A DNA stretch of 64,000 nucleotides from Parafannyhessea umbonata (GTDB taxonomy: Bacteria > Actinomycetota > Coriobacteriia > Coriobacteriales > Atopobiaceae), in NCBI RefSeq assembly GCF_900111255.1, contig NZ_FOGP01000008.1:1-64000 (forward strand). The letters run 5' to 3'. Shown piece after piece: positions 1 to 64,000 of this stretch. Each line of letters begins with the position of its first letter. Positions within the stretch are counted from its first letter, which is position 1. The translations under genes and the position numbers were made by a program. Under the pieces are notes generated by a model, which was not told the DNA's origin, ran no database searches, and worked only from the letters and a program-made list of their open reading frames with translations.

Positions 1-2547
1 GGCACGGGCATCGCGTACACCGACGCGCAGTCCGTCCTCAACCTCAGCTCCACCGACGGCGACCAGATCGAGCTCTTCGCGATCTGGGACGAGATTAACA
101 ACTTCATCGTTCACTACATCGACTCCGCCGATATGGTTACCACAGTGTCCGTGGATAAGACCGACGCTACCTGGTCGACAACCGATCTCTATCCGGCCAC
201 TGATCCCACCAAGACCGGCTATGTCTTCGACAAGTGGATGTACGTGGATGCCACTGGCGCTCTCATTGCCGTGACGCCTGGCACTACCGCCTACTCCACG
301 CTTTCTGACGCCGTCGACCCCAACGTTGTTCAGGCCGAGGTCACCCTGTATGCCGCCTGGCTCAAGCTGGTCGACTACAAGGTCACCTACTGGACTACTG
401 ACGACAACGGGGCGACGCTAGTCTACGGCGGCTTTACTGGCCACGGCACCGATGTAGAAGGAACCGTCATCACACCCTCCACGATGGCGGACGCCACGCA
501 CAACTGGAGTAACGTCAGCCATATCCCCGGTTACGTCTTCGACGTACCCGCCACCACGAACTATGGCATCGACTCCATCACGCTCGATCCCACGCTCACC
601 GACCAGGAGCTCAAGCTTGTGTTCGTTCGCAGGTCCGACTACATCCTCATCTACGATCCCAACTACGTTGACAATGGCGTTCCTGCCACGACAGACATCC
701 AGAATGCTTTCTGGGCTCAGGACGGCCTCGACGCTCACAGCGCCAGCCGCCGCGGATACACCCTGATTGGCTGGAACACGGCCGCCGATGGCTCCGGCAA
801 GAACGTCGTCGCCACAGACAAGTATGGTCAGCTCGTCCTGCTGGTCGATCCGACGGCTTCTGACACTGATGTCACGACCCTTACGCTCTATGGCCTCTGG
901 CAGGAGAAGAGCGACTTCAAGGTCGTCTACGACAACAACTACATCTCCGTTGGCGCGAAATACCGTCCTGCGAGTACGGTGACAGCCGCTGACAGGGAGC
1001 ACGTTGCCTGGACTGCCGGCGATCTCGAGCCCGTCGACGCCTCCGTAATCGTTGCTCCTAAGGGTTATCATCTCGGCGGCTGGACCTACATCGCGGACGG
1101 CAACGTCTTCGATATCGACTCCACGGATCAGTACAACACGATCTCTGACACCCTGAGCCCCGCTGCAGCCCTCGACCAGATCACGCTGTACGCCAAGTGG
1201 ATCGAGAACGAGATTGAGCTCAAGTACGTCACTGGTGAGATTGACACGACTACCGGCGCATTCAGTGCGAATGCCTCGGCCGGCACAGTCTCCCGCAGCT
1301 CCGAGACCATCACCGTGGTCTCCGGCACTGCGCTTGGCGCGATTGCCGCACCGAACCCCGGCTGGCACTTCGTGAAGTGGATCCGTCTCGATGCATCCCT
1401 GCTGACCTCTGCTCTCATGACGGCCTCCACGACCGGGTTCAATGACCTGCCTACAGACATGACGCAGCTCGCCTTTGCCTCCATTCAGAATGTCACCGAC
1501 GGCCTCTGGTATGGCGAGACGTACATGGCCCTGTTCGAGAAGAACGATCCCGCTACGCTCATCTACGATAAGAACGCTTCTGATGCCACGGGTACCATCG
1601 CGGACGTCGTCGAGCCCTTCGGCACCATCCTCACGCTCGACTCCGGCAAGAACGACATCGAGACGCCTTCTGACCTGACTGACGGCTTCAAGCGCGATCA
1701 CTACACGCTTCTTGGCTGGAACACCAAGGCAGACCTGTCCGGTACGCATTACGACCTCTCGTTCGATGGCTTCGAGCTTCCCGAGGGCACGACGGTTCTC
1801 TACGCTGAGTGGGAGATCAACAAGGGCCGTCTGATCTACGACAAGAACGCCCAGGATGCTACGGGCACCATCGCAGACGTCGTGAAGCCGTATGGCACCC
1901 ACATCACGCTCGACAGCGGTACCGAGGACACTACGGTGACTATTGAGGACGGCTTCCGTCGCCCGCACTACAAGCTGGTGGGCTGGAATACCGAGCCTGA
2001 CTACAGCGGAATCCACTACGATCTGTCCCAGGGCTGGACGATGCCCGATGGCACTACGGTTCTCTACGCCGAGTGGGAGAAGCTGACCTTCGAGATCGAG
2101 GTTTCCAAGCCTACGGAGGGCGGTACCATCATCGGTGGCGACCCTGAGCCCATTCCGTATGGCGAGCCCATCCCCGAGGGTTGGGTGACGGTCATCCCCG
2201 ATTCCGGCAAGCACATTTCCGGCTGGACCTATGTCATCCTCGACGAGGACGGCGTCATCCACACCGGCACCATCGACGATCCGACCAAGCTCATCGTTAC
2301 TGGCAAGGTCACGCTCACCCCGATCTTTGAGGATGACGTCGTCGAGTCCGAGGGCGACGTTATCGAGCCGACTCCCGCGTCCGCCAAGAACATTGGCCCG
2401 AATGTGGCCGGCAAGGGTGAGAGGATTCCGCAGACTGGAGACCTCTTTGACGGATCCCTCGCTATCGTCCTCATCGGCGCTGCTGTTACGCTTATTCTCC
2501 CAGCCATTGTGCTGAGGCGTCGTAACGATGATCGGGAAGAAGCATAG
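1..2547 (+). CDS. Partial: C-terminal part of a wall-anchored InlB B-repeat surface protein with IPQTG sorting signal
   Basis: The frame is open from the first base, so the 5' end lies outside the window; 848 codons are present. The visible part is a chain of about nine InlB B-type (Listeria-Bacteroides, Flg_new) beta-grasp repeats of 70-95 residues. Each has a 'GYxxxGWxxxxDGSG' core and an aromatic end such as LYAAW, LYGLW, LYAKW or LYAEW. Two consecutive repeats (about 1543-2085) are near copies. The C-terminus carries IPQTG (2425-2439), then a hydrophobic stretch of about 20 residues and RRRNDDREEA, a standard sortase signal with Ile for Leu. The protein should therefore be covalently linked to peptidoglycan and act as an extracellular stalk or adhesin; the binding domain, if any, is upstream of the window. 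A terminator follows 30 bp after the stop, so it is transcribed separately from the next operon. Confidence 0.93.
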   Translation, partial: GTGIAYTDAQSVLNLSSTDGDQIELFAIWDEINNFIVHYIDSADMVTTVSVDKTDATWSTTDLYPATDPTKTGYVFDKWMYVDATGALIAVTPGTTAYSTLSDAVDPNVVQAEVTLYAAWLKLVDYKVTYWTTDDNGATLVYGGFTGHGTDVEGTVITPSTMADATHNWSNVSHIPGYVFDVPATTNYGIDSITLDPTLTDQELKLVFVRRSDYILIYDPNYVDNGVPATTDIQNAFWAQDGLDAHSASRRGYTLIGWNTAADGSGKNVVATDKYGQLVLLVDPTASDTDVTTLTLYGLWQEKSDFKVVYDNNYISVGAKYRPASTVTAADREHVAWTAGDLEPVDASVIVAPKGYHLGGWTYIADGNVFDIDSTDQYNTISDTLSPAAALDQITLYAKWIENEIELKYVTGEIDTTTGAFSANASAGTVSRSSETITVVSGTALGAIAAPNPGWHFVKWIRLDASLLTSALMTASTTGFNDLPTDMTQLAFASIQNVTDGLWYGETYMALFEKNDPATLIYDKNASDATGTIADVVEPFGTILTLDSGKNDIETPSDLTDGFKRDHYTLLGWNTKADLSGTHYDLSFDGFELPEGTTVLYAEWEINKGRLIYDKNAQDATGTIADVVKPYGTHITLDSGTEDTTVTIEDGFRRPHYKLVGWNTEPDYSGIHYDLSQGWTMPDGTTVLYAEWEKLTFEIEVSKPTEGGTIIGGDPEPIPYGEPIPEGWVTVIPDSGKHISGWTYVILDEDGVIHTGTIDDPTKLIVTGKVTLTPIFEDDVVESEGDVIEPTPASAKNIGPNVAGKGERIPQTGDLFDGSLAIVLIGAAVTLILPAIVLRRRNDDREEA
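1543..2085 (+). repeat. Tandem duplication of one InlB repeat (period 273 bp, 91 codons)
   Basis: Two adjacent repeats in the partial gene match along their whole length. Both begin LIYDKNA-DATGTIADVV and end with GTTVLYAEWE. Matching points at 1561 and 1834 give a period of 273 bp. They are much closer to each other than to the other repeats in the protein, indicating a recent in-frame duplication. Confidence 0.85.
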
Positions 2548-2576
2548 CGGGTAGGGGAGAAGGACATTTTTCCTCT

Positions 2577-2610
2577 GGCACGGCCCCGTTCGCGGGGCCG
2601 TGCCTTTTTT
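2577..2610 (+). terminator. Intrinsic terminator of the IPQTG surface protein gene
   Basis: A perfect 12-bp GC-rich stem (2577-2588 with 2593-2604) closes a TTCG loop and is followed at once by six T. It lies 30 bp after the stop codon at 2547. Confidence 0.95.
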
Positions 2611-2811
2611 GTCAACGCCATCGACGGCGCCTATTTGGCCTCATGAGCGTTCATATCTGTCTATTGAAGGTTTCTGGCTTGTGGACGTCCTAAGGCGCGA
2701 TTGGGGGGTAGACGCCGAGAATGGCTTGCGTGGCTCGTGCGTGCATGGTGCTTTTCATCCAGTCCGTGATGCCTGGTGTTCCCTGCATTGTTGTTCTGGG
2801 ACTGTGACTTA

Positions 2812-2871
2812 TCTACCTGCTGCTACATGCCTGCTAGCATGATAGCTAGCAGGCATGTAGCAGCAGGTAGA
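2812..2871. repeat. Perfect 27-bp inverted repeat, 6-nt spacer
   Basis: Positions 2812-2838 are the exact reverse complement of 2845-2871, separated by ATGATA. The arms centre on GCTAGC and each holds an internal near-repeat (CTACCTGCTG/CTACATGCCTG). There is no T-run on either side, so it is not an ordinary intrinsic terminator. It could be a cruciform or protein-binding site, a recombination site, a transcription roadblock, or the stem of a small RNA; the sequence does not decide between these. Confidence 0.95.
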
Positions 2872-2949
2872 ACGATGTCATATGATAACGTGCGAGCATA
2901 GATATCAATATGTTAATCATTACCACATTTCTTGTCGACCGGGTGGATG

Positions 2950-3001
2950 AAATTTGCTGATTGATAAACGAATTGTCGATAAATTTGCATATTGTTAAAC
3001 A
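2950..3001. repeat. Pair of 21-bp direct repeats spaced 31 bp apart
   Basis: AAATTTGC..ATTG.TAAAC occurs at 2950-2970 and again at 2981-3001, with 17 of 21 positions identical. The 31-bp spacing is about three helical turns, so a dimeric or cooperative DNA-binding protein could sit on the same face at both sites. The repeats lie roughly 170-215 bp upstream of the proposed promoter. Confidence 0.7.
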
Positions 3002-3164
3002 TATTGATTTTCAGCTTGGTGAATTCGGACATTTGAGGTGGTAGATGGTTATTTATTGAGGGCAATACCGCTCGCCCAAAATCGATTCCGTGAACGGCTG
3101 CTAACAATAACAGAAATAGGCATCTACCTGTGAAAATCACCTTGGCTGTTGTCCTTATGCCACT

Positions 3165-3196
3165 TTGACAAATACATATGTATTTGAGACTATATT
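3165..3196 (+). promoter_or_regulatory. Probable operon promoter with 20-bp spacer and internal palindrome
   Basis: A consensus -35 box TTGACA (3165-3170) is followed after 20 bp by TATATT (3191-3196) as -10. The spacer holds a perfect 16-bp palindrome AAATACATATGTATTT (3170-3185). Long 19-20-bp spacers with a dyad inside them are the hallmark of promoters activated by MerR-family regulators, so a regulator of that kind, or a repressor binding between the boxes, is plausible. Transcription would start near 3203, giving a leader of about 67 nt before the ATG at 3270. A second TATATT at 3203-3208 has no matching -35. Confidence 0.5.
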
Positions 3197-3269
3197 AGTG
3201 TCTATATTTAGGTCGATTTCTCTTAGCTTAATGCCAGTTGAAGCTTGCGAGACGTTGAAAGGTACTGCC

Positions 3270-5162
3270 ATGTTCTTCGATCCCACAACACTTCTCGGTA
3301 TTTCGACTCAGTGCGGAGATGCCACCCCCTTGCACCGAAAGGGACATCCCCTAGTCACTCGTATGGCGTGCGTTGCCGTCGTCGCGGGTGCGCTCTCGCT
3401 TGCGACGGCTCTTTTTGCGGCCCCAACTATGTCGTACGCCAACGAACCTCCTGGCGATTCTATCGCAGGCGACCAAATTGCTTCCAATTATCCTGCTGTC
3501 GTTGATTACGATCGCATCGCGCTCGACACAAGTGAGGATTATTCCGCGCGGCCTACTGTGTCGGATGGATCTTCCATCGGTGCCGACCTTTACGTTGTGA
3601 CTGATACGGGTTCATCTTCTGCTGGTGAATCGGATACCGAAGCGTTGTCAGATGAAAACCCGTTGGCATATTCGTGCCAGAGTGAAATCGATGCGACTCA
3701 GGTGTCTAGCTGCGCAAACCTCATTCCTTCTTCAGACTCAGATTTGAACAATTCCGCACTTGATCCTTCTTACGTCATCACCTATGTGAAGTGTGATCCT
3801 AACGGCAATCTATTGAATGGCCCTGACGACATGGATTCCGTGCAGAAATCCGCTCCAATCGGCACGACAGTTAATATTCGCGACGTTGATCCCGATTTTA
3901 TGAACCATTTTGATGGCTATGTCTTTGCGTCTAGGACATCTGCAGGCTATGCGAGCACTGATTCCGTAACGGTCACCGGCTCTGGCTTTGACCGCATGCG
4001 GTTGTTGTTCGTTCCTGGTTTCTATTCCTATGTTATTAGCGTCGTGGACGATGACGGAAGCTTCTACGACGGTGGTGCAGTTAATTATCGCTCTAACGTT
4101 ACCTGGGATTCTATTGTTGCCTTTGAGGAGAATGGCGTTAATTCCGATACTTTCAACACTACCTATAAGCCCAAGCCTGGTTATAAGGTCGGCAAGTTTT
4201 TCTATAAGCTTGAGCGCAACATGGACAATTCACTCAGCACCGACTTCCTTTGCCCCGACTCAATGAAGTTCGGTGATATTGTGAATGAGCTGCGTAAAGA
4301 GCTTCGGAAGACGGGTGAGTTCTTTAATGCCGACGCACCCCTTCAGCTCTACGGCACCTTTGTCATGCGCAATGACTATCAAGTAGAGTTTGACGTCTCC
4401 GGTCTAAGTGCTGGCGACAATGGGCAGCCCAACAATCGAGTCGGCGTCAGCTGGGATTCGCGGGACCTTTCTCCCGTCTACGATGCCCTTGTTGCCGCTC
4501 CCGTCAACGAAGTGGTTTGGACGTATCGTAGCGGTTCGGGAAAGATGCTTGCCGTGTCGGACGATACGTCTTTTGCGGATGTGTATACCTCTTGGTATGG
4601 TGACGACGCTTCTTATGGATCCGTCACCCTGAAGGCCGTTTACGCCTCAGAGTTTTCTTCTGACGATGGTCAGGAGAATCCTGGGCAGCATCAGGACCAA
4701 ACAGGCTCGAACGAGACGGGCGGCCAAGAATCATCCGATAACCAGAATGTGGCCGAAGACGGGGGTGGTCAGTCTGTGCCTCCGGCATCGGGGAGCTCTT
4801 CTGGTACGAATCTCTTTTCTCCGTCCCAGGCTGATCTTTCATCTGAGGTGGGCGTTGGAGATAACGCCGCCAGTAATTCCAATAGTTCAATTTTGATTGA
4901 TAAGGCCGGTTCAAAGTCTAGTAATGCGACTCGAACTGATTCCTCAATTTTTGAGCCGGCTTCTTCACCTGATGCTGCCGCTTTGGCGGCTGCCGAAGAG
5001 CCGACGGCAATCGAGCCGCCTGCTCCTGCGGTTGTGGGTGACTCAAACGTCTCGCAATCCGCTTCCGGGGACATCTTTAATCCGCTTGCCCCCGTGGGCG
5101 TGGTTCTTGTTGCGTCCGCATTTGGCGTCTATGCATTGAGGCGAAAGCGGTTGGTTGACTAG
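3270..5162 (+). CDS. Secreted three-repeat InlB-like protein with C-terminal membrane tail, first gene of the operon
   Basis: The frame is open from further upstream, but the TTG at 3165 is the -35 box and the ATG at 3231 has no ribosome binding site. The ATG at 3270 has GAAAGG (3257-3262) seven bases upstream, giving 630 residues. Residues about 31-57 form a signal peptide ending SYA|NE. A Ser/Asp-rich linker with two Cys follows to about residue 165, then three diverged InlB B-type repeats (about 167-460), a Gln/Ser/Gly-rich linker, and a C-terminal hydrophobic segment (about 607-623) with tail RRKRLVD. Where a sortase motif would be expected the sequence reads SASGD, so there is no LPXTG. 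It is probably a membrane-held or atypically sorted surface protein. It ends 65 bp before the giant gene and its codon use is less GC-rich than that of the giant's core. Function unknown; a partner or anchor of the giant protein is an inference. Confidence 0.85.
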   Translation: MFFDPTTLLGISTQCGDATPLHRKGHPLVTRMACVAVVAGALSLATALFAAPTMSYANEPPGDSIAGDQIASNYPAVVDYDRIALDTSEDYSARPTVSDGSSIGADLYVVTDTGSSSAGESDTEALSDENPLAYSCQSEIDATQVSSCANLIPSSDSDLNNSALDPSYVITYVKCDPNGNLLNGPDDMDSVQKSAPIGTTVNIRDVDPDFMNHFDGYVFASRTSAGYASTDSVTVTGSGFDRMRLLFVPGFYSYVISVVDDDGSFYDGGAVNYRSNVTWDSIVAFEENGVNSDTFNTTYKPKPGYKVGKFFYKLERNMDNSLSTDFLCPDSMKFGDIVNELRKELRKTGEFFNADAPLQLYGTFVMRNDYQVEFDVSGLSAGDNGQPNNRVGVSWDSRDLSPVYDALVAAPVNEVVWTYRSGSGKMLAVSDDTSFADVYTSWYGDDASYGSVTLKAVYASEFSSDDGQENPGQHQDQTGSNETGGQESSDNQNVAEDGGGQSVPPASGSSSGTNLFSPSQADLSSEVGVGDNAASNSNSSILIDKAGSKSSNATRTDSSIFEPASSPDAAALAAAEEPTAIEPPAPAVVGDSNVSQSASGDIFNPLAPVGVVLVASAFGVYALRRKRLVD

Positions 5163-5194
5163 CGCTGCGCCATAACGATCCACATGGCGCAGCG
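5163..5194 (+). promoter_or_regulatory. Hairpin between the first operon gene and the giant gene
   Basis: Positions 5163-5173 are the reverse complement of 5184-5194 (11 bp perfect, 10-nt loop), starting directly after the stop codon at 5162. No T-run follows, so full termination is unlikely. It may act as a weak attenuator, an mRNA processing site or a 3'-end stabiliser that sets the ratio of the small protein to the giant. Confidence 0.6.
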
Positions 5195-5227
5195 GAAGCG
5201 CAAAACCTAGTGACTTTGAGGTTTGAG

Positions 5228-8200
5228 ATGAAAAACGTAATGACATACACGGCTCAGGAGGAAAGGGGAGTGTGGCGCGCCCTCGTCGGCGGCGTCATGG
5301 TTGCCTGTGCGGCGACGCTCCTCTCCGTCTTCGTGGCCGCTCCCTCGTTCGCGTTTGCGGATGAGGCGGGGGCGGATGGGGCCGATTCTGTCATTGCGGA
5401 GCCAAGCGAACAGGACAACTATGCCGATTTTCAGAGTTCAACTTTTGTAAATCAGCAGGTAGACAGTGTGGTCTCGCAATCCGCACCAGTTTCGGAGGTC
5501 AGCTCCGCCACAGAGCCTCCCGTGTCTGCTGGGGACGTTTGTGCAGAGGGGGACCCCTCTGCGGACGGGACTGAAGCTCAGGGGACAGTGGTTGCTGGGT
5601 CCAGGGAGAGTGACGATACACGGCAGAGCGAAGACAACAGTTCCGAACCCGGTGCCGTGGCGACTTCTCCGACTGACGCATCTAATATATATGTATCGGA
5701 CTCTTCGGAGGATGATCTCCATGAGGTTGATGCTGTCACTGAGGATGGACTCGAGCCCGCTCTGACCGAGAGCAATCCCAGCTCTTGCGTTTATCTGAGC
5801 GCCTCTTCTGAAGGGACCTACACGCTTGCCTATGTCCTGACCGATGGTGGCACATGGACCGTCGATACCTCAAGAATGCAGACGGAGTTCGCGCCGAACA
5901 CGGGCGTGCTTCTGCCTTCTGCGGGCTATGTCTACCGCGAGGGCTACCACCTCATCGGGTGGTCGGACACGCTCGGTGGTGCAGTTCTGTATGCGCCTGG
6001 CTACACGCGCTTCCGCATCAACGCAGATACAACCTTCTATACCGTTTGGGCTATTGATTCGTACGACGTTACGTACGTCTCGAATACGCTCGATGGGTCA
6101 ACTTGGTCGGGTTCCATTGCCCAACGTGCGGATTACAACACTTCGGTCTCGGTTCAGACGTGTCCCATGGCCACGTATTCGTATAACACCGCGACCATGA
6201 GCTTCGACCATTGGAGTACCGACCCCAATGACGTCGGCGTCTCCTATGGGGCTGGCGATACCCTGCTGGTCAAGGCTCCGGTTGCTCTGTATGCCATCTG
6301 GAAGACGGATATTCTGGAGTCTGGTACCGTCGGGGATAACCCCAACGTCTACTGGGAGCTCTATGCTGACGGCACGCTTGAGATGGGGCTCGTGAGCTCC
6401 TCTGGAAGTGCAAGTGTGTATGCGCCCGATTTCATGCGTGGCTCCACCAAGATCAACAAGGTCGTGACCAACGGACGCAAGAGCCAGGGCAAGATCAAGC
6501 CGACCACGCTGTTCAACTGGTTCCGCGATTGCCCCAACATGTCTTCGTTTGACGGTTCTGGTATCGACACCACGGACACGACCGTCTTCGCCGGGTGGCT
6601 TGAGTACACGCTCCAGACCTGCAACGTCGAGAGCCTCGCCGTCACGGGCACGGGCGACTGGGTCACTACGGGAATGGTCGCGACGGGCTCGGAGGAGATC
6701 CTCGAGATGGGTCGTGTTTTCCACGACCAGTATGCCGTGCGCCCCCTCTCGGGAGACCTTGACATCCACAGCTGGACGATGCTTGGCGATGGCATCCTCA
6801 CGCCTTATCCAACGTTCACGTTTGGTTCCGCCGGCAAGCTTTCGTCCATTACACTCGGCGACGACTGCCGTCTTTCCGGCACGCAGTTCTCTCACGAGGG
6901 CGTTGGCGTCTGGCTCGGCAGCGATGGCTGGCATGGATCGAGCCAGGACCTCATGAACCGCTATCAGGACGGCACTACGGTTACGAAGGACTACGGGGTG
7001 GTCACCTATGTGTGGTTCCCTGGCGGCCCTGATGGAAATGACGTCATCTACAGCTATGACTTCGACCCCGACACGAAGACCGTCTACAACGTCAGATGGA
7101 GTGCCGCAGGCTTCCTCAATCCCTCCAAGAATGTCTGGTGGAGGCTCGTGTCTGGTACGCTCGAGATGGGTATTGAGGACCCTGACGGGGACGTGACGGT
7201 TAGCGTCTACGGCGGCATAAACGATGACTGGTACGGCGCCACGACCCCCTGGGCAAAGCTGCGCGAGTACATCGTTCGCGTCAACACGATGGGTTCAGGA
7301 TCGAACGGAAAGATCAAGCCCACCACTCTCCGCGGGTGGTTCGAGGGTTGCGTGACGCTCGAGTACTTCGACGGGGCTGGGCTTGACACTTCTGCTTGCA
7401 CTTCTTTTGCTCAGCTGTTCGATGACGCGCACCCGGCGCTCACTGTCGTCAACGTCGGCGACTGGGATACTTCGAAGGTAACCTCCTTCCTGGAGGCGTT
7501 TGATGCCGACAGCACCTCAAACGCGCTGACTGGCGAGCTTGACATCCATGGATGGGACATGACAAGGGGCAATGTCTCCGGCATGTTCCTGGGCTCGGGC
7601 GACAATGCTAGCTGGATGGACTCTATCACTACGCTTATCTTGGGCGACAAGGTCGTCCTCACCGGCTCCGGCTTCAGCCGCACCAATGATGGCGCGTGGC
7701 TTGCGTCTGGCGGCCTGTTTGACGGTCGTCACCTTCGCACTGCGGAGCTCGTCTCGCTCTACGGGACGACGGGGGCAAGGTTCGCAATCGGCCAGACCAC
7801 TTGGATCTGGGTGCCCGGATACCTTGGCGGCACCTTTGCTTCCAACCCCAACGTCTGGTGGACGTTTGACACCGCTACGGGAACCCTCGAGATGGGCGTC
7901 TTCACCAACGCGTCCACGGTGGGGGAGAATAGCATCATTACCGAGAATTACAGCAACCTTCCCTTCGTGACCCACGCGGCGGACATCACCTCCATCGTGA
8001 CGGACGGCACCTCGTCCGCGGCAAAGATTAAGCCTCGTACGCTGGACTGGCGTCTTGGTCTTGCGTACGCGAGCCTTGCCTCATTCGACGGAAGTGGCTT
8101 CGACACCTCCCTCGCGACGAGCTTCGCGAACATGTTCCTTGACCATGCGGGTCCTCTTGCAGTCACCAATGTGGGCAGCTGGGACACCTCAAACGTCACG

Positions 8201-11200
8201 TCCTTCTCGTCTGTGTTTGATTCGAACGCAGCTGGCTCTCAAGCCCTTGGGGAGGCATCTACGCTCGACATTCATTCCTGGAACATGGTCGGGAAGGGTT
8301 ATGCGAACGCGTTCCGAAACGCCACGTCCGTGATCGACTTTCTGGTCTTGGGCGATGGCTGCGTGCTTACCGGCGCCAGCTTCAACCATGCCGACGACGG
8401 CGCGTGGTATGCGACGAACGGCGGGTACGCCGGCCGCTTCCTGCGCACTCCGCAGCTTGTCGCGTTCTACGGCGCGAATGGCGCAAAGCTTGCCATTGGC
8501 GACACCGTCTGGCAGTGGTACGACGGCTACATGGGAGGAACCTTCGCCTCGAACGACAACGTCTGGTGGAAGTTTGAGGTCGACACCGGCAAGGTGCTGA
8601 TTGGTACCTATGACGACGGCACGGCATTTGGCGAGACCGGCGTCGTCACAGAGTCTGGGGGCGACAGAGGCAACCTTCCCTTCGAGGGCTACTACCGTGA
8701 TTCCATCAAGTCCTTCTCGTCCGTAGCAACGGATCTCGCGGGCAATGCGACCATCAAGGTAAAGCCCACGAGTCTGCGCTGCTGGCTGCGCTACTACCCG
8801 CTTCTCGAGTCCTTTGACGGTTCCGGCATGGATGTCTCTGCGGTTACGGACATGTTTGGATTCCTGCAGCACATCGAAACCGCGACCGCCACCTCTGCTC
8901 GCACGCTCACGGTTTCCGGCGTGGCGGATTGGGACGTCTCCTCGGTGACCGACATGAACGCGCTCCTGCGCGACGGTTCGGGCTCGCGACTTGTGTCCGG
9001 GACCCTGGACATTGGCGGCTGGGACATGAGGGGTGCCTCCTGGTCAACCTGGCCCATCTTCAACACCGGAGGGCAGGGGACTACCTCTGGCTCCTCGGTT
9101 CGCGGCCTTAGCAAAATCATCTTGAGCAACAACACGGTTCTTATCGGCACGGCCTTCGCACACGGGGGAACGGGCTACTGGAAGGCCGTCTCTGGAACAC
9201 TTTCTGGTACGCTCCTCTCGAGCCAGGCGCTCGTTGCATACTATCCTAGGGTCGGAAACACCAATGGCGTAATCGAGTGGGAATGGATTGACGCTGCCGA
9301 TCTTCCCGCCTCCGACATTGCCGTTCCCGATGGCAAATCGGGCGTGCTCGCTTCCAACCCCAACATCTGGTGGAAGCTCGACGAGACCCTTGGCGCCCTC
9401 AGCATGGGCGTCATCGACCCCGCGAAGTCTCGCTTCTTCACGGAGTATGGCGCGAGTCTCCCGTGGTACGGAAAGGTCGTTCGCTCGTTCTACGCGGATG
9501 CTACCAACGGAAAGATCCAGCCCTACTCGCTCGAGGGCGCCGGCAACAACAGCGGGCGCTACATGGAGAGCTTCGACGGTTCGGGCATCGACACCTCCCT
9601 CGCCATCAGCCTGTATTCCTTCCTCGATTCTGGCTCCAACAACACCTTCGAGCTCAAGGGGACCGAGGCCTGGGACACCTCTCGCGTGACGACCTACACG
9701 TACTTCGCTGACGGTTCGCAGGGGTCGCGCATCACCGGTGGCCTCGACATCTCCAGCTGGAACATGGTCGGCGCCGACGTCTCGAACTTCCTGTCCGGTA
9801 ACGCCGCCGCCTCCCTCAAGTGGATTCGCCTTGGCGACGGCAGCGTTCTTGTCGGCACCGGCTTCAGCCACGATTACGCGGCTGATGGCGTTTGGCTGCG
9901 CGACGACCGCAACTGGCATGGCTCGACCGCCGACCTCATCGCACTGTACGCCGCTGGCGGTAACATGCTTGGCAAGCACGTCTATGTCTGGTTCCAGGGC
10001 AACGAGGACGCGAACGGGGATGGCATTCCCGACGGTGCCCCCTCGGATGCCAGCGTGACTTACACGTATGGTTACAGCGATGTGCGTCGCACCGTTTCGG
10101 TCGTCAGCTGGACCGCCGCGGGAACCTTTGATTCGAATCCCAACGTCGAGTGGCACGCTAAGGACGGCGCTGTCACGATGAACGTAGTCGCTTCTCCTGT
10201 GGACGTCACGGGTGACGGCATCGTCAACTCCCTCGACTTCCGGATTAGCGAGGGCGGAAGCTCGGATGCCACCAATGCTACGGGTCGCGGCAACCTTCCG
10301 TTCGACTTCCTTTACAAGTACATTCGCAGTGTGGCCACTGTTAGCTCCGTTTCCACCGAGAAGATCGTGCCCCTGACCATGAACAGGTGGTTCCGCCTGT
10401 ATCCCGCGCTCTACAAGTTCGATGGCGCGGGACTCGACGTCTCCCTTGTGTCTGACATGTACGCCTTCCTCGCGAGCTCTTCTGGCAGTTCCATTGCCCA
10501 GAATCTGATGGTTACTGGCGTCGAGGACTGGAACACCTCGAGCCTTCGCGACGCCCGCTGGATGTTTGCCGACATCACTAGCTCCGCCACGCGCTCCCTG
10601 CTGGGCATTCTTGACCTGAGCGGATGGGACCTCACTCGCGCTAACGTCCAGAACATGTTCTACGGCCCCAACGTCGGGGGAGTGGCGAGCTCCGCCCGCA
10701 ATCTCCAGGTGATTGTCCTTGGTAGCAACGGCGCGCTTGAGGGAAGCATGTTCGCCAAGGCGGGCACCGGACTCTGGCAGGCCGAGTCCGGAACCTATCG
10801 CGGCGGCCAGCTTCCCACCTCCACCCTGTACTACTTGTATCAGAGGGGTGGCAACGGCATGGGCCTTGGGTCCATCACCTGGACGTTCGTCGAGGGGCTC
10901 ACGGTCTCCGGCGTGACCATTCCCGGCAAGAGGGGAGTGTTCGCGTCCAATCCCAACGTGTGGTGGGATTTCGACAACGACTCCGGAACCCTCACCATCG
11001 GAGTGTACGACGCCGGCAGACCCACTATCGTTACCGAGGGACTTGCCCATACCGGGCAGGGGAGCGACCTGCTGCCCTGGCTGTACGGTTCCAACGCCCT
11101 TGCCAGTGGCGCCATCAAGCGCATCGTTACGGCTCCCGAGTCGGGCAAGCCCCAGGTCATGCCTTGGGACATGTATGCCTGGTTCTGCAATTCTCGCTAT

Positions 11201-14200
11201 CGCTACGACGGCTACTACAGCAATCTCGTCTACTTTGACGGTTCCGGCCTCGATACCTCTCACACGCGCACGATGGTCGCGCTCTTCCGCGACTGCGCGA
11301 AGCTCGAGACCATCGACGGCGTCGCCGGGTGGGACACAGGTTCGACCACGGACTTCCGCGAGATGTTCATGGGTTGCAGCGCCCTCAAGAGCCTGGACAT
11401 CTCCAACTGGGACGACAAGGCCTATGGTGACGCTAACCCCGACCGTTCCTCGGCGCCGCTGATTGATTCGATGTTCACATACATGTCGAACCTCGACACG
11501 CTCACCGTAGGCGAGAAGGTCGTACTTACCGGTACCGGACTTACCCACAGCGGCGTTGGCGTCTGGCTTGGGCAGGACTCCGCCAATCCCTGGCACGGCA
11601 ATACGGCGGAGCTGCAGGCTCTCTATCCTGCGGCGACTGATGCTGCTCTGGGCGGCGGGCGCACCTTTGTCTGGGTCAAGGACCTCCCCGACTCTCGGAC
11701 CGTCACATACCGCTATGACTACGACCCGGATACGAGGACGGTTTCCGGCGTCAGCTGGTGGGTCGGTGGCACCTTTGCCAATCCGAATGTCTGGTGGTTC
11801 CTGAAGGATGGCAAGCTTAACCTTGGCGTGACCGACGCCAGCGCATCGGCAAGTCGCGAGGTGACCGAACATGGCTCGCGCGACAACACCGGTGGCTCGA
11901 CGCTTCCCTGGTTCTACCTGCGTGACTTTATCTCTTCTGTTGCGACCTCCGGCGTTGACGGCAGCGGCAATGCCTCTGCCGGCGCCATCCAGCCGCTTAA
12001 CCTTGAGAGCTGGTTCGAGGGATACAAGATTCTCGGCCTGTTTGACGGGTCGGGCTTCGACACCTCCAAGACAACCACCATGGCGCAGCTGTTCGACGAT
12101 GGCCCGAAGAACCTCGAGCTGCGCAACATCGGCAACTGGAACACCTCGAGCGTCACGAGCTTCTACGGCACCTTTGAGTCCGATCTTACGGTTGCCTTCG
12201 ATGGCTCGTCCGATGACAACCATGTCATCGTCGGGGCGCTTGACCTGCACGACTGGGACATGACCCACGGCAGCGTCGCCTATGCGTTCAGCTACGATAA
12301 CAAGGACAACATGGACGGCGTCACTACCCTCATCTTGGGCAATGGTGTCGTGCTCCAAGGATCTGGCTTTGCCCGTCTCTCTCCCGGCGTGTGGGCGTGC
12401 ACGAGCGGCACGTACCTCAACGTACGCGTGACGACCGAGCAGCTCCTTGCGATGTACCGTGCCGGCGGCAATGATCTTGGCATTCAGACCTGGACTTGGA
12501 TTGCCAACGGCACTGCGACCGTCCCTGCGGGTGCCAACGGCGTATTCATGAGCAATCCCAACATCTGGTGGAAGATTGATGGAAGCACGCTCGTGATTGG
12601 TGCCGAGAGTGCATCTCGCTCGCTCACTGTTGCTGAGTACGGTACCTCCGTCCCCTGGAATTCGCTAAGGAACAACTTCATCAGTTTTGCCCCCAACGTT
12701 ACCAACGGCAAGGTTGCTCCCATCAATCTCTCTGGCTGGTTCTCTGGCTGCTCTGTCCTGGAGACCGCGAAGTTCGAAGATCTCAATCTCTCCGGCATAT
12801 CGAGCCTCGCGAACGCGCTCTCCGGAACCGTTCTTGAAGGCACTCTGCCGATGAGTTCTTGGAACGTCGATACCACGAGCATTCCTGTGAGCGGGCTCTT
12901 TGCCGGGACTGCGACGAGCAACCTGTCCAGGATTGTTCTGGATAACGACTCGGTTCTTGAGGGGACTGGATTCACGCACGTTGACGGTGGCTATTGGGTT
13001 GCCTCCGGTGGCACCTATAACGGTCGTTCCGTCACCACCGCTCAGCTCATCAGGCTGTATCCTGCCGCCGGTAATGACCTTGGCGCCACGATATGGAATT
13101 GGGCAACGGCTCCCCAGGAGGGCGTCTTTGCTTCCAACGACAACATCTGGTGGAAGTACGATGCGACTACCGGCGCTCTTACCATCGGCGCCCACGACGC
13201 CTCGAAGTCCCATGAGGTTACCGAGTACGGTGACAAGCTTCCTTGGAACATCTGGAACAAGAAGATCACGTCCTTCTCGGTCGTTGATGCCGCGACGAAA
13301 GGTAAGATTCAGCCCGCATCGCTCCAGGACTGGTTCCACACCGCCGTCTGCCTCACGAGCTTCGACGGTTCTGGACTTGACGTTCAGAACGTCACCAACA
13401 TGCGCAACTTCCTCTTTAACGAGGCTGCTGACGGATACGCCGCGGTGACCCTGAACATCACCGGCGTCTCCAATTGGGAGACCTCCAAGGTGACGGATAT
13501 GACCAACATCATCTCCATTGCCTCTAACGGTAGGAGCTACCTCGCCGGGGACTTCAACATTTCTGGTTGGGATATGTCAAAGGCCCTGCTGACGGGAGCC
13601 TTTGGCGGCGGCATTATGGATAGCGTTGGCCGGCTCGTTCTGGGCTCCAAGACCGTTCTTGCCGGCAGTTCCTTCTATCACTCCGCGACCGAGGCTGGAA
13701 CGGGTACGACGAGTGGCGTTGGCGTCTGGCGTCGTACCGCGGGCACGATGATTGCCTCGTCTGATGGTCTGAGGCAGCTGTATCCGAAGGCTGGCAACCC
13801 CTACGGAGAGCAAATTTGGGTCTGGGATGCTGACGTGAACACCCCCAACGTCTTCGCTTCCAACCCAAATGTCAGGTGGGACTTCAATGCGGGAACCGGC
13901 AAAATTACCCTGAGCATCATCGACCCCGAGCTTTCTCGCGTGGTTACCGAGACGGGCGAGAGGCTTCCTTGGTACGTTGAGCGCGAGAGTGTGAGGGACT
14001 TTGGCGTCAACATGACGAACGGAAAGGTCGAGCCCACGACGCTCTATCATTGGTTCCTCGGCAACTCGTTCCTGTCGCACTTCGACGGCAAAGGCCTCGA
14101 TGTCAGTGGCGTTACGGACTTTTCTGGCATGTTTACCGACACCAACCTGACGGGCGCCCTTGACGTTGCGTCGTGGGGCTGGGATCTCAGGGGCAAGACT

Positions 14201-17200
14201 GTCGACAACATGTTCTCCGGCACCGCCCTCAAGAACGTCACCAACCTCACCGTTAACGACAACACCGTTCTGGCCGGTACGGGCATCGCCAATGCCGACG
14301 AGGATGGTGCATGGAGGCGTGTGAGCGGCACGTTGATAGTCTCGAGCCCGAGGCTCATGCAGATTTATCCCTCGGCTGGAAACGACTACGGCGTGCAGAC
14401 CTGGTACTGGGATACCGCCGCCACGGCTCCCACCAACCTGTTTGCCTCTAACCCCAACATCTGGTGGACGATGGACGACTATGGCAACCTGACGATCGGT
14501 GCCTTCGATACCGCCATCAGCCACGTCGTCACCGAGGACGGGCAGTCGGTGCCTTGGGCTGGCAAGCGCACGCAGATTACCTCGTTCGCGTCTGACCCGA
14601 CCTACGGCAAGGTTGAGCCGACCACGATGTCTCTTTGGTTCGAGGACCGCAACGCCATCGTGGACGGCGTATACAGGATTCACTTCAACTACTATGGCGT
14701 GCGCTGGTACCTGGGCGCGCGCAGCAACAACACGCTTGTCCTGGTCTCCCAGGACAACGTTCCCTCCGACGTCAAGGTTGACTGGACGGTCACCAACATC
14801 GGCGGTGCCTACACGCTTCTTAGCGGATACGGCACCTACATGCGTTACACGGGAGCAAGCACCGATGCGGGGTACCACGGCGGCGCCCTTGACGGAAACG
14901 CCAAGTGGCAGCTGGTTAACCTGAGCACCTCGCCCTACAACAGGATTGTCATTACCTCGACGCAGAACCTCAACCAATCCGTAGACCTAAAGGGAGGTAC
15001 GGCCGAGCAGTACAATCCCGTTCGCTACTGGACCAATGGCGGCTGGGATGGCATGAGGAACACGCGCATCGCCGACAACGGAGCGCGTACGCCCAGCAAC
15101 GGCACCTTCACCTACGCCGAGGTCTGGCACTTCGAGCGCATGTCCACGGAGCTGACGGCCATCGATTTCACGGGAGTTAAGGTAACCGGAGCCGTTGTCT
15201 CCAACATCTTGGAGCATGCGGCCAAGCTCGAGTACATTACGGTTGACGACACGTCGGTCCTCGCCGGTACGGGTCTTTCTCGCTCTGGCGTTGGTTCCTG
15301 GGTTGCGAGCAATGGCCCGCTCAGTGGTCGCGGAGTCTACAACTCGACCCTGCAGAAGATCTACTCCGCTAGCGGCAACTCTCTTGGTGCCAACACTTGG
15401 ACCTGGACGAACAACCGCCCGAACACCTTTGAGTCCAACTACAACGTCTGGTGGAAGCTCGAGAATGGCGCCCTCACCATTGGCGCCTACGACGAGAACC
15501 AGTCTCTCGAGGTCTCCGAGTACGGCGATTCCCTGCCGTGGGCGCATCGCATGGGTGAGGTCACGTCCTTCTCGGCGAACACTGATCATGGCATGGTTCA
15601 GCCCCTCAAGCTCGACAGCTGGTTTGCGACGCGCAAGACCTTCTCGGCGGTTTCGAGTTTCAGCAACTGGAGCAAGGCCGGAATGGACTTCACCTCCGAT
15701 GGTGACACCTACGGGATGCGCGACTGGAACTCTGGCGAGCAATCCGAGATGTACATTGCCGTTGTTCTTGACGCCAACGTCACTTATCGCCTTCGCTTCC
15801 AGTATGCCTTCGTGAGGGGCGAGAAGACCAACCTTCCCATCTGGATTGGACCTAATACCTCGAACAACAGCGGCAACATCATGTCCGACTATCTGTATCC
15901 GGGCAACACCTCACTTGTGACCTTCGACCGTACGCTGAGGCCCTCTTACACTGGAACGTTCTACATCGCTATTGATCTTGACCCCAACAATGGAGCCTAT
16001 GAGTACTTCACGATTAAGGACATCCTCTTCTGTGAGGCGGGCTCCGAGGGCGGCTCGCAGCTCTCGTCCGTCGACCTCACGGGACTCGACTGCTCCAAGA
16101 CCACCTCGGTAACGAATGAGTTCAGGCTGACTCCTGCGACCACCCTCAAGCTCAAGTCTGACTCTGTCCTCACAGGCGCCGCTCTTTCGAAGTCCGGCGG
16201 TGCATGGGCTGCCCAGGACGGTAAGCTTGCTGGAGCAAAGCTGACGAACGCTCAGCTTGTCGCGTTCTATGGTGTCGGAGGCAACGAGTATGGTCCCATC
16301 ACTTGGAATTGGGCAGCGGGTGAGCTGAGCAATGTCTTCGGCTCCAACGCGAACGTCTGGTGGAACGTTGACGCCAGCGGCAACCTCACCATCGGCGCCT
16401 TTGACTCCTCGCTCTCGCGTGTGGTGACAGAAAACGGCGCGCATCTTCCTTGGGCTGACATTGCGGGTAGCGTCCTGACGTTTGACGTCGACGAGTCTAA
16501 CGGGCGAATCCTTCCGAAGACGCTCGATGGCTGGTTCAGCGGTAATATGCTCACCGGTGACCAGGCCCTTCCCGGCACCTGGAGCCGTAGCGCAATGGGC
16601 CTGCAGTCCTATACGGACAGCACCATCACCATGAATGGCGCGAATGGTATTGCCGTACTCTACACTCGCATATACCTTCCTGCTACGGACTACTTCCTCT
16701 CGCTTGACTACACTGCCCCCTTCGGCGGCATGTGGCTTGAGGTCGACTCTGGCGTACATGCTGTTGGCTACGGCGGGCATAGCGGTTCCGCCATCGGAGC
16801 GATCCAGATGACCGGCTCCGGCGTAAGACATGGTTCCACGACCTTCACCGTGACAAACGCTGGGTACTACTACCTTATCTTCCAGCTTGATGGCCTAACG
16901 GATGGGCATACCGCTACCGTTACCATGGCCAATCTCACTCTGACGAGCGGTGCCAGCGCGAAGCTCACTGCGTTTGACGGTCATGGTCTCGATCTCTCGC
17001 AGTGCAGCTCTGCGGTCAGCGCTCTGACGGGTGTCTCGTTCACCGGCAACGTTAACATGGCTAGCTGGGATTGGGACACCAGGGCCATAAACGTTACCAA
17101 CATGCTTGCAATCTCGACCGGAAACGTCGACTCCATCACTCTGGACAACGACGACGTTCTCCTGGGAACCAACATCCGCCATAATGGTTCGGGCGCCTGG

Positions 17201-20200
17201 GTCGCTCAGTCTGGCATCTTTGCTGGTAAGGCACTCACCAGCGCTCAGCTCATGAGTCTCTATCCTCAGGTGGGCAACTCGCTTGGCACGGTTACCTGGA
17301 AGTGGGATTCCACCGCGACGCCCGACATTGGCACCTTCGCCTCGAACGCCAACGTTTGGTGGACGCTCGACGCGAGCGGCAATCTCATCGTGGGTGCCTT
17401 CGATCCCAACTCTCCGCTTACGGTCACTGAGACTGGTACCAGCGTTCCCTGGTACTCTCGCAGGGCCGAGGTCAAGTCCTTCTCCGCGAACTCCGCGAAC
17501 GGGAAGGTTGCCCCCATGTCTATGGCTAGCTGGTTTGCTGGGGCGAGCAACCTGGCTACGGTCGATCTCTCCAAACTCGATCTGTCTGCGACGACTTCGC
17601 TCAATGCTACGTTCTCGGGGACTGGCCTGACCGGAACGCTCGACCTCACGAACTCCAACTTCGACTTCACCAAAGTCGACCTCACGAACATGCTTGCGGG
17701 CACTGCCGGTGCCAAACTCACTGGAATCAAGGCGAACGGCAATGTGATCCTGGCTGGAACTGGACTTACGAAGGCGGCCGGCTCTGACGGCAAGGGTGCA
17801 TGGAAGGCCACCAACTCCGTGCTTTCCAGCGGGTTCACGACCTCTACCGCGGGCCTTGTAACGCTCTACCTGCCCACGTCCGCTGCGATCGGAAACAATG
17901 GCTCCGTCATTGGTGACGTCACCTGGATCTGGGACGCGACGGCGACGGCTCCGAGCATCTTCGCCTCCAATGCCAACGTCTGGTGGAGCATTGATGCAGA
18001 CGGCAAGATGACGCTCGGCTCGTTCTACACGGCCCTGTCCCGCATCGTCACCGAGACTGGCTTCGCAAGCAGCAACGGAAGCATAAGGAGCATCATCTCG
18101 CAGACGTCTGATGACGGTCGGGGCGGAAAGATTCAGCCGCTCACGATGGAGAACTGGTTCTATCTGGCATCGATGTACTCGCTGTTCGACGGCAAGGGCA
18201 TTGACACGTCGCTCACCACGAGCATGCACTGGTTTCTGTGCATGGGCGGCCAGGGCCAGGGCAGCATCATAAACGTTCATGATTGGGATACCACCAAGGT
18301 CACCGATATGACTTGGCTTTTCAGCGCGGAGAACGGACGTCAGGGATCTTACGTTAGGGGAGACCTCGACCTCTCCGGGTGGGACATGACGGCGGCTAAT
18401 CGCTCGCGCGCCTTTGCCAACCTAGAGGTTTCGAAGCTCGACTCCATCACGCTCGGCAACAAGAGCGTTCTTGCGGGTACGGACTTCGCTCACGCACAGG
18501 TCGGCGTCTGGCTGCGCGACGACGGACAGTGGTTCTCCAACGCTGAACTCGTGGCTCTCTATCCTGCGGCTGGCAACAGCCTTGGCGTCCACACCTACGT
18601 TTGGTTCCAGGGCTTCTACGACGAGAACGGCGACGGCGAGCTTGACGGCGCGCCAACCGGATCACGTGTCAACTATACGTACGCCTATGATCCTACGACT
18701 CGGACGGTCTCCAACGTGCACTGGACGGCTGATGGCGTCTTTGGCTCCAACTCGAACGTCTGGTGGCGCGCAAAGGACGGCGCTCTTGAACTCGGCGTCA
18801 CGCTTGCTACCGGCAACCGCATCGTTACGGAGGGCTCTGGTGAGTATGGCGACCTGCCCTTCGAGTACCTGCGCTACTACATCCACACCGTCGACACGCT
18901 CGGCCAGGGTGCCGCGGGCGACACCTGGGGCGCCGCCTCGACTGCTAAGATCGTCGCGAACACCCTGTATCACTGGTTCAGGCTATACCCCGAGATCGTG
19001 AGCTTCGACGGTCGTGGCCTCGAGCTCGTACCGACTCTCACCAATATGTCCCAGTTCCTCGAGAGCGCGGCTTCGACCGAGCAGCTTGCGCGCACGTTAC
19101 TGGTCAAGAACGTCTCGGACTGGGATGTCTCGAGCGTCACGAACTTCTACGCGGTGTTCTACAACCACCTCAACCGCACGCTTGTCACCGAGCTTGACAT
19201 CAGCGGCTGGGACATGACCAAGGCGACCAACATCAGTCTCTTCCTCGGAGGGGATGACTCCAAGTCTGCTGCGTTCAACCTCCCGAAGATCATCCTGGGT
19301 CAGAAGACCCTGCTCGCGGGGTCCTCGATCGCCCACAACGGCTCTGGCTACTGGAGGCTTGACAATGGGCCCATGGCCGGCACGCTCCTCTCGAACCTCG
19401 GCCTTGCGGACTACTATCCCATCCAGGGTAACCAGAGCGGTGTGCTTACTTGGATTTGGGTCGCTCGCGACGACGCTTCCATCGTGGCCGATCTCTCGTG
19501 GGCGGCGGCTAACGGCAAGAACGGCCTCATGCCATCCAACCCCAACATCTGGTGGAACTGCGACGCGGATGGTAACCTTACCCTGGGCGTTGTCGATGTG
19601 GCCAAGTCCCACTTCTTCATCGAGAATGGCTCCACGCTTCCGTGGTACGGATCTCGCGGCAACGTGAAGACTTTCTCGGTCGACCAGAGCAACGGCAAGG
19701 TGCAGCCTTACAGCCTTGCCTCCTGGCTGACTAACACGAACCTTTACTCCTTCGATGGCTCTGGTGTCGACACGAGCCTTACGGTCTCGATGAGCCAGCT
19801 TGCCAACACCGAGGGCAATGCCCCCATCACCATTACGGGCCTCGATGCCTGGGACACCTCACGCATCGGCGACTTCACGAATGTCTTCGAGGGCTATGAG
19901 GGCTCCATCATCACCAGTGGCTTCGACATTTCCAGCTGGGATATGGTCGGAGGAAACGTTGGGGCGTTCCTCGCCGGCTCTGCCGGCTACGACGTCAAGT
20001 ACCTTACCCTCGGCAATGGCGTCGTCCTTGTGGGCGCCGGCTTCCAGCATCGCAATGCCGACATTGGCGTATGGCTGAGCGATGAGGGCAAGTGGTTCAG
20101 TACGGCTGAGCTCATCGCTCTGTATCCTGCTGATGGTAACGCTTTGGGCAAGCGCACCTACGTCTGGTACCAGGGCGACTTCGACGTTACGGGTGACGGC

Positions 20201-23200
20201 GTCATGGATGGCGCTCCCGCCTTCAACGATAACGACCCGATTCCCGTTACCTACACCTACACCTACGATTCCTCGACGCGTACGGTCTCCAACGTCCACT
20301 GGAGCGCTGACGGTATCTGGGCATCCAACCCCAACGTCTGGTGGTACGTGCACGATGGTATCGTCGAGACGGGCGTATTCGACGCGAGTGCGGACCGTAG
20401 AGTCACTGAGTACGGCACCAGCGGCGACAACAACGCAAACGGCCGCGGAAGCCTGCCCTTCGACTTCCTGGTCAACTTCGTCTACAAGGTCAACACCCTT
20501 GGCACCCAGGCTGACGGCACCGCCTCGGCGGGGCTCATCCAACCTACCAACATGAGTCACTGGCTCCGCTTCTACCCGCTGCTCACTGAGTTCGACGGAT
20601 CGGGCCTTGACGTCTCGGGGACCACGAGCATGCGCGCACTTCTCGCCGCGGTGCCGGGCAACTGGTACACGCGCAGGACCGTCAACCTCTACGTTGCAGG
20701 CGTCGAGGGGTGGGACGTCAGCTCCGTTACCGATATGGACTACCTGTTCTATCGCGAGGGCACGCGCTACGTGCGCGGCACGCTTGACCTGTCCAGTTGG
20801 GATACGAGAGGCGCAACGCATTCGTACATGTTCGGCAGCGACGCGCTCGCAACGCTCGAGACCCTTCGTCTGGGCCAGAATACGGTCCTGATTGACACCG
20901 ACCTCAGCCACGCGAACGCCGGCTATTGGATGGCCGGTACCGACGGCAGGTTCGTCGGCACGCTGCTGCGCACCGCCACCCTGAAGTACTTCTATCCCAA
21001 GGTCGGCACCGACAACGGAACCATCTCCTGGACCTGGGTTGCGGACGACTCGACTGAGGTTACGGACGCCAAGGCGCTCGTGGCTTCGCAAGGCAAGAGC
21101 GGCTGCTTCGACTCGAACCCCAACGTCTGGTGGAAGCTTGATGACGACGGCAACCTGACCATTGGCGCTTTCGACGCGGCCAAGTCGACGTTCGTGACGG
21201 ACGCCGGCGGCGCACGTCCCTGGAACGCCAAGATTGCGAACGTCAAGACGTTCTCTGTCGACTACAGCGCCTCCGACTCCTGGAGCATGATTCGTCCCTA
21301 CACGATGAACTCCTGGCTCAGTGGCGCTTCCAACCTGACCACATTCGACGGCTCCGGTATCGACACAACGCTCGCGATCGACCTCTCTGGCATGTTCTAC
21401 AACGACGCCAAGCTCGTCGACTTCGTGAACACGGGTCACTGGAACACCGAACGCGTCACGAACTTCTCGAACATGTTCTATGGCTGCACGGGCCTTTCGA
21501 CCATCGACCTCGCCCAGTGGGACATGATCGACTCGACCGTGACCAACATGTTCTCGGGTGCCAGCAACCTCAAGACGATCACGGTAGGCGAGAAGAACAT
21601 CCTCGCCTCGACTGCGATGACCCATACAGGCGTGGGCACTTGGCTCATCGACGGGACTTACACCTGGAACGATCCGTTCCACGGTCTGTCGCATGCGAAC
21701 CTCATGGCCATGTATCCCGCCAGCGGCGCGACGATTAGCGGTACCCGAACGTTCATCTGGAACGCTGGGACTCCTGACGCCGCTGCCGTCAACTATGCAT
21801 ACGACTACGACCCCGACACCAGGACGGTCTCGGGCGTCACCTGGTGGGTTGGCGGCACCTTTGCCAACCCGAACGTCTGGTGGCGCCTGAAGGACGGCCA
21901 CCTCGAGATGGGCGTTACGGACGCGGCGGGCAATCGCATGGTCACCGAGGCCGGTACCGGCGATTCCGGCAAGAGCGGCCGTGGCAACCTTCCGTTTGAT
22001 GACTACTACTACTTCATTACCGACGTTCAGACTGACGGACAGGGCGCGGCTGGCCAGACGTGGGGGAGTGCGAGCACTGCTCAGATTCAGGTCGCCAGCC
22101 TTGATCGCTGGTTCCGCTTCTATCCAGCGCTTGCCGCCTTTGACGGATCTGGTCTGGATACGACTGGCATCACGGACATGTATGCCCTTCTCGCCTCTGT
22201 CAACAGCCACGCCAGCCTGCCTGACTGCAATATCGCCACGACGCTTACGGTGAGCGGCGTCTCCGCCTGGAACACCGCCAGCGTGACCGACATGCGCTAC
22301 CTGTTCTTCAACGATCACGACTTGCGTCCTCTTACGGGCACGCTTGACCTGTGCGGTTGGAACATGGGTGCCGCCAACCTGCAGTATGCCTTTGGCGGGT
22401 CCAACGCCTCTGGCTCCATTGTGGCGGCGGCTTCCAGTACGAAGAACCTTGATGTTGTCATTCTTGGCGGTCGCTCGGTACTGTTTGGCTCGAGCTTCGA
22501 CCACGCCAACTCCGACCTGGGCACCTGGCGTGCATCCGGCGGATCACATGACGGTTCGACCACGAGCACGACTGGCCTTGTCTGGATGTACGCCAAGGCC
22601 GGAAACGATGTCGACGTTACCACGTGGACCTGGGACGGCGCCTCGGCCTTCGTCCAGGGCTACTTCCCGTCAAACCCCAACGTCTGGTGGAGGATTGACG
22701 AGTATGGCAACCTGGTCATCGGCGTTGTTGACTCGACACGCTCGGTTGTTGTCCAGGAGTACGGCACGGCTGTCCCCTGGTACTCCCGCAGGAGCGAGGT
22801 CAAGAGCTTCCAGGCCGATGACTCCCAGGGTATCAAGGTGGCTCCTGCCAACCTGTCCTCCTGGTTCGAGGGCTACACGAACATGACCGCCTTCGATGGT
22901 GACGCGCTCGACACGTCCAACACGACCAGCATCCAGAAGATGCTGTACAACACCAATCTCACTGCGACGCTTGACGTCAACAGTTGGGGCTGGGACATGT
23001 CGCACATGGTTACCGAGAACTGGCTCGGTGGCACTGCGGCTGCGAACCTGCCCGTTATTATCATGGGCGTAGGCGGCAGTCTTTCCGATTCCGGCATCAA
23101 CCACACCGGTGCCGGCGCATGGGTTTACACTGGCGGCATCGGTGACGGCATGCCGGCTACCAACAACTCGCTCAAGCTGATCTACCCTGGCCTTCAGAGC

Positions 23201-26200
23201 AACTGGGAGTCCAAGATCTCCTGGTCCTGGGATACGTCGGCCGTAGCGACGGACAACATCTTCAAGTCGACTCCCAACGTCTGGTGGAGCTTTGACAGCT
23301 CTACGGGAACCCTGACCATCGGCTCCTACCAAAGCGACCTCGACCTCGTGGTCACCGAGTATGGTCCTAGGAACTGGGATGGCCATGGCGACAGCGCCAG
23401 CAAGGGCTACCTCGAGAACAACCTTCCCTTCTACGGCTACGCTGAGTCTGTCACCAGGGTCATTACGCGCAAGAGTGATGACGGCAAGGGCGGCCGCGTC
23501 GCTCCGAGGGACCTTTCCGGATGGTTCGCCGGGTCGAACGACCATTGGTGGAGCGGTTACAATCCGCGTCCTTCTGGCACCAATCCCTACGGCTTCTACA
23601 ACCTGCAGTACTTTGACGGCACTGGATTCGACACGACCAACACCTTGGGATTCAGGCACATGTTCCGTATGTACAACGACAGCGGCCTTTCGACGATGGT
23701 TCAGCTGCGCGTTGTCGGTATGGACGACTGGAACACCGGCAACGTGACCGACGCGTCGAACATGTTCCTCGATCGTTACCTGATTGGCGACCTCGACATC
23801 TCGTCCTGGACCATGACGGCTCCGTATGACTACTCGCTTGGTCTCAACGTTGCCAACCTTGATTCGATTACTGTCTCCGACAACTCTGCCCTCGTCGGCT
23901 GCCGCCTGACGCACGCGGGCGTTGGCATGTGGTATGCATCGAGTGGCGCCTATCAGGGTGACTACTTTGACAGTAATCAGCTGATGAGCATCTATCCCAA
24001 GCGTGGCAACGACATCTCGAAGACCACGTACGTTTGGAAGTACGGTACGCTCGTTACCTTCAGTGCGAACGGCGGCGAGGGTCAGGACTTCAACGTCTTC
24101 TTCGAGCAGGGACTTACCAAGCTCGTGCCTAACCCCAAGACCACCCACTTTGTCCGAGAGGGCTACGTCATCTACTGGTGGAATACCACCCAGGGCGCAA
24201 CTTCCGTCGACACGCCGGCCGTCGAGTACAATACCGGCTCGGTGTACGTTGGCGGCGTCAAGCAGTACGAGACGCTCTACGCGATTTGGGTCCGGGACGT
24301 CAACGCGACCATCCAGTTTACCGCTGGCTCTCCCGAGGCCTCCGGGCACGTTGCCGCAATCACCTCACATGCCGGCGACGACATCACGCTTCCCGGCAAC
24401 GGTTATACGCGTCCGGGCTACGACTTCATCGGTTGGTCCTATGGTGGAAAGACCTATGCGGTCGGAAGCAAGCTCCGCCTTCACGACGTCCCTGCGGGTA
24501 AGTACGGCGATACCGTTGACGCTAACGGCCTGCCTGTCATGACGGTTACCGCTGTCTGGAGGGTGAAGACCGGCTATGTCGTGAACTATGACCTTGAGGG
24601 CGGCGTCGCCAAGGGCGGTGGCAGCTCCCTTGTCTCCAAGGAGGGGCTAAGCTGGGAGTCTCCGGGCTCGACGTTCCTTCCCAAGTCGAGTCCTGAAACG
24701 TTCTATCTGCCGGGCTATGATTTCCTCGGCTGGACCGCTGTTCAGGGTGACCTGTCCACGCTCGTGACGTCCTCAACTACGTATGGTGAGGCCATGTGGA
24801 TGGCCAATGGCGGTGTCATGCCCACCGATCCCGCTCTTACTCCCTCGAGTGCCTCGCTTCGCTGCGCGTCTCTTTCGGTTGCCTCTGGCGGGACTTCTCC
24901 GTCCGGCAGCTTGGGCACCGCTCTCACGCTCTATGCGGCGTGGACGCCGTATTCGCTTACGGTCGGCTATGCCGTCTCCGACAGCAACGGTGGCACCCTT
25001 AGCAAGTACAGCGAGTTCCTCGCTGACTGCACGACAGACCATGCCACTGGCACTACCGCCACCGCCAGCGCGGGATGGCACTTCTCGCATTGGACTGTCA
25101 ATACTAATGACAGCTGGACGTCTACTGGCGCTGTTTCTGGCAGCGAGATCTCGACGCTCTCCACCAGCGATATCGAAGGTCCAAACATCGGGGGCATCAA
25201 TCCCAACGTTTACATTCTCTATACGCCCCCCTCTGGCCCCGCGTTCTACTATTACGTGAAGCCCGTTACATTTACGGCGGTCTTCGTGCGCAATGACTAT
25301 AACCTGCACTTTTATGATGGTTTGCCGTTGGGAGAGACGCTTGAGCCCTCCAGCGACGCCGTTCCCACTGCGCCGACGAAGGTGACGTACGGCACATATG
25401 TTCAGCTCCCTGCTTACAATCTCGTCCGAAAGGGCTATACCTTCACGGGATGGAGGGCCGATGCGAACATGGTCCTCAGTGGTGTGACCTATGACGTCGC
25501 TAACGGGGCCGTCCTCAATGTGAGCGACCTTGTTACGCTAACCGCCTGGGCCAGGACGCACAACGCCGACATTAACCTTTACGCCCAGTGGAGCGAGAAC
25601 GAGGCAGAGTTTACCTATAAGGCCGATACGGGCGGAACCGTATCCTCTAACTCCGGGGTTTTGGGCGGCTTCACTCAGTGGACTGAACCGAAGTTTGGCG
25701 TCGTCAGTGGGACCCCCTTCGGTTCCATCGCGGTTCCCGATGACGGCTACGAGTTCTTCCGTTGGGTTTTTGATGCTACCGGCGATCAGATTCCCGATTC
25801 TCCCTCAATTTATCCCGCGGATACCGTTTACCCTGGTGCTTACACTACCGTTTACTCGACTGGTGGAAAGACGGTTGGACAGCTTTTCTTCCCAAACAAG
25901 ACCACGCTTGGTATCTGGCCCAGCTCGATGACGTTCCGCGCGGAGTTCAGACCCATCAGCTACACGGTGGAATTTGATCCCAATGGCGGCTCGGGCTCCA
26001 TCGGCTTCGTTTCGACCCCTGGGGCGAACGGAAAGCAGAACTTCACGTACGACGAGGTTATGCAGCTCGTTCCTAATTCGATTACGGGGAGTGGCAAGAC
26101 TGGAATCTACCGCGACGGCTACAAGTTCACGGGATGGAACACCGATCCGGCCGGAACGGGAACCCATTACGATGACATGCAGTCGGTAAGGAATCTCACT

Positions 26201-29200
26201 ACGGTTCCTAATGGCAATGTTGTCCTGTATGCGCAGTGGACTGCGGAGGAGTACACGATCGTGTTCTCTGGCGCCTCGGTCGACGCTACCGGCACCATGC
26301 CGGATCAGACGTTCACTTTCGACGTTACGCAAGCTCTTACGTTGAACCAGTTCAGGCGCAATGGCTACGATTTCGGATACTGGACACGCACGCCCAATGG
26401 CAGCCTTGCCTACAACGATGGCGATACCCTGGGAGACGTTACGGGCGGCGCCTTGCACCCGTCCCCCGTCTTCTCGGGCAAGATTACCCTGTATGCGTAT
26501 TGGATTCCTAGGAGCTATACGGTTACCTTTGACGCCGGCGATGACACTTACTCCGGCGCTCAGGCCTCCGGTCTTCTGAAACTTCCGAGTGGCTTGACCG
26601 CAACAACGTATACGCTCCCGGGCACTGTCACTTATGGCTCTAATCTCGCTTCGTCCAGCTCGTCAATTCCCGGCGTCGTGCCGACGCCGGGTGCGGGCTT
26701 GGCGGCAGCCTACTTCAAAGGCTGGGAGGTTTGGACAACTAAGGATGATGGCTCCCGTGTCAAAGAGGAGGGCGTTACCTTCTCTGCGACGGATGTGACC
26801 ATTAAGGGCGACACGCAGTTCGTTGCGACCTGGGGCTATGGTCAGCTCTCCATCACGTATCGCCCTGGCGCCCATGGTACGTTTGCTTCGGTTCAGGGCA
26901 GCACCATCTGGTCTGGCTCGGCGGCGTTCATGGCGTACAACCAGCAAATCTACGTTTCCGGTCGTGCGAGGAACTACCACTATCAGGGCAGCGTCGACAC
27001 AGCCCTTACCAACGTAAAGAACCTCGACAAGCCTTCTGGCGAGGTCGGCTGGACCTTTGCTGGCTGGAAGTGGTTCGACCTTGCCGGCAACGAGTGGACT
27101 TCGGTGGTGGGCGCTCCTAACTATATGGACTACCTGACTGTCGTTGCCGACCACACGCTCATCTTCGAGGCCGTCTGGACTCCCAGCTACCAGGTACTTA
27201 CTTACGACAAGAACGGTGGAAAATTTGCATCCGGCTTTACCGCTGCCGTTGTTGCTCGCACGGGCGAGTCCGTAACTCTGCCCAGCGCCTCCTCCGTCTC
27301 GCGTCAGGGCTCTGACCTTGACGGCTGGTCGCTCACCCCGGACGGCCCGCTTGCTTATACCCCCGGCCAGGTTATCAAGATGTTCGGTGCGGACACGACG
27401 CTTTATGCGCACTGGTCCAACCGTCACTACGTGCTTCACTTCGACAGCCTTGGTGGTGACCCGCGTCCTGACAAGAACGTCGAGTGGGATCAGACCAACC
27501 TCATCACTGATGTGCCCGACCCCTCGAAGCCTGGTTACGTGTTCCAAGGCTGGTATCGCAACCTTGACGGCGGCACTTCCGTCGCGAAGTACGACAACGG
27601 CATTCCGTTCGAAGCCCTTGCAATGTCTGACGCCGAGGGAACCTCTGCTACCCTCTATGCCAAGTGGGTCGAGGATGTCGCACAGATCAACTACGTTACC
27701 GGCATCTACTCCGGTGGCGTCCTCGTTCAGGGTGGTCACGGCACCACCAATCCCACCTACGAGTACGTTGATGCCGTCACTGGCATTCCCCAGGGGTCTA
27801 CGGTTACCCCCGCGGCTGGCTATCGCTTCCTGTACTGGGTTGACGAGAATGGCAACCACGTCGGCGCCGACTATACCCTCAAGCCCGTTAAGGGGCGCTA
27901 TGACGCTTCGATAGGCGCCTACAACATCTGGGGCAAGTACGTCACCACGATCACTCCTGATGGCAAGACAATTACCAGGTTCGAGTCCGTCACCTTTACT
28001 GCGGTTCTTGCCCCCGTCAACTACGTCATTCACTTCGATGCCCAGGGTGGTTCGGGCTCGATGGCTGATCAGGCGTTCGTTTACGACCAGGGTGATACTG
28101 CTCTCAACAAGAATCTCTTCTCCAAGACCGGATACCGCTTCGCCGGGTGGAATACCGCTGCGGATGGAATCGGAACGGCGGTCGAGCCGAATGTCCGCTA
28201 TGCCGACATGGCTCTCGTCAACAATCTCGCGGTCACTGAGGGCAAGACCATTACGCTCTATGCTGTGTGGGAGGCCGCGCCGTTCTTCATCAAGTACCAC
28301 GGCAATGGCGGCACTCCCACCCAGGCGATGTATGACACCAGCAATGGTGGTTACGATATGCCGCCCGACACCTACGTGCGCCAGTACGATACGAACGAGG
28401 CCTTCAGGTTGATGGGGGCCAAGGTGTTCACGCGCGTTGGCTATAAGATGGACGGCTGGTCCCTTACTGAGGGCGGTCCGGTCGAATACCAGACCAACCA
28501 GCTCCTCAAGATGCCTCCGAACGACCTCGATCTGTACGCGCACTGGGTGCCCACGACGTACACCATCGTCTTCTATCCCGACTTCCCCAGCTGGGGCAAC
28601 CATCGTGGCGCCTCGTGGGGATCCACGGCTAGCATGACCATGCGCTACGATCAGGCCCGAGCGCTCACGGCAAACGGCTACCACATGATTGGCGGTACGT
28701 TCGACCACTGGTACTGCTCGTATAACGGCCAGACCTACGACGACATGGAGGTCGTGTCCAACCTCAACAATGGGCAGGACGGCGCCATCATCTACATGTT
28801 CGCGCGTTGGGAGCACACGCTCTATACGATTGACTTCATCTCGACCGAGCCCGAAAAGGGCACGGTTGACACGCCGACCATGAGGCGCATCTACGGATCG
28901 ACGGTTTCCAACAACGACGCCAAGAACGTTGTCCCCAAGGACGGCTGGATGATCTGGCAGTGGGAGGCGACGATTACCTACGACAATGGCACCCAGAGTC
29001 ATGCCGTCTACGGATCGGGTACCCTTGGCAACCGTGACTACTTCCTCAACATCCTCTGGCTGCCCGGAAACGTCGTCTTCAAGGCGCGTTGGATGGCTAC
29101 GAGTCATGTCGTCAGCTTTGCTAACACGGATGACAAGAAGGGCTTGGTGACTGGCAACGATACGGTCGTTCTCACGGGCGACAGGGTTCCGTCCTCGAAG

Positions 29201-32200
29201 TACGGTTACAACACGGTTGACCCCGACCCCAGCGTTGACCCGCACCACTACGTGTTTGACCACTGGAAGTACGTCACGACCTACGACTGGACTAACTGGG
29301 ATGGTACTGCTGCCACGTCTGAGGGCATAACCGACAACCCGTCGTCCATCGACATCTACGGCAACACCGTGTTCACCGCCGTGTGGCGTCGTATGGACTT
29401 TGACGTCACCTTCGAGACGAGTGACGCGTCCAAGGGTATTGTCACCGCGTCGCCGTCGCCTCAGACCGTTATCTATGGTCGCTGTGTCGACTTCGATTCC
29501 TCCTTCGTTCAGGCCATTCCTGCCAGCAACCGCCTCGAGCTCCTTGGGTGGAACTACGTTATGACCATGGAGGATCCCGTTACGGGGGCCATAACCACCA
29601 AGACGGGCTATGTTGACTACAAGCGGGCGGGAGAGCTTCAGATCTTTGGCGATACCGTCATGACTGCCGTTTGGGGTCGTACGCCGCGCATCGTTCACTT
29701 CGAGACAGAAAACGACAAGCGCGGCACCATCACCGCTGGTGACCAGCAGGTCAAGAACGGCCAGTATGCCAGGACCGATTCCTCGGCAATCAACTACACT
29801 GCCGTTAATGGTTGGGAGCCCTACGCCTTCAACTACACCATGGTTGACGATAGCGGCAAGACAACGAGGGGCAGGGTTGCCATGCCCGGCGTGACTGCCG
29901 CCGAAATCGCGGCCAACCGCTGGTACGAGCGACAGGGTATCACGGTCTCCATCGACAATCTCGAGATTTGGGGCGACACCACCTTCACCCTGCTGTGGAG
30001 GCCGACCTCCTATAGCGTCATCTACACAACGACCGACACGGTTCACGGCGAGGCTTCGGGCAACGAGGTTCTGAGCTTCCAGGAGCAGCCGACCATGTCC
30101 AACGTTCGCGTCCGTGCTGCAGCTGGCTATGAGCTTGCTGCGTGGAATTACAAGATGACTATGGCTGACGGCACCGTCTTCAATGGGGTCGTGCGTGACC
30201 CGAAGACCGTCGTGGTCGAGGGTGACGTCGTCTTTGACGCCGTTTGGGCGCTCCAATACACCGTCATGTACTTCCCGGGTGAGCATGGTCTGTTCATGGC
30301 GGGGGAGAGGGACGTCACCTTCTTTGAGGATGTCGACGAGGGAGATACGTTCCCGCTCTACGCCGGTGACATTGATGATGCCACCACTAATCCGAACAAT
30401 ATCGGCAACCCCAAGGGCAGCCTCGGCTGGACCTTCATCGGCTGGATCGACCAGTACGGCCACATGTGGTCGACCGAGTCCCTTCCCTGGTACATGGGCC
30501 AGGGTCCGCGCGAGGGCGCAAGGGACTGGACCCTCACTGCCGTTTGGGCCGCTACGACCAATACCGAGAGGTTCTTCTATCTCTCCACGAACGGTGGCTG
30601 GTGGACCGGCACCGACTATAGCGGCATGAACAAGGATGGTGCGGGCAACCTCGTCGTCAAGCCCTATGCGGTCGGCGAGCAGGCCCCCGTTGACGGGCTG
30701 CCCTCCGCGGATGCCGTGCGACGCTATGGCTATACATTCCAGGGGTGGGCCACCGATCCGGTCAACCCGCTCGCCATCGTCTACAATCCGGGCGACACCA
30801 TTACCATGGCGGGTGAGACTATCACGCTGTACGCCATGTGGCTGCCCGTTCCCTACATCGTCTCGTACGACACCACGCACCAGGGCGATCCCATCGCCGC
30901 CGACATTGTCGACAAGGCGGGCGTCGTCTGGGAAGACACCAACCTTCTTCCCTCGCCTGACCCCTCGACCGATGGCTACATCTACGGTGGCTGGTTCTAT
31001 GACGTCGACAACGACGGGAAGTACAATCCCGATGTCGACTTCCTCGTAACCGACTCCATGTCCTTCGGCGACATCGTTGAGACATATGCCGCCAAGGCGG
31101 GCCGTGCGGTTGACGACTCCATCAGCGGCATAACCCTCCATGTCTGGTGGAAGCCCGTTACGGTTCGTATTACCTACGTCGCCGTCGGAAACGGCGGGCT
31201 GACTGTCTACTATGAGGACGTCAACGTCACAAAGAGCGTCGCCGTCGGCTCCACGGCGCAGCCTAGGACGGGCTACCACCTGCTCAAGTGGACCGATAAG
31301 AACGGCCGTACGGTCGGGGCCGCGGACCTCTACCAGCCCTCCAAGTCCCTGGTCGAGGCATGGGCTACTGACCTCGTCTTCTACGCCTACTTCGAGCCTG
31401 ACGCCTACCGCGTCCGCTTCGATGCTAATGGTGGCATCGGAACCATTCCCGAGCAGGCCTTCGTCTATGACGTCTGGCAGAACCTCACCAAGAACACCTC
31501 GATGTACTATCCTGGTTATCGCTTCGCTGGTTGGAACACCGCGCCCGATGGGTCCGGCACGCACTATGACAACTACCAGCGTGTCCGCAACCTCATCGCG
31601 GGACACAACGCGGTCGTCACCCTCTACGCTCAGTGGGCCGTAGACCTGTATGACGTCATCTATGACGGTAACGGAGCAACCAAGGGCTCCATCCCGCGTT
31701 CCACCTATGGCGTGGGTCAGACCATCAGCCTTCCTCGTGAGGGCTACGAGCGCACGGGTTACGACCTCGACGGCTGGGCCGACGCCTCTCACAAGGACCT
31801 CGACACTCCGCAGTACGCGCTTGGCGGGACGGCCGTCATGCCCGCGCGTGACCTCACGCTCTACGCGCACTGGAAGGCTCACAAGTACACGATCATCTTC
31901 GAGAAGAACGCGATGGACGCCACCTACTTCGTTGGCGGATCCATGCTTCCCATCGAGACTAGCTACGACACCCCCACTGTCCTTCCGGACAACCAGTACA
32001 CCCTCCAGCACAGGCACTTCCTCGGCTGGGGCCTCTCGCCGGCCGACAAGGCGGCGACCTTCCTGGATGGCGACGTCGTCAATAACCTCGCCTCCGGAGA
32101 CGGTGACGTCGTGAAGCTCTATGCGCTCTGGGTTCCCGAGGACATCCAGGTAATCTTCACCTCGAAGACGTCGGATTCCGACAAGGGCTCCGTAACCATG

Positions 32201-35200
32201 CCCTATGGTCCTGAGATTGTCTCCTGGGGCCACAATCCTACCGGTGACACCGCGACAATCGTCGAGAAGGACGGCTACTACCTCTCCGGCTGGGACTACA
32301 CCATGACAAAGGACGGGACTACGGTCACCGGTACCCTCACCACTGACCTCTCTGAGTTCCTCGTCTACGGACCCACGACGCTTGTGGCCCGTTGGAGCGC
32401 TGCACGTACCGTCGAGTACCTGCCTGGCGAGCACGGCAATTGGACCGCCGATCAGCCGAGCGATCAGGGCGTTACCATTTACCCGCACGCCAATCCCACG
32501 GGTTCCGTGAGCGATTACGCGTTTGGCGGACCCCTTGACGCCTGGGGCCGTCCGAAGTCGACCGACGTCAACCAGTGGGTGTTCATTGGCTGGAAGGAGG
32601 GCGGAGTCTACTACCAGCCTTCCGAGGTGATTGGACTGACGGTTGGCGAGGGCCACACGTTCATCGCACAGTGGGGCGAGATTCACTACTACGTCCACTT
32701 TGACGGTAACGTTCCGCGCGTCGATGGTTCAATTCCGACCATTACCGAGACGCTCCGCTATCCCGACTCCATGCCTGACCAGCCCATGAGCTTCGACGGT
32801 CGCTCTCAGCTCAAGAAAAACACCTATGCGGTCACCGGCTTCGTGTTCAAGGGCTGGTCGACGGTGCGCCAGCTTTGGAGCGACGCCAATGGCGACGGAT
32901 ACGTCGATACCCACACCTCGACTCCCGTCGAGTGGGCTGACGCCGCCATATTCGATCGTGCTCAGGACCCGGATCCGTCCAAGTGGAACGTCACGCTCTA
33001 TGCGGTCTGGGAGCTTGCCTCCTACACGGTGAACTTCGTGAGCGAGGACGACAGCCTTGGCACTGTGAGCGGGCCCTCATCGCTTATTACGCAGGGCGTC
33101 ACCTATCGTGAGGGTCCCGTCATCACTGATGGGTCCGGCTCCATTGGTGTCGTTCCCAACAAGGCTCGCTTCCTTGGCTGGGATTGGGTCATGGTTAACG
33201 ACGAGGGCAGGACGTTCAAGAGCGATAAGCCCGTCTCGACCTCCGACCTCATCAACGTCTCAATTCTCGGCAAGACGACGTTTACGGCTCGCTGGATGCC
33301 GCTGTACGACGTCGTGTTCATGAACGGCGCCCATGGCGACTTCATTGAGGCCAGCGAGGGGACTACCAAGTTCTCGAACCTTGACGCCGGAAGCGCCTTC
33401 CCCGTGTACGCGGGCGCATTCGGAACGAGCCCCCTTGTGCTCACTCGCTATCCTGCCTCTACGGGCGACGCCTACATGTTCGCCGGGTGGCTTCGTACCG
33501 AGGATGGCATCGTCTATGGTGGGCCTGATGGAGCGGGCAACCCCAAGCTTCCCAACGCCCTTGACGGCAACTACACGCTTGTGGCTCAGTGGGCTCCTCT
33601 CAAGACGCTCCTGCACTTCAACCCGAACGGTGGCTCTCCCGCCTCGCCCAACATCCTCGACGACGTCGAGGGGTACACCTTCACCCAGGTCTCGACACCT
33701 GGACCTCTCTCCGTCTCGCGTCCTGGACGCGTGCTCGACGGCTGGTCGCTTTCCGCTAACGGAGACGCCGTGGTCGGCGCGGGTGAGCTCTACTATCTCC
33801 CCGGTGTCGAGACCACGCTTTACGCGCACTGGAAGGAGGAGGTCATCACCATCTCGTATGTCTCCTCCAACCCCGGCGCCTACAACTACGTCACGGTCGA
33901 CGCTGAGACCATCGGCGCCGTTACGGGCAAGCATGTCAACGACGACAGCCTTATCACCGGTTCCCAGGCCATTGCGACGTATGGGTATCACTTCGTGCAT
34001 TGGGTTGACGAGAACGGCGATATCGTTGGCACTTCTCCGCTGTTCGTTCCGACCGTCGGGCCTGACGGCGTGTACGTTCCCATGGAGTACACGGCGGTGT
34101 TTGCCGAGAACGACGACGTTACGCTCACGTATCAGCCGGACAACTCCTCTTGGGGTTGGGTCTCGCGCTCGAGCGAGAAGGTCGCCCCCGCAACCGGCAT
34201 CTCGACGGGCTCGATCGCCTACGCTCGACCCGGCTACAAGTTCCTCTACTGGGAGGACGAGAACGGCGAGAAGTTCTACGATGCCTACTTCATTCCCAAG
34301 AAGTCCGGCATGGATGACGCCGCCGGAGCGGTTCTGTTCGGAGACGGTCGCAGGTACATCTACGTCAGCGCTAACTACATCGCCCACTTCGGCCTCGCGG
34401 ATGACGTGAAGTACACCGTCAAGCACTTCCTCGAGAATACGACCGGTGGCTTCGAGGAGTACGAGGCGATTCGCGAGACCCACCAGGGAACCAACGGAGA
34501 CACCGTCACGGCTACTCCCAGGACGGACATCCAGGGCTTCACCTACAACGAGGCGTACTCCACGATGTCTGGAACCATCGCCCCCGACGGCAGCCTAGTG
34601 CTTTCCGTCTTCTACAAGCGCAACGTCTGGAAGATTACCTACAGGTACACCAACGATATTCCTGGTGCGCCCATGGCCGACCCCTACCAGTCCATGGGTG
34701 GACAGGACGGGGCCTATGGACTCACATATAACGTTCAGCCCAAGCCGACCATGAGGGGCTACAAGTTCGTTGGCTGGACCACAAGAAGCGTCTCCCTCAC
34801 TGACGACGGTGCGGGCGGTTACACGTTCATAATGCCCAACGCAGACGTCGCCTTCACGGGAACGTGGGAGAAGGCCGACTTCGACGTGCTCTTTACGGAG
34901 TCCCCGTATGCTGAGGATAACCTCAGCAGTACCGCTCCTGCTGGTACGGTCACGGGCACCGGTGTCAGCTACTCTGGCAAGTATGGTGACCCCATTGTCA
35001 TGAACGACGTCGTCACGACTCCGTCAAGCGGCATGGTCGAGCTCAAGGGTTGGCGCTACGAGGTCACGGATGCCTCCGGGACGGTCATCAGGAAGGGCTT
35101 TACCCTTCCTCAAGGCCCCAAGTCCATGACTCTAACCGGCAACACTACCTTCTATGCTCGTTGGGGTTTGACTGACGTAGATGAAGTCGTTTGGGGTTCG

Positions 35201-38200
35201 GGCTTGCATGGCGATCCGGCCGTCTGGGACCCGCTCAATGAGGTGGCTTTTGGGCCCGTGGGTCCGTATAGCTACTACAATGTCATTAGATCAAACGCCG
35301 CGAGTCCTACCGCCCTTGCCATGATCTCCTCTGGCGCCTTCTTCCGTGGTGGTACTCCCGATGGCTCTAACCCCTCAACGGCTGCCTATGCAACCCTTCC
35401 TGCTTCCGGGGCCTCGTTTGGCGCTAATGACATGTGGGTTGCGGGCAACCCCATGCCGGGCAATTTGTATTTCCATGGAGCATCGACAAACATTCCTACC
35501 GGGATTGAGCCTGGTTGGCGCTTTGCCGGCTGGACCTGGACGGAATACATCAACGATGGTTTCGGTGGGCAGATTGCCGTCGATCGCACGGCGACTTACA
35601 GCGCTGCCGGCGTATGGGGTGGCGATCCTCTGCCCACACTCCTGCAAGATCGCTCCTGGTACTTCGAGGCTATCTACGAGGCACAAACGCTCACGCTACT
35701 CTTTGATAAGAGCGGGGGATCTTGGTCAACTAACCCCGTGACGGTTAGTCCCGCTGACGGCATCAGCCCGTACTTTACCGATGCCGGGCTCACCGTGACG
35801 ACCGGTGACAACGTCACCGTTCCCAAGCTCGGTGATATTGCCAAAACTGGATACATCCTACTTGGGTGGTCTGACAACCCCGCCGACGTCATCACCAGGA
35901 CGCCGCAGTTCGCTCCTGGCGGAACATATGTCGTCCCCGGTAGCGCTTCGGGTACCATTACGCTCTACGCGATTTGGGGTGACGAGGGTAACGCTACCAT
36001 CTCGTATGTCACGTACTGCAAGAGCACTGCGGGCGACACTTCGGGTGGACAGATTATCAGGGACCTTACCAAGACATCTGGCGTTCCCGCGCCTTGGCCT
36101 GCTGAGACGGTTGCCACCATGTCCGGTAATCCCGAGGGAGCCCTTGTCATCCCCAATGACGGCAGGCCTCTCAAGAGCGGCGGCGGCTACGAGTCGGCCA
36201 ACTACGGCTATCACTTCGTGGGATGGTACGAGGGTCCGACGCGTTCGACGCTCATTACTACAAACGCCCAGATAACTGCGGCTGACATGCGCGCGAAGGG
36301 CTATGGCTCTCCATGGACCAACCTTACCTTCTATGCCGTGTTCGAGCCTGACGCCCCCAACCTTGTTATCAAATACGAGGTCATGAATACTACTGGCGGC
36401 ACCGTTGCCCTCAACCGCACTGGCGCCTCGAAGGCTAATGCGGTTGATGAGATGATTGCCCCCGTCACGCATAAGCACTCGGATGGCTCCAACATCTACG
36501 GTGCCGTTGCCACACCTCTTGCTGGCTACAAGTTCAAGGGTTGGAAGTATCGTGATGCAACCGGCGCCTACGTCGACTACACCTTCTCCTCGGGGACGAT
36601 TGCGGACTCCGGCTACTCGACCTTCATGCCTGAACCCAACGCAAGGGGCATCTACGACATCTACGATGCCACTGGCGGTCATATCTTCTATGGCGATGAC
36701 TACAAGCTGTACGCCGTATTTGAGGCTGACCCCAACACGCCCTACTTTATCGAGATCTACGTTGTCGATAAGGTCGACAAGGTTGGCGGAGGGTACAACT
36801 TCGTCGTGAATGGCACTGGTCCGAGGGAGGTTCGAATTCTCACTGGGCCTACTGGCTCGACGGGTAACGTCCCCAGCGCCCTTACATCTGGGTCTGACGC
36901 ATCTTTCACGGGCTACCACTTGGATACCGCCGATACCGACTGGGTTTCTGGAACGACGTATCCCGGCCTGTACAAGTACGTCACCTACTCTTACACCGGC
37001 AACCCTGCCGCGGGTACGGCTACTGCCGTCGTCAACAACACCGGTGCGACGATTTCGCCGCTCTCTTCCGTCACCAGCGGCACGATCGTGGGAGACCCGA
37101 CTCAGTATCTGATCCTTCGCGTGTTCCTGGTACAGGACAAGACCTATAGCATCAAGTACTACGCGAATGACGGCACGTCCACGGGTAATGTCACGCCCAT
37201 CCTAACCCAGTCCATTATCCTTAACACCTCCGTAACCATCGGCGTTCCCGTGTCTCCCACCCGCGCTGGATACAGTTTCCAGGGATGGAACACCAAGGAT
37301 GACGGCTCGGGCACGGCCTATGCCGACGGTGCCTCTTGGACGACCACCGGCGATCTGACGCTGTATGCGGTCTGGAAGGCCGAGGACACCTCGTACAAGG
37401 TCACCTACCACTTCATCGATGGTGACGGCAATGACGTCAAGACCGACGTCTGGATCTACGGACGAACGGGCTATGTTGCAGGCGGTGCCCTTGACGGCAG
37501 TGCTAAGACGGCCAGCCATCCCTCGATTGCCCAGCTTACCGGCTCGAGCTCGACCGGATACACCTTCGTCGACGGAAGCACTGGAAACTATAAGGGCTAT
37601 TCATTCTCGGCCAGCGGAAACTATCCCAAGACTGGTACGCCTTATACGAGCGCCACGACCGTGGGCGGCGTTGGCCTTGCGGCCGACGGAAGCTCCTCGT
37701 TTGACGTGTACTACATTGCCGATGAGTTCAAGCTTACGGTTGTCCCCGCCAATGTTGATCCTCCGTTTGTCGAGAAGACCGGCCACTGGGCTCCTGGCTA
37801 TACCACGTTTGGCGATGATTCCGCGGTCAGCGAGTATCCGTTCCCGCACACTCCTACGACACCCGGTCCTCGCACGGGCGAGTCGATTGTGCTTCCGACC
37901 TCGGCTCAGGTTATCCGTAAGGGATATGACCTTGACGGTTGGAGCGAGACGAAGGGGTCGACTACCGTTGACACCATAGATGGCGTCCTCCTCAACGCTG
38001 GTGCCACCCTGAAGATGCCTGCACGTAACCTGAACCTCTATCCCGTCTGGAAGCCTGGTGACACCACGCTTACCATCAACGCGCATCCCAATGACGAGAA
38101 TGGTGTGGCCATCACTGACGGTAATATCCTTTCGCCTTACATTACGGCGCATCTTACGTCAACGCCCGCCGACACGTATCGCGCGACGATTGAGTACAAG

Positions 38201-40573
38201 GACACTTCTAGCACATCGGCCGCCAACCACCTCAAGACGGATGACGACGTTGTCCTCCCCACGGCGTCGGAGCTTACGCGTAACGGATATACGCTCGTCG
38301 GCTTCACGAAGAACGTCGATTACTTCCTGAACTACTTCCCGTCCAAGACCTCGTATGACTTTGGCGCGTTTGGCACGCTTTCTGATGAGCAGGACGACTA
38401 TGGAACGGCCATGACTCCCGGGGCGACCATCAAGGCTTTCGCCGATGCCGAAACGATTTACGCCGTCTGGAAGCCAAACCCGATCAAGCTCATTTACTAC
38501 AGCACCGAGGACCTTCCGGGTCTCAACCCTGGTGATCCCACCGTTCCTACTCAGAAGCTTGAGTACGAGGACTCGGATTGGGTTGTCGGTGAAAAGGCCA
38601 ACCCCCTGTATGGTGACGGTACAACGACAAATCCCATACCCACGCGCTCTGGCTATCGCTTCCTTGGCTGGACGTCCGACTCGAGCATGACGCCGCCCGA
38701 GATGCAGTATGACTACGGAACCAATGCATTCATCATCACGTTTGCATCGGGTACCAAAGCCTTCTACTACTACGATGCGACGTCAGGCACGTTTACGATG
38801 ACCAATGTCGATGCTTCTGGGAATGTCCGGTCGTTCGATGGCACTAACACTGCCGTGTTCGTCCAGGGTACGGCAGTCCCCGATCCCGACGGTGGCTCCG
38901 CCTGGGATTATTGGAAGATGCTTGCGCCCGAGGGCACGACCAAGACGGATTGGGAGGCTGGTACTACCATCCCTGCGGCCATCACTGACATTCCGGATCT
39001 TGATAATCCTAACAAGCTGTATGCGGTCTGGGTTGAGATCAAGGTTAAGGTGAACTACTACTCCGTTACTGACTGGACTGCCTCGACTGGATATACGACA
39101 ACAATTAACGTCGGTGGAACACCCACTTCGTACTCTGGCGAGCGCGTTCATAGCGAGATTCTTAGCTGGAATGATTTCTTTATCGACTACACCGACAGCG
39201 ACCCCACGGGTCTTGATTTCCGTGAATTCCAGGATAACGACGAATATGTTGCAAACGGTGTGGGTCCGAAGCGCGTTGGCCAGTATGTCAAGGGCTGGTT
39301 TAACACTAAAAATGTCTTAGGAGGCACGCAGTGGACTGCCACTGATACCATCGCAACGCTTTGCGGCGGGGATACCACTAAGACTGAGGTAGACGTTTTC
39401 GCTAGGTTTGCAAAGCGCAACTACTATATCGAGTACGTTGTTGGCTACGGGACGGATATCGCTGCGACTGATTCAACTGGCCGGGGAGTTAACGTAAAAC
39501 TGTTCACTTCTGGTTGGACAAAGGCCTTTACCTCTCCCATTACTCTTCGAAAGGGCTATGGATTCTCCAAGTGGGCTACGAAAAAGGCGCTTGGCCAAAC
39601 AATTAATACTTCGATGACTATCGGCGACATCATCACTAAGCTAGCCACTACCCTTACGGGCGCCAATCTTACTGCCCTTGATACTAACGGTGATGGAGTG
39701 GTGGACGACCGCGATGAGGGTCCGTTCCCCGTTTATGCCATTTGGACAAACTACAAGTACACCATTAAGTATGAGGTTGGTGCGGTCGGCTCATCGGTTC
39801 CTGACAGGACTAATTTGTATTGGGATACATCCTATACGGCCCCGATGGCAGTTTCGAGCAACTCGGACTATGTCTTCCGGGGTTGGTATTCCGAGAGGGA
39901 TGGTGCAGGAACCCTGCTTTGCCCGGCGACTGGAGGAACGCTTATGTATGGCGATATTCCTCTCGCCAACGAGAACAATGGATCGACGATGACCGTTTAC
40001 GCTCTCTGGGAGTATATCCCCTCAGGTGCGTTGAGTACTACAAGCTTGAGTGCTTCTTCGCTTGCGGTTGCGTCTCTTTCGATGTCTGAGATAGATGGTG
40101 GCCTTCCGTTAACATTTGCCCTCACTGCTTCAACAAGTCAGGGCGATGAGCTCTCGGATTACGAAGGCGCGTGCGTTGATTTTGAATCTGGTGCATCTGG
40201 TTCATCGATGGCTTCTGGCGACGAGATCATTCATTCCGTGAGCGACGTGGGCGGCGACAGTGAATCGAATGACGTTGGAGGGAGTCTTACGGTTCAATCC
40301 GAGGCGGAAACCGTAGCTTCGAGGTTGGATTTGGTCGAAGTGTCCGATGAACTGTCTTGTGGTGGTTTTGACTCGTTTGCATGGCACGAATCAATATCTT
40401 ATGAGACGGGAGTTGGTTGCTCTACCTCGAAATGTTTGGAAGCCCGTCTCGATAACTCCGAGTCTCTTGCGGAACGGACTACAGATTATGAGCCTGACAG
40501 TGGCTATGATTTGCGCCCTGTCGTCGTTTCTCGCCGCAATGGCTCAGATGATTTGCGGCTGTTAAGCACTTGA
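5228..40573 (+). CDS. Giant secreted surface protein (about 11,781 residues): 23 cap + DUF285 modules followed by about 52 InlB B-repeats
   Basis: One uninterrupted frame of 35.3 kb. The start is either ATG 5228 (GAGG, 6 nt) or GTG 5270 (AGGAGG, 8 nt). Order, counting from 5228: signal peptide ending FAFA|DE (residue 44); Ser/Asp-rich linker to about 195; two InlB-type repeats (to about 360); 23 modules of about 195-335 residues (about 361-6275); about 52 InlB-type repeats (about 6275-11600); and a 180-residue Ser/Asp/Glu-rich tail. Each module opens with SNPNVWW-DG-L-IG and PWY--R--VKSF, then WF, FDGSGLDTS and DUF285 leucine-rich repeats (SGWDMS--NMF). Modules 12-14 carry inserted carbohydrate-binding-like domains, and several inter-module linkers carry EF-hand loops. 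There is no transmembrane segment, LPXTG or other known anchor at the C-terminus. BspA-type and InlB-type repeats are known from bacterial adhesins and matrix-binding proteins; an extended adhesive fibre is the likely role, its ligand unknown. The next gene starts 8 nt after the stop, suggesting translational coupling. Confidence 0.9.
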   Translation: MKNVMTYTAQEERGVWRALVGGVMVACAATLLSVFVAAPSFAFADEAGADGADSVIAEPSEQDNYADFQSSTFVNQQVDSVVSQSAPVSEVSSATEPPVSAGDVCAEGDPSADGTEAQGTVVAGSRESDDTRQSEDNSSEPGAVATSPTDASNIYVSDSSEDDLHEVDAVTEDGLEPALTESNPSSCVYLSASSEGTYTLAYVLTDGGTWTVDTSRMQTEFAPNTGVLLPSAGYVYREGYHLIGWSDTLGGAVLYAPGYTRFRINADTTFYTVWAIDSYDVTYVSNTLDGSTWSGSIAQRADYNTSVSVQTCPMATYSYNTATMSFDHWSTDPNDVGVSYGAGDTLLVKAPVALYAIWKTDILESGTVGDNPNVYWELYADGTLEMGLVSSSGSASVYAPDFMRGSTKINKVVTNGRKSQGKIKPTTLFNWFRDCPNMSSFDGSGIDTTDTTVFAGWLEYTLQTCNVESLAVTGTGDWVTTGMVATGSEEILEMGRVFHDQYAVRPLSGDLDIHSWTMLGDGILTPYPTFTFGSAGKLSSITLGDDCRLSGTQFSHEGVGVWLGSDGWHGSSQDLMNRYQDGTTVTKDYGVVTYVWFPGGPDGNDVIYSYDFDPDTKTVYNVRWSAAGFLNPSKNVWWRLVSGTLEMGIEDPDGDVTVSVYGGINDDWYGATTPWAKLREYIVRVNTMGSGSNGKIKPTTLRGWFEGCVTLEYFDGAGLDTSACTSFAQLFDDAHPALTVVNVGDWDTSKVTSFLEAFDADSTSNALTGELDIHGWDMTRGNVSGMFLGSGDNASWMDSITTLILGDKVVLTGSGFSRTNDGAWLASGGLFDGRHLRTAELVSLYGTTGARFAIGQTTWIWVPGYLGGTFASNPNVWWTFDTATGTLEMGVFTNASTVGENSIITENYSNLPFVTHAADITSIVTDGTSSAAKIKPRTLDWRLGLAYASLASFDGSGFDTSLATSFANMFLDHAGPLAVTNVGSWDTSNVTSFSSVFDSNAAGSQALGEASTLDIHSWNMVGKGYANAFRNATSVIDFLVLGDGCVLTGASFNHADDGAWYATNGGYAGRFLRTPQLVAFYGANGAKLAIGDTVWQWYDGYMGGTFASNDNVWWKFEVDTGKVLIGTYDDGTAFGETGVVTESGGDRGNLPFEGYYRDSIKSFSSVATDLAGNATIKVKPTSLRCWLRYYPLLESFDGSGMDVSAVTDMFGFLQHIETATATSARTLTVSGVADWDVSSVTDMNALLRDGSGSRLVSGTLDIGGWDMRGASWSTWPIFNTGGQGTTSGSSVRGLSKIILSNNTVLIGTAFAHGGTGYWKAVSGTLSGTLLSSQALVAYYPRVGNTNGVIEWEWIDAADLPASDIAVPDGKSGVLASNPNIWWKLDETLGALSMGVIDPAKSRFFTEYGASLPWYGKVVRSFYADATNGKIQPYSLEGAGNNSGRYMESFDGSGIDTSLAISLYSFLDSGSNNTFELKGTEAWDTSRVTTYTYFADGSQGSRITGGLDISSWNMVGADVSNFLSGNAAASLKWIRLGDGSVLVGTGFSHDYAADGVWLRDDRNWHGSTADLIALYAAGGNMLGKHVYVWFQGNEDANGDGIPDGAPSDASVTYTYGYSDVRRTVSVVSWTAAGTFDSNPNVEWHAKDGAVTMNVVASPVDVTGDGIVNSLDFRISEGGSSDATNATGRGNLPFDFLYKYIRSVATVSSVSTEKIVPLTMNRWFRLYPALYKFDGAGLDVSLVSDMYAFLASSSGSSIAQNLMVTGVEDWNTSSLRDARWMFADITSSATRSLLGILDLSGWDLTRANVQNMFYGPNVGGVASSARNLQVIVLGSNGALEGSMFAKAGTGLWQAESGTYRGGQLPTSTLYYLYQRGGNGMGLGSITWTFVEGLTVSGVTIPGKRGVFASNPNVWWDFDNDSGTLTIGVYDAGRPTIVTEGLAHTGQGSDLLPWLYGSNALASGAIKRIVTAPESGKPQVMPWDMYAWFCNSRYRYDGYYSNLVYFDGSGLDTSHTRTMVALFRDCAKLETIDGVAGWDTGSTTDFREMFMGCSALKSLDISNWDDKAYGDANPDRSSAPLIDSMFTYMSNLDTLTVGEKVVLTGTGLTHSGVGVWLGQDSANPWHGNTAELQALYPAATDAALGGGRTFVWVKDLPDSRTVTYRYDYDPDTRTVSGVSWWVGGTFANPNVWWFLKDGKLNLGVTDASASASREVTEHGSRDNTGGSTLPWFYLRDFISSVATSGVDGSGNASAGAIQPLNLESWFEGYKILGLFDGSGFDTSKTTTMAQLFDDGPKNLELRNIGNWNTSSVTSFYGTFESDLTVAFDGSSDDNHVIVGALDLHDWDMTHGSVAYAFSYDNKDNMDGVTTLILGNGVVLQGSGFARLSPGVWACTSGTYLNVRVTTEQLLAMYRAGGNDLGIQTWTWIANGTATVPAGANGVFMSNPNIWWKIDGSTLVIGAESASRSLTVAEYGTSVPWNSLRNNFISFAPNVTNGKVAPINLSGWFSGCSVLETAKFEDLNLSGISSLANALSGTVLEGTLPMSSWNVDTTSIPVSGLFAGTATSNLSRIVLDNDSVLEGTGFTHVDGGYWVASGGTYNGRSVTTAQLIRLYPAAGNDLGATIWNWATAPQEGVFASNDNIWWKYDATTGALTIGAHDASKSHEVTEYGDKLPWNIWNKKITSFSVVDAATKGKIQPASLQDWFHTAVCLTSFDGSGLDVQNVTNMRNFLFNEAADGYAAVTLNITGVSNWETSKVTDMTNIISIASNGRSYLAGDFNISGWDMSKALLTGAFGGGIMDSVGRLVLGSKTVLAGSSFYHSATEAGTGTTSGVGVWRRTAGTMIASSDGLRQLYPKAGNPYGEQIWVWDADVNTPNVFASNPNVRWDFNAGTGKITLSIIDPELSRVVTETGERLPWYVERESVRDFGVNMTNGKVEPTTLYHWFLGNSFLSHFDGKGLDVSGVTDFSGMFTDTNLTGALDVASWGWDLRGKTVDNMFSGTALKNVTNLTVNDNTVLAGTGIANADEDGAWRRVSGTLIVSSPRLMQIYPSAGNDYGVQTWYWDTAATAPTNLFASNPNIWWTMDDYGNLTIGAFDTAISHVVTEDGQSVPWAGKRTQITSFASDPTYGKVEPTTMSLWFEDRNAIVDGVYRIHFNYYGVRWYLGARSNNTLVLVSQDNVPSDVKVDWTVTNIGGAYTLLSGYGTYMRYTGASTDAGYHGGALDGNAKWQLVNLSTSPYNRIVITSTQNLNQSVDLKGGTAEQYNPVRYWTNGGWDGMRNTRIADNGARTPSNGTFTYAEVWHFERMSTELTAIDFTGVKVTGAVVSNILEHAAKLEYITVDDTSVLAGTGLSRSGVGSWVASNGPLSGRGVYNSTLQKIYSASGNSLGANTWTWTNNRPNTFESNYNVWWKLENGALTIGAYDENQSLEVSEYGDSLPWAHRMGEVTSFSANTDHGMVQPLKLDSWFATRKTFSAVSSFSNWSKAGMDFTSDGDTYGMRDWNSGEQSEMYIAVVLDANVTYRLRFQYAFVRGEKTNLPIWIGPNTSNNSGNIMSDYLYPGNTSLVTFDRTLRPSYTGTFYIAIDLDPNNGAYEYFTIKDILFCEAGSEGGSQLSSVDLTGLDCSKTTSVTNEFRLTPATTLKLKSDSVLTGAALSKSGGAWAAQDGKLAGAKLTNAQLVAFYGVGGNEYGPITWNWAAGELSNVFGSNANVWWNVDASGNLTIGAFDSSLSRVVTENGAHLPWADIAGSVLTFDVDESNGRILPKTLDGWFSGNMLTGDQALPGTWSRSAMGLQSYTDSTITMNGANGIAVLYTRIYLPATDYFLSLDYTAPFGGMWLEVDSGVHAVGYGGHSGSAIGAIQMTGSGVRHGSTTFTVTNAGYYYLIFQLDGLTDGHTATVTMANLTLTSGASAKLTAFDGHGLDLSQCSSAVSALTGVSFTGNVNMASWDWDTRAINVTNMLAISTGNVDSITLDNDDVLLGTNIRHNGSGAWVAQSGIFAGKALTSAQLMSLYPQVGNSLGTVTWKWDSTATPDIGTFASNANVWWTLDASGNLIVGAFDPNSPLTVTETGTSVPWYSRRAEVKSFSANSANGKVAPMSMASWFAGASNLATVDLSKLDLSATTSLNATFSGTGLTGTLDLTNSNFDFTKVDLTNMLAGTAGAKLTGIKANGNVILAGTGLTKAAGSDGKGAWKATNSVLSSGFTTSTAGLVTLYLPTSAAIGNNGSVIGDVTWIWDATATAPSIFASNANVWWSIDADGKMTLGSFYTALSRIVTETGFASSNGSIRSIISQTSDDGRGGKIQPLTMENWFYLASMYSLFDGKGIDTSLTTSMHWFLCMGGQGQGSIINVHDWDTTKVTDMTWLFSAENGRQGSYVRGDLDLSGWDMTAANRSRAFANLEVSKLDSITLGNKSVLAGTDFAHAQVGVWLRDDGQWFSNAELVALYPAAGNSLGVHTYVWFQGFYDENGDGELDGAPTGSRVNYTYAYDPTTRTVSNVHWTADGVFGSNSNVWWRAKDGALELGVTLATGNRIVTEGSGEYGDLPFEYLRYYIHTVDTLGQGAAGDTWGAASTAKIVANTLYHWFRLYPEIVSFDGRGLELVPTLTNMSQFLESAASTEQLARTLLVKNVSDWDVSSVTNFYAVFYNHLNRTLVTELDISGWDMTKATNISLFLGGDDSKSAAFNLPKIILGQKTLLAGSSIAHNGSGYWRLDNGPMAGTLLSNLGLADYYPIQGNQSGVLTWIWVARDDASIVADLSWAAANGKNGLMPSNPNIWWNCDADGNLTLGVVDVAKSHFFIENGSTLPWYGSRGNVKTFSVDQSNGKVQPYSLASWLTNTNLYSFDGSGVDTSLTVSMSQLANTEGNAPITITGLDAWDTSRIGDFTNVFEGYEGSIITSGFDISSWDMVGGNVGAFLAGSAGYDVKYLTLGNGVVLVGAGFQHRNADIGVWLSDEGKWFSTAELIALYPADGNALGKRTYVWYQGDFDVTGDGVMDGAPAFNDNDPIPVTYTYTYDSSTRTVSNVHWSADGIWASNPNVWWYVHDGIVETGVFDASADRRVTEYGTSGDNNANGRGSLPFDFLVNFVYKVNTLGTQADGTASAGLIQPTNMSHWLRFYPLLTEFDGSGLDVSGTTSMRALLAAVPGNWYTRRTVNLYVAGVEGWDVSSVTDMDYLFYREGTRYVRGTLDLSSWDTRGATHSYMFGSDALATLETLRLGQNTVLIDTDLSHANAGYWMAGTDGRFVGTLLRTATLKYFYPKVGTDNGTISWTWVADDSTEVTDAKALVASQGKSGCFDSNPNVWWKLDDDGNLTIGAFDAAKSTFVTDAGGARPWNAKIANVKTFSVDYSASDSWSMIRPYTMNSWLSGASNLTTFDGSGIDTTLAIDLSGMFYNDAKLVDFVNTGHWNTERVTNFSNMFYGCTGLSTIDLAQWDMIDSTVTNMFSGASNLKTITVGEKNILASTAMTHTGVGTWLIDGTYTWNDPFHGLSHANLMAMYPASGATISGTRTFIWNAGTPDAAAVNYAYDYDPDTRTVSGVTWWVGGTFANPNVWWRLKDGHLEMGVTDAAGNRMVTEAGTGDSGKSGRGNLPFDDYYYFITDVQTDGQGAAGQTWGSASTAQIQVASLDRWFRFYPALAAFDGSGLDTTGITDMYALLASVNSHASLPDCNIATTLTVSGVSAWNTASVTDMRYLFFNDHDLRPLTGTLDLCGWNMGAANLQYAFGGSNASGSIVAAASSTKNLDVVILGGRSVLFGSSFDHANSDLGTWRASGGSHDGSTTSTTGLVWMYAKAGNDVDVTTWTWDGASAFVQGYFPSNPNVWWRIDEYGNLVIGVVDSTRSVVVQEYGTAVPWYSRRSEVKSFQADDSQGIKVAPANLSSWFEGYTNMTAFDGDALDTSNTTSIQKMLYNTNLTATLDVNSWGWDMSHMVTENWLGGTAAANLPVIIMGVGGSLSDSGINHTGAGAWVYTGGIGDGMPATNNSLKLIYPGLQSNWESKISWSWDTSAVATDNIFKSTPNVWWSFDSSTGTLTIGSYQSDLDLVVTEYGPRNWDGHGDSASKGYLENNLPFYGYAESVTRVITRKSDDGKGGRVAPRDLSGWFAGSNDHWWSGYNPRPSGTNPYGFYNLQYFDGTGFDTTNTLGFRHMFRMYNDSGLSTMVQLRVVGMDDWNTGNVTDASNMFLDRYLIGDLDISSWTMTAPYDYSLGLNVANLDSITVSDNSALVGCRLTHAGVGMWYASSGAYQGDYFDSNQLMSIYPKRGNDISKTTYVWKYGTLVTFSANGGEGQDFNVFFEQGLTKLVPNPKTTHFVREGYVIYWWNTTQGATSVDTPAVEYNTGSVYVGGVKQYETLYAIWVRDVNATIQFTAGSPEASGHVAAITSHAGDDITLPGNGYTRPGYDFIGWSYGGKTYAVGSKLRLHDVPAGKYGDTVDANGLPVMTVTAVWRVKTGYVVNYDLEGGVAKGGGSSLVSKEGLSWESPGSTFLPKSSPETFYLPGYDFLGWTAVQGDLSTLVTSSTTYGEAMWMANGGVMPTDPALTPSSASLRCASLSVASGGTSPSGSLGTALTLYAAWTPYSLTVGYAVSDSNGGTLSKYSEFLADCTTDHATGTTATASAGWHFSHWTVNTNDSWTSTGAVSGSEISTLSTSDIEGPNIGGINPNVYILYTPPSGPAFYYYVKPVTFTAVFVRNDYNLHFYDGLPLGETLEPSSDAVPTAPTKVTYGTYVQLPAYNLVRKGYTFTGWRADANMVLSGVTYDVANGAVLNVSDLVTLTAWARTHNADINLYAQWSENEAEFTYKADTGGTVSSNSGVLGGFTQWTEPKFGVVSGTPFGSIAVPDDGYEFFRWVFDATGDQIPDSPSIYPADTVYPGAYTTVYSTGGKTVGQLFFPNKTTLGIWPSSMTFRAEFRPISYTVEFDPNGGSGSIGFVSTPGANGKQNFTYDEVMQLVPNSITGSGKTGIYRDGYKFTGWNTDPAGTGTHYDDMQSVRNLTTVPNGNVVLYAQWTAEEYTIVFSGASVDATGTMPDQTFTFDVTQALTLNQFRRNGYDFGYWTRTPNGSLAYNDGDTLGDVTGGALHPSPVFSGKITLYAYWIPRSYTVTFDAGDDTYSGAQASGLLKLPSGLTATTYTLPGTVTYGSNLASSSSSIPGVVPTPGAGLAAAYFKGWEVWTTKDDGSRVKEEGVTFSATDVTIKGDTQFVATWGYGQLSITYRPGAHGTFASVQGSTIWSGSAAFMAYNQQIYVSGRARNYHYQGSVDTALTNVKNLDKPSGEVGWTFAGWKWFDLAGNEWTSVVGAPNYMDYLTVVADHTLIFEAVWTPSYQVLTYDKNGGKFASGFTAAVVARTGESVTLPSASSVSRQGSDLDGWSLTPDGPLAYTPGQVIKMFGADTTLYAHWSNRHYVLHFDSLGGDPRPDKNVEWDQTNLITDVPDPSKPGYVFQGWYRNLDGGTSVAKYDNGIPFEALAMSDAEGTSATLYAKWVEDVAQINYVTGIYSGGVLVQGGHGTTNPTYEYVDAVTGIPQGSTVTPAAGYRFLYWVDENGNHVGADYTLKPVKGRYDASIGAYNIWGKYVTTITPDGKTITRFESVTFTAVLAPVNYVIHFDAQGGSGSMADQAFVYDQGDTALNKNLFSKTGYRFAGWNTAADGIGTAVEPNVRYADMALVNNLAVTEGKTITLYAVWEAAPFFIKYHGNGGTPTQAMYDTSNGGYDMPPDTYVRQYDTNEAFRLMGAKVFTRVGYKMDGWSLTEGGPVEYQTNQLLKMPPNDLDLYAHWVPTTYTIVFYPDFPSWGNHRGASWGSTASMTMRYDQARALTANGYHMIGGTFDHWYCSYNGQTYDDMEVVSNLNNGQDGAIIYMFARWEHTLYTIDFISTEPEKGTVDTPTMRRIYGSTVSNNDAKNVVPKDGWMIWQWEATITYDNGTQSHAVYGSGTLGNRDYFLNILWLPGNVVFKARWMATSHVVSFANTDDKKGLVTGNDTVVLTGDRVPSSKYGYNTVDPDPSVDPHHYVFDHWKYVTTYDWTNWDGTAATSEGITDNPSSIDIYGNTVFTAVWRRMDFDVTFETSDASKGIVTASPSPQTVIYGRCVDFDSSFVQAIPASNRLELLGWNYVMTMEDPVTGAITTKTGYVDYKRAGELQIFGDTVMTAVWGRTPRIVHFETENDKRGTITAGDQQVKNGQYARTDSSAINYTAVNGWEPYAFNYTMVDDSGKTTRGRVAMPGVTAAEIAANRWYERQGITVSIDNLEIWGDTTFTLLWRPTSYSVIYTTTDTVHGEASGNEVLSFQEQPTMSNVRVRAAAGYELAAWNYKMTMADGTVFNGVVRDPKTVVVEGDVVFDAVWALQYTVMYFPGEHGLFMAGERDVTFFEDVDEGDTFPLYAGDIDDATTNPNNIGNPKGSLGWTFIGWIDQYGHMWSTESLPWYMGQGPREGARDWTLTAVWAATTNTERFFYLSTNGGWWTGTDYSGMNKDGAGNLVVKPYAVGEQAPVDGLPSADAVRRYGYTFQGWATDPVNPLAIVYNPGDTITMAGETITLYAMWLPVPYIVSYDTTHQGDPIAADIVDKAGVVWEDTNLLPSPDPSTDGYIYGGWFYDVDNDGKYNPDVDFLVTDSMSFGDIVETYAAKAGRAVDDSISGITLHVWWKPVTVRITYVAVGNGGLTVYYEDVNVTKSVAVGSTAQPRTGYHLLKWTDKNGRTVGAADLYQPSKSLVEAWATDLVFYAYFEPDAYRVRFDANGGIGTIPEQAFVYDVWQNLTKNTSMYYPGYRFAGWNTAPDGSGTHYDNYQRVRNLIAGHNAVVTLYAQWAVDLYDVIYDGNGATKGSIPRSTYGVGQTISLPREGYERTGYDLDGWADASHKDLDTPQYALGGTAVMPARDLTLYAHWKAHKYTIIFEKNAMDATYFVGGSMLPIETSYDTPTVLPDNQYTLQHRHFLGWGLSPADKAATFLDGDVVNNLASGDGDVVKLYALWVPEDIQVIFTSKTSDSDKGSVTMPYGPEIVSWGHNPTGDTATIVEKDGYYLSGWDYTMTKDGTTVTGTLTTDLSEFLVYGPTTLVARWSAARTVEYLPGEHGNWTADQPSDQGVTIYPHANPTGSVSDYAFGGPLDAWGRPKSTDVNQWVFIGWKEGGVYYQPSEVIGLTVGEGHTFIAQWGEIHYYVHFDGNVPRVDGSIPTITETLRYPDSMPDQPMSFDGRSQLKKNTYAVTGFVFKGWSTVRQLWSDANGDGYVDTHTSTPVEWADAAIFDRAQDPDPSKWNVTLYAVWELASYTVNFVSEDDSLGTVSGPSSLITQGVTYREGPVITDGSGSIGVVPNKARFLGWDWVMVNDEGRTFKSDKPVSTSDLINVSILGKTTFTARWMPLYDVVFMNGAHGDFIEASEGTTKFSNLDAGSAFPVYAGAFGTSPLVLTRYPASTGDAYMFAGWLRTEDGIVYGGPDGAGNPKLPNALDGNYTLVAQWAPLKTLLHFNPNGGSPASPNILDDVEGYTFTQVSTPGPLSVSRPGRVLDGWSLSANGDAVVGAGELYYLPGVETTLYAHWKEEVITISYVSSNPGAYNYVTVDAETIGAVTGKHVNDDSLITGSQAIATYGYHFVHWVDENGDIVGTSPLFVPTVGPDGVYVPMEYTAVFAENDDVTLTYQPDNSSWGWVSRSSEKVAPATGISTGSIAYARPGYKFLYWEDENGEKFYDAYFIPKKSGMDDAAGAVLFGDGRRYIYVSANYIAHFGLADDVKYTVKHFLENTTGGFEEYEAIRETHQGTNGDTVTATPRTDIQGFTYNEAYSTMSGTIAPDGSLVLSVFYKRNVWKITYRYTNDIPGAPMADPYQSMGGQDGAYGLTYNVQPKPTMRGYKFVGWTTRSVSLTDDGAGGYTFIMPNADVAFTGTWEKADFDVLFTESPYAEDNLSSTAPAGTVTGTGVSYSGKYGDPIVMNDVVTTPSSGMVELKGWRYEVTDASGTVIRKGFTLPQGPKSMTLTGNTTFYARWGLTDVDEVVWGSGLHGDPAVWDPLNEVAFGPVGPYSYYNVIRSNAASPTALAMISSGAFFRGGTPDGSNPSTAAYATLPASGASFGANDMWVAGNPMPGNLYFHGASTNIPTGIEPGWRFAGWTWTEYINDGFGGQIAVDRTATYSAAGVWGGDPLPTLLQDRSWYFEAIYEAQTLTLLFDKSGGSWSTNPVTVSPADGISPYFTDAGLTVTTGDNVTVPKLGDIAKTGYILLGWSDNPADVITRTPQFAPGGTYVVPGSASGTITLYAIWGDEGNATISYVTYCKSTAGDTSGGQIIRDLTKTSGVPAPWPAETVATMSGNPEGALVIPNDGRPLKSGGGYESANYGYHFVGWYEGPTRSTLITTNAQITAADMRAKGYGSPWTNLTFYAVFEPDAPNLVIKYEVMNTTGGTVALNRTGASKANAVDEMIAPVTHKHSDGSNIYGAVATPLAGYKFKGWKYRDATGAYVDYTFSSGTIADSGYSTFMPEPNARGIYDIYDATGGHIFYGDDYKLYAVFEADPNTPYFIEIYVVDKVDKVGGGYNFVVNGTGPREVRILTGPTGSTGNVPSALTSGSDASFTGYHLDTADTDWVSGTTYPGLYKYVTYSYTGNPAAGTATAVVNNTGATISPLSSVTSGTIVGDPTQYLILRVFLVQDKTYSIKYYANDGTSTGNVTPILTQSIILNTSVTIGVPVSPTRAGYSFQGWNTKDDGSGTAYADGASWTTTGDLTLYAVWKAEDTSYKVTYHFIDGDGNDVKTDVWIYGRTGYVAGGALDGSAKTASHPSIAQLTGSSSTGYTFVDGSTGNYKGYSFSASGNYPKTGTPYTSATTVGGVGLAADGSSSFDVYYIADEFKLTVVPANVDPPFVEKTGHWAPGYTTFGDDSAVSEYPFPHTPTTPGPRTGESIVLPTSAQVIRKGYDLDGWSETKGSTTVDTIDGVLLNAGATLKMPARNLNLYPVWKPGDTTLTINAHPNDENGVAITDGNILSPYITAHLTSTPADTYRATIEYKDTSSTSAANHLKTDDDVVLPTASELTRNGYTLVGFTKNVDYFLNYFPSKTSYDFGAFGTLSDEQDDYGTAMTPGATIKAFADAETIYAVWKPNPIKLIYYSTEDLPGLNPGDPTVPTQKLEYEDSDWVVGEKANPLYGDGTTTNPIPTRSGYRFLGWTSDSSMTPPEMQYDYGTNAFIITFASGTKAFYYYDATSGTFTMTNVDASGNVRSFDGTNTAVFVQGTAVPDPDGGSAWDYWKMLAPEGTTKTDWEAGTTIPAAITDIPDLDNPNKLYAVWVEIKVKVNYYSVTDWTASTGYTTTINVGGTPTSYSGERVHSEILSWNDFFIDYTDSDPTGLDFREFQDNDEYVANGVGPKRVGQYVKGWFNTKNVLGGTQWTATDTIATLCGGDTTKTEVDVFARFAKRNYYIEYVVGYGTDIAATDSTGRGVNVKLFTSGWTKAFTSPITLRKGYGFSKWATKKALGQTINTSMTIGDIITKLATTLTGANLTALDTNGDGVVDDRDEGPFPVYAIWTNYKYTIKYEVGAVGSSVPDRTNLYWDTSYTAPMAVSSNSDYVFRGWYSERDGAGTLLCPATGGTLMYGDIPLANENNGSTMTVYALWEYIPSGALSTTSLSASSLAVASLSMSEIDGGLPLTFALTASTSQGDELSDYEGACVDFESGASGSSMASGDEIIHSVSDVGGDSESNDVGGSLTVQSEAETVASRLDLVEVSDELSCGGFDSFAWHESISYETGVGCSTSKCLEARLDNSESLAERTTDYEPDSGYDLRPVVVSRRNGSDDLRLLST
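5256..5261 (+). promoter_or_regulatory. Consensus Shine-Dalgarno for an alternative GTG start at 5270
   Basis: AGGAGG lies 8 nt upstream of an in-frame GTG (5270) inside the annotated start of the giant gene. A start there gives MWRALVGGVMVACAA..., a compact classical signal peptide. The upstream ATG at 5228 has only GAGG (5218-5221) at 6-nt spacing but gives a normal MKN-type n-region. Both starts produce the same mature protein. Confidence 0.5.
14644..15143 (+). other. Inserted beta-trefoil (ricin-B-like) domain in module 12 of the giant protein
   Basis: Just after the conserved WF of module 12 about 165 residues replace the first leucine-rich segment. They begin DGVYRIHFN and include YLGARSNNTLVLV, YTLLSGYG and KWQLVN; spaced Y-I, YLG and W-V/L elements are typical of ricin-B/fascin-like beta-trefoil lectins. 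The module resumes with TAIDFTG. Fold assignment by pattern only; glycan binding is inferred. Confidence 0.5.
15637..16062 (+). other. Inserted jelly-roll carbohydrate-binding-like domain in module 13
   Basis: About 140 residues follow the conserved WF of module 13. They include NWSKAGMDF, YIAVVLDANVTYRLRFQYAF and GTFYIAIDLD, with a final FTIKDILFCE strand. This alternation of a Trp start, 'vtYrlrF' and 'tFYIaiDld...fTIkdI' resembles CBM4/9/22-type beta-sandwich modules. The leucine-rich core that normally follows is reduced to a stub (SVDLTGLDCSKTTSV). Confidence 0.5.
16540..16962 (+). other. Inserted jelly-roll carbohydrate-binding-like domain in module 14
   Basis: About 140 residues follow the conserved WF of module 14. 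They begin TWSRSAMGL, continue with YLPATDYFLSLDYTAPF and a Gly/Ser/His-rich loop, and end with TFTVTNAGYYYLIFQLDG and TVTMANLTL. The strand pattern is that of a small beta-sandwich binding module, related in layout but not in close sequence to the insert in module 13. The module then resumes with LTAFDGHGLDLS. Confidence 0.5.
24046..40020 (+). repeat. Array of about 52 InlB B-type (Flg_new) beta-grasp repeats in the giant protein
   Basis: By hand count about 52 units of 65-140 residues. Each has a TYVxxxxG---- start, a GYxFxGW or GYHFVHW core and an aromatic C-terminal strand (LYAHW, FTAVW, LYAQW and similar). Two sub-types alternate irregularly: the classic GYxFxGWNTxxDGSG type and a type with FETxDxxKGxVT followed by xGWxYxMT. 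Sequences are diverged, so the array is old rather than newly expanded. Tandem beta-grasp domains of this family are known to form extended stalks. Confidence 0.88.
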
Positions 40574-40581
40574 GATGGGGT

Positions 40582-42933
40582 ATGACGTTGTTGTTTGAAC
40601 CCAACATAGCAACGGGGGAGGGAAGCGTCGATAGATTTCGACGCTTCCTCCTCACACTCTGCCTCTTCGTCACCCTGTTTCTCGTCCGCATTCTCATAAT
40701 GCCCACCTGCGCTTTCGGTGTCGAGGTGGCTGCGGATAATACAGCGCAAGGTGATGCTGCCGATGCCGTCTCGGAACGAGATCGTCTTCCATCCGACTGC
40801 GGAGACTATTCAGTTGACTGCCTAGCTGGGACCGACGGCATCGCGACTATTGTGGCCAATGACTCTTGCGGGCCTTGGCTTTTCGGGGCGTCCTCTGTGA
40901 CGGATGGCGTAGTTTCCGATAAGCCTGGTCTTGGCCAAGGGGCTCCTGAGGGGCGGCTCGGTATCGGTGACTCCGCATTGGATTCGTCCCGTTCGAGCGA
41001 TATCGCTGCTGACGACGATGAATCAATAATGGACTCAATCACCGACTCCGCGTCGATCGTTGAAGTCACGGGAGCTGATGACGGACTGCATCAAACTACT
41101 GCTAGCAGCAATAATTCCCAGCTAATCGTGCTAGCTAGCAATGGTGGTGTGCCAGATGAAAATGCTGATAGCAATTTGAGTGCCAATTCTGCTAGCAACT
41201 TGTTGCAAGTTGCTAGCATCGTCAGCTCTCATCCCTCAACGATTTCGTATTCCGTTCGCACTGGTGGCCAACTCAGGTCTAATAACTCGTCAACATGGTC
41301 CAGTAGCTCGACTGAATTCTTCAGCTCAAATCTTGGTGGCACGGCCGTTGGCGTTACGGCTCGCCCCAGTGCCGGATATCGGTTTGACGGATGGTATGAC
41401 GAATCGTCAGGCAATCTCGTCTCCAGTGAGCTGGGCTTTACGCCGGCTAGACCTGCCGACGGTTGGCCAACGACCTGCTCTTTTGTTGCCCGTTTTAGTC
41501 CTGATTCGTTTGCTGTTCAGACTGCCGCCAACGGGGGCTCTGGTATCGACTATTCTGCAGTCTCTTCCTTTGGCGTCTCGGTAGTCGTTCCTTCTAATCC
41601 TTATGTCCGGCATGGCTATTCCTTTACCGGCTGGGACGTGGCTTTGGATCCGGCGAGTGACCCCTTTGGAGGGATGCACTTCGACGAGGGAGGGAGCATC
41701 TCTCCCCAGGTCCTTTCCCAACTCCTTTCGCGAGGGGCCTTCACTACGACAGGCGCGACCCTCTCGCTCGTACTTCACGCACAGTGGAAGGAGTCTTCCG
41801 TCTCTCTTCTATTTCAGGGCGGCGATAACGGCATCCTTACGGTGAGCCCGGGTATCTCTTCTTCTACCAGCTCTTTTTCCCAGAAGATCGGCGCAGTTTC
41901 TGGCTCTGACATGAGTGGCTACGGCAACGGCTACGACGTTGCTGCCGTCGCAAACACGGGGTTCCACTTCGCTGGCTGGACGGTGCGGGCGGGGGAGAAG
42001 GACGTATCCTCTCTTCTTGGGGGCGGATCTTCCCGCTCCATCATAAGCTCGCTTGATGCTCGCTCAGTTTCAAACGCTGCAATGGGGTCTTCTTCAATTC
42101 GGTCCGACCTGCTGTTTATTGCGAGTTTTTCCTCAAACGTGTATGGCGTGAACTATCATTCGGGTTCTTCCGGAATTGGCTCGAGTTCACTTTCTTACGA
42201 ATCGGGTGGGTCCTTCTCTTCTTCCGGCCCTTCTTCTGGTTCAATGCGGTTCATTGGTTGGAATACTTCTCCGGATGGTTCCGGTGTATATCTCGCCCCT
42301 GGTTCCTCTGCTTCTCGAGACCTGATTAATGGCCTGATCTCACGGGGCGCTCTTGTTGACAGTGACGGCGGGGTGCTTAACCTCTACGCGATGTATGAGG
42401 CAGTCAGCCCTGTTACTCCTATCGTTCCCAATAGTCCTGTCGAGCCTGCTTCTCCTGTTGTGGAGGACGATTCTGTCACTCCAGCTATTCCTGGCAAGAT
42501 TATTGAAACGATTGAGAGCGTTCTGACGCCTGTTGTCGAGCCTCTGTCTGAGGTTGTTTTTCCCGAGCTTGAGAGCCCCATCGTTACGCAGCCTCTGAGC
42601 AGCGCCTCTGAGGACCAGAGCTTGTTCTCTTCTCTCAACAACATGACCTCGGCGCAGGCAGTCGCCGCCACGGGCTCGGTCGTTACGGCTGTGACTGCCG
42701 TCGGAACTATTGCTGCGCTGGCTGGCGTCGGCGCCTCTGCACTCGGCGCCGCCGTCGCCGGTGCGGCTGGAGCTACGGGAGCCAGTGGTTTCGCTGACAT
42801 TTTTGCCGAAATTGCGGCAGAAGCGAAGGCGGCCGGTCGGGGACCGGTTGACCGTCTGACCAGCATCTTTGGTCGTAAACGTCGTCGCGCGGCCTCCTCT
42901 GGGGACGATAATACTAATGACGAGCAAGATTAG
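40582..42933 (+). CDS. Secreted four-repeat InlB-like protein with Gly/Ala-rich C-terminal membrane segment and basic tail
   Basis: I start this 783-residue protein at the ATG 8 nt after the giant gene's stop; a TTG at 40570 overlapping that stop is the alternative. No good Shine-Dalgarno precedes either, which points to translational coupling. Residues about 20-46 are a signal peptide or signal anchor (RRFLLTLCLFVTLFLVRILI). A linker with three Cys follows, then an Asn/Ser/Ala-rich stretch, four InlB B-type repeats (about 219-610), a Pro/Val/Glu linker, a Gly/Ala-rich hydrophobic segment (about 698-736) and a 47-residue tail with GRKRRR. There is no LPXTG. A C-terminal membrane segment with a basic, presumably cytoplasmic tail would hold the protein in the membrane with its repeats outside. 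Coupling to an anchor-less giant makes it a candidate docking partner; this is inference. Serine codons are mostly TCT/TCC, unlike the giant's core. Confidence 0.85.
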   Translation: MTLLFEPNIATGEGSVDRFRRFLLTLCLFVTLFLVRILIMPTCAFGVEVAADNTAQGDAADAVSERDRLPSDCGDYSVDCLAGTDGIATIVANDSCGPWLFGASSVTDGVVSDKPGLGQGAPEGRLGIGDSALDSSRSSDIAADDDESIMDSITDSASIVEVTGADDGLHQTTASSNNSQLIVLASNGGVPDENADSNLSANSASNLLQVASIVSSHPSTISYSVRTGGQLRSNNSSTWSSSSTEFFSSNLGGTAVGVTARPSAGYRFDGWYDESSGNLVSSELGFTPARPADGWPTTCSFVARFSPDSFAVQTAANGGSGIDYSAVSSFGVSVVVPSNPYVRHGYSFTGWDVALDPASDPFGGMHFDEGGSISPQVLSQLLSRGAFTTTGATLSLVLHAQWKESSVSLLFQGGDNGILTVSPGISSSTSSFSQKIGAVSGSDMSGYGNGYDVAAVANTGFHFAGWTVRAGEKDVSSLLGGGSSRSIISSLDARSVSNAAMGSSSIRSDLLFIASFSSNVYGVNYHSGSSGIGSSSLSYESGGSFSSSGPSSGSMRFIGWNTSPDGSGVYLAPGSSASRDLINGLISRGALVDSDGGVLNLYAMYEAVSPVTPIVPNSPVEPASPVVEDDSVTPAIPGKIIETIESVLTPVVEPLSEVVFPELESPIVTQPLSSASEDQSLFSSLNNMTSAQAVAATGSVVTAVTAVGTIAALAGVGASALGAAVAGAAGATGASGFADIFAEIAAEAKAAGRGPVDRLTSIFGRKRRRAASSGDDNTNDEQD
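40617..40652 (+). promoter_or_regulatory. Hairpin in the first codons of the gene after the giant
   Basis: Positions 40621-40631 pair perfectly with 40638-40648 (11 bp, 6-nt loop). The stem extends to 40617/40651 with one bulged G. It begins about 35 nt after the ATG at 40582 and has no T-run. So close to the start it could modulate coupled translation or act as an RNA processing site. Confidence 0.55.
41190..41218. repeat. Perfect 13-bp inverted repeat with 3-nt loop, GCTAGC-ended, inside a coding region
   Basis: Positions 41190-41202 are the reverse complement of 41206-41218 around TTG. It lies in the Asn/Ser/Ala-rich linker of the preceding entry's gene, where GCTAGC (codons for Ala-Ser) occurs four times within 120 bp. 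The large hairpin at 2812-2871 is also built on GCTAGC. Confidence 0.8.
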
Positions 42934-42984
42934 CCCCTCTCACGTGCATCATCGCGAGTGGCTATTGATGGCGGGAGGGTAGTC

Positions 42985-45528
42985 ATGACTGCCGAAATGA
43001 ACAACTCGGAGTTCGTCGAATCGTCCGCTGATTCCTCGAAGTACGAGAATAAGCGTAGCGTGGGCTATCACATCCTGCGCATCTCGCTCTTTTTGACGGC
43101 TGCGGTTTGCGCCGTTATCGGCATGTTCCTCTTAAACCAAAACACTAACCATCAGGTTGAGGTTGAGACCGTTGCGAATGGGGTAATCCGATCGGAGAGC
43201 CAGGCGCGCGTCCTTCTTATCATGAGCTACGACGATTCCCACGCTACCGTACCGTACGAGCGCAAGGGCGTTCTCGACTACATGAAGCGCAGTGGGGTTG
43301 AGGTCGACGTCGAGTATATGGACACCAAGGCTTATCCGGTTGGCTCGCCGGCATATGATGCCTGGAAAAGAACGATGGCCGAGAAGATCTCGTCGTCCGA
43401 TTCCTATAACGCCATTATCTGCGCCGATGACGACGCCCTTACCTTCGTCGAGCAGAACCACGACACTTTGTTTAGGGGCCTTCCCGTCGTATTCTTTGGC
43501 GTCAACGATTTTGACCATGCCACCCGGGCGACCCAGTCGGGCTACGAGACCGGAATATATGAGAACAGCTCGCTTGCCGATACTATGCGCGCGGCATCGG
43601 TTCTTCTTCCAGGCGCAAACAAGTTCCTCGCCATTGTGGACAACACCTCAACCGGCAGGGGCTCTTGTTCAACTTTTGAATCTCTCAAGTCCGAGTTCAG
43701 CGGGTTTGAGTTCAACATCGTGAATACGTCAGAGCTTACGCACGACGAGCTTGGAGAGCGTCTTTCCAACGTTGGTGACGACACCATCGTCATTCACCTT
43801 GCTTCTTACGAGGATGCTGACGGCAACGCCTACTCGCTCGACGAGAGCTCTCACTATGTCGCCGAGAAGTGCTCGCGCCCCGTGTTTCGCGACAGCATCG
43901 GTGGCGTAGGCGAGGGAATTTGTGGCTCAGGTTTTGTCGATTACGAAAGGCAAGGTGCACAAGCTGCAGAAATGTGCATTCAGATTCTAAACGGGGAGCT
44001 TCCTGGTAACCTGCCCCTCGTAACGGATGCCACCCCATCATATATATATGATGCGAAGGTCTTGGATCGCTTCGGGTTGGATAAGTCTGACGTGCCCGTA
44101 GACGCAATCATGATTAACGAGCATGGCATAAGCTGGCAGTCCGTCAGGCCGATTCTGTTCCCGGTGTTCCTCCTGCTGCTTGCGGTAACTTTCATTTTGG
44201 CCTTTGCGTACATCGGCTATGCTCGCAGCCTTCGTGATTCTCTTGAGATTCTTGAGTCTCGCAACAACCTCAGGTACCGTCTCTTTCACGACATCCTTAC
44301 TGATCTTCCCAACAGGCAGGCTCTCATGCAGTTTCTGCATGACGAGAAGAACGGTTCAATTCAGTCGATTGTGAGTATTGACCTTAACGACTTCGGTGAC
44401 ATCAACGACTCGTACGGGCATGACTGCGGCGACTATGTTCTGAAAGAGATCGGTAGGCGCCTGAGTGAAATTGACTCCAAGCTTCTTGTGCGCTCTGCTG
44501 GCGACGAGTTCATCCTTGTTCTGGGTGAACGCGTCGAACCGGAATCAGCTCTTCTCGCTCAGATAATGAATGTGTTTGCCGAGAAGGTTGCCTTTGGCGA
44601 TTCCGTTCTCGACATTGAGGCAAGCTACGGCGTTGCCAATTGGGATGAGTCGATGGACGAGAGTTCTATTGTCCAGTGCGTCGACCTCGCCATTCGTAAT
44701 GCCAAGGTGGTCGGTGGTGGCGACTCGGTATTCTTCTACGACGAACAGATGAAACGTGACATGGAGAGAAAGCTTGAGATTACGGACTATCTTAAGCTTG
44801 CGATTGCGGAGGAGAGTCCCGTCGTTTTGTTCCAGCCCCAGGTGAACACCTACGACAAGTCCGTCTACGGTTATGAGGCTCTTGTTCGACTAAAGGACAA
44901 CGCGTATTTTCCCGATCAATTCATTCCGGTTGCTGAGGCTGCTGGTCTTGTCTCGAGTATCGATCGCATCGTTACCAAGAAAGTGATCCAGCAGCAGGCT
45001 GCCTGGCGTGCCGAGGGTCGCGAAATGAAGGTCGTTTCAATTAACTATTCGGCTGCTCAGCTTCGCGACGAAACCTATTGCGATTTCGTTGAGTCCCTGC
45101 TTCGCGAGTATGACGTTGAACCGCGCTATCTCAAGATTGAAATTACGGAATCGATGATGCTCGAGAACGAAGGTCTTGCTGAAGAACTGTTTTCCAGACT
45201 TGAACAAATGGGCATTTCTCTTGCGCTCGATGACTTTGGAACCGGTTATTCTTCTCTCTATAGAATGGCGACCACTCCAGCTGAGTACGTTAAGCTCGAT
45301 AAGTCTCTGGTTGATACTTACATGGTCCCTGGTAAGGAAGACTTCATCGATCACCTTACCCAACTAATCCACGGCATAGATAAGAAGATCATCGTGGAGG
45401 GCGTTGAGACTGCGGAGCAATACGCGATTTGCAAACGAATGGGCTGCGACATTATCCAAGGCTACTTTTTTGCCCGACCGCTTCCTTCTGCAGAGGCTGG
45501 CGCATTCGATCCCAAGACTGTCGCGTAG
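42985..45528 (+). CDS. Membrane GGDEF-EAL protein with an extracytoplasmic ABC-substrate-binding-like sensor
   Basis: The start is the ATG at 42985 with GGGAGGG (42973-42979) five bases upstream; the GTG at 42958 has no such site. The protein has 847 residues. Order: cytoplasmic N-terminus; transmembrane helix about 30-50; extracytoplasmic domain about 75-365 beginning VLLIMSYDDSHATV, resembling ABC_sub_bind (PF04392)-type binding domains; transmembrane helix about 387-412; GGDEF domain about 430-590; EAL domain about 600-840. The GGDEF motif reads SAGDEF (A505-F509), with intact DLNDF, INDSYGH and GD elements but no RxxD inhibitory site. The EAL domain keeps EALVR (E631), the Asn of INYS, EITES, LDDFGTG (D749, D750), LDKSL and EGVET, so phosphodiesterase activity is well supported; cyclase activity is possible. 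It probably makes or degrades cyclic di-GMP in response to an outside ligand. It ends the operon, 51 bp after the preceding gene. Confidence 0.93.
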   Translation: MTAEMNNSEFVESSADSSKYENKRSVGYHILRISLFLTAAVCAVIGMFLLNQNTNHQVEVETVANGVIRSESQARVLLIMSYDDSHATVPYERKGVLDYMKRSGVEVDVEYMDTKAYPVGSPAYDAWKRTMAEKISSSDSYNAIICADDDALTFVEQNHDTLFRGLPVVFFGVNDFDHATRATQSGYETGIYENSSLADTMRAASVLLPGANKFLAIVDNTSTGRGSCSTFESLKSEFSGFEFNIVNTSELTHDELGERLSNVGDDTIVIHLASYEDADGNAYSLDESSHYVAEKCSRPVFRDSIGGVGEGICGSGFVDYERQGAQAAEMCIQILNGELPGNLPLVTDATPSYIYDAKVLDRFGLDKSDVPVDAIMINEHGISWQSVRPILFPVFLLLLAVTFILAFAYIGYARSLRDSLEILESRNNLRYRLFHDILTDLPNRQALMQFLHDEKNGSIQSIVSIDLNDFGDINDSYGHDCGDYVLKEIGRRLSEIDSKLLVRSAGDEFILVLGERVEPESALLAQIMNVFAEKVAFGDSVLDIEASYGVANWDESMDESSIVQCVDLAIRNAKVVGGGDSVFFYDEQMKRDMERKLEITDYLKLAIAEESPVVLFQPQVNTYDKSVYGYEALVRLKDNAYFPDQFIPVAEAAGLVSSIDRIVTKKVIQQQAAWRAEGREMKVVSINYSAAQLRDETYCDFVESLLREYDVEPRYLKIEITESMMLENEGLAEELFSRLEQMGISLALDDFGTGYSSLYRMATTPAEYVKLDKSLVDTYMVPGKEDFIDHLTQLIHGIDKKIIVEGVETAEQYAICKRMGCDIIQGYFFARPLPSAEAGAFDPKTVA
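44036..44053. repeat. 18-bp perfect palindrome containing (TA) run, inside the GGDEF-EAL gene
   Basis: CATCATATATATATGATG is self-complementary and encodes part of the ...SYIYDAK segment at the end of the sensor domain, using a rare ATA isoleucine codon. It could bind a regulator or simply be chance; similar (TA)4 runs occur at three other places in the window. Confidence 0.7.
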
Positions 45529-45549
45529 ATTCTTCTTACATATATATAG

Positions 45550-45590
45550 TTGGCCGGCCTCAGTATGATTCTTGGGGCCGGCCAATTGTT
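45550..45590 (+). terminator. Terminator of the giant-protein operon
   Basis: A perfect 10-bp stem of TTGGCCGGCC (45550-45559) with 45576-45585, enclosing 16 nt that can add two or three more pairs, is followed by a T-rich stretch TTGTTATTT. It starts 21 bp after the GGDEF-EAL stop codon. Confidence 0.8.
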
Positions 45591-45644
45591 ATTTGCTGTA
45601 GGTCGTATTACCCATTCTAAAAATTCTAGAGCCTTAAAACGCCT

Positions 45645-45650
45645 TATAAT
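45645..45650 (+). promoter_or_regulatory. Consensus -10 box, possible promoter of the second giant gene
   Basis: TATAAT stands alone in GC-rich surroundings 55 bp after the operon terminator. No good -35 lies 16-18 bp upstream. If used, it would give the gene at 46373 a leader of about 715 nt. The AT-rich patch at 46205-46255 is an alternative promoter location, but I cannot assign boxes there. Confidence 0.3.
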
Positions 45651-45829
45651 GGCTCGATTGTCGTGCCTCATAACCGCCTTTTCCGGCATTCTGGCTCTCT
45701 GGCTTTTTGGCGGCTTGGCCATTCTCTCTGGGGGGGCGAATCCGCTGTCGATTAGAATCGTCTGTCGATACACTCTTTTCTTCGATTGACCTCTGGTTCT
45801 CTTGCATGCGATTCGTCAAGTGACATTTT

Positions 45830-45859
45830 CTATGCGTTGTGTTCCTATGCGTTGCGTGC
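45830..45859. repeat. Two tandem 15-bp near-identical repeats
   Basis: CTATGCGTTGTGTTC (45830-45844) is followed directly by CTATGCGTTGCGTGC (45845-45859), 12 of 15 identical, and a weaker third copy (TTGTATTGCGTGC) follows. Too short to assign a role. Confidence 0.6.
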
Positions 45860-45966
45860 TTGTATTGCGTGCTCGTTGCAGGTGGATGGGCGGTGGTCGA
45901 TACGGTGTCGGGGAGGTGGGCCTGAGGGACTGCTTCAACGCGGCCGCTCGTATAGCCTCGCAATAT

Positions 45967-45997
45967 TCTCTTGCGGTGCCTGATCCACCGCAAGAGA
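45967..45997 (+). promoter_or_regulatory. 12-bp perfect hairpin in the leader region of the second giant gene
   Basis: Positions 45967-45978 pair exactly with 45986-45997 around a 7-nt loop. No T-run follows, so it is not a standard terminator. A weaker stem (TCAGG at 46023 with CCTGA at 46049) follows, suggesting a folded RNA. Confidence 0.6.
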
Positions 45998-46326
45998 CCG
46001 GCGGGGGAGAGAAGCCTCGGGGTCAGGTCGAGAGTTTCTTCTCAGCATCCTGATTGCAATTTGAAGGTCGCGAAGCTTCGCCGACACTCGTTTGGCTCTT
46101 GTATCGCGGATGTACATTCTGAGTTGTGTTCCTACGTTCGCCTTGAGTTGCATGCCGTTCGTCGGCTGTCCAAGGCGTTGCTCCTCGGCATCGCAATTGG
46201 GCTCTGGTAAATGTGACTAATTTAGTGTTAGTATGATAAATAATACTACTCTTGTGTCTTTTGTCCCTTTGGGTAGTTACCGACTTCATACTCCAAATGC
46301 GCCCGTCGGTTGCATCCTATTTATAT

Positions 46327-46345
46327 GTTGGCGTGTTTTGCCAAC
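46327..46345 (+). promoter_or_regulatory. Stem-loop just upstream of the ribosome binding site of the second giant gene
   Basis: GTTGGC (46327-46332) pairs with GCCAAC (46340-46345) around a U-rich 7-nt loop, 17 nt before the Shine-Dalgarno. It may protect or present the translation start region; a role is not proven. Confidence 0.45.
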
Positions 46346-46362
46346 CTGCAAGGATTGTGTTT

Positions 46363-46370
46363 GGAGGTGA
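46363..46370 (+). promoter_or_regulatory. Strong ribosome binding site fixing the start at 46373
   Basis: GGAGGTGA, two bases before ATG 46373, is a near-full anti-16S match. The short gap to the ATG is measured from the 3' end of the extended match; the AGGAGG-equivalent core is at normal spacing. Confidence 0.85.
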
Positions 46371-46372
46371 GC

Positions 46373-49300
46373 ATGGACGCACCCACCCCCTATAAGAGTT
46401 TTCTCCGCCGCCTTGTCGCCGTATTTGCCATGGCGCTGGCGATGACTATGCTTGCGTCCATGTTTGCCGCGCATCCGGCGCTCGCCGATGACGTCTTCGC
46501 CTCTGATGCGTCCGTCGCGACTGCTCCCGCGACTGCGCCTGATACGGATGCTGCGGGATCCACGCAGCAGGCGACCGCTCCTTCCGGTGCCGCAATATTT
46601 GCTCCGTCCTCCGAGGGCAACCAGGCCGCGACTGCTCCCGCGACCTCAGTTACCGGCGTATCTGACGACGCGCTTCCTTCGACCGACCAGGCGGCTTTGC
46701 CTTCCGATACCACGACCGATGCTGCTGGCTCCACCATTGGTGACGCTACCGAGACTGCTCCCTCGGTCGCCTCGCCTGACGTGCAGCTTCAGGAAGAGGG
46801 GGATACCGATGACGACGTCACCATTGACCAACCTGCAGGTTCTGCGCGGTCCGTAGCGGGGGAGAAGAGCTTCTTTTCTGAGGGCGTAGAGGTTCCGGCT
46901 GGTTCGGGGGAGGGTTCCAATGGCCTTCGCTCCACTCCCACGCTCAGCGTTGCCGCCGAGAACTACTCGGACCCCCAGACGTTTACGGGGGAGGACGGTG
47001 TAACCGGGTATTGGACCTTCGTTAACGGTACACTCACTATCGGCTCCAATACCGCCCAAAAGCTGAGGCTTTCCGCCTCCAGCTCAGAGCGTGGCGCCCT
47101 TCCGTGGATGTCTGCCATCACGCCCTCCGATGTTATCGAGATTCGCTTTGTCGGGAAGGTCAATCCTGCCTCTCTTGCTTCGTGGTTTGCAAACTTCAGC
47201 TCCCTCGTCAGCTTTGATGGCGAGGGGCTTCTTGTTACGGGCATCTCCAACTTCTCGAAGATGTTCCAGGGATGCTCCAATCTCGTCAACGTTACGAACT
47301 TCGTTGGGACGGGCGCTGCCAGTGGGGCGAACCTCTCGGAGATGTTCGACCGTTGCGAGTCTCTAGTCGCCATCGATCTTTCATCCTGGGATTTGTTTGG
47401 GGCCAATAATCGCGTCAACATGCTTAGCGGTCTCAATTCAATCGAGAGCTTTACCGTCGCGAACGATGTAATCCTGAGCGACACAAACTTCGGTGATTCA
47501 GTAAGTCGCGGTAATACGGCTGGTACTTGGTTTAACAATTCCAACGTTCCTTTTACCACTGGCGAGATTATTGCTAGGTACGCTCAGAAAGTAACCGAGG
47601 CTACTCCCGTTACTTACACATTTAAATATCAGTCACACTTCGTTTCGGATGCAACCATCAGTTGGAGTTATGACACCGAGTCAAAGACCCTTACAATCGC
47701 AGGCGATTCAAACGCTAGCAATATTATCCTGAACGAGAATTATAACTCTCTGCCTTGGCTTCCCTCCGTCGCGCGCGATACGATTGCTCACATTATTGTT
47801 CAGGGTTCAGTTAAGGCAAGTTCACTTGCTAGTTGGTTTGCCAATTATTCAATCCTCGCATCTTTTGACGGTTCAGGTTTTGTTGTTAACGACGTTTCGA
47901 ACTTCACTAGCCTTCTTGAGAATGACTCTGCACTCGTTGAACTGAACCTTACCGGTTGGGTTATGAATTCAGTTTCGAATCTGAACCTTGCTGATATGTT
48001 CAAGGGTGTTTCGAACCTCAATTCAATTACTCTTTCGAAGAATGCAGTTCTTACTAGTTCAGGTTTTGCGAACGATGGATTCAATTTGAATCGTGAAGCT
48101 ACTGACGGAACTTGGGATGCTAGCATTGCCGATTGGTTTGGAACTTCAAGCAATGTTGCGAGTCGCTACACGGGTTCAAACGTTCTTCTCCCCAACGATT
48201 CAATTACTTACACGTGGCATGCGGGACAGCGCGGCGGTCGTTTCTCCGACAATGACAATGCATGGTGGAAATATGATTCAAATAAACTTACCCTCGGCGC
48301 CGACGGCGGAGCCAACAAGTCCGTAACTCTTTCCAGTCGTGAGAGCGCGCCCTGGCTTGTTGAAGGAAAGGTTACCGTCAAGCAGGTTCGTGAAGTTCTT
48401 TCCACTGGCAATCTTGCGCCTACGTCTCTTGCGTCTTGGTTCAGCTCCTACACCAATCTTGAGTCCTTCGACGGACGCGGTCTCGATGTTTCTGGCACAA
48501 CTGATTTCTCGGAACTCTTTAGGGGTTCTTCGGTTAAGGTAATCAACCTTGATGGCTGGGACATGTCTTCGGCCACCTCCGATGCAGATATGTTTACCGG
48601 GACCACCAACCTCTCGACGCTAACGCTTGGTCCCGATGTCCGACTTGGTGCCACTTCTGGCCTTGGCATTACTCTTGCGAGCCATACTCCCGCTGATGGC
48701 TCCTGGGTTACCGATGACAAGGCTTGGTTTGGGTCTGGTGACAACCTGATTAGCCGTTATGCTTCGGGGTCGCAGGATGCTACTTATATATATGTGTGGT
48801 CTCGTGGCATGTTCTCCGGACGATTCGTCTCCAATGACAACGTCTACTGGCTCTTCGATCCCGGTGAGTCGAACATTGGCACTCTGACTATTGGCGTTGG
48901 CGACGTCAATTCCCCTCTGGGCAAGAATGTTTCTGAGCCCTATGATCAGCTCCCCTGGCTCAGCGTTCTGGCTGATCTTCGCCAGATTCGCATCGTCGAA
49001 TTCCTCGACGGTGTCACTCCCGAGAATCCTGTCGCCTGGTTTAACTCGACTAACAGCGACGGCTATTCCGCTCATCTGTATACCGGCATCATGTCTTTTA
49101 ACGGTTCTGGCCTCGACGCGAGCGCGGCTACGAGCTTCGCATACTTCCTTCGTGGTTGCCACACGCTCTCGACGCTCTCCGGACTCGAGAATTGGGATAT
49201 GTCGGGCGTTACCTCCATCTCGGGAATGCTTGACGGCTGCGGATCCCTCACGTCGGTTGAGGGTCTGGCTAATTGGGACGTCTCTCAGGTGAGCGATTTC

Positions 49301-52300
49301 TCGTATCTTCTCCGTAACGATAAGGACCTCGTCTCGATTACCGCCCTTTCGGGTTGGGATGTTAGGGCTGCCCTCGACTTCACGGAACTCTTTAGGGATG
49401 CTAAGGCTGCCACGACGATTGATCTATCAGGCTGGCAGATGCCCGATGTGATGCGTACCAATATGTTTAGTGGTGTCGACAACCTGGTCTCTTTTATCAT
49501 CAATGACACCGTCAAGCTTGATGGAACCGGATTCGACTCCAATGCCTCTCGTGCGAACGACGTGGGAAGTTGGGAGCGCGATGACGCCGCATCGGCCGCT
49601 GGGACCGATCCGTGGTTCGGCAATACCTCCGACCTCGCCAAGCGCTACGACTCCACACGCCTTTCGAGCCCCAACTACTCTGGCATCGCGACGTATACCT
49701 GGAAGCCTGGAAATATTCGCGGGCGCTTTGCCTCGAATGACAACGCATGGTGGAAGTGGGATTCCGAAGGCAAGGTCCTTACGCTCGGCACGACATTCCA
49801 GAGCGCAGGATATGATGGCCAGGTCGAGGAGGTCTACACTGCGCAGCCTTGGAAGACCGTCCTTGGACGTGAGTTTGTCAACAACAATGTCCACCAGATT
49901 GTCATCGAGGCCGGTGCCGACCTTGAGCCCACCCACCTCGACCGTTGGTTTATGGAGTATTGGGCTTTGGAGAAGATCGAGGCCCATGGCCTGAAGATTC
50001 ATTCCAACTCAACCTTTGAGAAGCTCTTCTACGATGATGGCTATCTCTCTTCCGTGCTAGGCCTCGGCACCTGGGACGTCTCCACTGTCTCCTCCATGAA
50101 GTCCATGTTTGAGGACAATGATTCACTGACGACACTAGGTGGGGTTAGTGGGTGGAATACGGCTTCGCTCACTGATGTCTCCAACATGTTTAAGGGTGAC
50201 GGTGAGCTCTACACGCTCACTGACATCTACTCCTGGGACGTCTCGGGGGTTACGACCTTTGACAGCTTCCTTTCCGGGGCCGCCAAGCTCGAGACGCTTA
50301 ACATCTCCGGTTGGAATATGGACTCTGGCGCGAGTCGAGACGACATGTTCCTGGGGTGCAAGTCGCTTAAGACCGTCACGCTTGGCGATGGTGTCGGTCT
50401 CGAGGGCTCGGGCTTCTCGGATTACGAACTCGACAATACGCGTGAGCCTTCCGACGGCTCGTGGTCTACGACCGGCAATGCCTGGTTTGGTAGCACATCT
50501 AATATAGTTGCCCGTTACCAGAACGACCATTCCGGGCGAGGTTCGGGCCTAGGCGAGCAGATCTACAGCTGGAACGCCAATGTCCTGTCCGGTCGCTTCG
50601 AGAACGACTATACCTGGTGGACTTTCTCTGGCGGCAGGCTTGCCATTGGTGCCGAGTCCACGATTCCCGCCGGAGAGACTAACGTCATCGCCGAGGTCCA
50701 TACGGCTCAGACGCCCATGCCATGGCTGGCCGCAATCGGCTCGACGGACCGCGTCACCGCCGTCTCGTCCAATAGTGCCAATATGTTCCAAGCCACGGAT
50801 CCCACAAGCTGGTTCGCGGGCTATAAGAGTCTCGCGAGCTTCGACGGGCAGGGCTTCGATGTGTCTGCCAACACAACGCTCGCGAATATGTTCTCCGGCT
50901 GCTCGGCGCTCTCGACCGTGACCGGCCTTGGCGGCTGGGACGTGAGCGGCGTTACGAGCCTCGCCGGCATGTTCGATGGGGCGAGCTCCCTCAGGACTAT
51001 ATCTGGCCTTGACCAGTGGACCACGTCCTCGCTTGAGACGGTCGCCAACATGTTCCGCAACGCCTCGTCGCTCACCAGTCTTGTTGACGTTGCGGTTTGG
51101 GACGTCTCTGGTGTCACCACATTCGAAGGCTTCCTGTCGGGGGCGACCTCCCTGCAGACGCTAGACATCTCCGGCTGGGTGATGGATGCCGGCTCGACCC
51201 GCACCAACATGTTCCTCAACTGTCGCTCGCTTTCGCTAGTGACGCTCGGAAATGGTGTCATCCTTGAGGGAACGGGGCTCGATAACGTCAATCTCGGCAA
51301 GGTTGCTGGCCAGAACAAGTACTCCCGCGATCCCAACGCGGGGTCATGGCTTACGACTGACGAGACTTGGTTCGGCTCTTCGACCAACCTCAACGCGCGC
51401 TATGGGACATCATCAGCAACCAACGGCCACAAAGTGGGGGAGAAGACCTATCGTTGGGTTGGCGGCCGCTACTCCGGCAGGTTCCCCAGCAACGACAACG
51501 CATGGTGGATATATGACTACAATTCCGGGCTCCTGACCATTGGAGCGGGCAAGACGGCCGACAACGAGGATCTCACGGTCTCCGAGCTCTCAAACGAGCT
51601 CCCATGGACTACGGTCACGGTCTTCAACATAGTCAGCCGCATCTACTCCGTCTCGAGTACGGGCGGTATTGCCCCAGACAACCTATACTCTTGGTTTGCA
51701 GGCTATTCGAACCTGGCGACGTTTAGCGGCTCAGGCATGGACGTCTCTGGCACGACATCGTTTGCCAATATGTTCCAGAATGACGGAAAGCTCACCACGG
51801 TCTCCCTTGAGAATTGGCAAAACCAGGAGGGCGCAAGCCGCAGCGGCATGTTTTCCGGGTGCGGCATCCTCGCGACCATTACGCTCTCCGATGACTCGAT
51901 TATCTATGGGTCCGGAATCAACGGACTCTCGTCTCGCGCAAATACGCTTGGCATCTGGGTGCTCTCGGATGGTGCCACAGAGGTCTGGTTTGACTGTTCT
52001 GCCGAGCTCGAGAAGCGCTATGGAACCTCGGCAGTCCTGAATGAGCGCTTCGGTGTCGGCGCAACGCGCCCGACGGGAGTGCTTACCTATCACTGGGACG
52101 GCAACAGGCTTGGCGGAAGGTTCCCCTCCAACCAGAACGCCTGGTGGGTCTTCTATCGCGAGGTCCAGGCCAACGGAAGCAAGGCTGGAACCCTTACGGT
52201 CGGTGCGGTCAGCACGGCCGACAACCGTGTCGTCAACGAGTATAGTGACGGCACCTCACGCCATGTCATGCCGTGGGCGAGTGCCATTTCCACGCTCACT

Positions 52301-55300
52301 CGCATCACTAAGGTCACCTCTGAAGGCGGTATTTCACCTCTCTCCATGGAGGGATGGTTCCAGGGCCTCACCAAGCTGACATCGTTCGACGCCATCGGCA
52401 TCAACTCGAGTCGCACCGAGAGCATGAAGAACCTCTTCTACGGGGACAGCTCCCTGACGACCTTCCTAAATCTCTCCAATTGGAACGGCGTCAATCGCGT
52501 CCAGACGTTCGAGAATGCGTTTGCCGGACTCACCTCGCTTGTCAGCCTGACTGACGTCTCGGGTTGGCAGGTCGACGGCGCTACCTGCTATGACGGCATG
52601 TTTATGGGAGATAACAAGCTCGAGACGCTCGACATTCGTAATTGGGACATGGACCTTTCTCCGACGCGTCTTGCCATCACGTATAAGGATATGTTTACGG
52701 GCCTCGAGTCCCTCCTTCACATCACGGTGAGTGACGGGGTCGTTCTGGATGCTGATGACGAGGGCTTCGGAAACGAGCTCGTAAAGCACGGAGCAAAATG
52801 GGGAACCTGGTCACGTAGCGGCGAGTCCCTTGGCAACACCGACAGCCTCGCCGCTCGCTATCAGCAGAACACGCGCACTTCTCCCACGTACTACACCGCA
52901 ACGTACGATTGGAACGAGGGCGTTCTACTGGGCACCTTCCTCTCTAACGACAACGTCTGGTGGCACTACGACAACGGCAAACTCTCTGTGGGCATCTCCG
53001 ACCCGACGCGTGACGGGATCGTGACCGAATATGATGACGGCACCGAGGACCATATGCTGCCGTGGCGCGTCCTCCTTGATGACGTTAACGACCCCAATGG
53101 CGTTACCGAGGTTTCGTCGTTCTGGTACGATTCTGCGTCAAGGGGCAAGGTCGTGCCCGTCAATTTCCAGCGTTGGTTCTATGATTACCGCCTGCTCGAG
53201 ACCTTTGACGGGACCGTCTTCGACTTCTCGTCCGTCACTTCGATGGAGTCCATGTTCCAGGGCGACACCAGACTTACGAGCATTACGGGCATCTCGGGAT
53301 GGAACACGAGCAACCTCACTACGATCAAGAATGTCTTCTACGGGACGACCAGCCTCAGCACGCTCTCGGATCTCTCGGGCTGGAACACCTCGGGCGTTAC
53401 TGACTTCAGCGGCGCGTTCTACAACGATTCCCTTCTGACCGAGCTCGACCTGCACAGCTGGTCGATGGACGACGCCGATTCGAGGACCAACATGCTTGCG
53501 GGCTGTTCTGGAATTCGCAGGCTGATCCTGAGCGAGAGCGTCCTGATGGATGACGCGGGCTTCGAAGATACACTCGTCGGACTCGGCAACACCAACGGCA
53601 TGTGGCTGCTCGAGAGCTCTGCTGGTGACTGGATCTGGTTCGATACGACTAGCCGTCTCTCTGACCGCTATGCTTCGACAGCGACTAACCCCACGGGCAA
53701 GCTTACCTATAACTGGGACGGAAACCATCTGGGCGGCAGGTTCCTCTCCAACGGAAACGCGTGGTGGATCTACACCAAGTCTGGTGCCGGAACGGGGCTG
53801 CTCCAGATTGGCGTGGACGGCGGAGACCTTGGAGCCAACGGAACCCACGTGACCGAGACGGCGCTGGGGATGGGTGACTCCGCGCTTCCCTGGACTAAGC
53901 CCAGCTCCGGCAACGTCAACGTTGCCATCGTTCCCGCCGTGAGCGTGACGTCCGTCACCACTAAGACTGCCACGAGCGGCTACCTCAAGATGGACGACCT
54001 TTCGAGCTGGTTTAAGAATTACACCAGCCTCGTGTCCTTCGACGGAGAGGGTTTCGACACGAGCGTCTGCCTCGGCATGGCGTCCGTCTTCGAGAATGAT
54101 CTTAGGCTCCAAAGCGTCACGGGCATCTCCGACTGGGACACCTCCGAGATGACAAGCTTTGCCTCTGCATTTAAGGGAACTTCGGCCCTGTCCGCTCTCG
54201 ATTCCCTCTCGGGCTTCTCGACCGGAAATGTTGAGGACTTCTCCTCGATGTTCCAAGGAGCTTCGTCTCTGCGATACGTGACCGGTATCTCTCAATGGGA
54301 TACTACCAAGGCGACTACCTTTAACAACATGTTTAGGGGCATGTCCTCCGTTCTTGCGCTCGACTTCAGCGGGTGGGACATGACCGCGAGTAACGGTCGC
54401 GCGACCGCCCCCACGGTTTCGGGCTTCCTGACGGGGTGCGTCTCCCTCACCAAGATGACACTTGGCGACAAGTTTAACCCCGACGCCGACGGTCCCACCT
54501 ACGCGCTCGTGGTCGAGAGTGCCCACAACTATACGCGCTATGCTACGGGCCTCGGCGTGAACACCTGGTACGTCTACTCACCTGGGGCCACCAGCCTCAC
54601 GGTGACCTTTAGCTCGGATCCCTACTACAAGATGGGCTACAGGACCTGGTACTACAACGGTTACCATGCCGATACGGTCACCATCTATAACAGGAACGGC
54701 GTTTCACAGGGCAGCTGGAGTCGAAGCACCATGACCGGCGTCACACTGACCGTCCAGGGTGACACGCTTTATATCGTCATGACCGTCGAGGATAACGTCG
54801 AGGCCGTCGGCTTTAACCTGACCGTTACGTCCGATCACAACATCTACCAGCTCCTCGGCTCCTCGGCCACCCAGGGCAAGACCCAGGGCGTTACTTCGCG
54901 AGGCGTCTGGAAGCGCGGGGAAGACGGTTGGATGGGATCCTGGCAGGAGCTCATGACTTCGTATGCCGGCCACGGTGGAGCTGCATCGCAGGGCATATAC
55001 GAGCTCTCTATCGGGGAGATTGCGGGTCGCTTCGGGTCCAATGACGATACCTGGTGGCATTATGCCAACGGCGAGCTTGCGCTTCATGGCACAGGCGTCG
55101 CCGCCGACAGCCAGGTGAATGAGGTCGCATCTGGCGTCACCGTTGAGGGGGCCTCCACCATCCCCTGGGACTTCCTGCGCTCCTGGAACACCACGAGGAC
55201 CAGTCACGGCTTGCAGTCTTACATTTATTCGGTCGTCTCTGACGGCAGCCTAGCGCCCACCAACATTCAGTCCTGGTTCTCCACCTACAGCAACGTGGTC

Positions 55301-58300
55301 ACCATCGATATGAGCGGCGTCGTGACGGGGTATGCGACGAACTTCTCCAACCTGTTCTCGAACAACCCCGCCCTCACAACGGTCAGTGGGCTTGGCGACT
55401 GGGATACCTCTGGCGTCACAACCATGGCTTCGATGTTCCAAAGCGACGGCGTGCTCTCGTCTGTCGGAGACATGTCCGATTGGGATGTCTCCGGAGTTGT
55501 CGACTTCTCGTCCATGTTCCGCGATGACGCGTCCTTCTACGACCTGTTGGGCTTGGCCTCTTGGCAGATCAACCAGTCCGAGGACGTCATCATGGCATCC
55601 ATGTTCCGCAACACCGCGATTGAGGCGGTCGATAACCTTGCCACCTGGAACACTACCCGCGTGACCTCGATGGAGTCCATGTTCCGCAACGCAATCCACC
55701 TTGCGAATGCGGTTGGTCTCGTAAATTGGAACGTCGTCGGCACAGACCTTTCGAACATGTTTAACATGCTTAACTCGTTGACGGGTGCCGACAACGCCGT
55801 CACCGTCCTGGACACTGTCGACCTCTCCAAGTGGCGCATGGACCAGGCGACAAGCGTCTCTAACATGCTTGCTGGCGCTCACGCTCTCTCGACGGTCAAG
55901 GTCTCTGACAACTTTACTATTCTTGCCGGAACCGGATTTACGGACAGTCTCCTGGGTCGCGGGGTTGTCGACGGCGCCTGGGAAAGGAACGACGCCAAGT
56001 GGTTTGACAGCACCTCCGCTCTTGCCGCGCTATACACGGCGGACGGTGCCGCCTTCGCGGGGACCTACGAGTACGTCTGGTCCAATGAGCCCGGCGGCCG
56101 CTTCAGGTACGGCTCGGGCATTACCAACACCTGGTGGCGTTATCACGAGAGCAACCAGACCCTGACCATCGGCACTACCGAGGTCGTCGGGGCTGACTTT
56201 ACCGTCGACGACAAGGCGATCAACGGGACCACCGAGATCCCGGCCGGACTCCCGTGGAACGCGCTCATTTCCAACATTCGCCACATCGTCGTCCGCGGCG
56301 GCATCAAGCTCACGAACCCCGAGGGTTGGTTTAAGGATTACGCAAACCTGATTGACTTCGACGGCACGGGCCTGCGTTTCTCCGACCAGTTCGACGGATC
56401 CATCGCGAGCCTGTTCGAGAATGACCCCAACCTTACGACCATCACGGGCATTGGCGCCTGGCCCACCGAGCGCTTCACCTCCCTCGCCAACCTCTTCAAG
56501 GATGACGCGAGTCTCTCTACCATCGATGGTATCGAGCTGTGGACCAACACCTCCAACGTCGAGAGTCTGGCAAGCACCTTCCGGGGTACTTCTTCGCTCA
56601 CGGATCTCTCTTACCTCCGCAACTGGGACGTCAGCAAGGTCGAGTCCTTCTCCCACACCTTCGACGGCTGCCGTGCGCTCAACTCCGTCGAGTACATCAA
56701 CGGCTGGAATACCTCCTCCGCCCTCGACATGAGCTATATGTTTGCGAATGACACGTCTCTCTCTGAGGTCGTGCTGACCTCTCCCACGTGGGACACCTCC
56801 AACGTGACCACGTTCGCCTACATGTTCAGCGGTGACACCCTGCTCACCAACCTCAACATCTCGAGCTGGGACATGCGTGCGAGCATTCCCACGAGCGGCG
56901 GACGAACCGGCTTCCTCAACAACTGCTCCGGCCTCTCGACGGTGACGTTCGGGCAGAACGTCGTTCTTTCCGAGAGCGGCTCCACCTCCACTTCCACCAA
57001 CAGCACGGGGTTCGGACAGGCCCTCTCCGGGCATGCGGCGGCGAACGGCCGCTGGCAGCTGCGCGGTGGCTATTGGTTCGACGGCACCGCCAACCTCGCG
57101 GACCGCTATGCCGCAGACGTGACGCGCCCTGCCGAGACCATGACGTACGACTGGCAGAACGGGCAGCCTGGAGGCCACTTCCTGGCCAACAGTGGAGCTA
57201 CGACCACAAATAGCTCCGCGTGGTGGACCTATGATCCGTTCACAAGGACGCTCACCTTCGGCGTTGACGCGAACAGCACGAACCTGGACGTCTACGAGAC
57301 ACGCGACCAGCTTCCGTGGCTCAAGTACAGTGTTGCCGTTGCCGGCAATACCAACAACGTCGTCGCCCGCAGCAACATCGCGCCCCACAATCCCGCCAGC
57401 TGGTTCTACGGGTACGGAAACCTCGTCACGTTCGACGGTGGCGCGATGGATCCCTCCAAGGCCACGAGCTTCTATCGCATGTTCCGCGACTGCACCGGCC
57501 TCACGACGCTCACGGGCATTTCCAACTGGGACCTTGCCGACGCCACGGACCTCACCGAGATGTTCTGCAACGCGCGCTCCCTCGCCAACCTCTCCGGAAT
57601 CGCCAATTGGGACGTCTCAAACGTCATCAACATGACCTCGTTCCTCTACGATGCCAACGCGCTCACTGATGCCAGTGCCATCAGCAACTGGGATGTCTCG
57701 AACGTGACATCCTTCTCCCATTTCCTCTATCACCCCGATTCGCTGCGCGTGGTCGACTTCTCCGGTTGGAACATGTCCACCTCTGCGGACTTCACCAACA
57801 TGCTCTACAATGCAACGCTCCTCGACACGATTACACTCGGCCCGACCTCCATCGTCTGGACGGGACTTTCCGACATCAGCTCCAGAAACGATGACGACGG
57901 ACGCTGGTACCTGTCCTCCTACACCTGGTTTGGTAATTCGAGCGCCATCGAGGGGCTCTACGAGCACACGCTCGATTCCGCCTCGCGCCTGGCGGCGGTC
58001 TACTCGCAGGTTGGTGCCGCTAACGGCTCTGACCTCACGTTCTACTGGGACGGTTCCAACCTCGGTGGGCGCTTCTCCAATCTCAATACCTGGTGGCGCT
58101 ATAACAAGAGCACTCACGTTCTGACGATTGGTGCCGACTACGGCGGTGACAGAAACATCACCGAGACTTCCTCCCAGCTCCCCTGGGCCACCGTCCCCGG
58201 CCGCGCCAACGTGTACACCATCAACTCCGAGGGCAATGCGAATCTCCTCAACCCTTCTGGTTGGTTTGCGAACTACTCGAACCTCACTTCCTTCGACGGC

Positions 58301-61300
58301 GAGCTCATGAATGTCAGCGGCGCGACCGATCTCTCGCTGATGTTCGCCAACGACCCTCGCCTGACGACAGTCAGCAACGTCGACGGGTGGAACACCTCCA
58401 GCGCCACGACGATCTCCGGGCTCCTTCGCGGTGACACCGGCCTGGCGAACAACTACGCCTTTACCGCCTGGGACACGAGTTCGGTCTCCGACTTCTCCAA
58501 CGTCTTTGCGGGCGATTCGGGCATGACTGCTATCGATCTCACGGGCTGGGACATGAGCGAGGCCACGACTGTCGACGGCATGCTCTCTGGCGTTACGGGG
58601 CTTGACACAATCATTCTCGACGAGCAGAACGTGCTCGATGATGACGATGCCTTCGATGCGACCGCGACCTCCGGCCTCGACGACACGCTCTCTGGGCGCA
58701 CTTCGAAGGACGGCCGCTGGGTTCTCGCCGACGGCACGTGGTTCGACGGCTCGCCCCGCCTTTCTCGCCTCTATCCCCTCGGCGGAAACAGCCGAGGCGA
58801 CGCTCTCATCTACACCTGGGACGACACGAAGCTGGGTGGCCGCTTCCACTCTGACGAGCTCGCCTGGTGGTACTACACCAAGGCCACGAGGGTCCTGACC
58901 CTCGGAACCCAGGATGACCAACGCGTCGAGGTAAGCGAGAAGTACGACGAGCTTCCTTGGCTCAGCATCGTGACCCTCGCCGACGTCCTCGGTGTCACGT
59001 CCCAGGGGCAGATCGTCCTTCCCGAGGACGCGTCGCTTTGGTTTGCCAGCTCTCCCTATGCTTCCAAGGAGATGCTCTCCGCTGCCAACAAGACCCTCTC
59101 CGTCTGGACGCGAGACCATGGCAACATCTCACTGAGTGGCGATGGGGAGATCTCCATCTATAGCGATAGCGGCTGGGAGAATGCGTACACGCAAATCGCC
59201 CTCGAGCTGACGGCGGGGAAGACCTACACGCTCATGCTCTACATGAAGGGTGACGCGTACACGCGCCTCGACAACAGCGGCCTTCCTGGCGTCGAGGTCA
59301 ACCGTTATGCGGTTCGCGGCGACACACGCGGCAGCCGCGTGGCCGTGATCCCCTTCCTCGAGTCCGGCGCCTCTTCCTACCAGCGTCGTTTCGTGACGTT
59401 CACAGCTCCATACACCGGGCGATTCTACCTGGGCATCTGTGGTGGCGCAATCGCTGACACGAGGAGGACGTACAGGTTCTCGGTAAAGGACCTCTCGCTC
59501 ATCGAGGAACCCGGATACATCGCCATGACCTCCTTCAATGGGCAGGGTCTCGACGTCTCGTGCGTTGAGAACCTGAGCGGCTTCTTCGACGGAGACATCT
59601 CTCTCAACAGCATTAGCCACACCTCCACCTGGGACGTCAGCAACGTGAGTGACTTCTCGAACGTCTTTAGGGACAACGAGAGCCTTGCCGACCTCTCGAA
59701 CATCACGCGCTGGCAGCTAAGCTCGGCTGCCACCATGAGCGGCATGTTCTCCCAGATGGACTCCCTTGCGAGCAACGCGGCCATTGCCTCCTGGAACGTC
59801 AGCGGCGTTACCGACTTCTCCGACCTCTTCAAGGACGACTTCAAGCTTACGAACCTCGACATTTCCAGCTGGAACATGACCTCTGCGCAGGAAACCTCCG
59901 GCATGCTCGACGGGTGCACGAGCATCCAAACGATTGTCGCCGGACGGAGCTCAGTCATAGACCAGGGCCTCACCGACTCGCTCTCTGGCCGCGGGCCCTC
60001 GGACGGCATGTGGAAGCTTGAGGACCTCGGCTGGTTCGACTGCTCCTCGAGGCTCGCATCCCGCTATCCTGCCCGCGCCGCCGGCAGCGATTTCACCTCT
60101 CAGCTCACCTACGTGTGGGACCCCAACTTCCGCGGCGGTCGCTTTACGCCCAATGGCAACACTTGGTGGCTCTACGAGAACGCAACGAGCCAGCTGATCT
60201 TGGGTGCAGACGGAGGTGCCGAGAAGTCCGTGGCCATGTCTGCCGATGACCTTCCCTGGATTGACGTCGTTGGGCTCGCGAATATTACTTCCGTGGGCAG
60301 CAGGGGAGGAATCGTGCTCTCGACCCCGTCGGGCTGGTTTGCGGGATACGACAATCTCACGTCCTTCGATGGCTCCCAGATGGACGTCGTGGGCGCCACG
60401 GACCTTAGCAACCTGTTCGCTGGTGACTCCATGCTCGATACCCTTGCCGGCGTGAGGGACTGGGACACCAGTTCGGTCACTGATTTTTCCGGTGTCTTCA
60501 AGGGTGTTAGCGCTCTCACGAACGAGGGCGGCTTCTACCAGCTTGACGGCTGGTCTACGGTCTCCGCCACCGACTTCAGCTCCATGTTCGAGGGCGCCTC
60601 GGGCCTGAGCGACCTTACGCCTCTGGCAAGGTGGGCGACCGGCAACGTTCAGAACTTCTCGTCCATGTTTAAGGATTGCGTCTCTCTCGAGGACCAGTCG
60701 CCCATCCGTAACTGGAACACCGCCGCCGCCAATAACATGAGCTACATGTTTGCGGGATGCTCCAACCTCAAGTACCTCGACCTCTCGCAGTGGAACATGA
60801 AGGGGCGGGGCATGAGCCTGACGGGCATGCTCGACGGCTGCGGGGATCTCACCCAGATCAAGACGGGCGAAAGCACGGTGCTTGCCGGCACGGGTCTCTC
60901 CGACAACCTCGAGGGCCATGGCAAGAGCGACGGTTCTTGGAGCCGCGATGACTCCGCCGCAGCGGTTGACGGTGTGTGGGCCGACAGCTCGTCGAAGCTT
61001 GCGGACCTCTATCCCGCGGGCGGCAACAGCCTGACGCCCGCGACCTACACCTGGGAAGAGGTCGTCCGCGGGCGCTTTGACTCCAACCAGGGCGTCTGGT
61101 GGGAGTACAACCTCAACACGCATACCCTGACCATCGGCTATGACGGAACTGACGGCAACACGCACGTGCAAGAGGATGCCAACCACCTGCCGTGGGGCTC
61201 GCTGGCTCCGCCCGATGCCGGCGGGCAGGGCATCAAGTCCGTTCTGCAGAAGCTCGTCTTCCAAGACAGCTCCCTCAACGTCGACGGACTTAAGGTCGAG

Positions 61301-64000
61301 GTCGATAATCCCGCTGGGTGGTTTGCGGGCTACAGCGCGATGACCGAGGCCGACGTGGCAAGCATGGACGTAAGCGCCGCGACCTCGCTTGCCGGTATCT
61401 TCTCGGGCGCCACTTCCCTCGAGACCCTAACGGGAACCGAGGAATGGAACACCTCTAACGTAGTGGACTTCTCCTCGGCCTTCCAGGGAGACCAGGAGCT
61501 TGTCTCGCTCGATATCAGCAGCTGGAACCTCGTCGGCCATGACGTCTCCAACATGCTCGATGGCCTCGATTCCATCACCCATCTCACGCTGGGCGGTGGC
61601 TCCGTTCTTGCGGGTACCGGTCTTTCTGGGACGACGACGCGCGTCCCCAACTCCGGTAACTGGATGAACGGAGACGCCAAGGTCGTCGGAAACGATGACT
61701 CTGACCCTGGCTCCACCGCGGCCCTCATCTCGCTGTATCCCTCGGGCGGCAACGGTCATGGCGTCGTGACGTATGACTGGGTCACCAAGGAGTTCTTCAA
61801 GAGCAACCCCAACGCCTGGTGGTTCTACGACCCCGAGACGAAGGCCCTTCAGGTCGGTATCGTCGATAACCCCGTCGACGTGACCGGTGACGGGGTTATC
61901 GACTCTGACGACTTCGTCGTGACGGAGTACGGCACGAGCCTCCCATGGCGCCCGTCGGTTGCGCAGGGCAAGATCCACAAGTTTGAGGCCGTCGCAAACG
62001 GCGCGGGGCAGCTCCTCACGCCACGCTCCATGCAGAGCTGGTTCGAGGGCCATACCGCGCTTCTGGAGTTCCTGGGCAACAATCTCGACGTCTCGCGTTC
62101 GACCTCCTTCGCGTCGCTCTTCTCGAGCTGCACCGCGCTTTCCACCATCGAGATTGACGCGTGGGACATGCGAAACAACCTGGCTCGCAGCACTTCCGAG
62201 GAGCCGGCTGTGGAGGTTGCCGCCGACCTAACCAACATGTTTGCCGGCACGAGCCCCTCGACCGTCAGCGTCGGTCCCAACGTCATTCTTTACGGCTCCG
62301 GCTTTGCCGCCAGCATGGTCGCGCGCGGGCAGGACAATGGCACGTGGCGCACGGGAGAAGGGACCGACACCTGGTTTGACACTTCGACGCACCTGGCCAA
62401 CGTGCGCTACGGTACCGACCTTACCCACAACCAGCACCCCGCTGGTGCCGTAACGCTGGTCTGGACGCCCGGCGTCGGTCGCTCGTTCAGCCCGAACGAC
62501 AATGCGTTCTGGGCCTACGACAGCCAGACGAAGACGTTCTGGTATGGTGCTGGACCCGGCACGAACAAGTCGCTTCCTAACTTCACGACCGGAAGCGACT
62601 CCAGCTCGGCGGTCGGCTGGAGCGACGGCCGCGGTGCCTACGATATGTACTCCGGCGACCTTGCCCTGTGGTGGAGCAACGCTCCCTGGTTCGACATCCT
62701 CCAACCTGGCTCCGTGGAGCATATTAGGACCTCTGGCGGCGCCAAGCCCGGTGACATGAGCATGTGGTTCGCCGGAGCGTACGGCATCGGCCACAACGGC
62801 GGTTCCTACATGGAAGACTACCGCTGGAACTACTTCGTCACCGGCGCCGACGGCAACTCGCTCTCCAACTACAGCCTTTATACGACCTATGCTCGTAAGC
62901 AGGTCTTCTCCAACGTCCTGGACTACGACGGCTCCGGCCTCGACATGAGCTCTGCCACGAACGTCAGCAACATGTTCCGCAACCTCAAGAAGCTCCAGAG
63001 CGTCAACCTCACCGGCTGGAAGATGCCCGCCTCCTACGGCGACATGCTCTACGGCCTCGACTCGCTCAATGAGCTCACGCTTGATGACCAGGTCAGTCTC
63101 GCGGGTACGAGTTGGACGGTCACCAAGCGCGTCGCCGGTCAGCTCAACTACCGCACGACTCTCATGCACTCCTGGAAGAACCAGGGCTCCGAGAACAACT
63201 GGCTCGGTACAAGCGCTGACCTTGAGCGCAGGTATCCCTCCTCGCTCGCCGGCATCGGCAGCACGCTCGGCGTCCAGACCTACGTCTGGCAGACCGACGA
63301 CATCGGTGGCCGCTTCCCGTCCAATGACGCTGCCTGGTGGCGCTACGACCAGCTCTCTCGCACGCTCACCTTTGGCGTCGACAATCCCGGCAGCTCCACC
63401 ACGGGCTCCGTCATCGTCGCCGACCACGGCACTTCGATGCCCTGGAGGGTCGTTCTCAACTCTGGCGCCGTCAAGTACATCGAGGGCGACGCGCAGTCCG
63501 GCCATCTCATCAACCCGACGGACCTCTCCGATTGGTTCAATAACACAAACGGCTTCTACGATGGGCTCATCGAGTTCGATGGCACGAACATGCGGGTGGG
63601 AAGCACCACGACGTCCTTCGCCAACCTCTTCAAGGGCGACTCTGCCCTCACGACCGTCCGCCTTACAGGCTGGAACATGGCGCTGTCCTCGCCGCGGACC
63701 AATGCGTTCACCGGCACCACCTCGCTCGTCGAGCTGTCTCTCGACAACGGCTCGATCCTGACCAACTCCGGCCTCTATCACGCAGACAACCAGGCCGCGC
63801 GCTGGCGCGTTGATTGGCTGAGGGGCTCCAATGGTCCTGACCTGAAGGTTGGCTCCTATAAGACCAACTCCGAGCTCCTCGACATCTATGACGTCGAGAA
63901 TAACAAGGGCAATGCCGTCACCTGGCATTGGTATCCCGGCACTATCTTCAAGTTCAACCGCTCTGCGGCTGGCCACGAGACCGGTGGCCCGCTGCAGATG
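46373..64000 (+). CDS. Partial: second giant secreted surface protein, about 20 cap + DUF285 modules (first 5,876 codons)
   Basis: The frame runs without a stop from ATG 46373 to the last base, so the C-terminus is outside the window. It starts with a clear signal peptide (MDAPTPYKSFLRRLVAVFAM..., cleavage after ALA|DD near residue 39) and an Ala/Thr/Ser-rich linker to about residue 200. About 20 modules of 195-360 residues follow. Each has a cap (SNDNAWW-YD---LTIG, LPW), a WF, FDG-G-D-S, DUF285 leucine-rich repeats with FSNMF--CSSL and SGWDMS, a VL-GTGL strand pair and a closing linker with W and RYA/LYP. A CUB-like domain (about 54550-54840) and a jelly-roll domain (about 59056-59515) are inserted, and a dockerin-like calcium loop lies at 61877-61915. 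The modules are homologous to those of the operon giant but form a separate sub-family (GGRFxSNDNAWW). It is probably an extended adhesin; whether it is sortase-anchored cannot be seen here. Confidence 0.92.
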   Translation, partial: MDAPTPYKSFLRRLVAVFAMALAMTMLASMFAAHPALADDVFASDASVATAPATAPDTDAAGSTQQATAPSGAAIFAPSSEGNQAATAPATSVTGVSDDALPSTDQAALPSDTTTDAAGSTIGDATETAPSVASPDVQLQEEGDTDDDVTIDQPAGSARSVAGEKSFFSEGVEVPAGSGEGSNGLRSTPTLSVAAENYSDPQTFTGEDGVTGYWTFVNGTLTIGSNTAQKLRLSASSSERGALPWMSAITPSDVIEIRFVGKVNPASLASWFANFSSLVSFDGEGLLVTGISNFSKMFQGCSNLVNVTNFVGTGAASGANLSEMFDRCESLVAIDLSSWDLFGANNRVNMLSGLNSIESFTVANDVILSDTNFGDSVSRGNTAGTWFNNSNVPFTTGEIIARYAQKVTEATPVTYTFKYQSHFVSDATISWSYDTESKTLTIAGDSNASNIILNENYNSLPWLPSVARDTIAHIIVQGSVKASSLASWFANYSILASFDGSGFVVNDVSNFTSLLENDSALVELNLTGWVMNSVSNLNLADMFKGVSNLNSITLSKNAVLTSSGFANDGFNLNREATDGTWDASIADWFGTSSNVASRYTGSNVLLPNDSITYTWHAGQRGGRFSDNDNAWWKYDSNKLTLGADGGANKSVTLSSRESAPWLVEGKVTVKQVREVLSTGNLAPTSLASWFSSYTNLESFDGRGLDVSGTTDFSELFRGSSVKVINLDGWDMSSATSDADMFTGTTNLSTLTLGPDVRLGATSGLGITLASHTPADGSWVTDDKAWFGSGDNLISRYASGSQDATYIYVWSRGMFSGRFVSNDNVYWLFDPGESNIGTLTIGVGDVNSPLGKNVSEPYDQLPWLSVLADLRQIRIVEFLDGVTPENPVAWFNSTNSDGYSAHLYTGIMSFNGSGLDASAATSFAYFLRGCHTLSTLSGLENWDMSGVTSISGMLDGCGSLTSVEGLANWDVSQVSDFSYLLRNDKDLVSITALSGWDVRAALDFTELFRDAKAATTIDLSGWQMPDVMRTNMFSGVDNLVSFIINDTVKLDGTGFDSNASRANDVGSWERDDAASAAGTDPWFGNTSDLAKRYDSTRLSSPNYSGIATYTWKPGNIRGRFASNDNAWWKWDSEGKVLTLGTTFQSAGYDGQVEEVYTAQPWKTVLGREFVNNNVHQIVIEAGADLEPTHLDRWFMEYWALEKIEAHGLKIHSNSTFEKLFYDDGYLSSVLGLGTWDVSTVSSMKSMFEDNDSLTTLGGVSGWNTASLTDVSNMFKGDGELYTLTDIYSWDVSGVTTFDSFLSGAAKLETLNISGWNMDSGASRDDMFLGCKSLKTVTLGDGVGLEGSGFSDYELDNTREPSDGSWSTTGNAWFGSTSNIVARYQNDHSGRGSGLGEQIYSWNANVLSGRFENDYTWWTFSGGRLAIGAESTIPAGETNVIAEVHTAQTPMPWLAAIGSTDRVTAVSSNSANMFQATDPTSWFAGYKSLASFDGQGFDVSANTTLANMFSGCSALSTVTGLGGWDVSGVTSLAGMFDGASSLRTISGLDQWTTSSLETVANMFRNASSLTSLVDVAVWDVSGVTTFEGFLSGATSLQTLDISGWVMDAGSTRTNMFLNCRSLSLVTLGNGVILEGTGLDNVNLGKVAGQNKYSRDPNAGSWLTTDETWFGSSTNLNARYGTSSATNGHKVGEKTYRWVGGRYSGRFPSNDNAWWIYDYNSGLLTIGAGKTADNEDLTVSELSNELPWTTVTVFNIVSRIYSVSSTGGIAPDNLYSWFAGYSNLATFSGSGMDVSGTTSFANMFQNDGKLTTVSLENWQNQEGASRSGMFSGCGILATITLSDDSIIYGSGINGLSSRANTLGIWVLSDGATEVWFDCSAELEKRYGTSAVLNERFGVGATRPTGVLTYHWDGNRLGGRFPSNQNAWWVFYREVQANGSKAGTLTVGAVSTADNRVVNEYSDGTSRHVMPWASAISTLTRITKVTSEGGISPLSMEGWFQGLTKLTSFDAIGINSSRTESMKNLFYGDSSLTTFLNLSNWNGVNRVQTFENAFAGLTSLVSLTDVSGWQVDGATCYDGMFMGDNKLETLDIRNWDMDLSPTRLAITYKDMFTGLESLLHITVSDGVVLDADDEGFGNELVKHGAKWGTWSRSGESLGNTDSLAARYQQNTRTSPTYYTATYDWNEGVLLGTFLSNDNVWWHYDNGKLSVGISDPTRDGIVTEYDDGTEDHMLPWRVLLDDVNDPNGVTEVSSFWYDSASRGKVVPVNFQRWFYDYRLLETFDGTVFDFSSVTSMESMFQGDTRLTSITGISGWNTSNLTTIKNVFYGTTSLSTLSDLSGWNTSGVTDFSGAFYNDSLLTELDLHSWSMDDADSRTNMLAGCSGIRRLILSESVLMDDAGFEDTLVGLGNTNGMWLLESSAGDWIWFDTTSRLSDRYASTATNPTGKLTYNWDGNHLGGRFLSNGNAWWIYTKSGAGTGLLQIGVDGGDLGANGTHVTETALGMGDSALPWTKPSSGNVNVAIVPAVSVTSVTTKTATSGYLKMDDLSSWFKNYTSLVSFDGEGFDTSVCLGMASVFENDLRLQSVTGISDWDTSEMTSFASAFKGTSALSALDSLSGFSTGNVEDFSSMFQGASSLRYVTGISQWDTTKATTFNNMFRGMSSVLALDFSGWDMTASNGRATAPTVSGFLTGCVSLTKMTLGDKFNPDADGPTYALVVESAHNYTRYATGLGVNTWYVYSPGATSLTVTFSSDPYYKMGYRTWYYNGYHADTVTIYNRNGVSQGSWSRSTMTGVTLTVQGDTLYIVMTVEDNVEAVGFNLTVTSDHNIYQLLGSSATQGKTQGVTSRGVWKRGEDGWMGSWQELMTSYAGHGGAASQGIYELSIGEIAGRFGSNDDTWWHYANGELALHGTGVAADSQVNEVASGVTVEGASTIPWDFLRSWNTTRTSHGLQSYIYSVVSDGSLAPTNIQSWFSTYSNVVTIDMSGVVTGYATNFSNLFSNNPALTTVSGLGDWDTSGVTTMASMFQSDGVLSSVGDMSDWDVSGVVDFSSMFRDDASFYDLLGLASWQINQSEDVIMASMFRNTAIEAVDNLATWNTTRVTSMESMFRNAIHLANAVGLVNWNVVGTDLSNMFNMLNSLTGADNAVTVLDTVDLSKWRMDQATSVSNMLAGAHALSTVKVSDNFTILAGTGFTDSLLGRGVVDGAWERNDAKWFDSTSALAALYTADGAAFAGTYEYVWSNEPGGRFRYGSGITNTWWRYHESNQTLTIGTTEVVGADFTVDDKAINGTTEIPAGLPWNALISNIRHIVVRGGIKLTNPEGWFKDYANLIDFDGTGLRFSDQFDGSIASLFENDPNLTTITGIGAWPTERFTSLANLFKDDASLSTIDGIELWTNTSNVESLASTFRGTSSLTDLSYLRNWDVSKVESFSHTFDGCRALNSVEYINGWNTSSALDMSYMFANDTSLSEVVLTSPTWDTSNVTTFAYMFSGDTLLTNLNISSWDMRASIPTSGGRTGFLNNCSGLSTVTFGQNVVLSESGSTSTSTNSTGFGQALSGHAAANGRWQLRGGYWFDGTANLADRYAADVTRPAETMTYDWQNGQPGGHFLANSGATTTNSSAWWTYDPFTRTLTFGVDANSTNLDVYETRDQLPWLKYSVAVAGNTNNVVARSNIAPHNPASWFYGYGNLVTFDGGAMDPSKATSFYRMFRDCTGLTTLTGISNWDLADATDLTEMFCNARSLANLSGIANWDVSNVINMTSFLYDANALTDASAISNWDVSNVTSFSHFLYHPDSLRVVDFSGWNMSTSADFTNMLYNATLLDTITLGPTSIVWTGLSDISSRNDDDGRWYLSSYTWFGNSSAIEGLYEHTLDSASRLAAVYSQVGAANGSDLTFYWDGSNLGGRFSNLNTWWRYNKSTHVLTIGADYGGDRNITETSSQLPWATVPGRANVYTINSEGNANLLNPSGWFANYSNLTSFDGELMNVSGATDLSLMFANDPRLTTVSNVDGWNTSSATTISGLLRGDTGLANNYAFTAWDTSSVSDFSNVFAGDSGMTAIDLTGWDMSEATTVDGMLSGVTGLDTIILDEQNVLDDDDAFDATATSGLDDTLSGRTSKDGRWVLADGTWFDGSPRLSRLYPLGGNSRGDALIYTWDDTKLGGRFHSDELAWWYYTKATRVLTLGTQDDQRVEVSEKYDELPWLSIVTLADVLGVTSQGQIVLPEDASLWFASSPYASKEMLSAANKTLSVWTRDHGNISLSGDGEISIYSDSGWENAYTQIALELTAGKTYTLMLYMKGDAYTRLDNSGLPGVEVNRYAVRGDTRGSRVAVIPFLESGASSYQRRFVTFTAPYTGRFYLGICGGAIADTRRTYRFSVKDLSLIEEPGYIAMTSFNGQGLDVSCVENLSGFFDGDISLNSISHTSTWDVSNVSDFSNVFRDNESLADLSNITRWQLSSAATMSGMFSQMDSLASNAAIASWNVSGVTDFSDLFKDDFKLTNLDISSWNMTSAQETSGMLDGCTSIQTIVAGRSSVIDQGLTDSLSGRGPSDGMWKLEDLGWFDCSSRLASRYPARAAGSDFTSQLTYVWDPNFRGGRFTPNGNTWWLYENATSQLILGADGGAEKSVAMSADDLPWIDVVGLANITSVGSRGGIVLSTPSGWFAGYDNLTSFDGSQMDVVGATDLSNLFAGDSMLDTLAGVRDWDTSSVTDFSGVFKGVSALTNEGGFYQLDGWSTVSATDFSSMFEGASGLSDLTPLARWATGNVQNFSSMFKDCVSLEDQSPIRNWNTAAANNMSYMFAGCSNLKYLDLSQWNMKGRGMSLTGMLDGCGDLTQIKTGESTVLAGTGLSDNLEGHGKSDGSWSRDDSAAAVDGVWADSSSKLADLYPAGGNSLTPATYTWEEVVRGRFDSNQGVWWEYNLNTHTLTIGYDGTDGNTHVQEDANHLPWGSLAPPDAGGQGIKSVLQKLVFQDSSLNVDGLKVEVDNPAGWFAGYSAMTEADVASMDVSAATSLAGIFSGATSLETLTGTEEWNTSNVVDFSSAFQGDQELVSLDISSWNLVGHDVSNMLDGLDSITHLTLGGGSVLAGTGLSGTTTRVPNSGNWMNGDAKVVGNDDSDPGSTAALISLYPSGGNGHGVVTYDWVTKEFFKSNPNAWWFYDPETKALQVGIVDNPVDVTGDGVIDSDDFVVTEYGTSLPWRPSVAQGKIHKFEAVANGAGQLLTPRSMQSWFEGHTALLEFLGNNLDVSRSTSFASLFSSCTALSTIEIDAWDMRNNLARSTSEEPAVEVAADLTNMFAGTSPSTVSVGPNVILYGSGFAASMVARGQDNGTWRTGEGTDTWFDTSTHLANVRYGTDLTHNQHPAGAVTLVWTPGVGRSFSPNDNAFWAYDSQTKTFWYGAGPGTNKSLPNFTTGSDSSSAVGWSDGRGAYDMYSGDLALWWSNAPWFDILQPGSVEHIRTSGGAKPGDMSMWFAGAYGIGHNGGSYMEDYRWNYFVTGADGNSLSNYSLYTTYARKQVFSNVLDYDGSGLDMSSATNVSNMFRNLKKLQSVNLTGWKMPASYGDMLYGLDSLNELTLDDQVSLAGTSWTVTKRVAGQLNYRTTLMHSWKNQGSENNWLGTSADLERRYPSSLAGIGSTLGVQTYVWQTDDIGGRFPSNDAAWWRYDQLSRTLTFGVDNPGSSTTGSVIVADHGTSMPWRVVLNSGAVKYIEGDAQSGHLINPTDLSDWFNNTNGFYDGLIEFDGTNMRVGSTTTSFANLFKGDSALTTVRLTGWNMALSSPRTNAFTGTTSLVELSLDNGSILTNSGLYHADNQAARWRVDWLRGSNGPDLKVGSYKTNSELLDIYDVENNKGNAVTWHWYPGTIFKFNRSAAGHETGGPLQM
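54550..54840 (+). other. Inserted CUB-like domain in the second giant protein
   Basis: About 95 residues replace the usual strand pair and linker after a leucine-rich block. The pattern TWYVYSPGATSLTVTFSSD, DTVTIYNRNG, VTLTVQGDTLYIVMT and VGFNLTVT follows CUB domains ('p.a..i.l.F', 'D.v.iyd..g', 'l.i.f.sd', 'GF...y'). The module then returns to its normal linker. Ligand binding, possibly calcium-dependent, is inferred. Confidence 0.5.
59056..59515 (+). other. Inserted jelly-roll carbohydrate-binding-like domain in the second giant protein
   Basis: After a WF cap residue pair (WFASSPYASKE) about 150 residues show a beta-sandwich pattern. It includes AYTQIALELTAGKTYTLMLYMKGD, a long loop, RRFVTFTAPYTGRFYLGI and YRFSVKDLSLIEEPGY. 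This matches the layout of the insert in module 13 of the operon giant. The module resumes with TSFNGQGLDVS. Confidence 0.5.

Follow-up and report, generated by a model that had tools for sequence, protein, structure and literature searches.

A putative operon joining a giant surface adhesin to its own cyclic di-GMP signalling protein in Parafannyhessea umbonata and other Coriobacteriales

We consider it moderately probable that an operon of Parafannyhessea umbonata serves a giant surface adhesin together with its own cyclic di-GMP (c-di-GMP) signalling protein, the latter being a ligand-sensing phosphodiesterase coupled to adhesin display. The window, i.e. the whole stretch of DNA analysed, comprises the first 64 kb of the 85.8-kb contig C11 of a 2.06-Mb genome in 13 contigs (G000). 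Four genes, here called P1, the giant, P3 and P4, all lie there on the + strand, closely spaced or overlapping where they meet, with a real terminator behind P4 (Table 1). Judged from the sequence, surface attachment and a c-di-GMP signal are probably linked at this locus, and in the comparisons made here the conserved core is giant-P3-P4 and not four genes. Giant adhesins coupled to c-di-GMP are familiar mainly from diderms (Lap, Dvh), and the Gram-positive form of such coupling mainly from the riboswitches of Clostridioides difficile; the operon giant is among the largest bacterial surface proteins.

Table 1. Features of the operon and its surroundings (positions in the window)
Feature	Position	Strand	Basis or remark
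End of upstream giant InlB-repeat protein, C-terminal 848 aa, outside the operon	1-2547	+	open frame from contig start; Pfam Flg_new
Strong intrinsic terminator behind the upstream giant gene	2577-2604	+	12 pairs, 11 G-C, then T-run
Promoter-like TTGACA-20 bp-TATATT	3165-3196	+	sequence
18-bp perfect palindrome CAAATACATATGTATTTG overlapping the promoter-like spacer	3169-3186	+	sequence
P1, 630 aa	3270-5162	+	signal peptide aa 32-50; C-terminal membrane segment about aa 602-623, then RRKRLVD
Giant adhesin, 11,781 aa from ATG	5228-40573	+	GTG start possible at 5210
BspA-like DUF285 half of giant	6335-24037 (boundaries approximate)	+	Pfam DUF285; motif spacing
InlB B-repeat (Listeria-Bacteroides, Flg_new) half of giant	24065-39997 (boundaries approximate)	+	Pfam; repeat positions
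Acidic Ser-rich C-terminal tail of giant, ~190 aa	39998-40570	+	without LPXTG or membrane segment
P3, 783 aa	40582-42933	+	TTG start possible at 40570; signal peptide, InlB repeats, hydrophobic C-terminus
Hydrophobic Ala/Gly-rich C-terminal segment of P3	42658-42765	+	hydropathy; alignment of P3 family
P4, 847 aa	42985-45528	+	GTG start possible at 42958; TM, extracytoplasmic sensor, TM, GGDEF, EAL
P4 extracytoplasmic domain, ABC_sub_bind (PF04392) / class-I solute-binding fold	43180-44163	+	last few codons are TM2
P4 GGDEF domain, motif SAGDEF (44491-44511, RSAGDEF)	44284-44709	+	Pfam E 1.2e-22
P4 EAL domain, full catalytic set (EAL, N, ExxE, DDFGTG, K, EGVE, Q)	44800-45480	+	Pfam E 8e-58
Intrinsic terminator after P4, operon end	45546-45589	+	18-pair stem, strong
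Second giant, DUF285 then InlB repeats, separate transcription unit	46373-64000, on to contig end at 85797	+	

The four open reading frames stand where an earlier note on this DNA had placed them, and for ATG starts the gaps P1/giant, giant/P3 and P3/P4 are the 65, 8 and 51 bp given there; with the first possible GTG or TTG starts the same junctions measure 47, -4 (an overlap) and 24 bp. Terminator and promoter scans returned no strong terminator and no forward promoter at the junctions between the four genes, and P1, the giant, P3 and P4 are presumably co-transcribed. The terminator claimed at 45550-45590 was recovered as well. The genes of the interval singled out in that note (3270-45590) are real, but the neighbouring giants on both sides had been left out: the operon sits between two further giant genes, a terminator separating each of them from it.

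Contig C11 carries three giant genes in a row. The upstream one ends in IPQTGD, a membrane segment and RRR, which is a sortase-type anchor (in the fragment, IPQTG at aa 809 and the membrane segment at aa 820-838), and the genome has one sortase gene. The second giant begins ~0.8 kb past the operon terminator and stays open for at least 13,141 aa, up to the contig end. A circular contig, with the second giant running into the upstream frame, is not supported because the contig ends share neither an overlap nor 20-mers. The genome has at least one further, unplaced piece of a giant, the entire 9069-bp contig G000:C8 (L116) being a single InlB-repeat giant frame. The one match to Pfam pAdhesive_15 in the genome, on contig C6, is unrelated to the operon locus.

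Ahead of P1, both boxes of the promoter-like site proposed earlier are present, but the 20-bp spacer exceeds the ordinary sigma-70 length and the promoter scan did not pick the site. The 16-bp core of the overlapping palindrome is unique genome-wide, with up to one mismatch allowed. Such a spacer with an overlapping palindrome resembles MerR-type promoters, and we take the site to be a possible MerR-type operator. No riboswitch was found by an Rfam scan of the 64-kb window (c-di-GMP-II being covered within it), nor any c-di-GMP-I riboswitch in the G000 genome. The sole c-di-GMP-I riboswitch in seven genomes lies in G081 (G081:C29:36995-37070, L115), with a signalling-like gene nearby on the same strand. 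An AT-rich hairpin (2811-2872) lies past the upstream terminator and ahead of the operon; the Rfam match to mir-3927 on both strands of this inverted repeat was discarded, its score being far under the gathering score.

The giant is built of two repeat types. Its DUF285 half (Pfam E 1.7e-41 and 2.9e-19) consists of ~200-330-aa modules, each marked by an N-V-W-W-like motif, and is followed by the InlB half (Flg_new, E 8.1e-70 and 1.5e-32). An N-terminal signal peptide (aa 18-36), as for Sec export, is the sole hydrophobic segment of the protein, so that the giant indeed has no C-terminal membrane segment, as had been reported, and the combination of an LPXTG-like motif, a membrane segment and a basic tail is absent from its C-terminus. 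A frameshift concealing an anchor was rejected, since the other frames contain no membrane segment before the P3 signal peptide. In contrast, the giants with a visible C-terminus in G041, G273 and G081 end in an LPXTG-like motif (PPRTGD, MPRTGD or IPQTAD) and a membrane segment, as does the upstream giant. The anchor-less state is therefore particular to this giant or this genome, and the comparison does not support the idea that it forms part of the system.

Both small proteins carry the C-terminal membrane segments ascribed to them (Table 1). In P3, the Ala/Gly-rich hydrophobic stretch is followed by a basic cluster (RKRRR) and an acidic end. That they share the InlB repeats of the giant is clear for P3, with Pfam Flg_new and Flg_new_2 over the cut-off, but weak for P1: its ectodomain returned no Pfam match and no Pfam repeat even at E 10, and its similarity to the upstream InlB protein (31% identity over 70 aa) is weak. 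P1 has no homologue in the ten other related genomes checked, where contigs end inside giants and the position of a 5′ gene is not visible. For this lack of homologues we exclude it from the core; as far as these genomes go, P1 is an orphan, a local addition. P3 has homologues in G041, G366, G002, G273 and G338 (22-32% identity to the window P3), and the family is best conserved in and near the hydrophobic C-terminus, where most of the invariant alignment columns fall.

P4 combines an outer sensor with a cytoplasmic GGDEF-EAL module. The sensor matches PF04392 (E 3.1e-6, 27.1 bits against a curated cut-off of 25.9), and a PDB profile search gave 3lkv, 6hni and 3lft as the only solved-structure sequence matches. 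A structure model of moderate confidence (mean pLDDT 68.8) returned 6hni, 6hnj, 3lft and 3lkv as top matches in a fold search, with E values down to 1.2e-10 and TM scores of 0.54-0.71 among the five best. The closest folds are thus those of CD0873 (6HNI/6HNJ), SP1069 (3LFT) and VC_1101 (3LKV), which differ from the P4 sensor in being stand-alone substrate-binding proteins. The proteins of 3lkv, 6hni and 3lft bind Phe, Tyr and Trp (PMC6816091). Since the CD0873 selectivity residues defined in that work are not conserved in P4, aromatic amino acids are only a lead to its ligand class, and tyrosine, suggested by CD0873, was dropped as the P4 ligand for the same differing positions.

On the cytoplasmic side, the EAL domain retains its full catalytic set and the window P4 can probably break down c-di-GMP. 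The GGDEF motif reads AGDEF; enzymes with this motif or with SGDEF can be active (PMC3974145). Pfam detected neither HAMP nor a LapD/MoxY domain in P4. An outer Venus-flytrap domain feeding a c-di-GMP module is also found in RmcA-type PBP-GGDEF-EAL proteins (Pseudomonas aeruginosa, L-arginine; PMC8846402), which differ from P4 in that their sensor is SBP_bac_3, not ABC_sub_bind, and in that linkage to an adhesin operon is not described (PMC8846402). According to the same 2022 review, PBP-clan sensors had not been studied in c-di-GMP networks, SBP_bac_3 excepted (PMC8846402).

A survey of 397 Coriobacteriales genomes with a profile of the P4 N-terminal half gave matches in 25. Seventeen P4 loci were inspected with their neighbours, of which seven are adhesin-linked (the window included) and ten are not. 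The linkage claimed for the window is seen again in G041, G366, G273, G338, G002 and G081: giant-P3-P4, or the part of it visible on broken contigs, occurs at these six further loci, in three families and in different chromosomal contexts. The comparison of related genomes, by which the earlier note's linkage could have been refuted, thus came out in its favour for giant, P3 and P4. The four-gene system of that note is accordingly reduced, giant, P3 and P4 recurring together but P1 being left without a homologue. The order giant-P3-P4 is found in G041 and G366, which belong to another family. In G273, of a third family, the end of the giant and P3 form one open frame with MPRTGD inside, and P4 follows after 23 bp. 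P3 and P4 overlap in G338 (same family as G273) and in G002 (same genus as the window), in both of which the contig ends before the giant; the P4 of G002 is split over two contigs and was joined by homology only. In G081 (contig C21) a giant of more than 13,600 aa with an IPQTAD anchor is followed by P4 and there is no P3, which makes it the exception among the seven linked loci, P3 adjoining P4 in the other six.

Some of these loci show peculiarities of their own. The G273 fusion (L063:3-2954) joins the giant C-terminus to a P3 that has its signal peptide, with no stop between. The G081 giant contains one frame change around G081:C21:108522-108604 (L076), either a sequencing error or a true break. 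In G041, a single 15,030-aa open frame with InlB repeats occupies about 180942-204563 of contig C1 (containing L090 and L098).

A profile built from the linked P4s separates them (at least 617 bits) from all others (at most 371 bits); the ten loci not linked to adhesins (G081:C28, G077, G014 and seven of genus g27) encode more distant enzymes. Identity of the linked P4s to that of the window is ~32-46% over the parts compared, or 57% where the C-terminal part from G002, of the same genus, is taken, so that the gene order has either been kept over a long divergence or moved as a unit. General synteny does not explain the linkage, because the surroundings of the locus vary: G002 has translation genes there, G081 has ABC-F along with other genes, and the remaining genomes have different neighbours again. 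Two changes of linkage state suffice on the P4 tree, by which the linked P4s as a single clade are neither supported nor rejected (p-AU 0.168). On these comparisons the linkage is old or mobile, and many independent origins are not supported.

The catalytic motifs vary along this series. The window has AGDEF, G273 and G081 have SGDEF, G338 has AEDEF and G002 GGDEF; G041 and G366 have a degenerate motif (SADAQF). The EAL domain of these two is degenerate too (DKFGAG, VGIEK): DDFG lacks its second Asp and EGVE its Glu. Their P4s, by their residues, are probably receptors or dead, and an enzymatic role cannot be general.

The mechanism that we infer extends to the regulation of the adhesin, the enzyme activity of P4, its ligand, its effect on display and the partnership of P3, and its steps are given here in order of decreasing support. 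P4 would sit in the membrane with its outer Venus-flytrap domain binding a small molecule, which may be an aromatic amino acid or a compound like it. Closure of the lobes would be passed via TM2 to the GGDEF-EAL module, which in the window, with its intact EAL, would act for the most part as a c-di-GMP phosphodiesterase, with AGDEF possibly contributing cyclase activity. Because P4 would be made together with the adhesin, cells displaying the giant would gain a sensor that lowers c-di-GMP upon ligand binding, and we propose that lowered c-di-GMP favours release of the adhesin or ends its production, a nutrient-triggered off-switch. P3, the neighbour of P4 at all linked loci but G081, would be the likely surface or membrane partner that holds the giant, or the one contacted by P4, a role that would matter most in the window since the giant there has no anchor of its own.

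The main rival to this ligand-sensing phosphodiesterase is a LapD-like receptor: P4 or its relatives would bind c-di-GMP inside and alter P3 or the giant outside, across the membrane, with catalysis dispensable. LapD itself is a catalytically inactive HAMP-GGDEF-EAL protein (PMC13090378), and the G041 and G366 proteins, degenerate in both domains within an intact operon, look alike, so that for the G041 lineage the receptor is the better reading. The altered GGDEF motif of every linked locus except G002 and the recurrent neighbourhood of P3 and P4 point the same way. Over the whole set of loci we nevertheless find it unlikely. EAL motifs are intact in five of the seven linked loci, including the window; P4 shows no HAMP or LapD/MoxY domain; and a LapG-type cysteine protease (PF06035) gave no match in any of the seven genomes, with a control match in Caulobacter, no protease being identified as an output. 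A protease-free monoderm counterpart of Lap, in which P4 reads both an outer ligand and c-di-GMP and, by membrane contact, alters the way P3 holds or releases a giant fibre that lacks its own anchor here, with P4 a pure receptor in one lineage, is a more doubtful proposal still, which we put forward tentatively.

P4 may also be an ordinary nutrient-sensing phosphodiesterase co-inherited with an adhesin island, adhesin control not being its task. Mere co-inheritance could account for the linkage since two changes of state are enough on the tree, the genome holds 15 GGDEF/EAL matches, related P4s with the same domains occur away from adhesins (the ten loci inspected), and the same-genus G001 encodes InlB-repeat frames as long as 3,269 aa yet no such P4. 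Against it stands the gene order, which persists in three families despite low identity, the genes being closely spaced and the flanks dissimilar, and we rate this co-inheritance as improbable, on a par with the receptor. That the locus is in decay, its giant having lost the anchor that relatives retain and being shed or loosely held by an operon that no longer works as a unit, seems to us very improbable: 35 kb of open frame carry no stop, P3 and P4 are intact and the junctions are tight, and for the other giant, which is anchored, the genome has its one sortase gene.

Compared with known systems, the operon is Lap-like in logic by analogy, and it is not a Lap member. With Lap (LapA/LapD/LapG/LapE, Pseudomonas fluorescens) it shares a giant adhesin whose gene is linked to that of a membrane protein combining an extracytoplasmic domain with a cytoplasmic GGDEF-EAL module, and a giant adjoins the operon of the c-di-GMP protein in the window, G041, G366, G273 and G081. 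The analogy drawn in the earlier note thus holds for the logic but not for the protease, absent here. Further differences are a P4 sensor of solute-binding and not LapD/MoxY fold, the intact EAL (a LapD-type module dead in both domains occurs only in G041 and G366, and not in the window with its AGDEF), the extra membrane-tailed partner P3 and perhaps, in view of the N-terminal signal peptide of the giant, the export route, Lap adhesins carrying type I secretion signals and being retained in the outer membrane. The Dvh system of Desulfovibrio vulgaris (DvhA/DvhD/DvhG) indicates that other receptor architectures can fill the LapD role beside a giant adhesin, but it has an HD-GYP and dCache receptor, a protease and a diderm host with type I secretion (PMC13090378). 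CD2831/CD3246 with PPEP-1 (ZmpI) in Clostridioides difficile are likewise Gram-positive, c-di-GMP-controlled and, as adhesins, sortase-anchored, but differ in relying on riboswitches and a secreted protease, with no giant and no GGDEF-EAL gene described in the adhesin operon (PMC6447587); no c-di-GMP riboswitch was found upstream of the adhesin in our locus.

Within the literature collection used, a full-text search returned no paper joining cyclic di-GMP, adhesin and Coriobacteriia. The P4s of the linked loci range from intact EAL through altered GGDEF to apparent loss of both activities, a natural series that could serve for separating enzyme from receptor roles. If conserved in gut Coriobacteriales, the arrangement would offer a genetic handle on the control of attachment in monoderm gut commensals.
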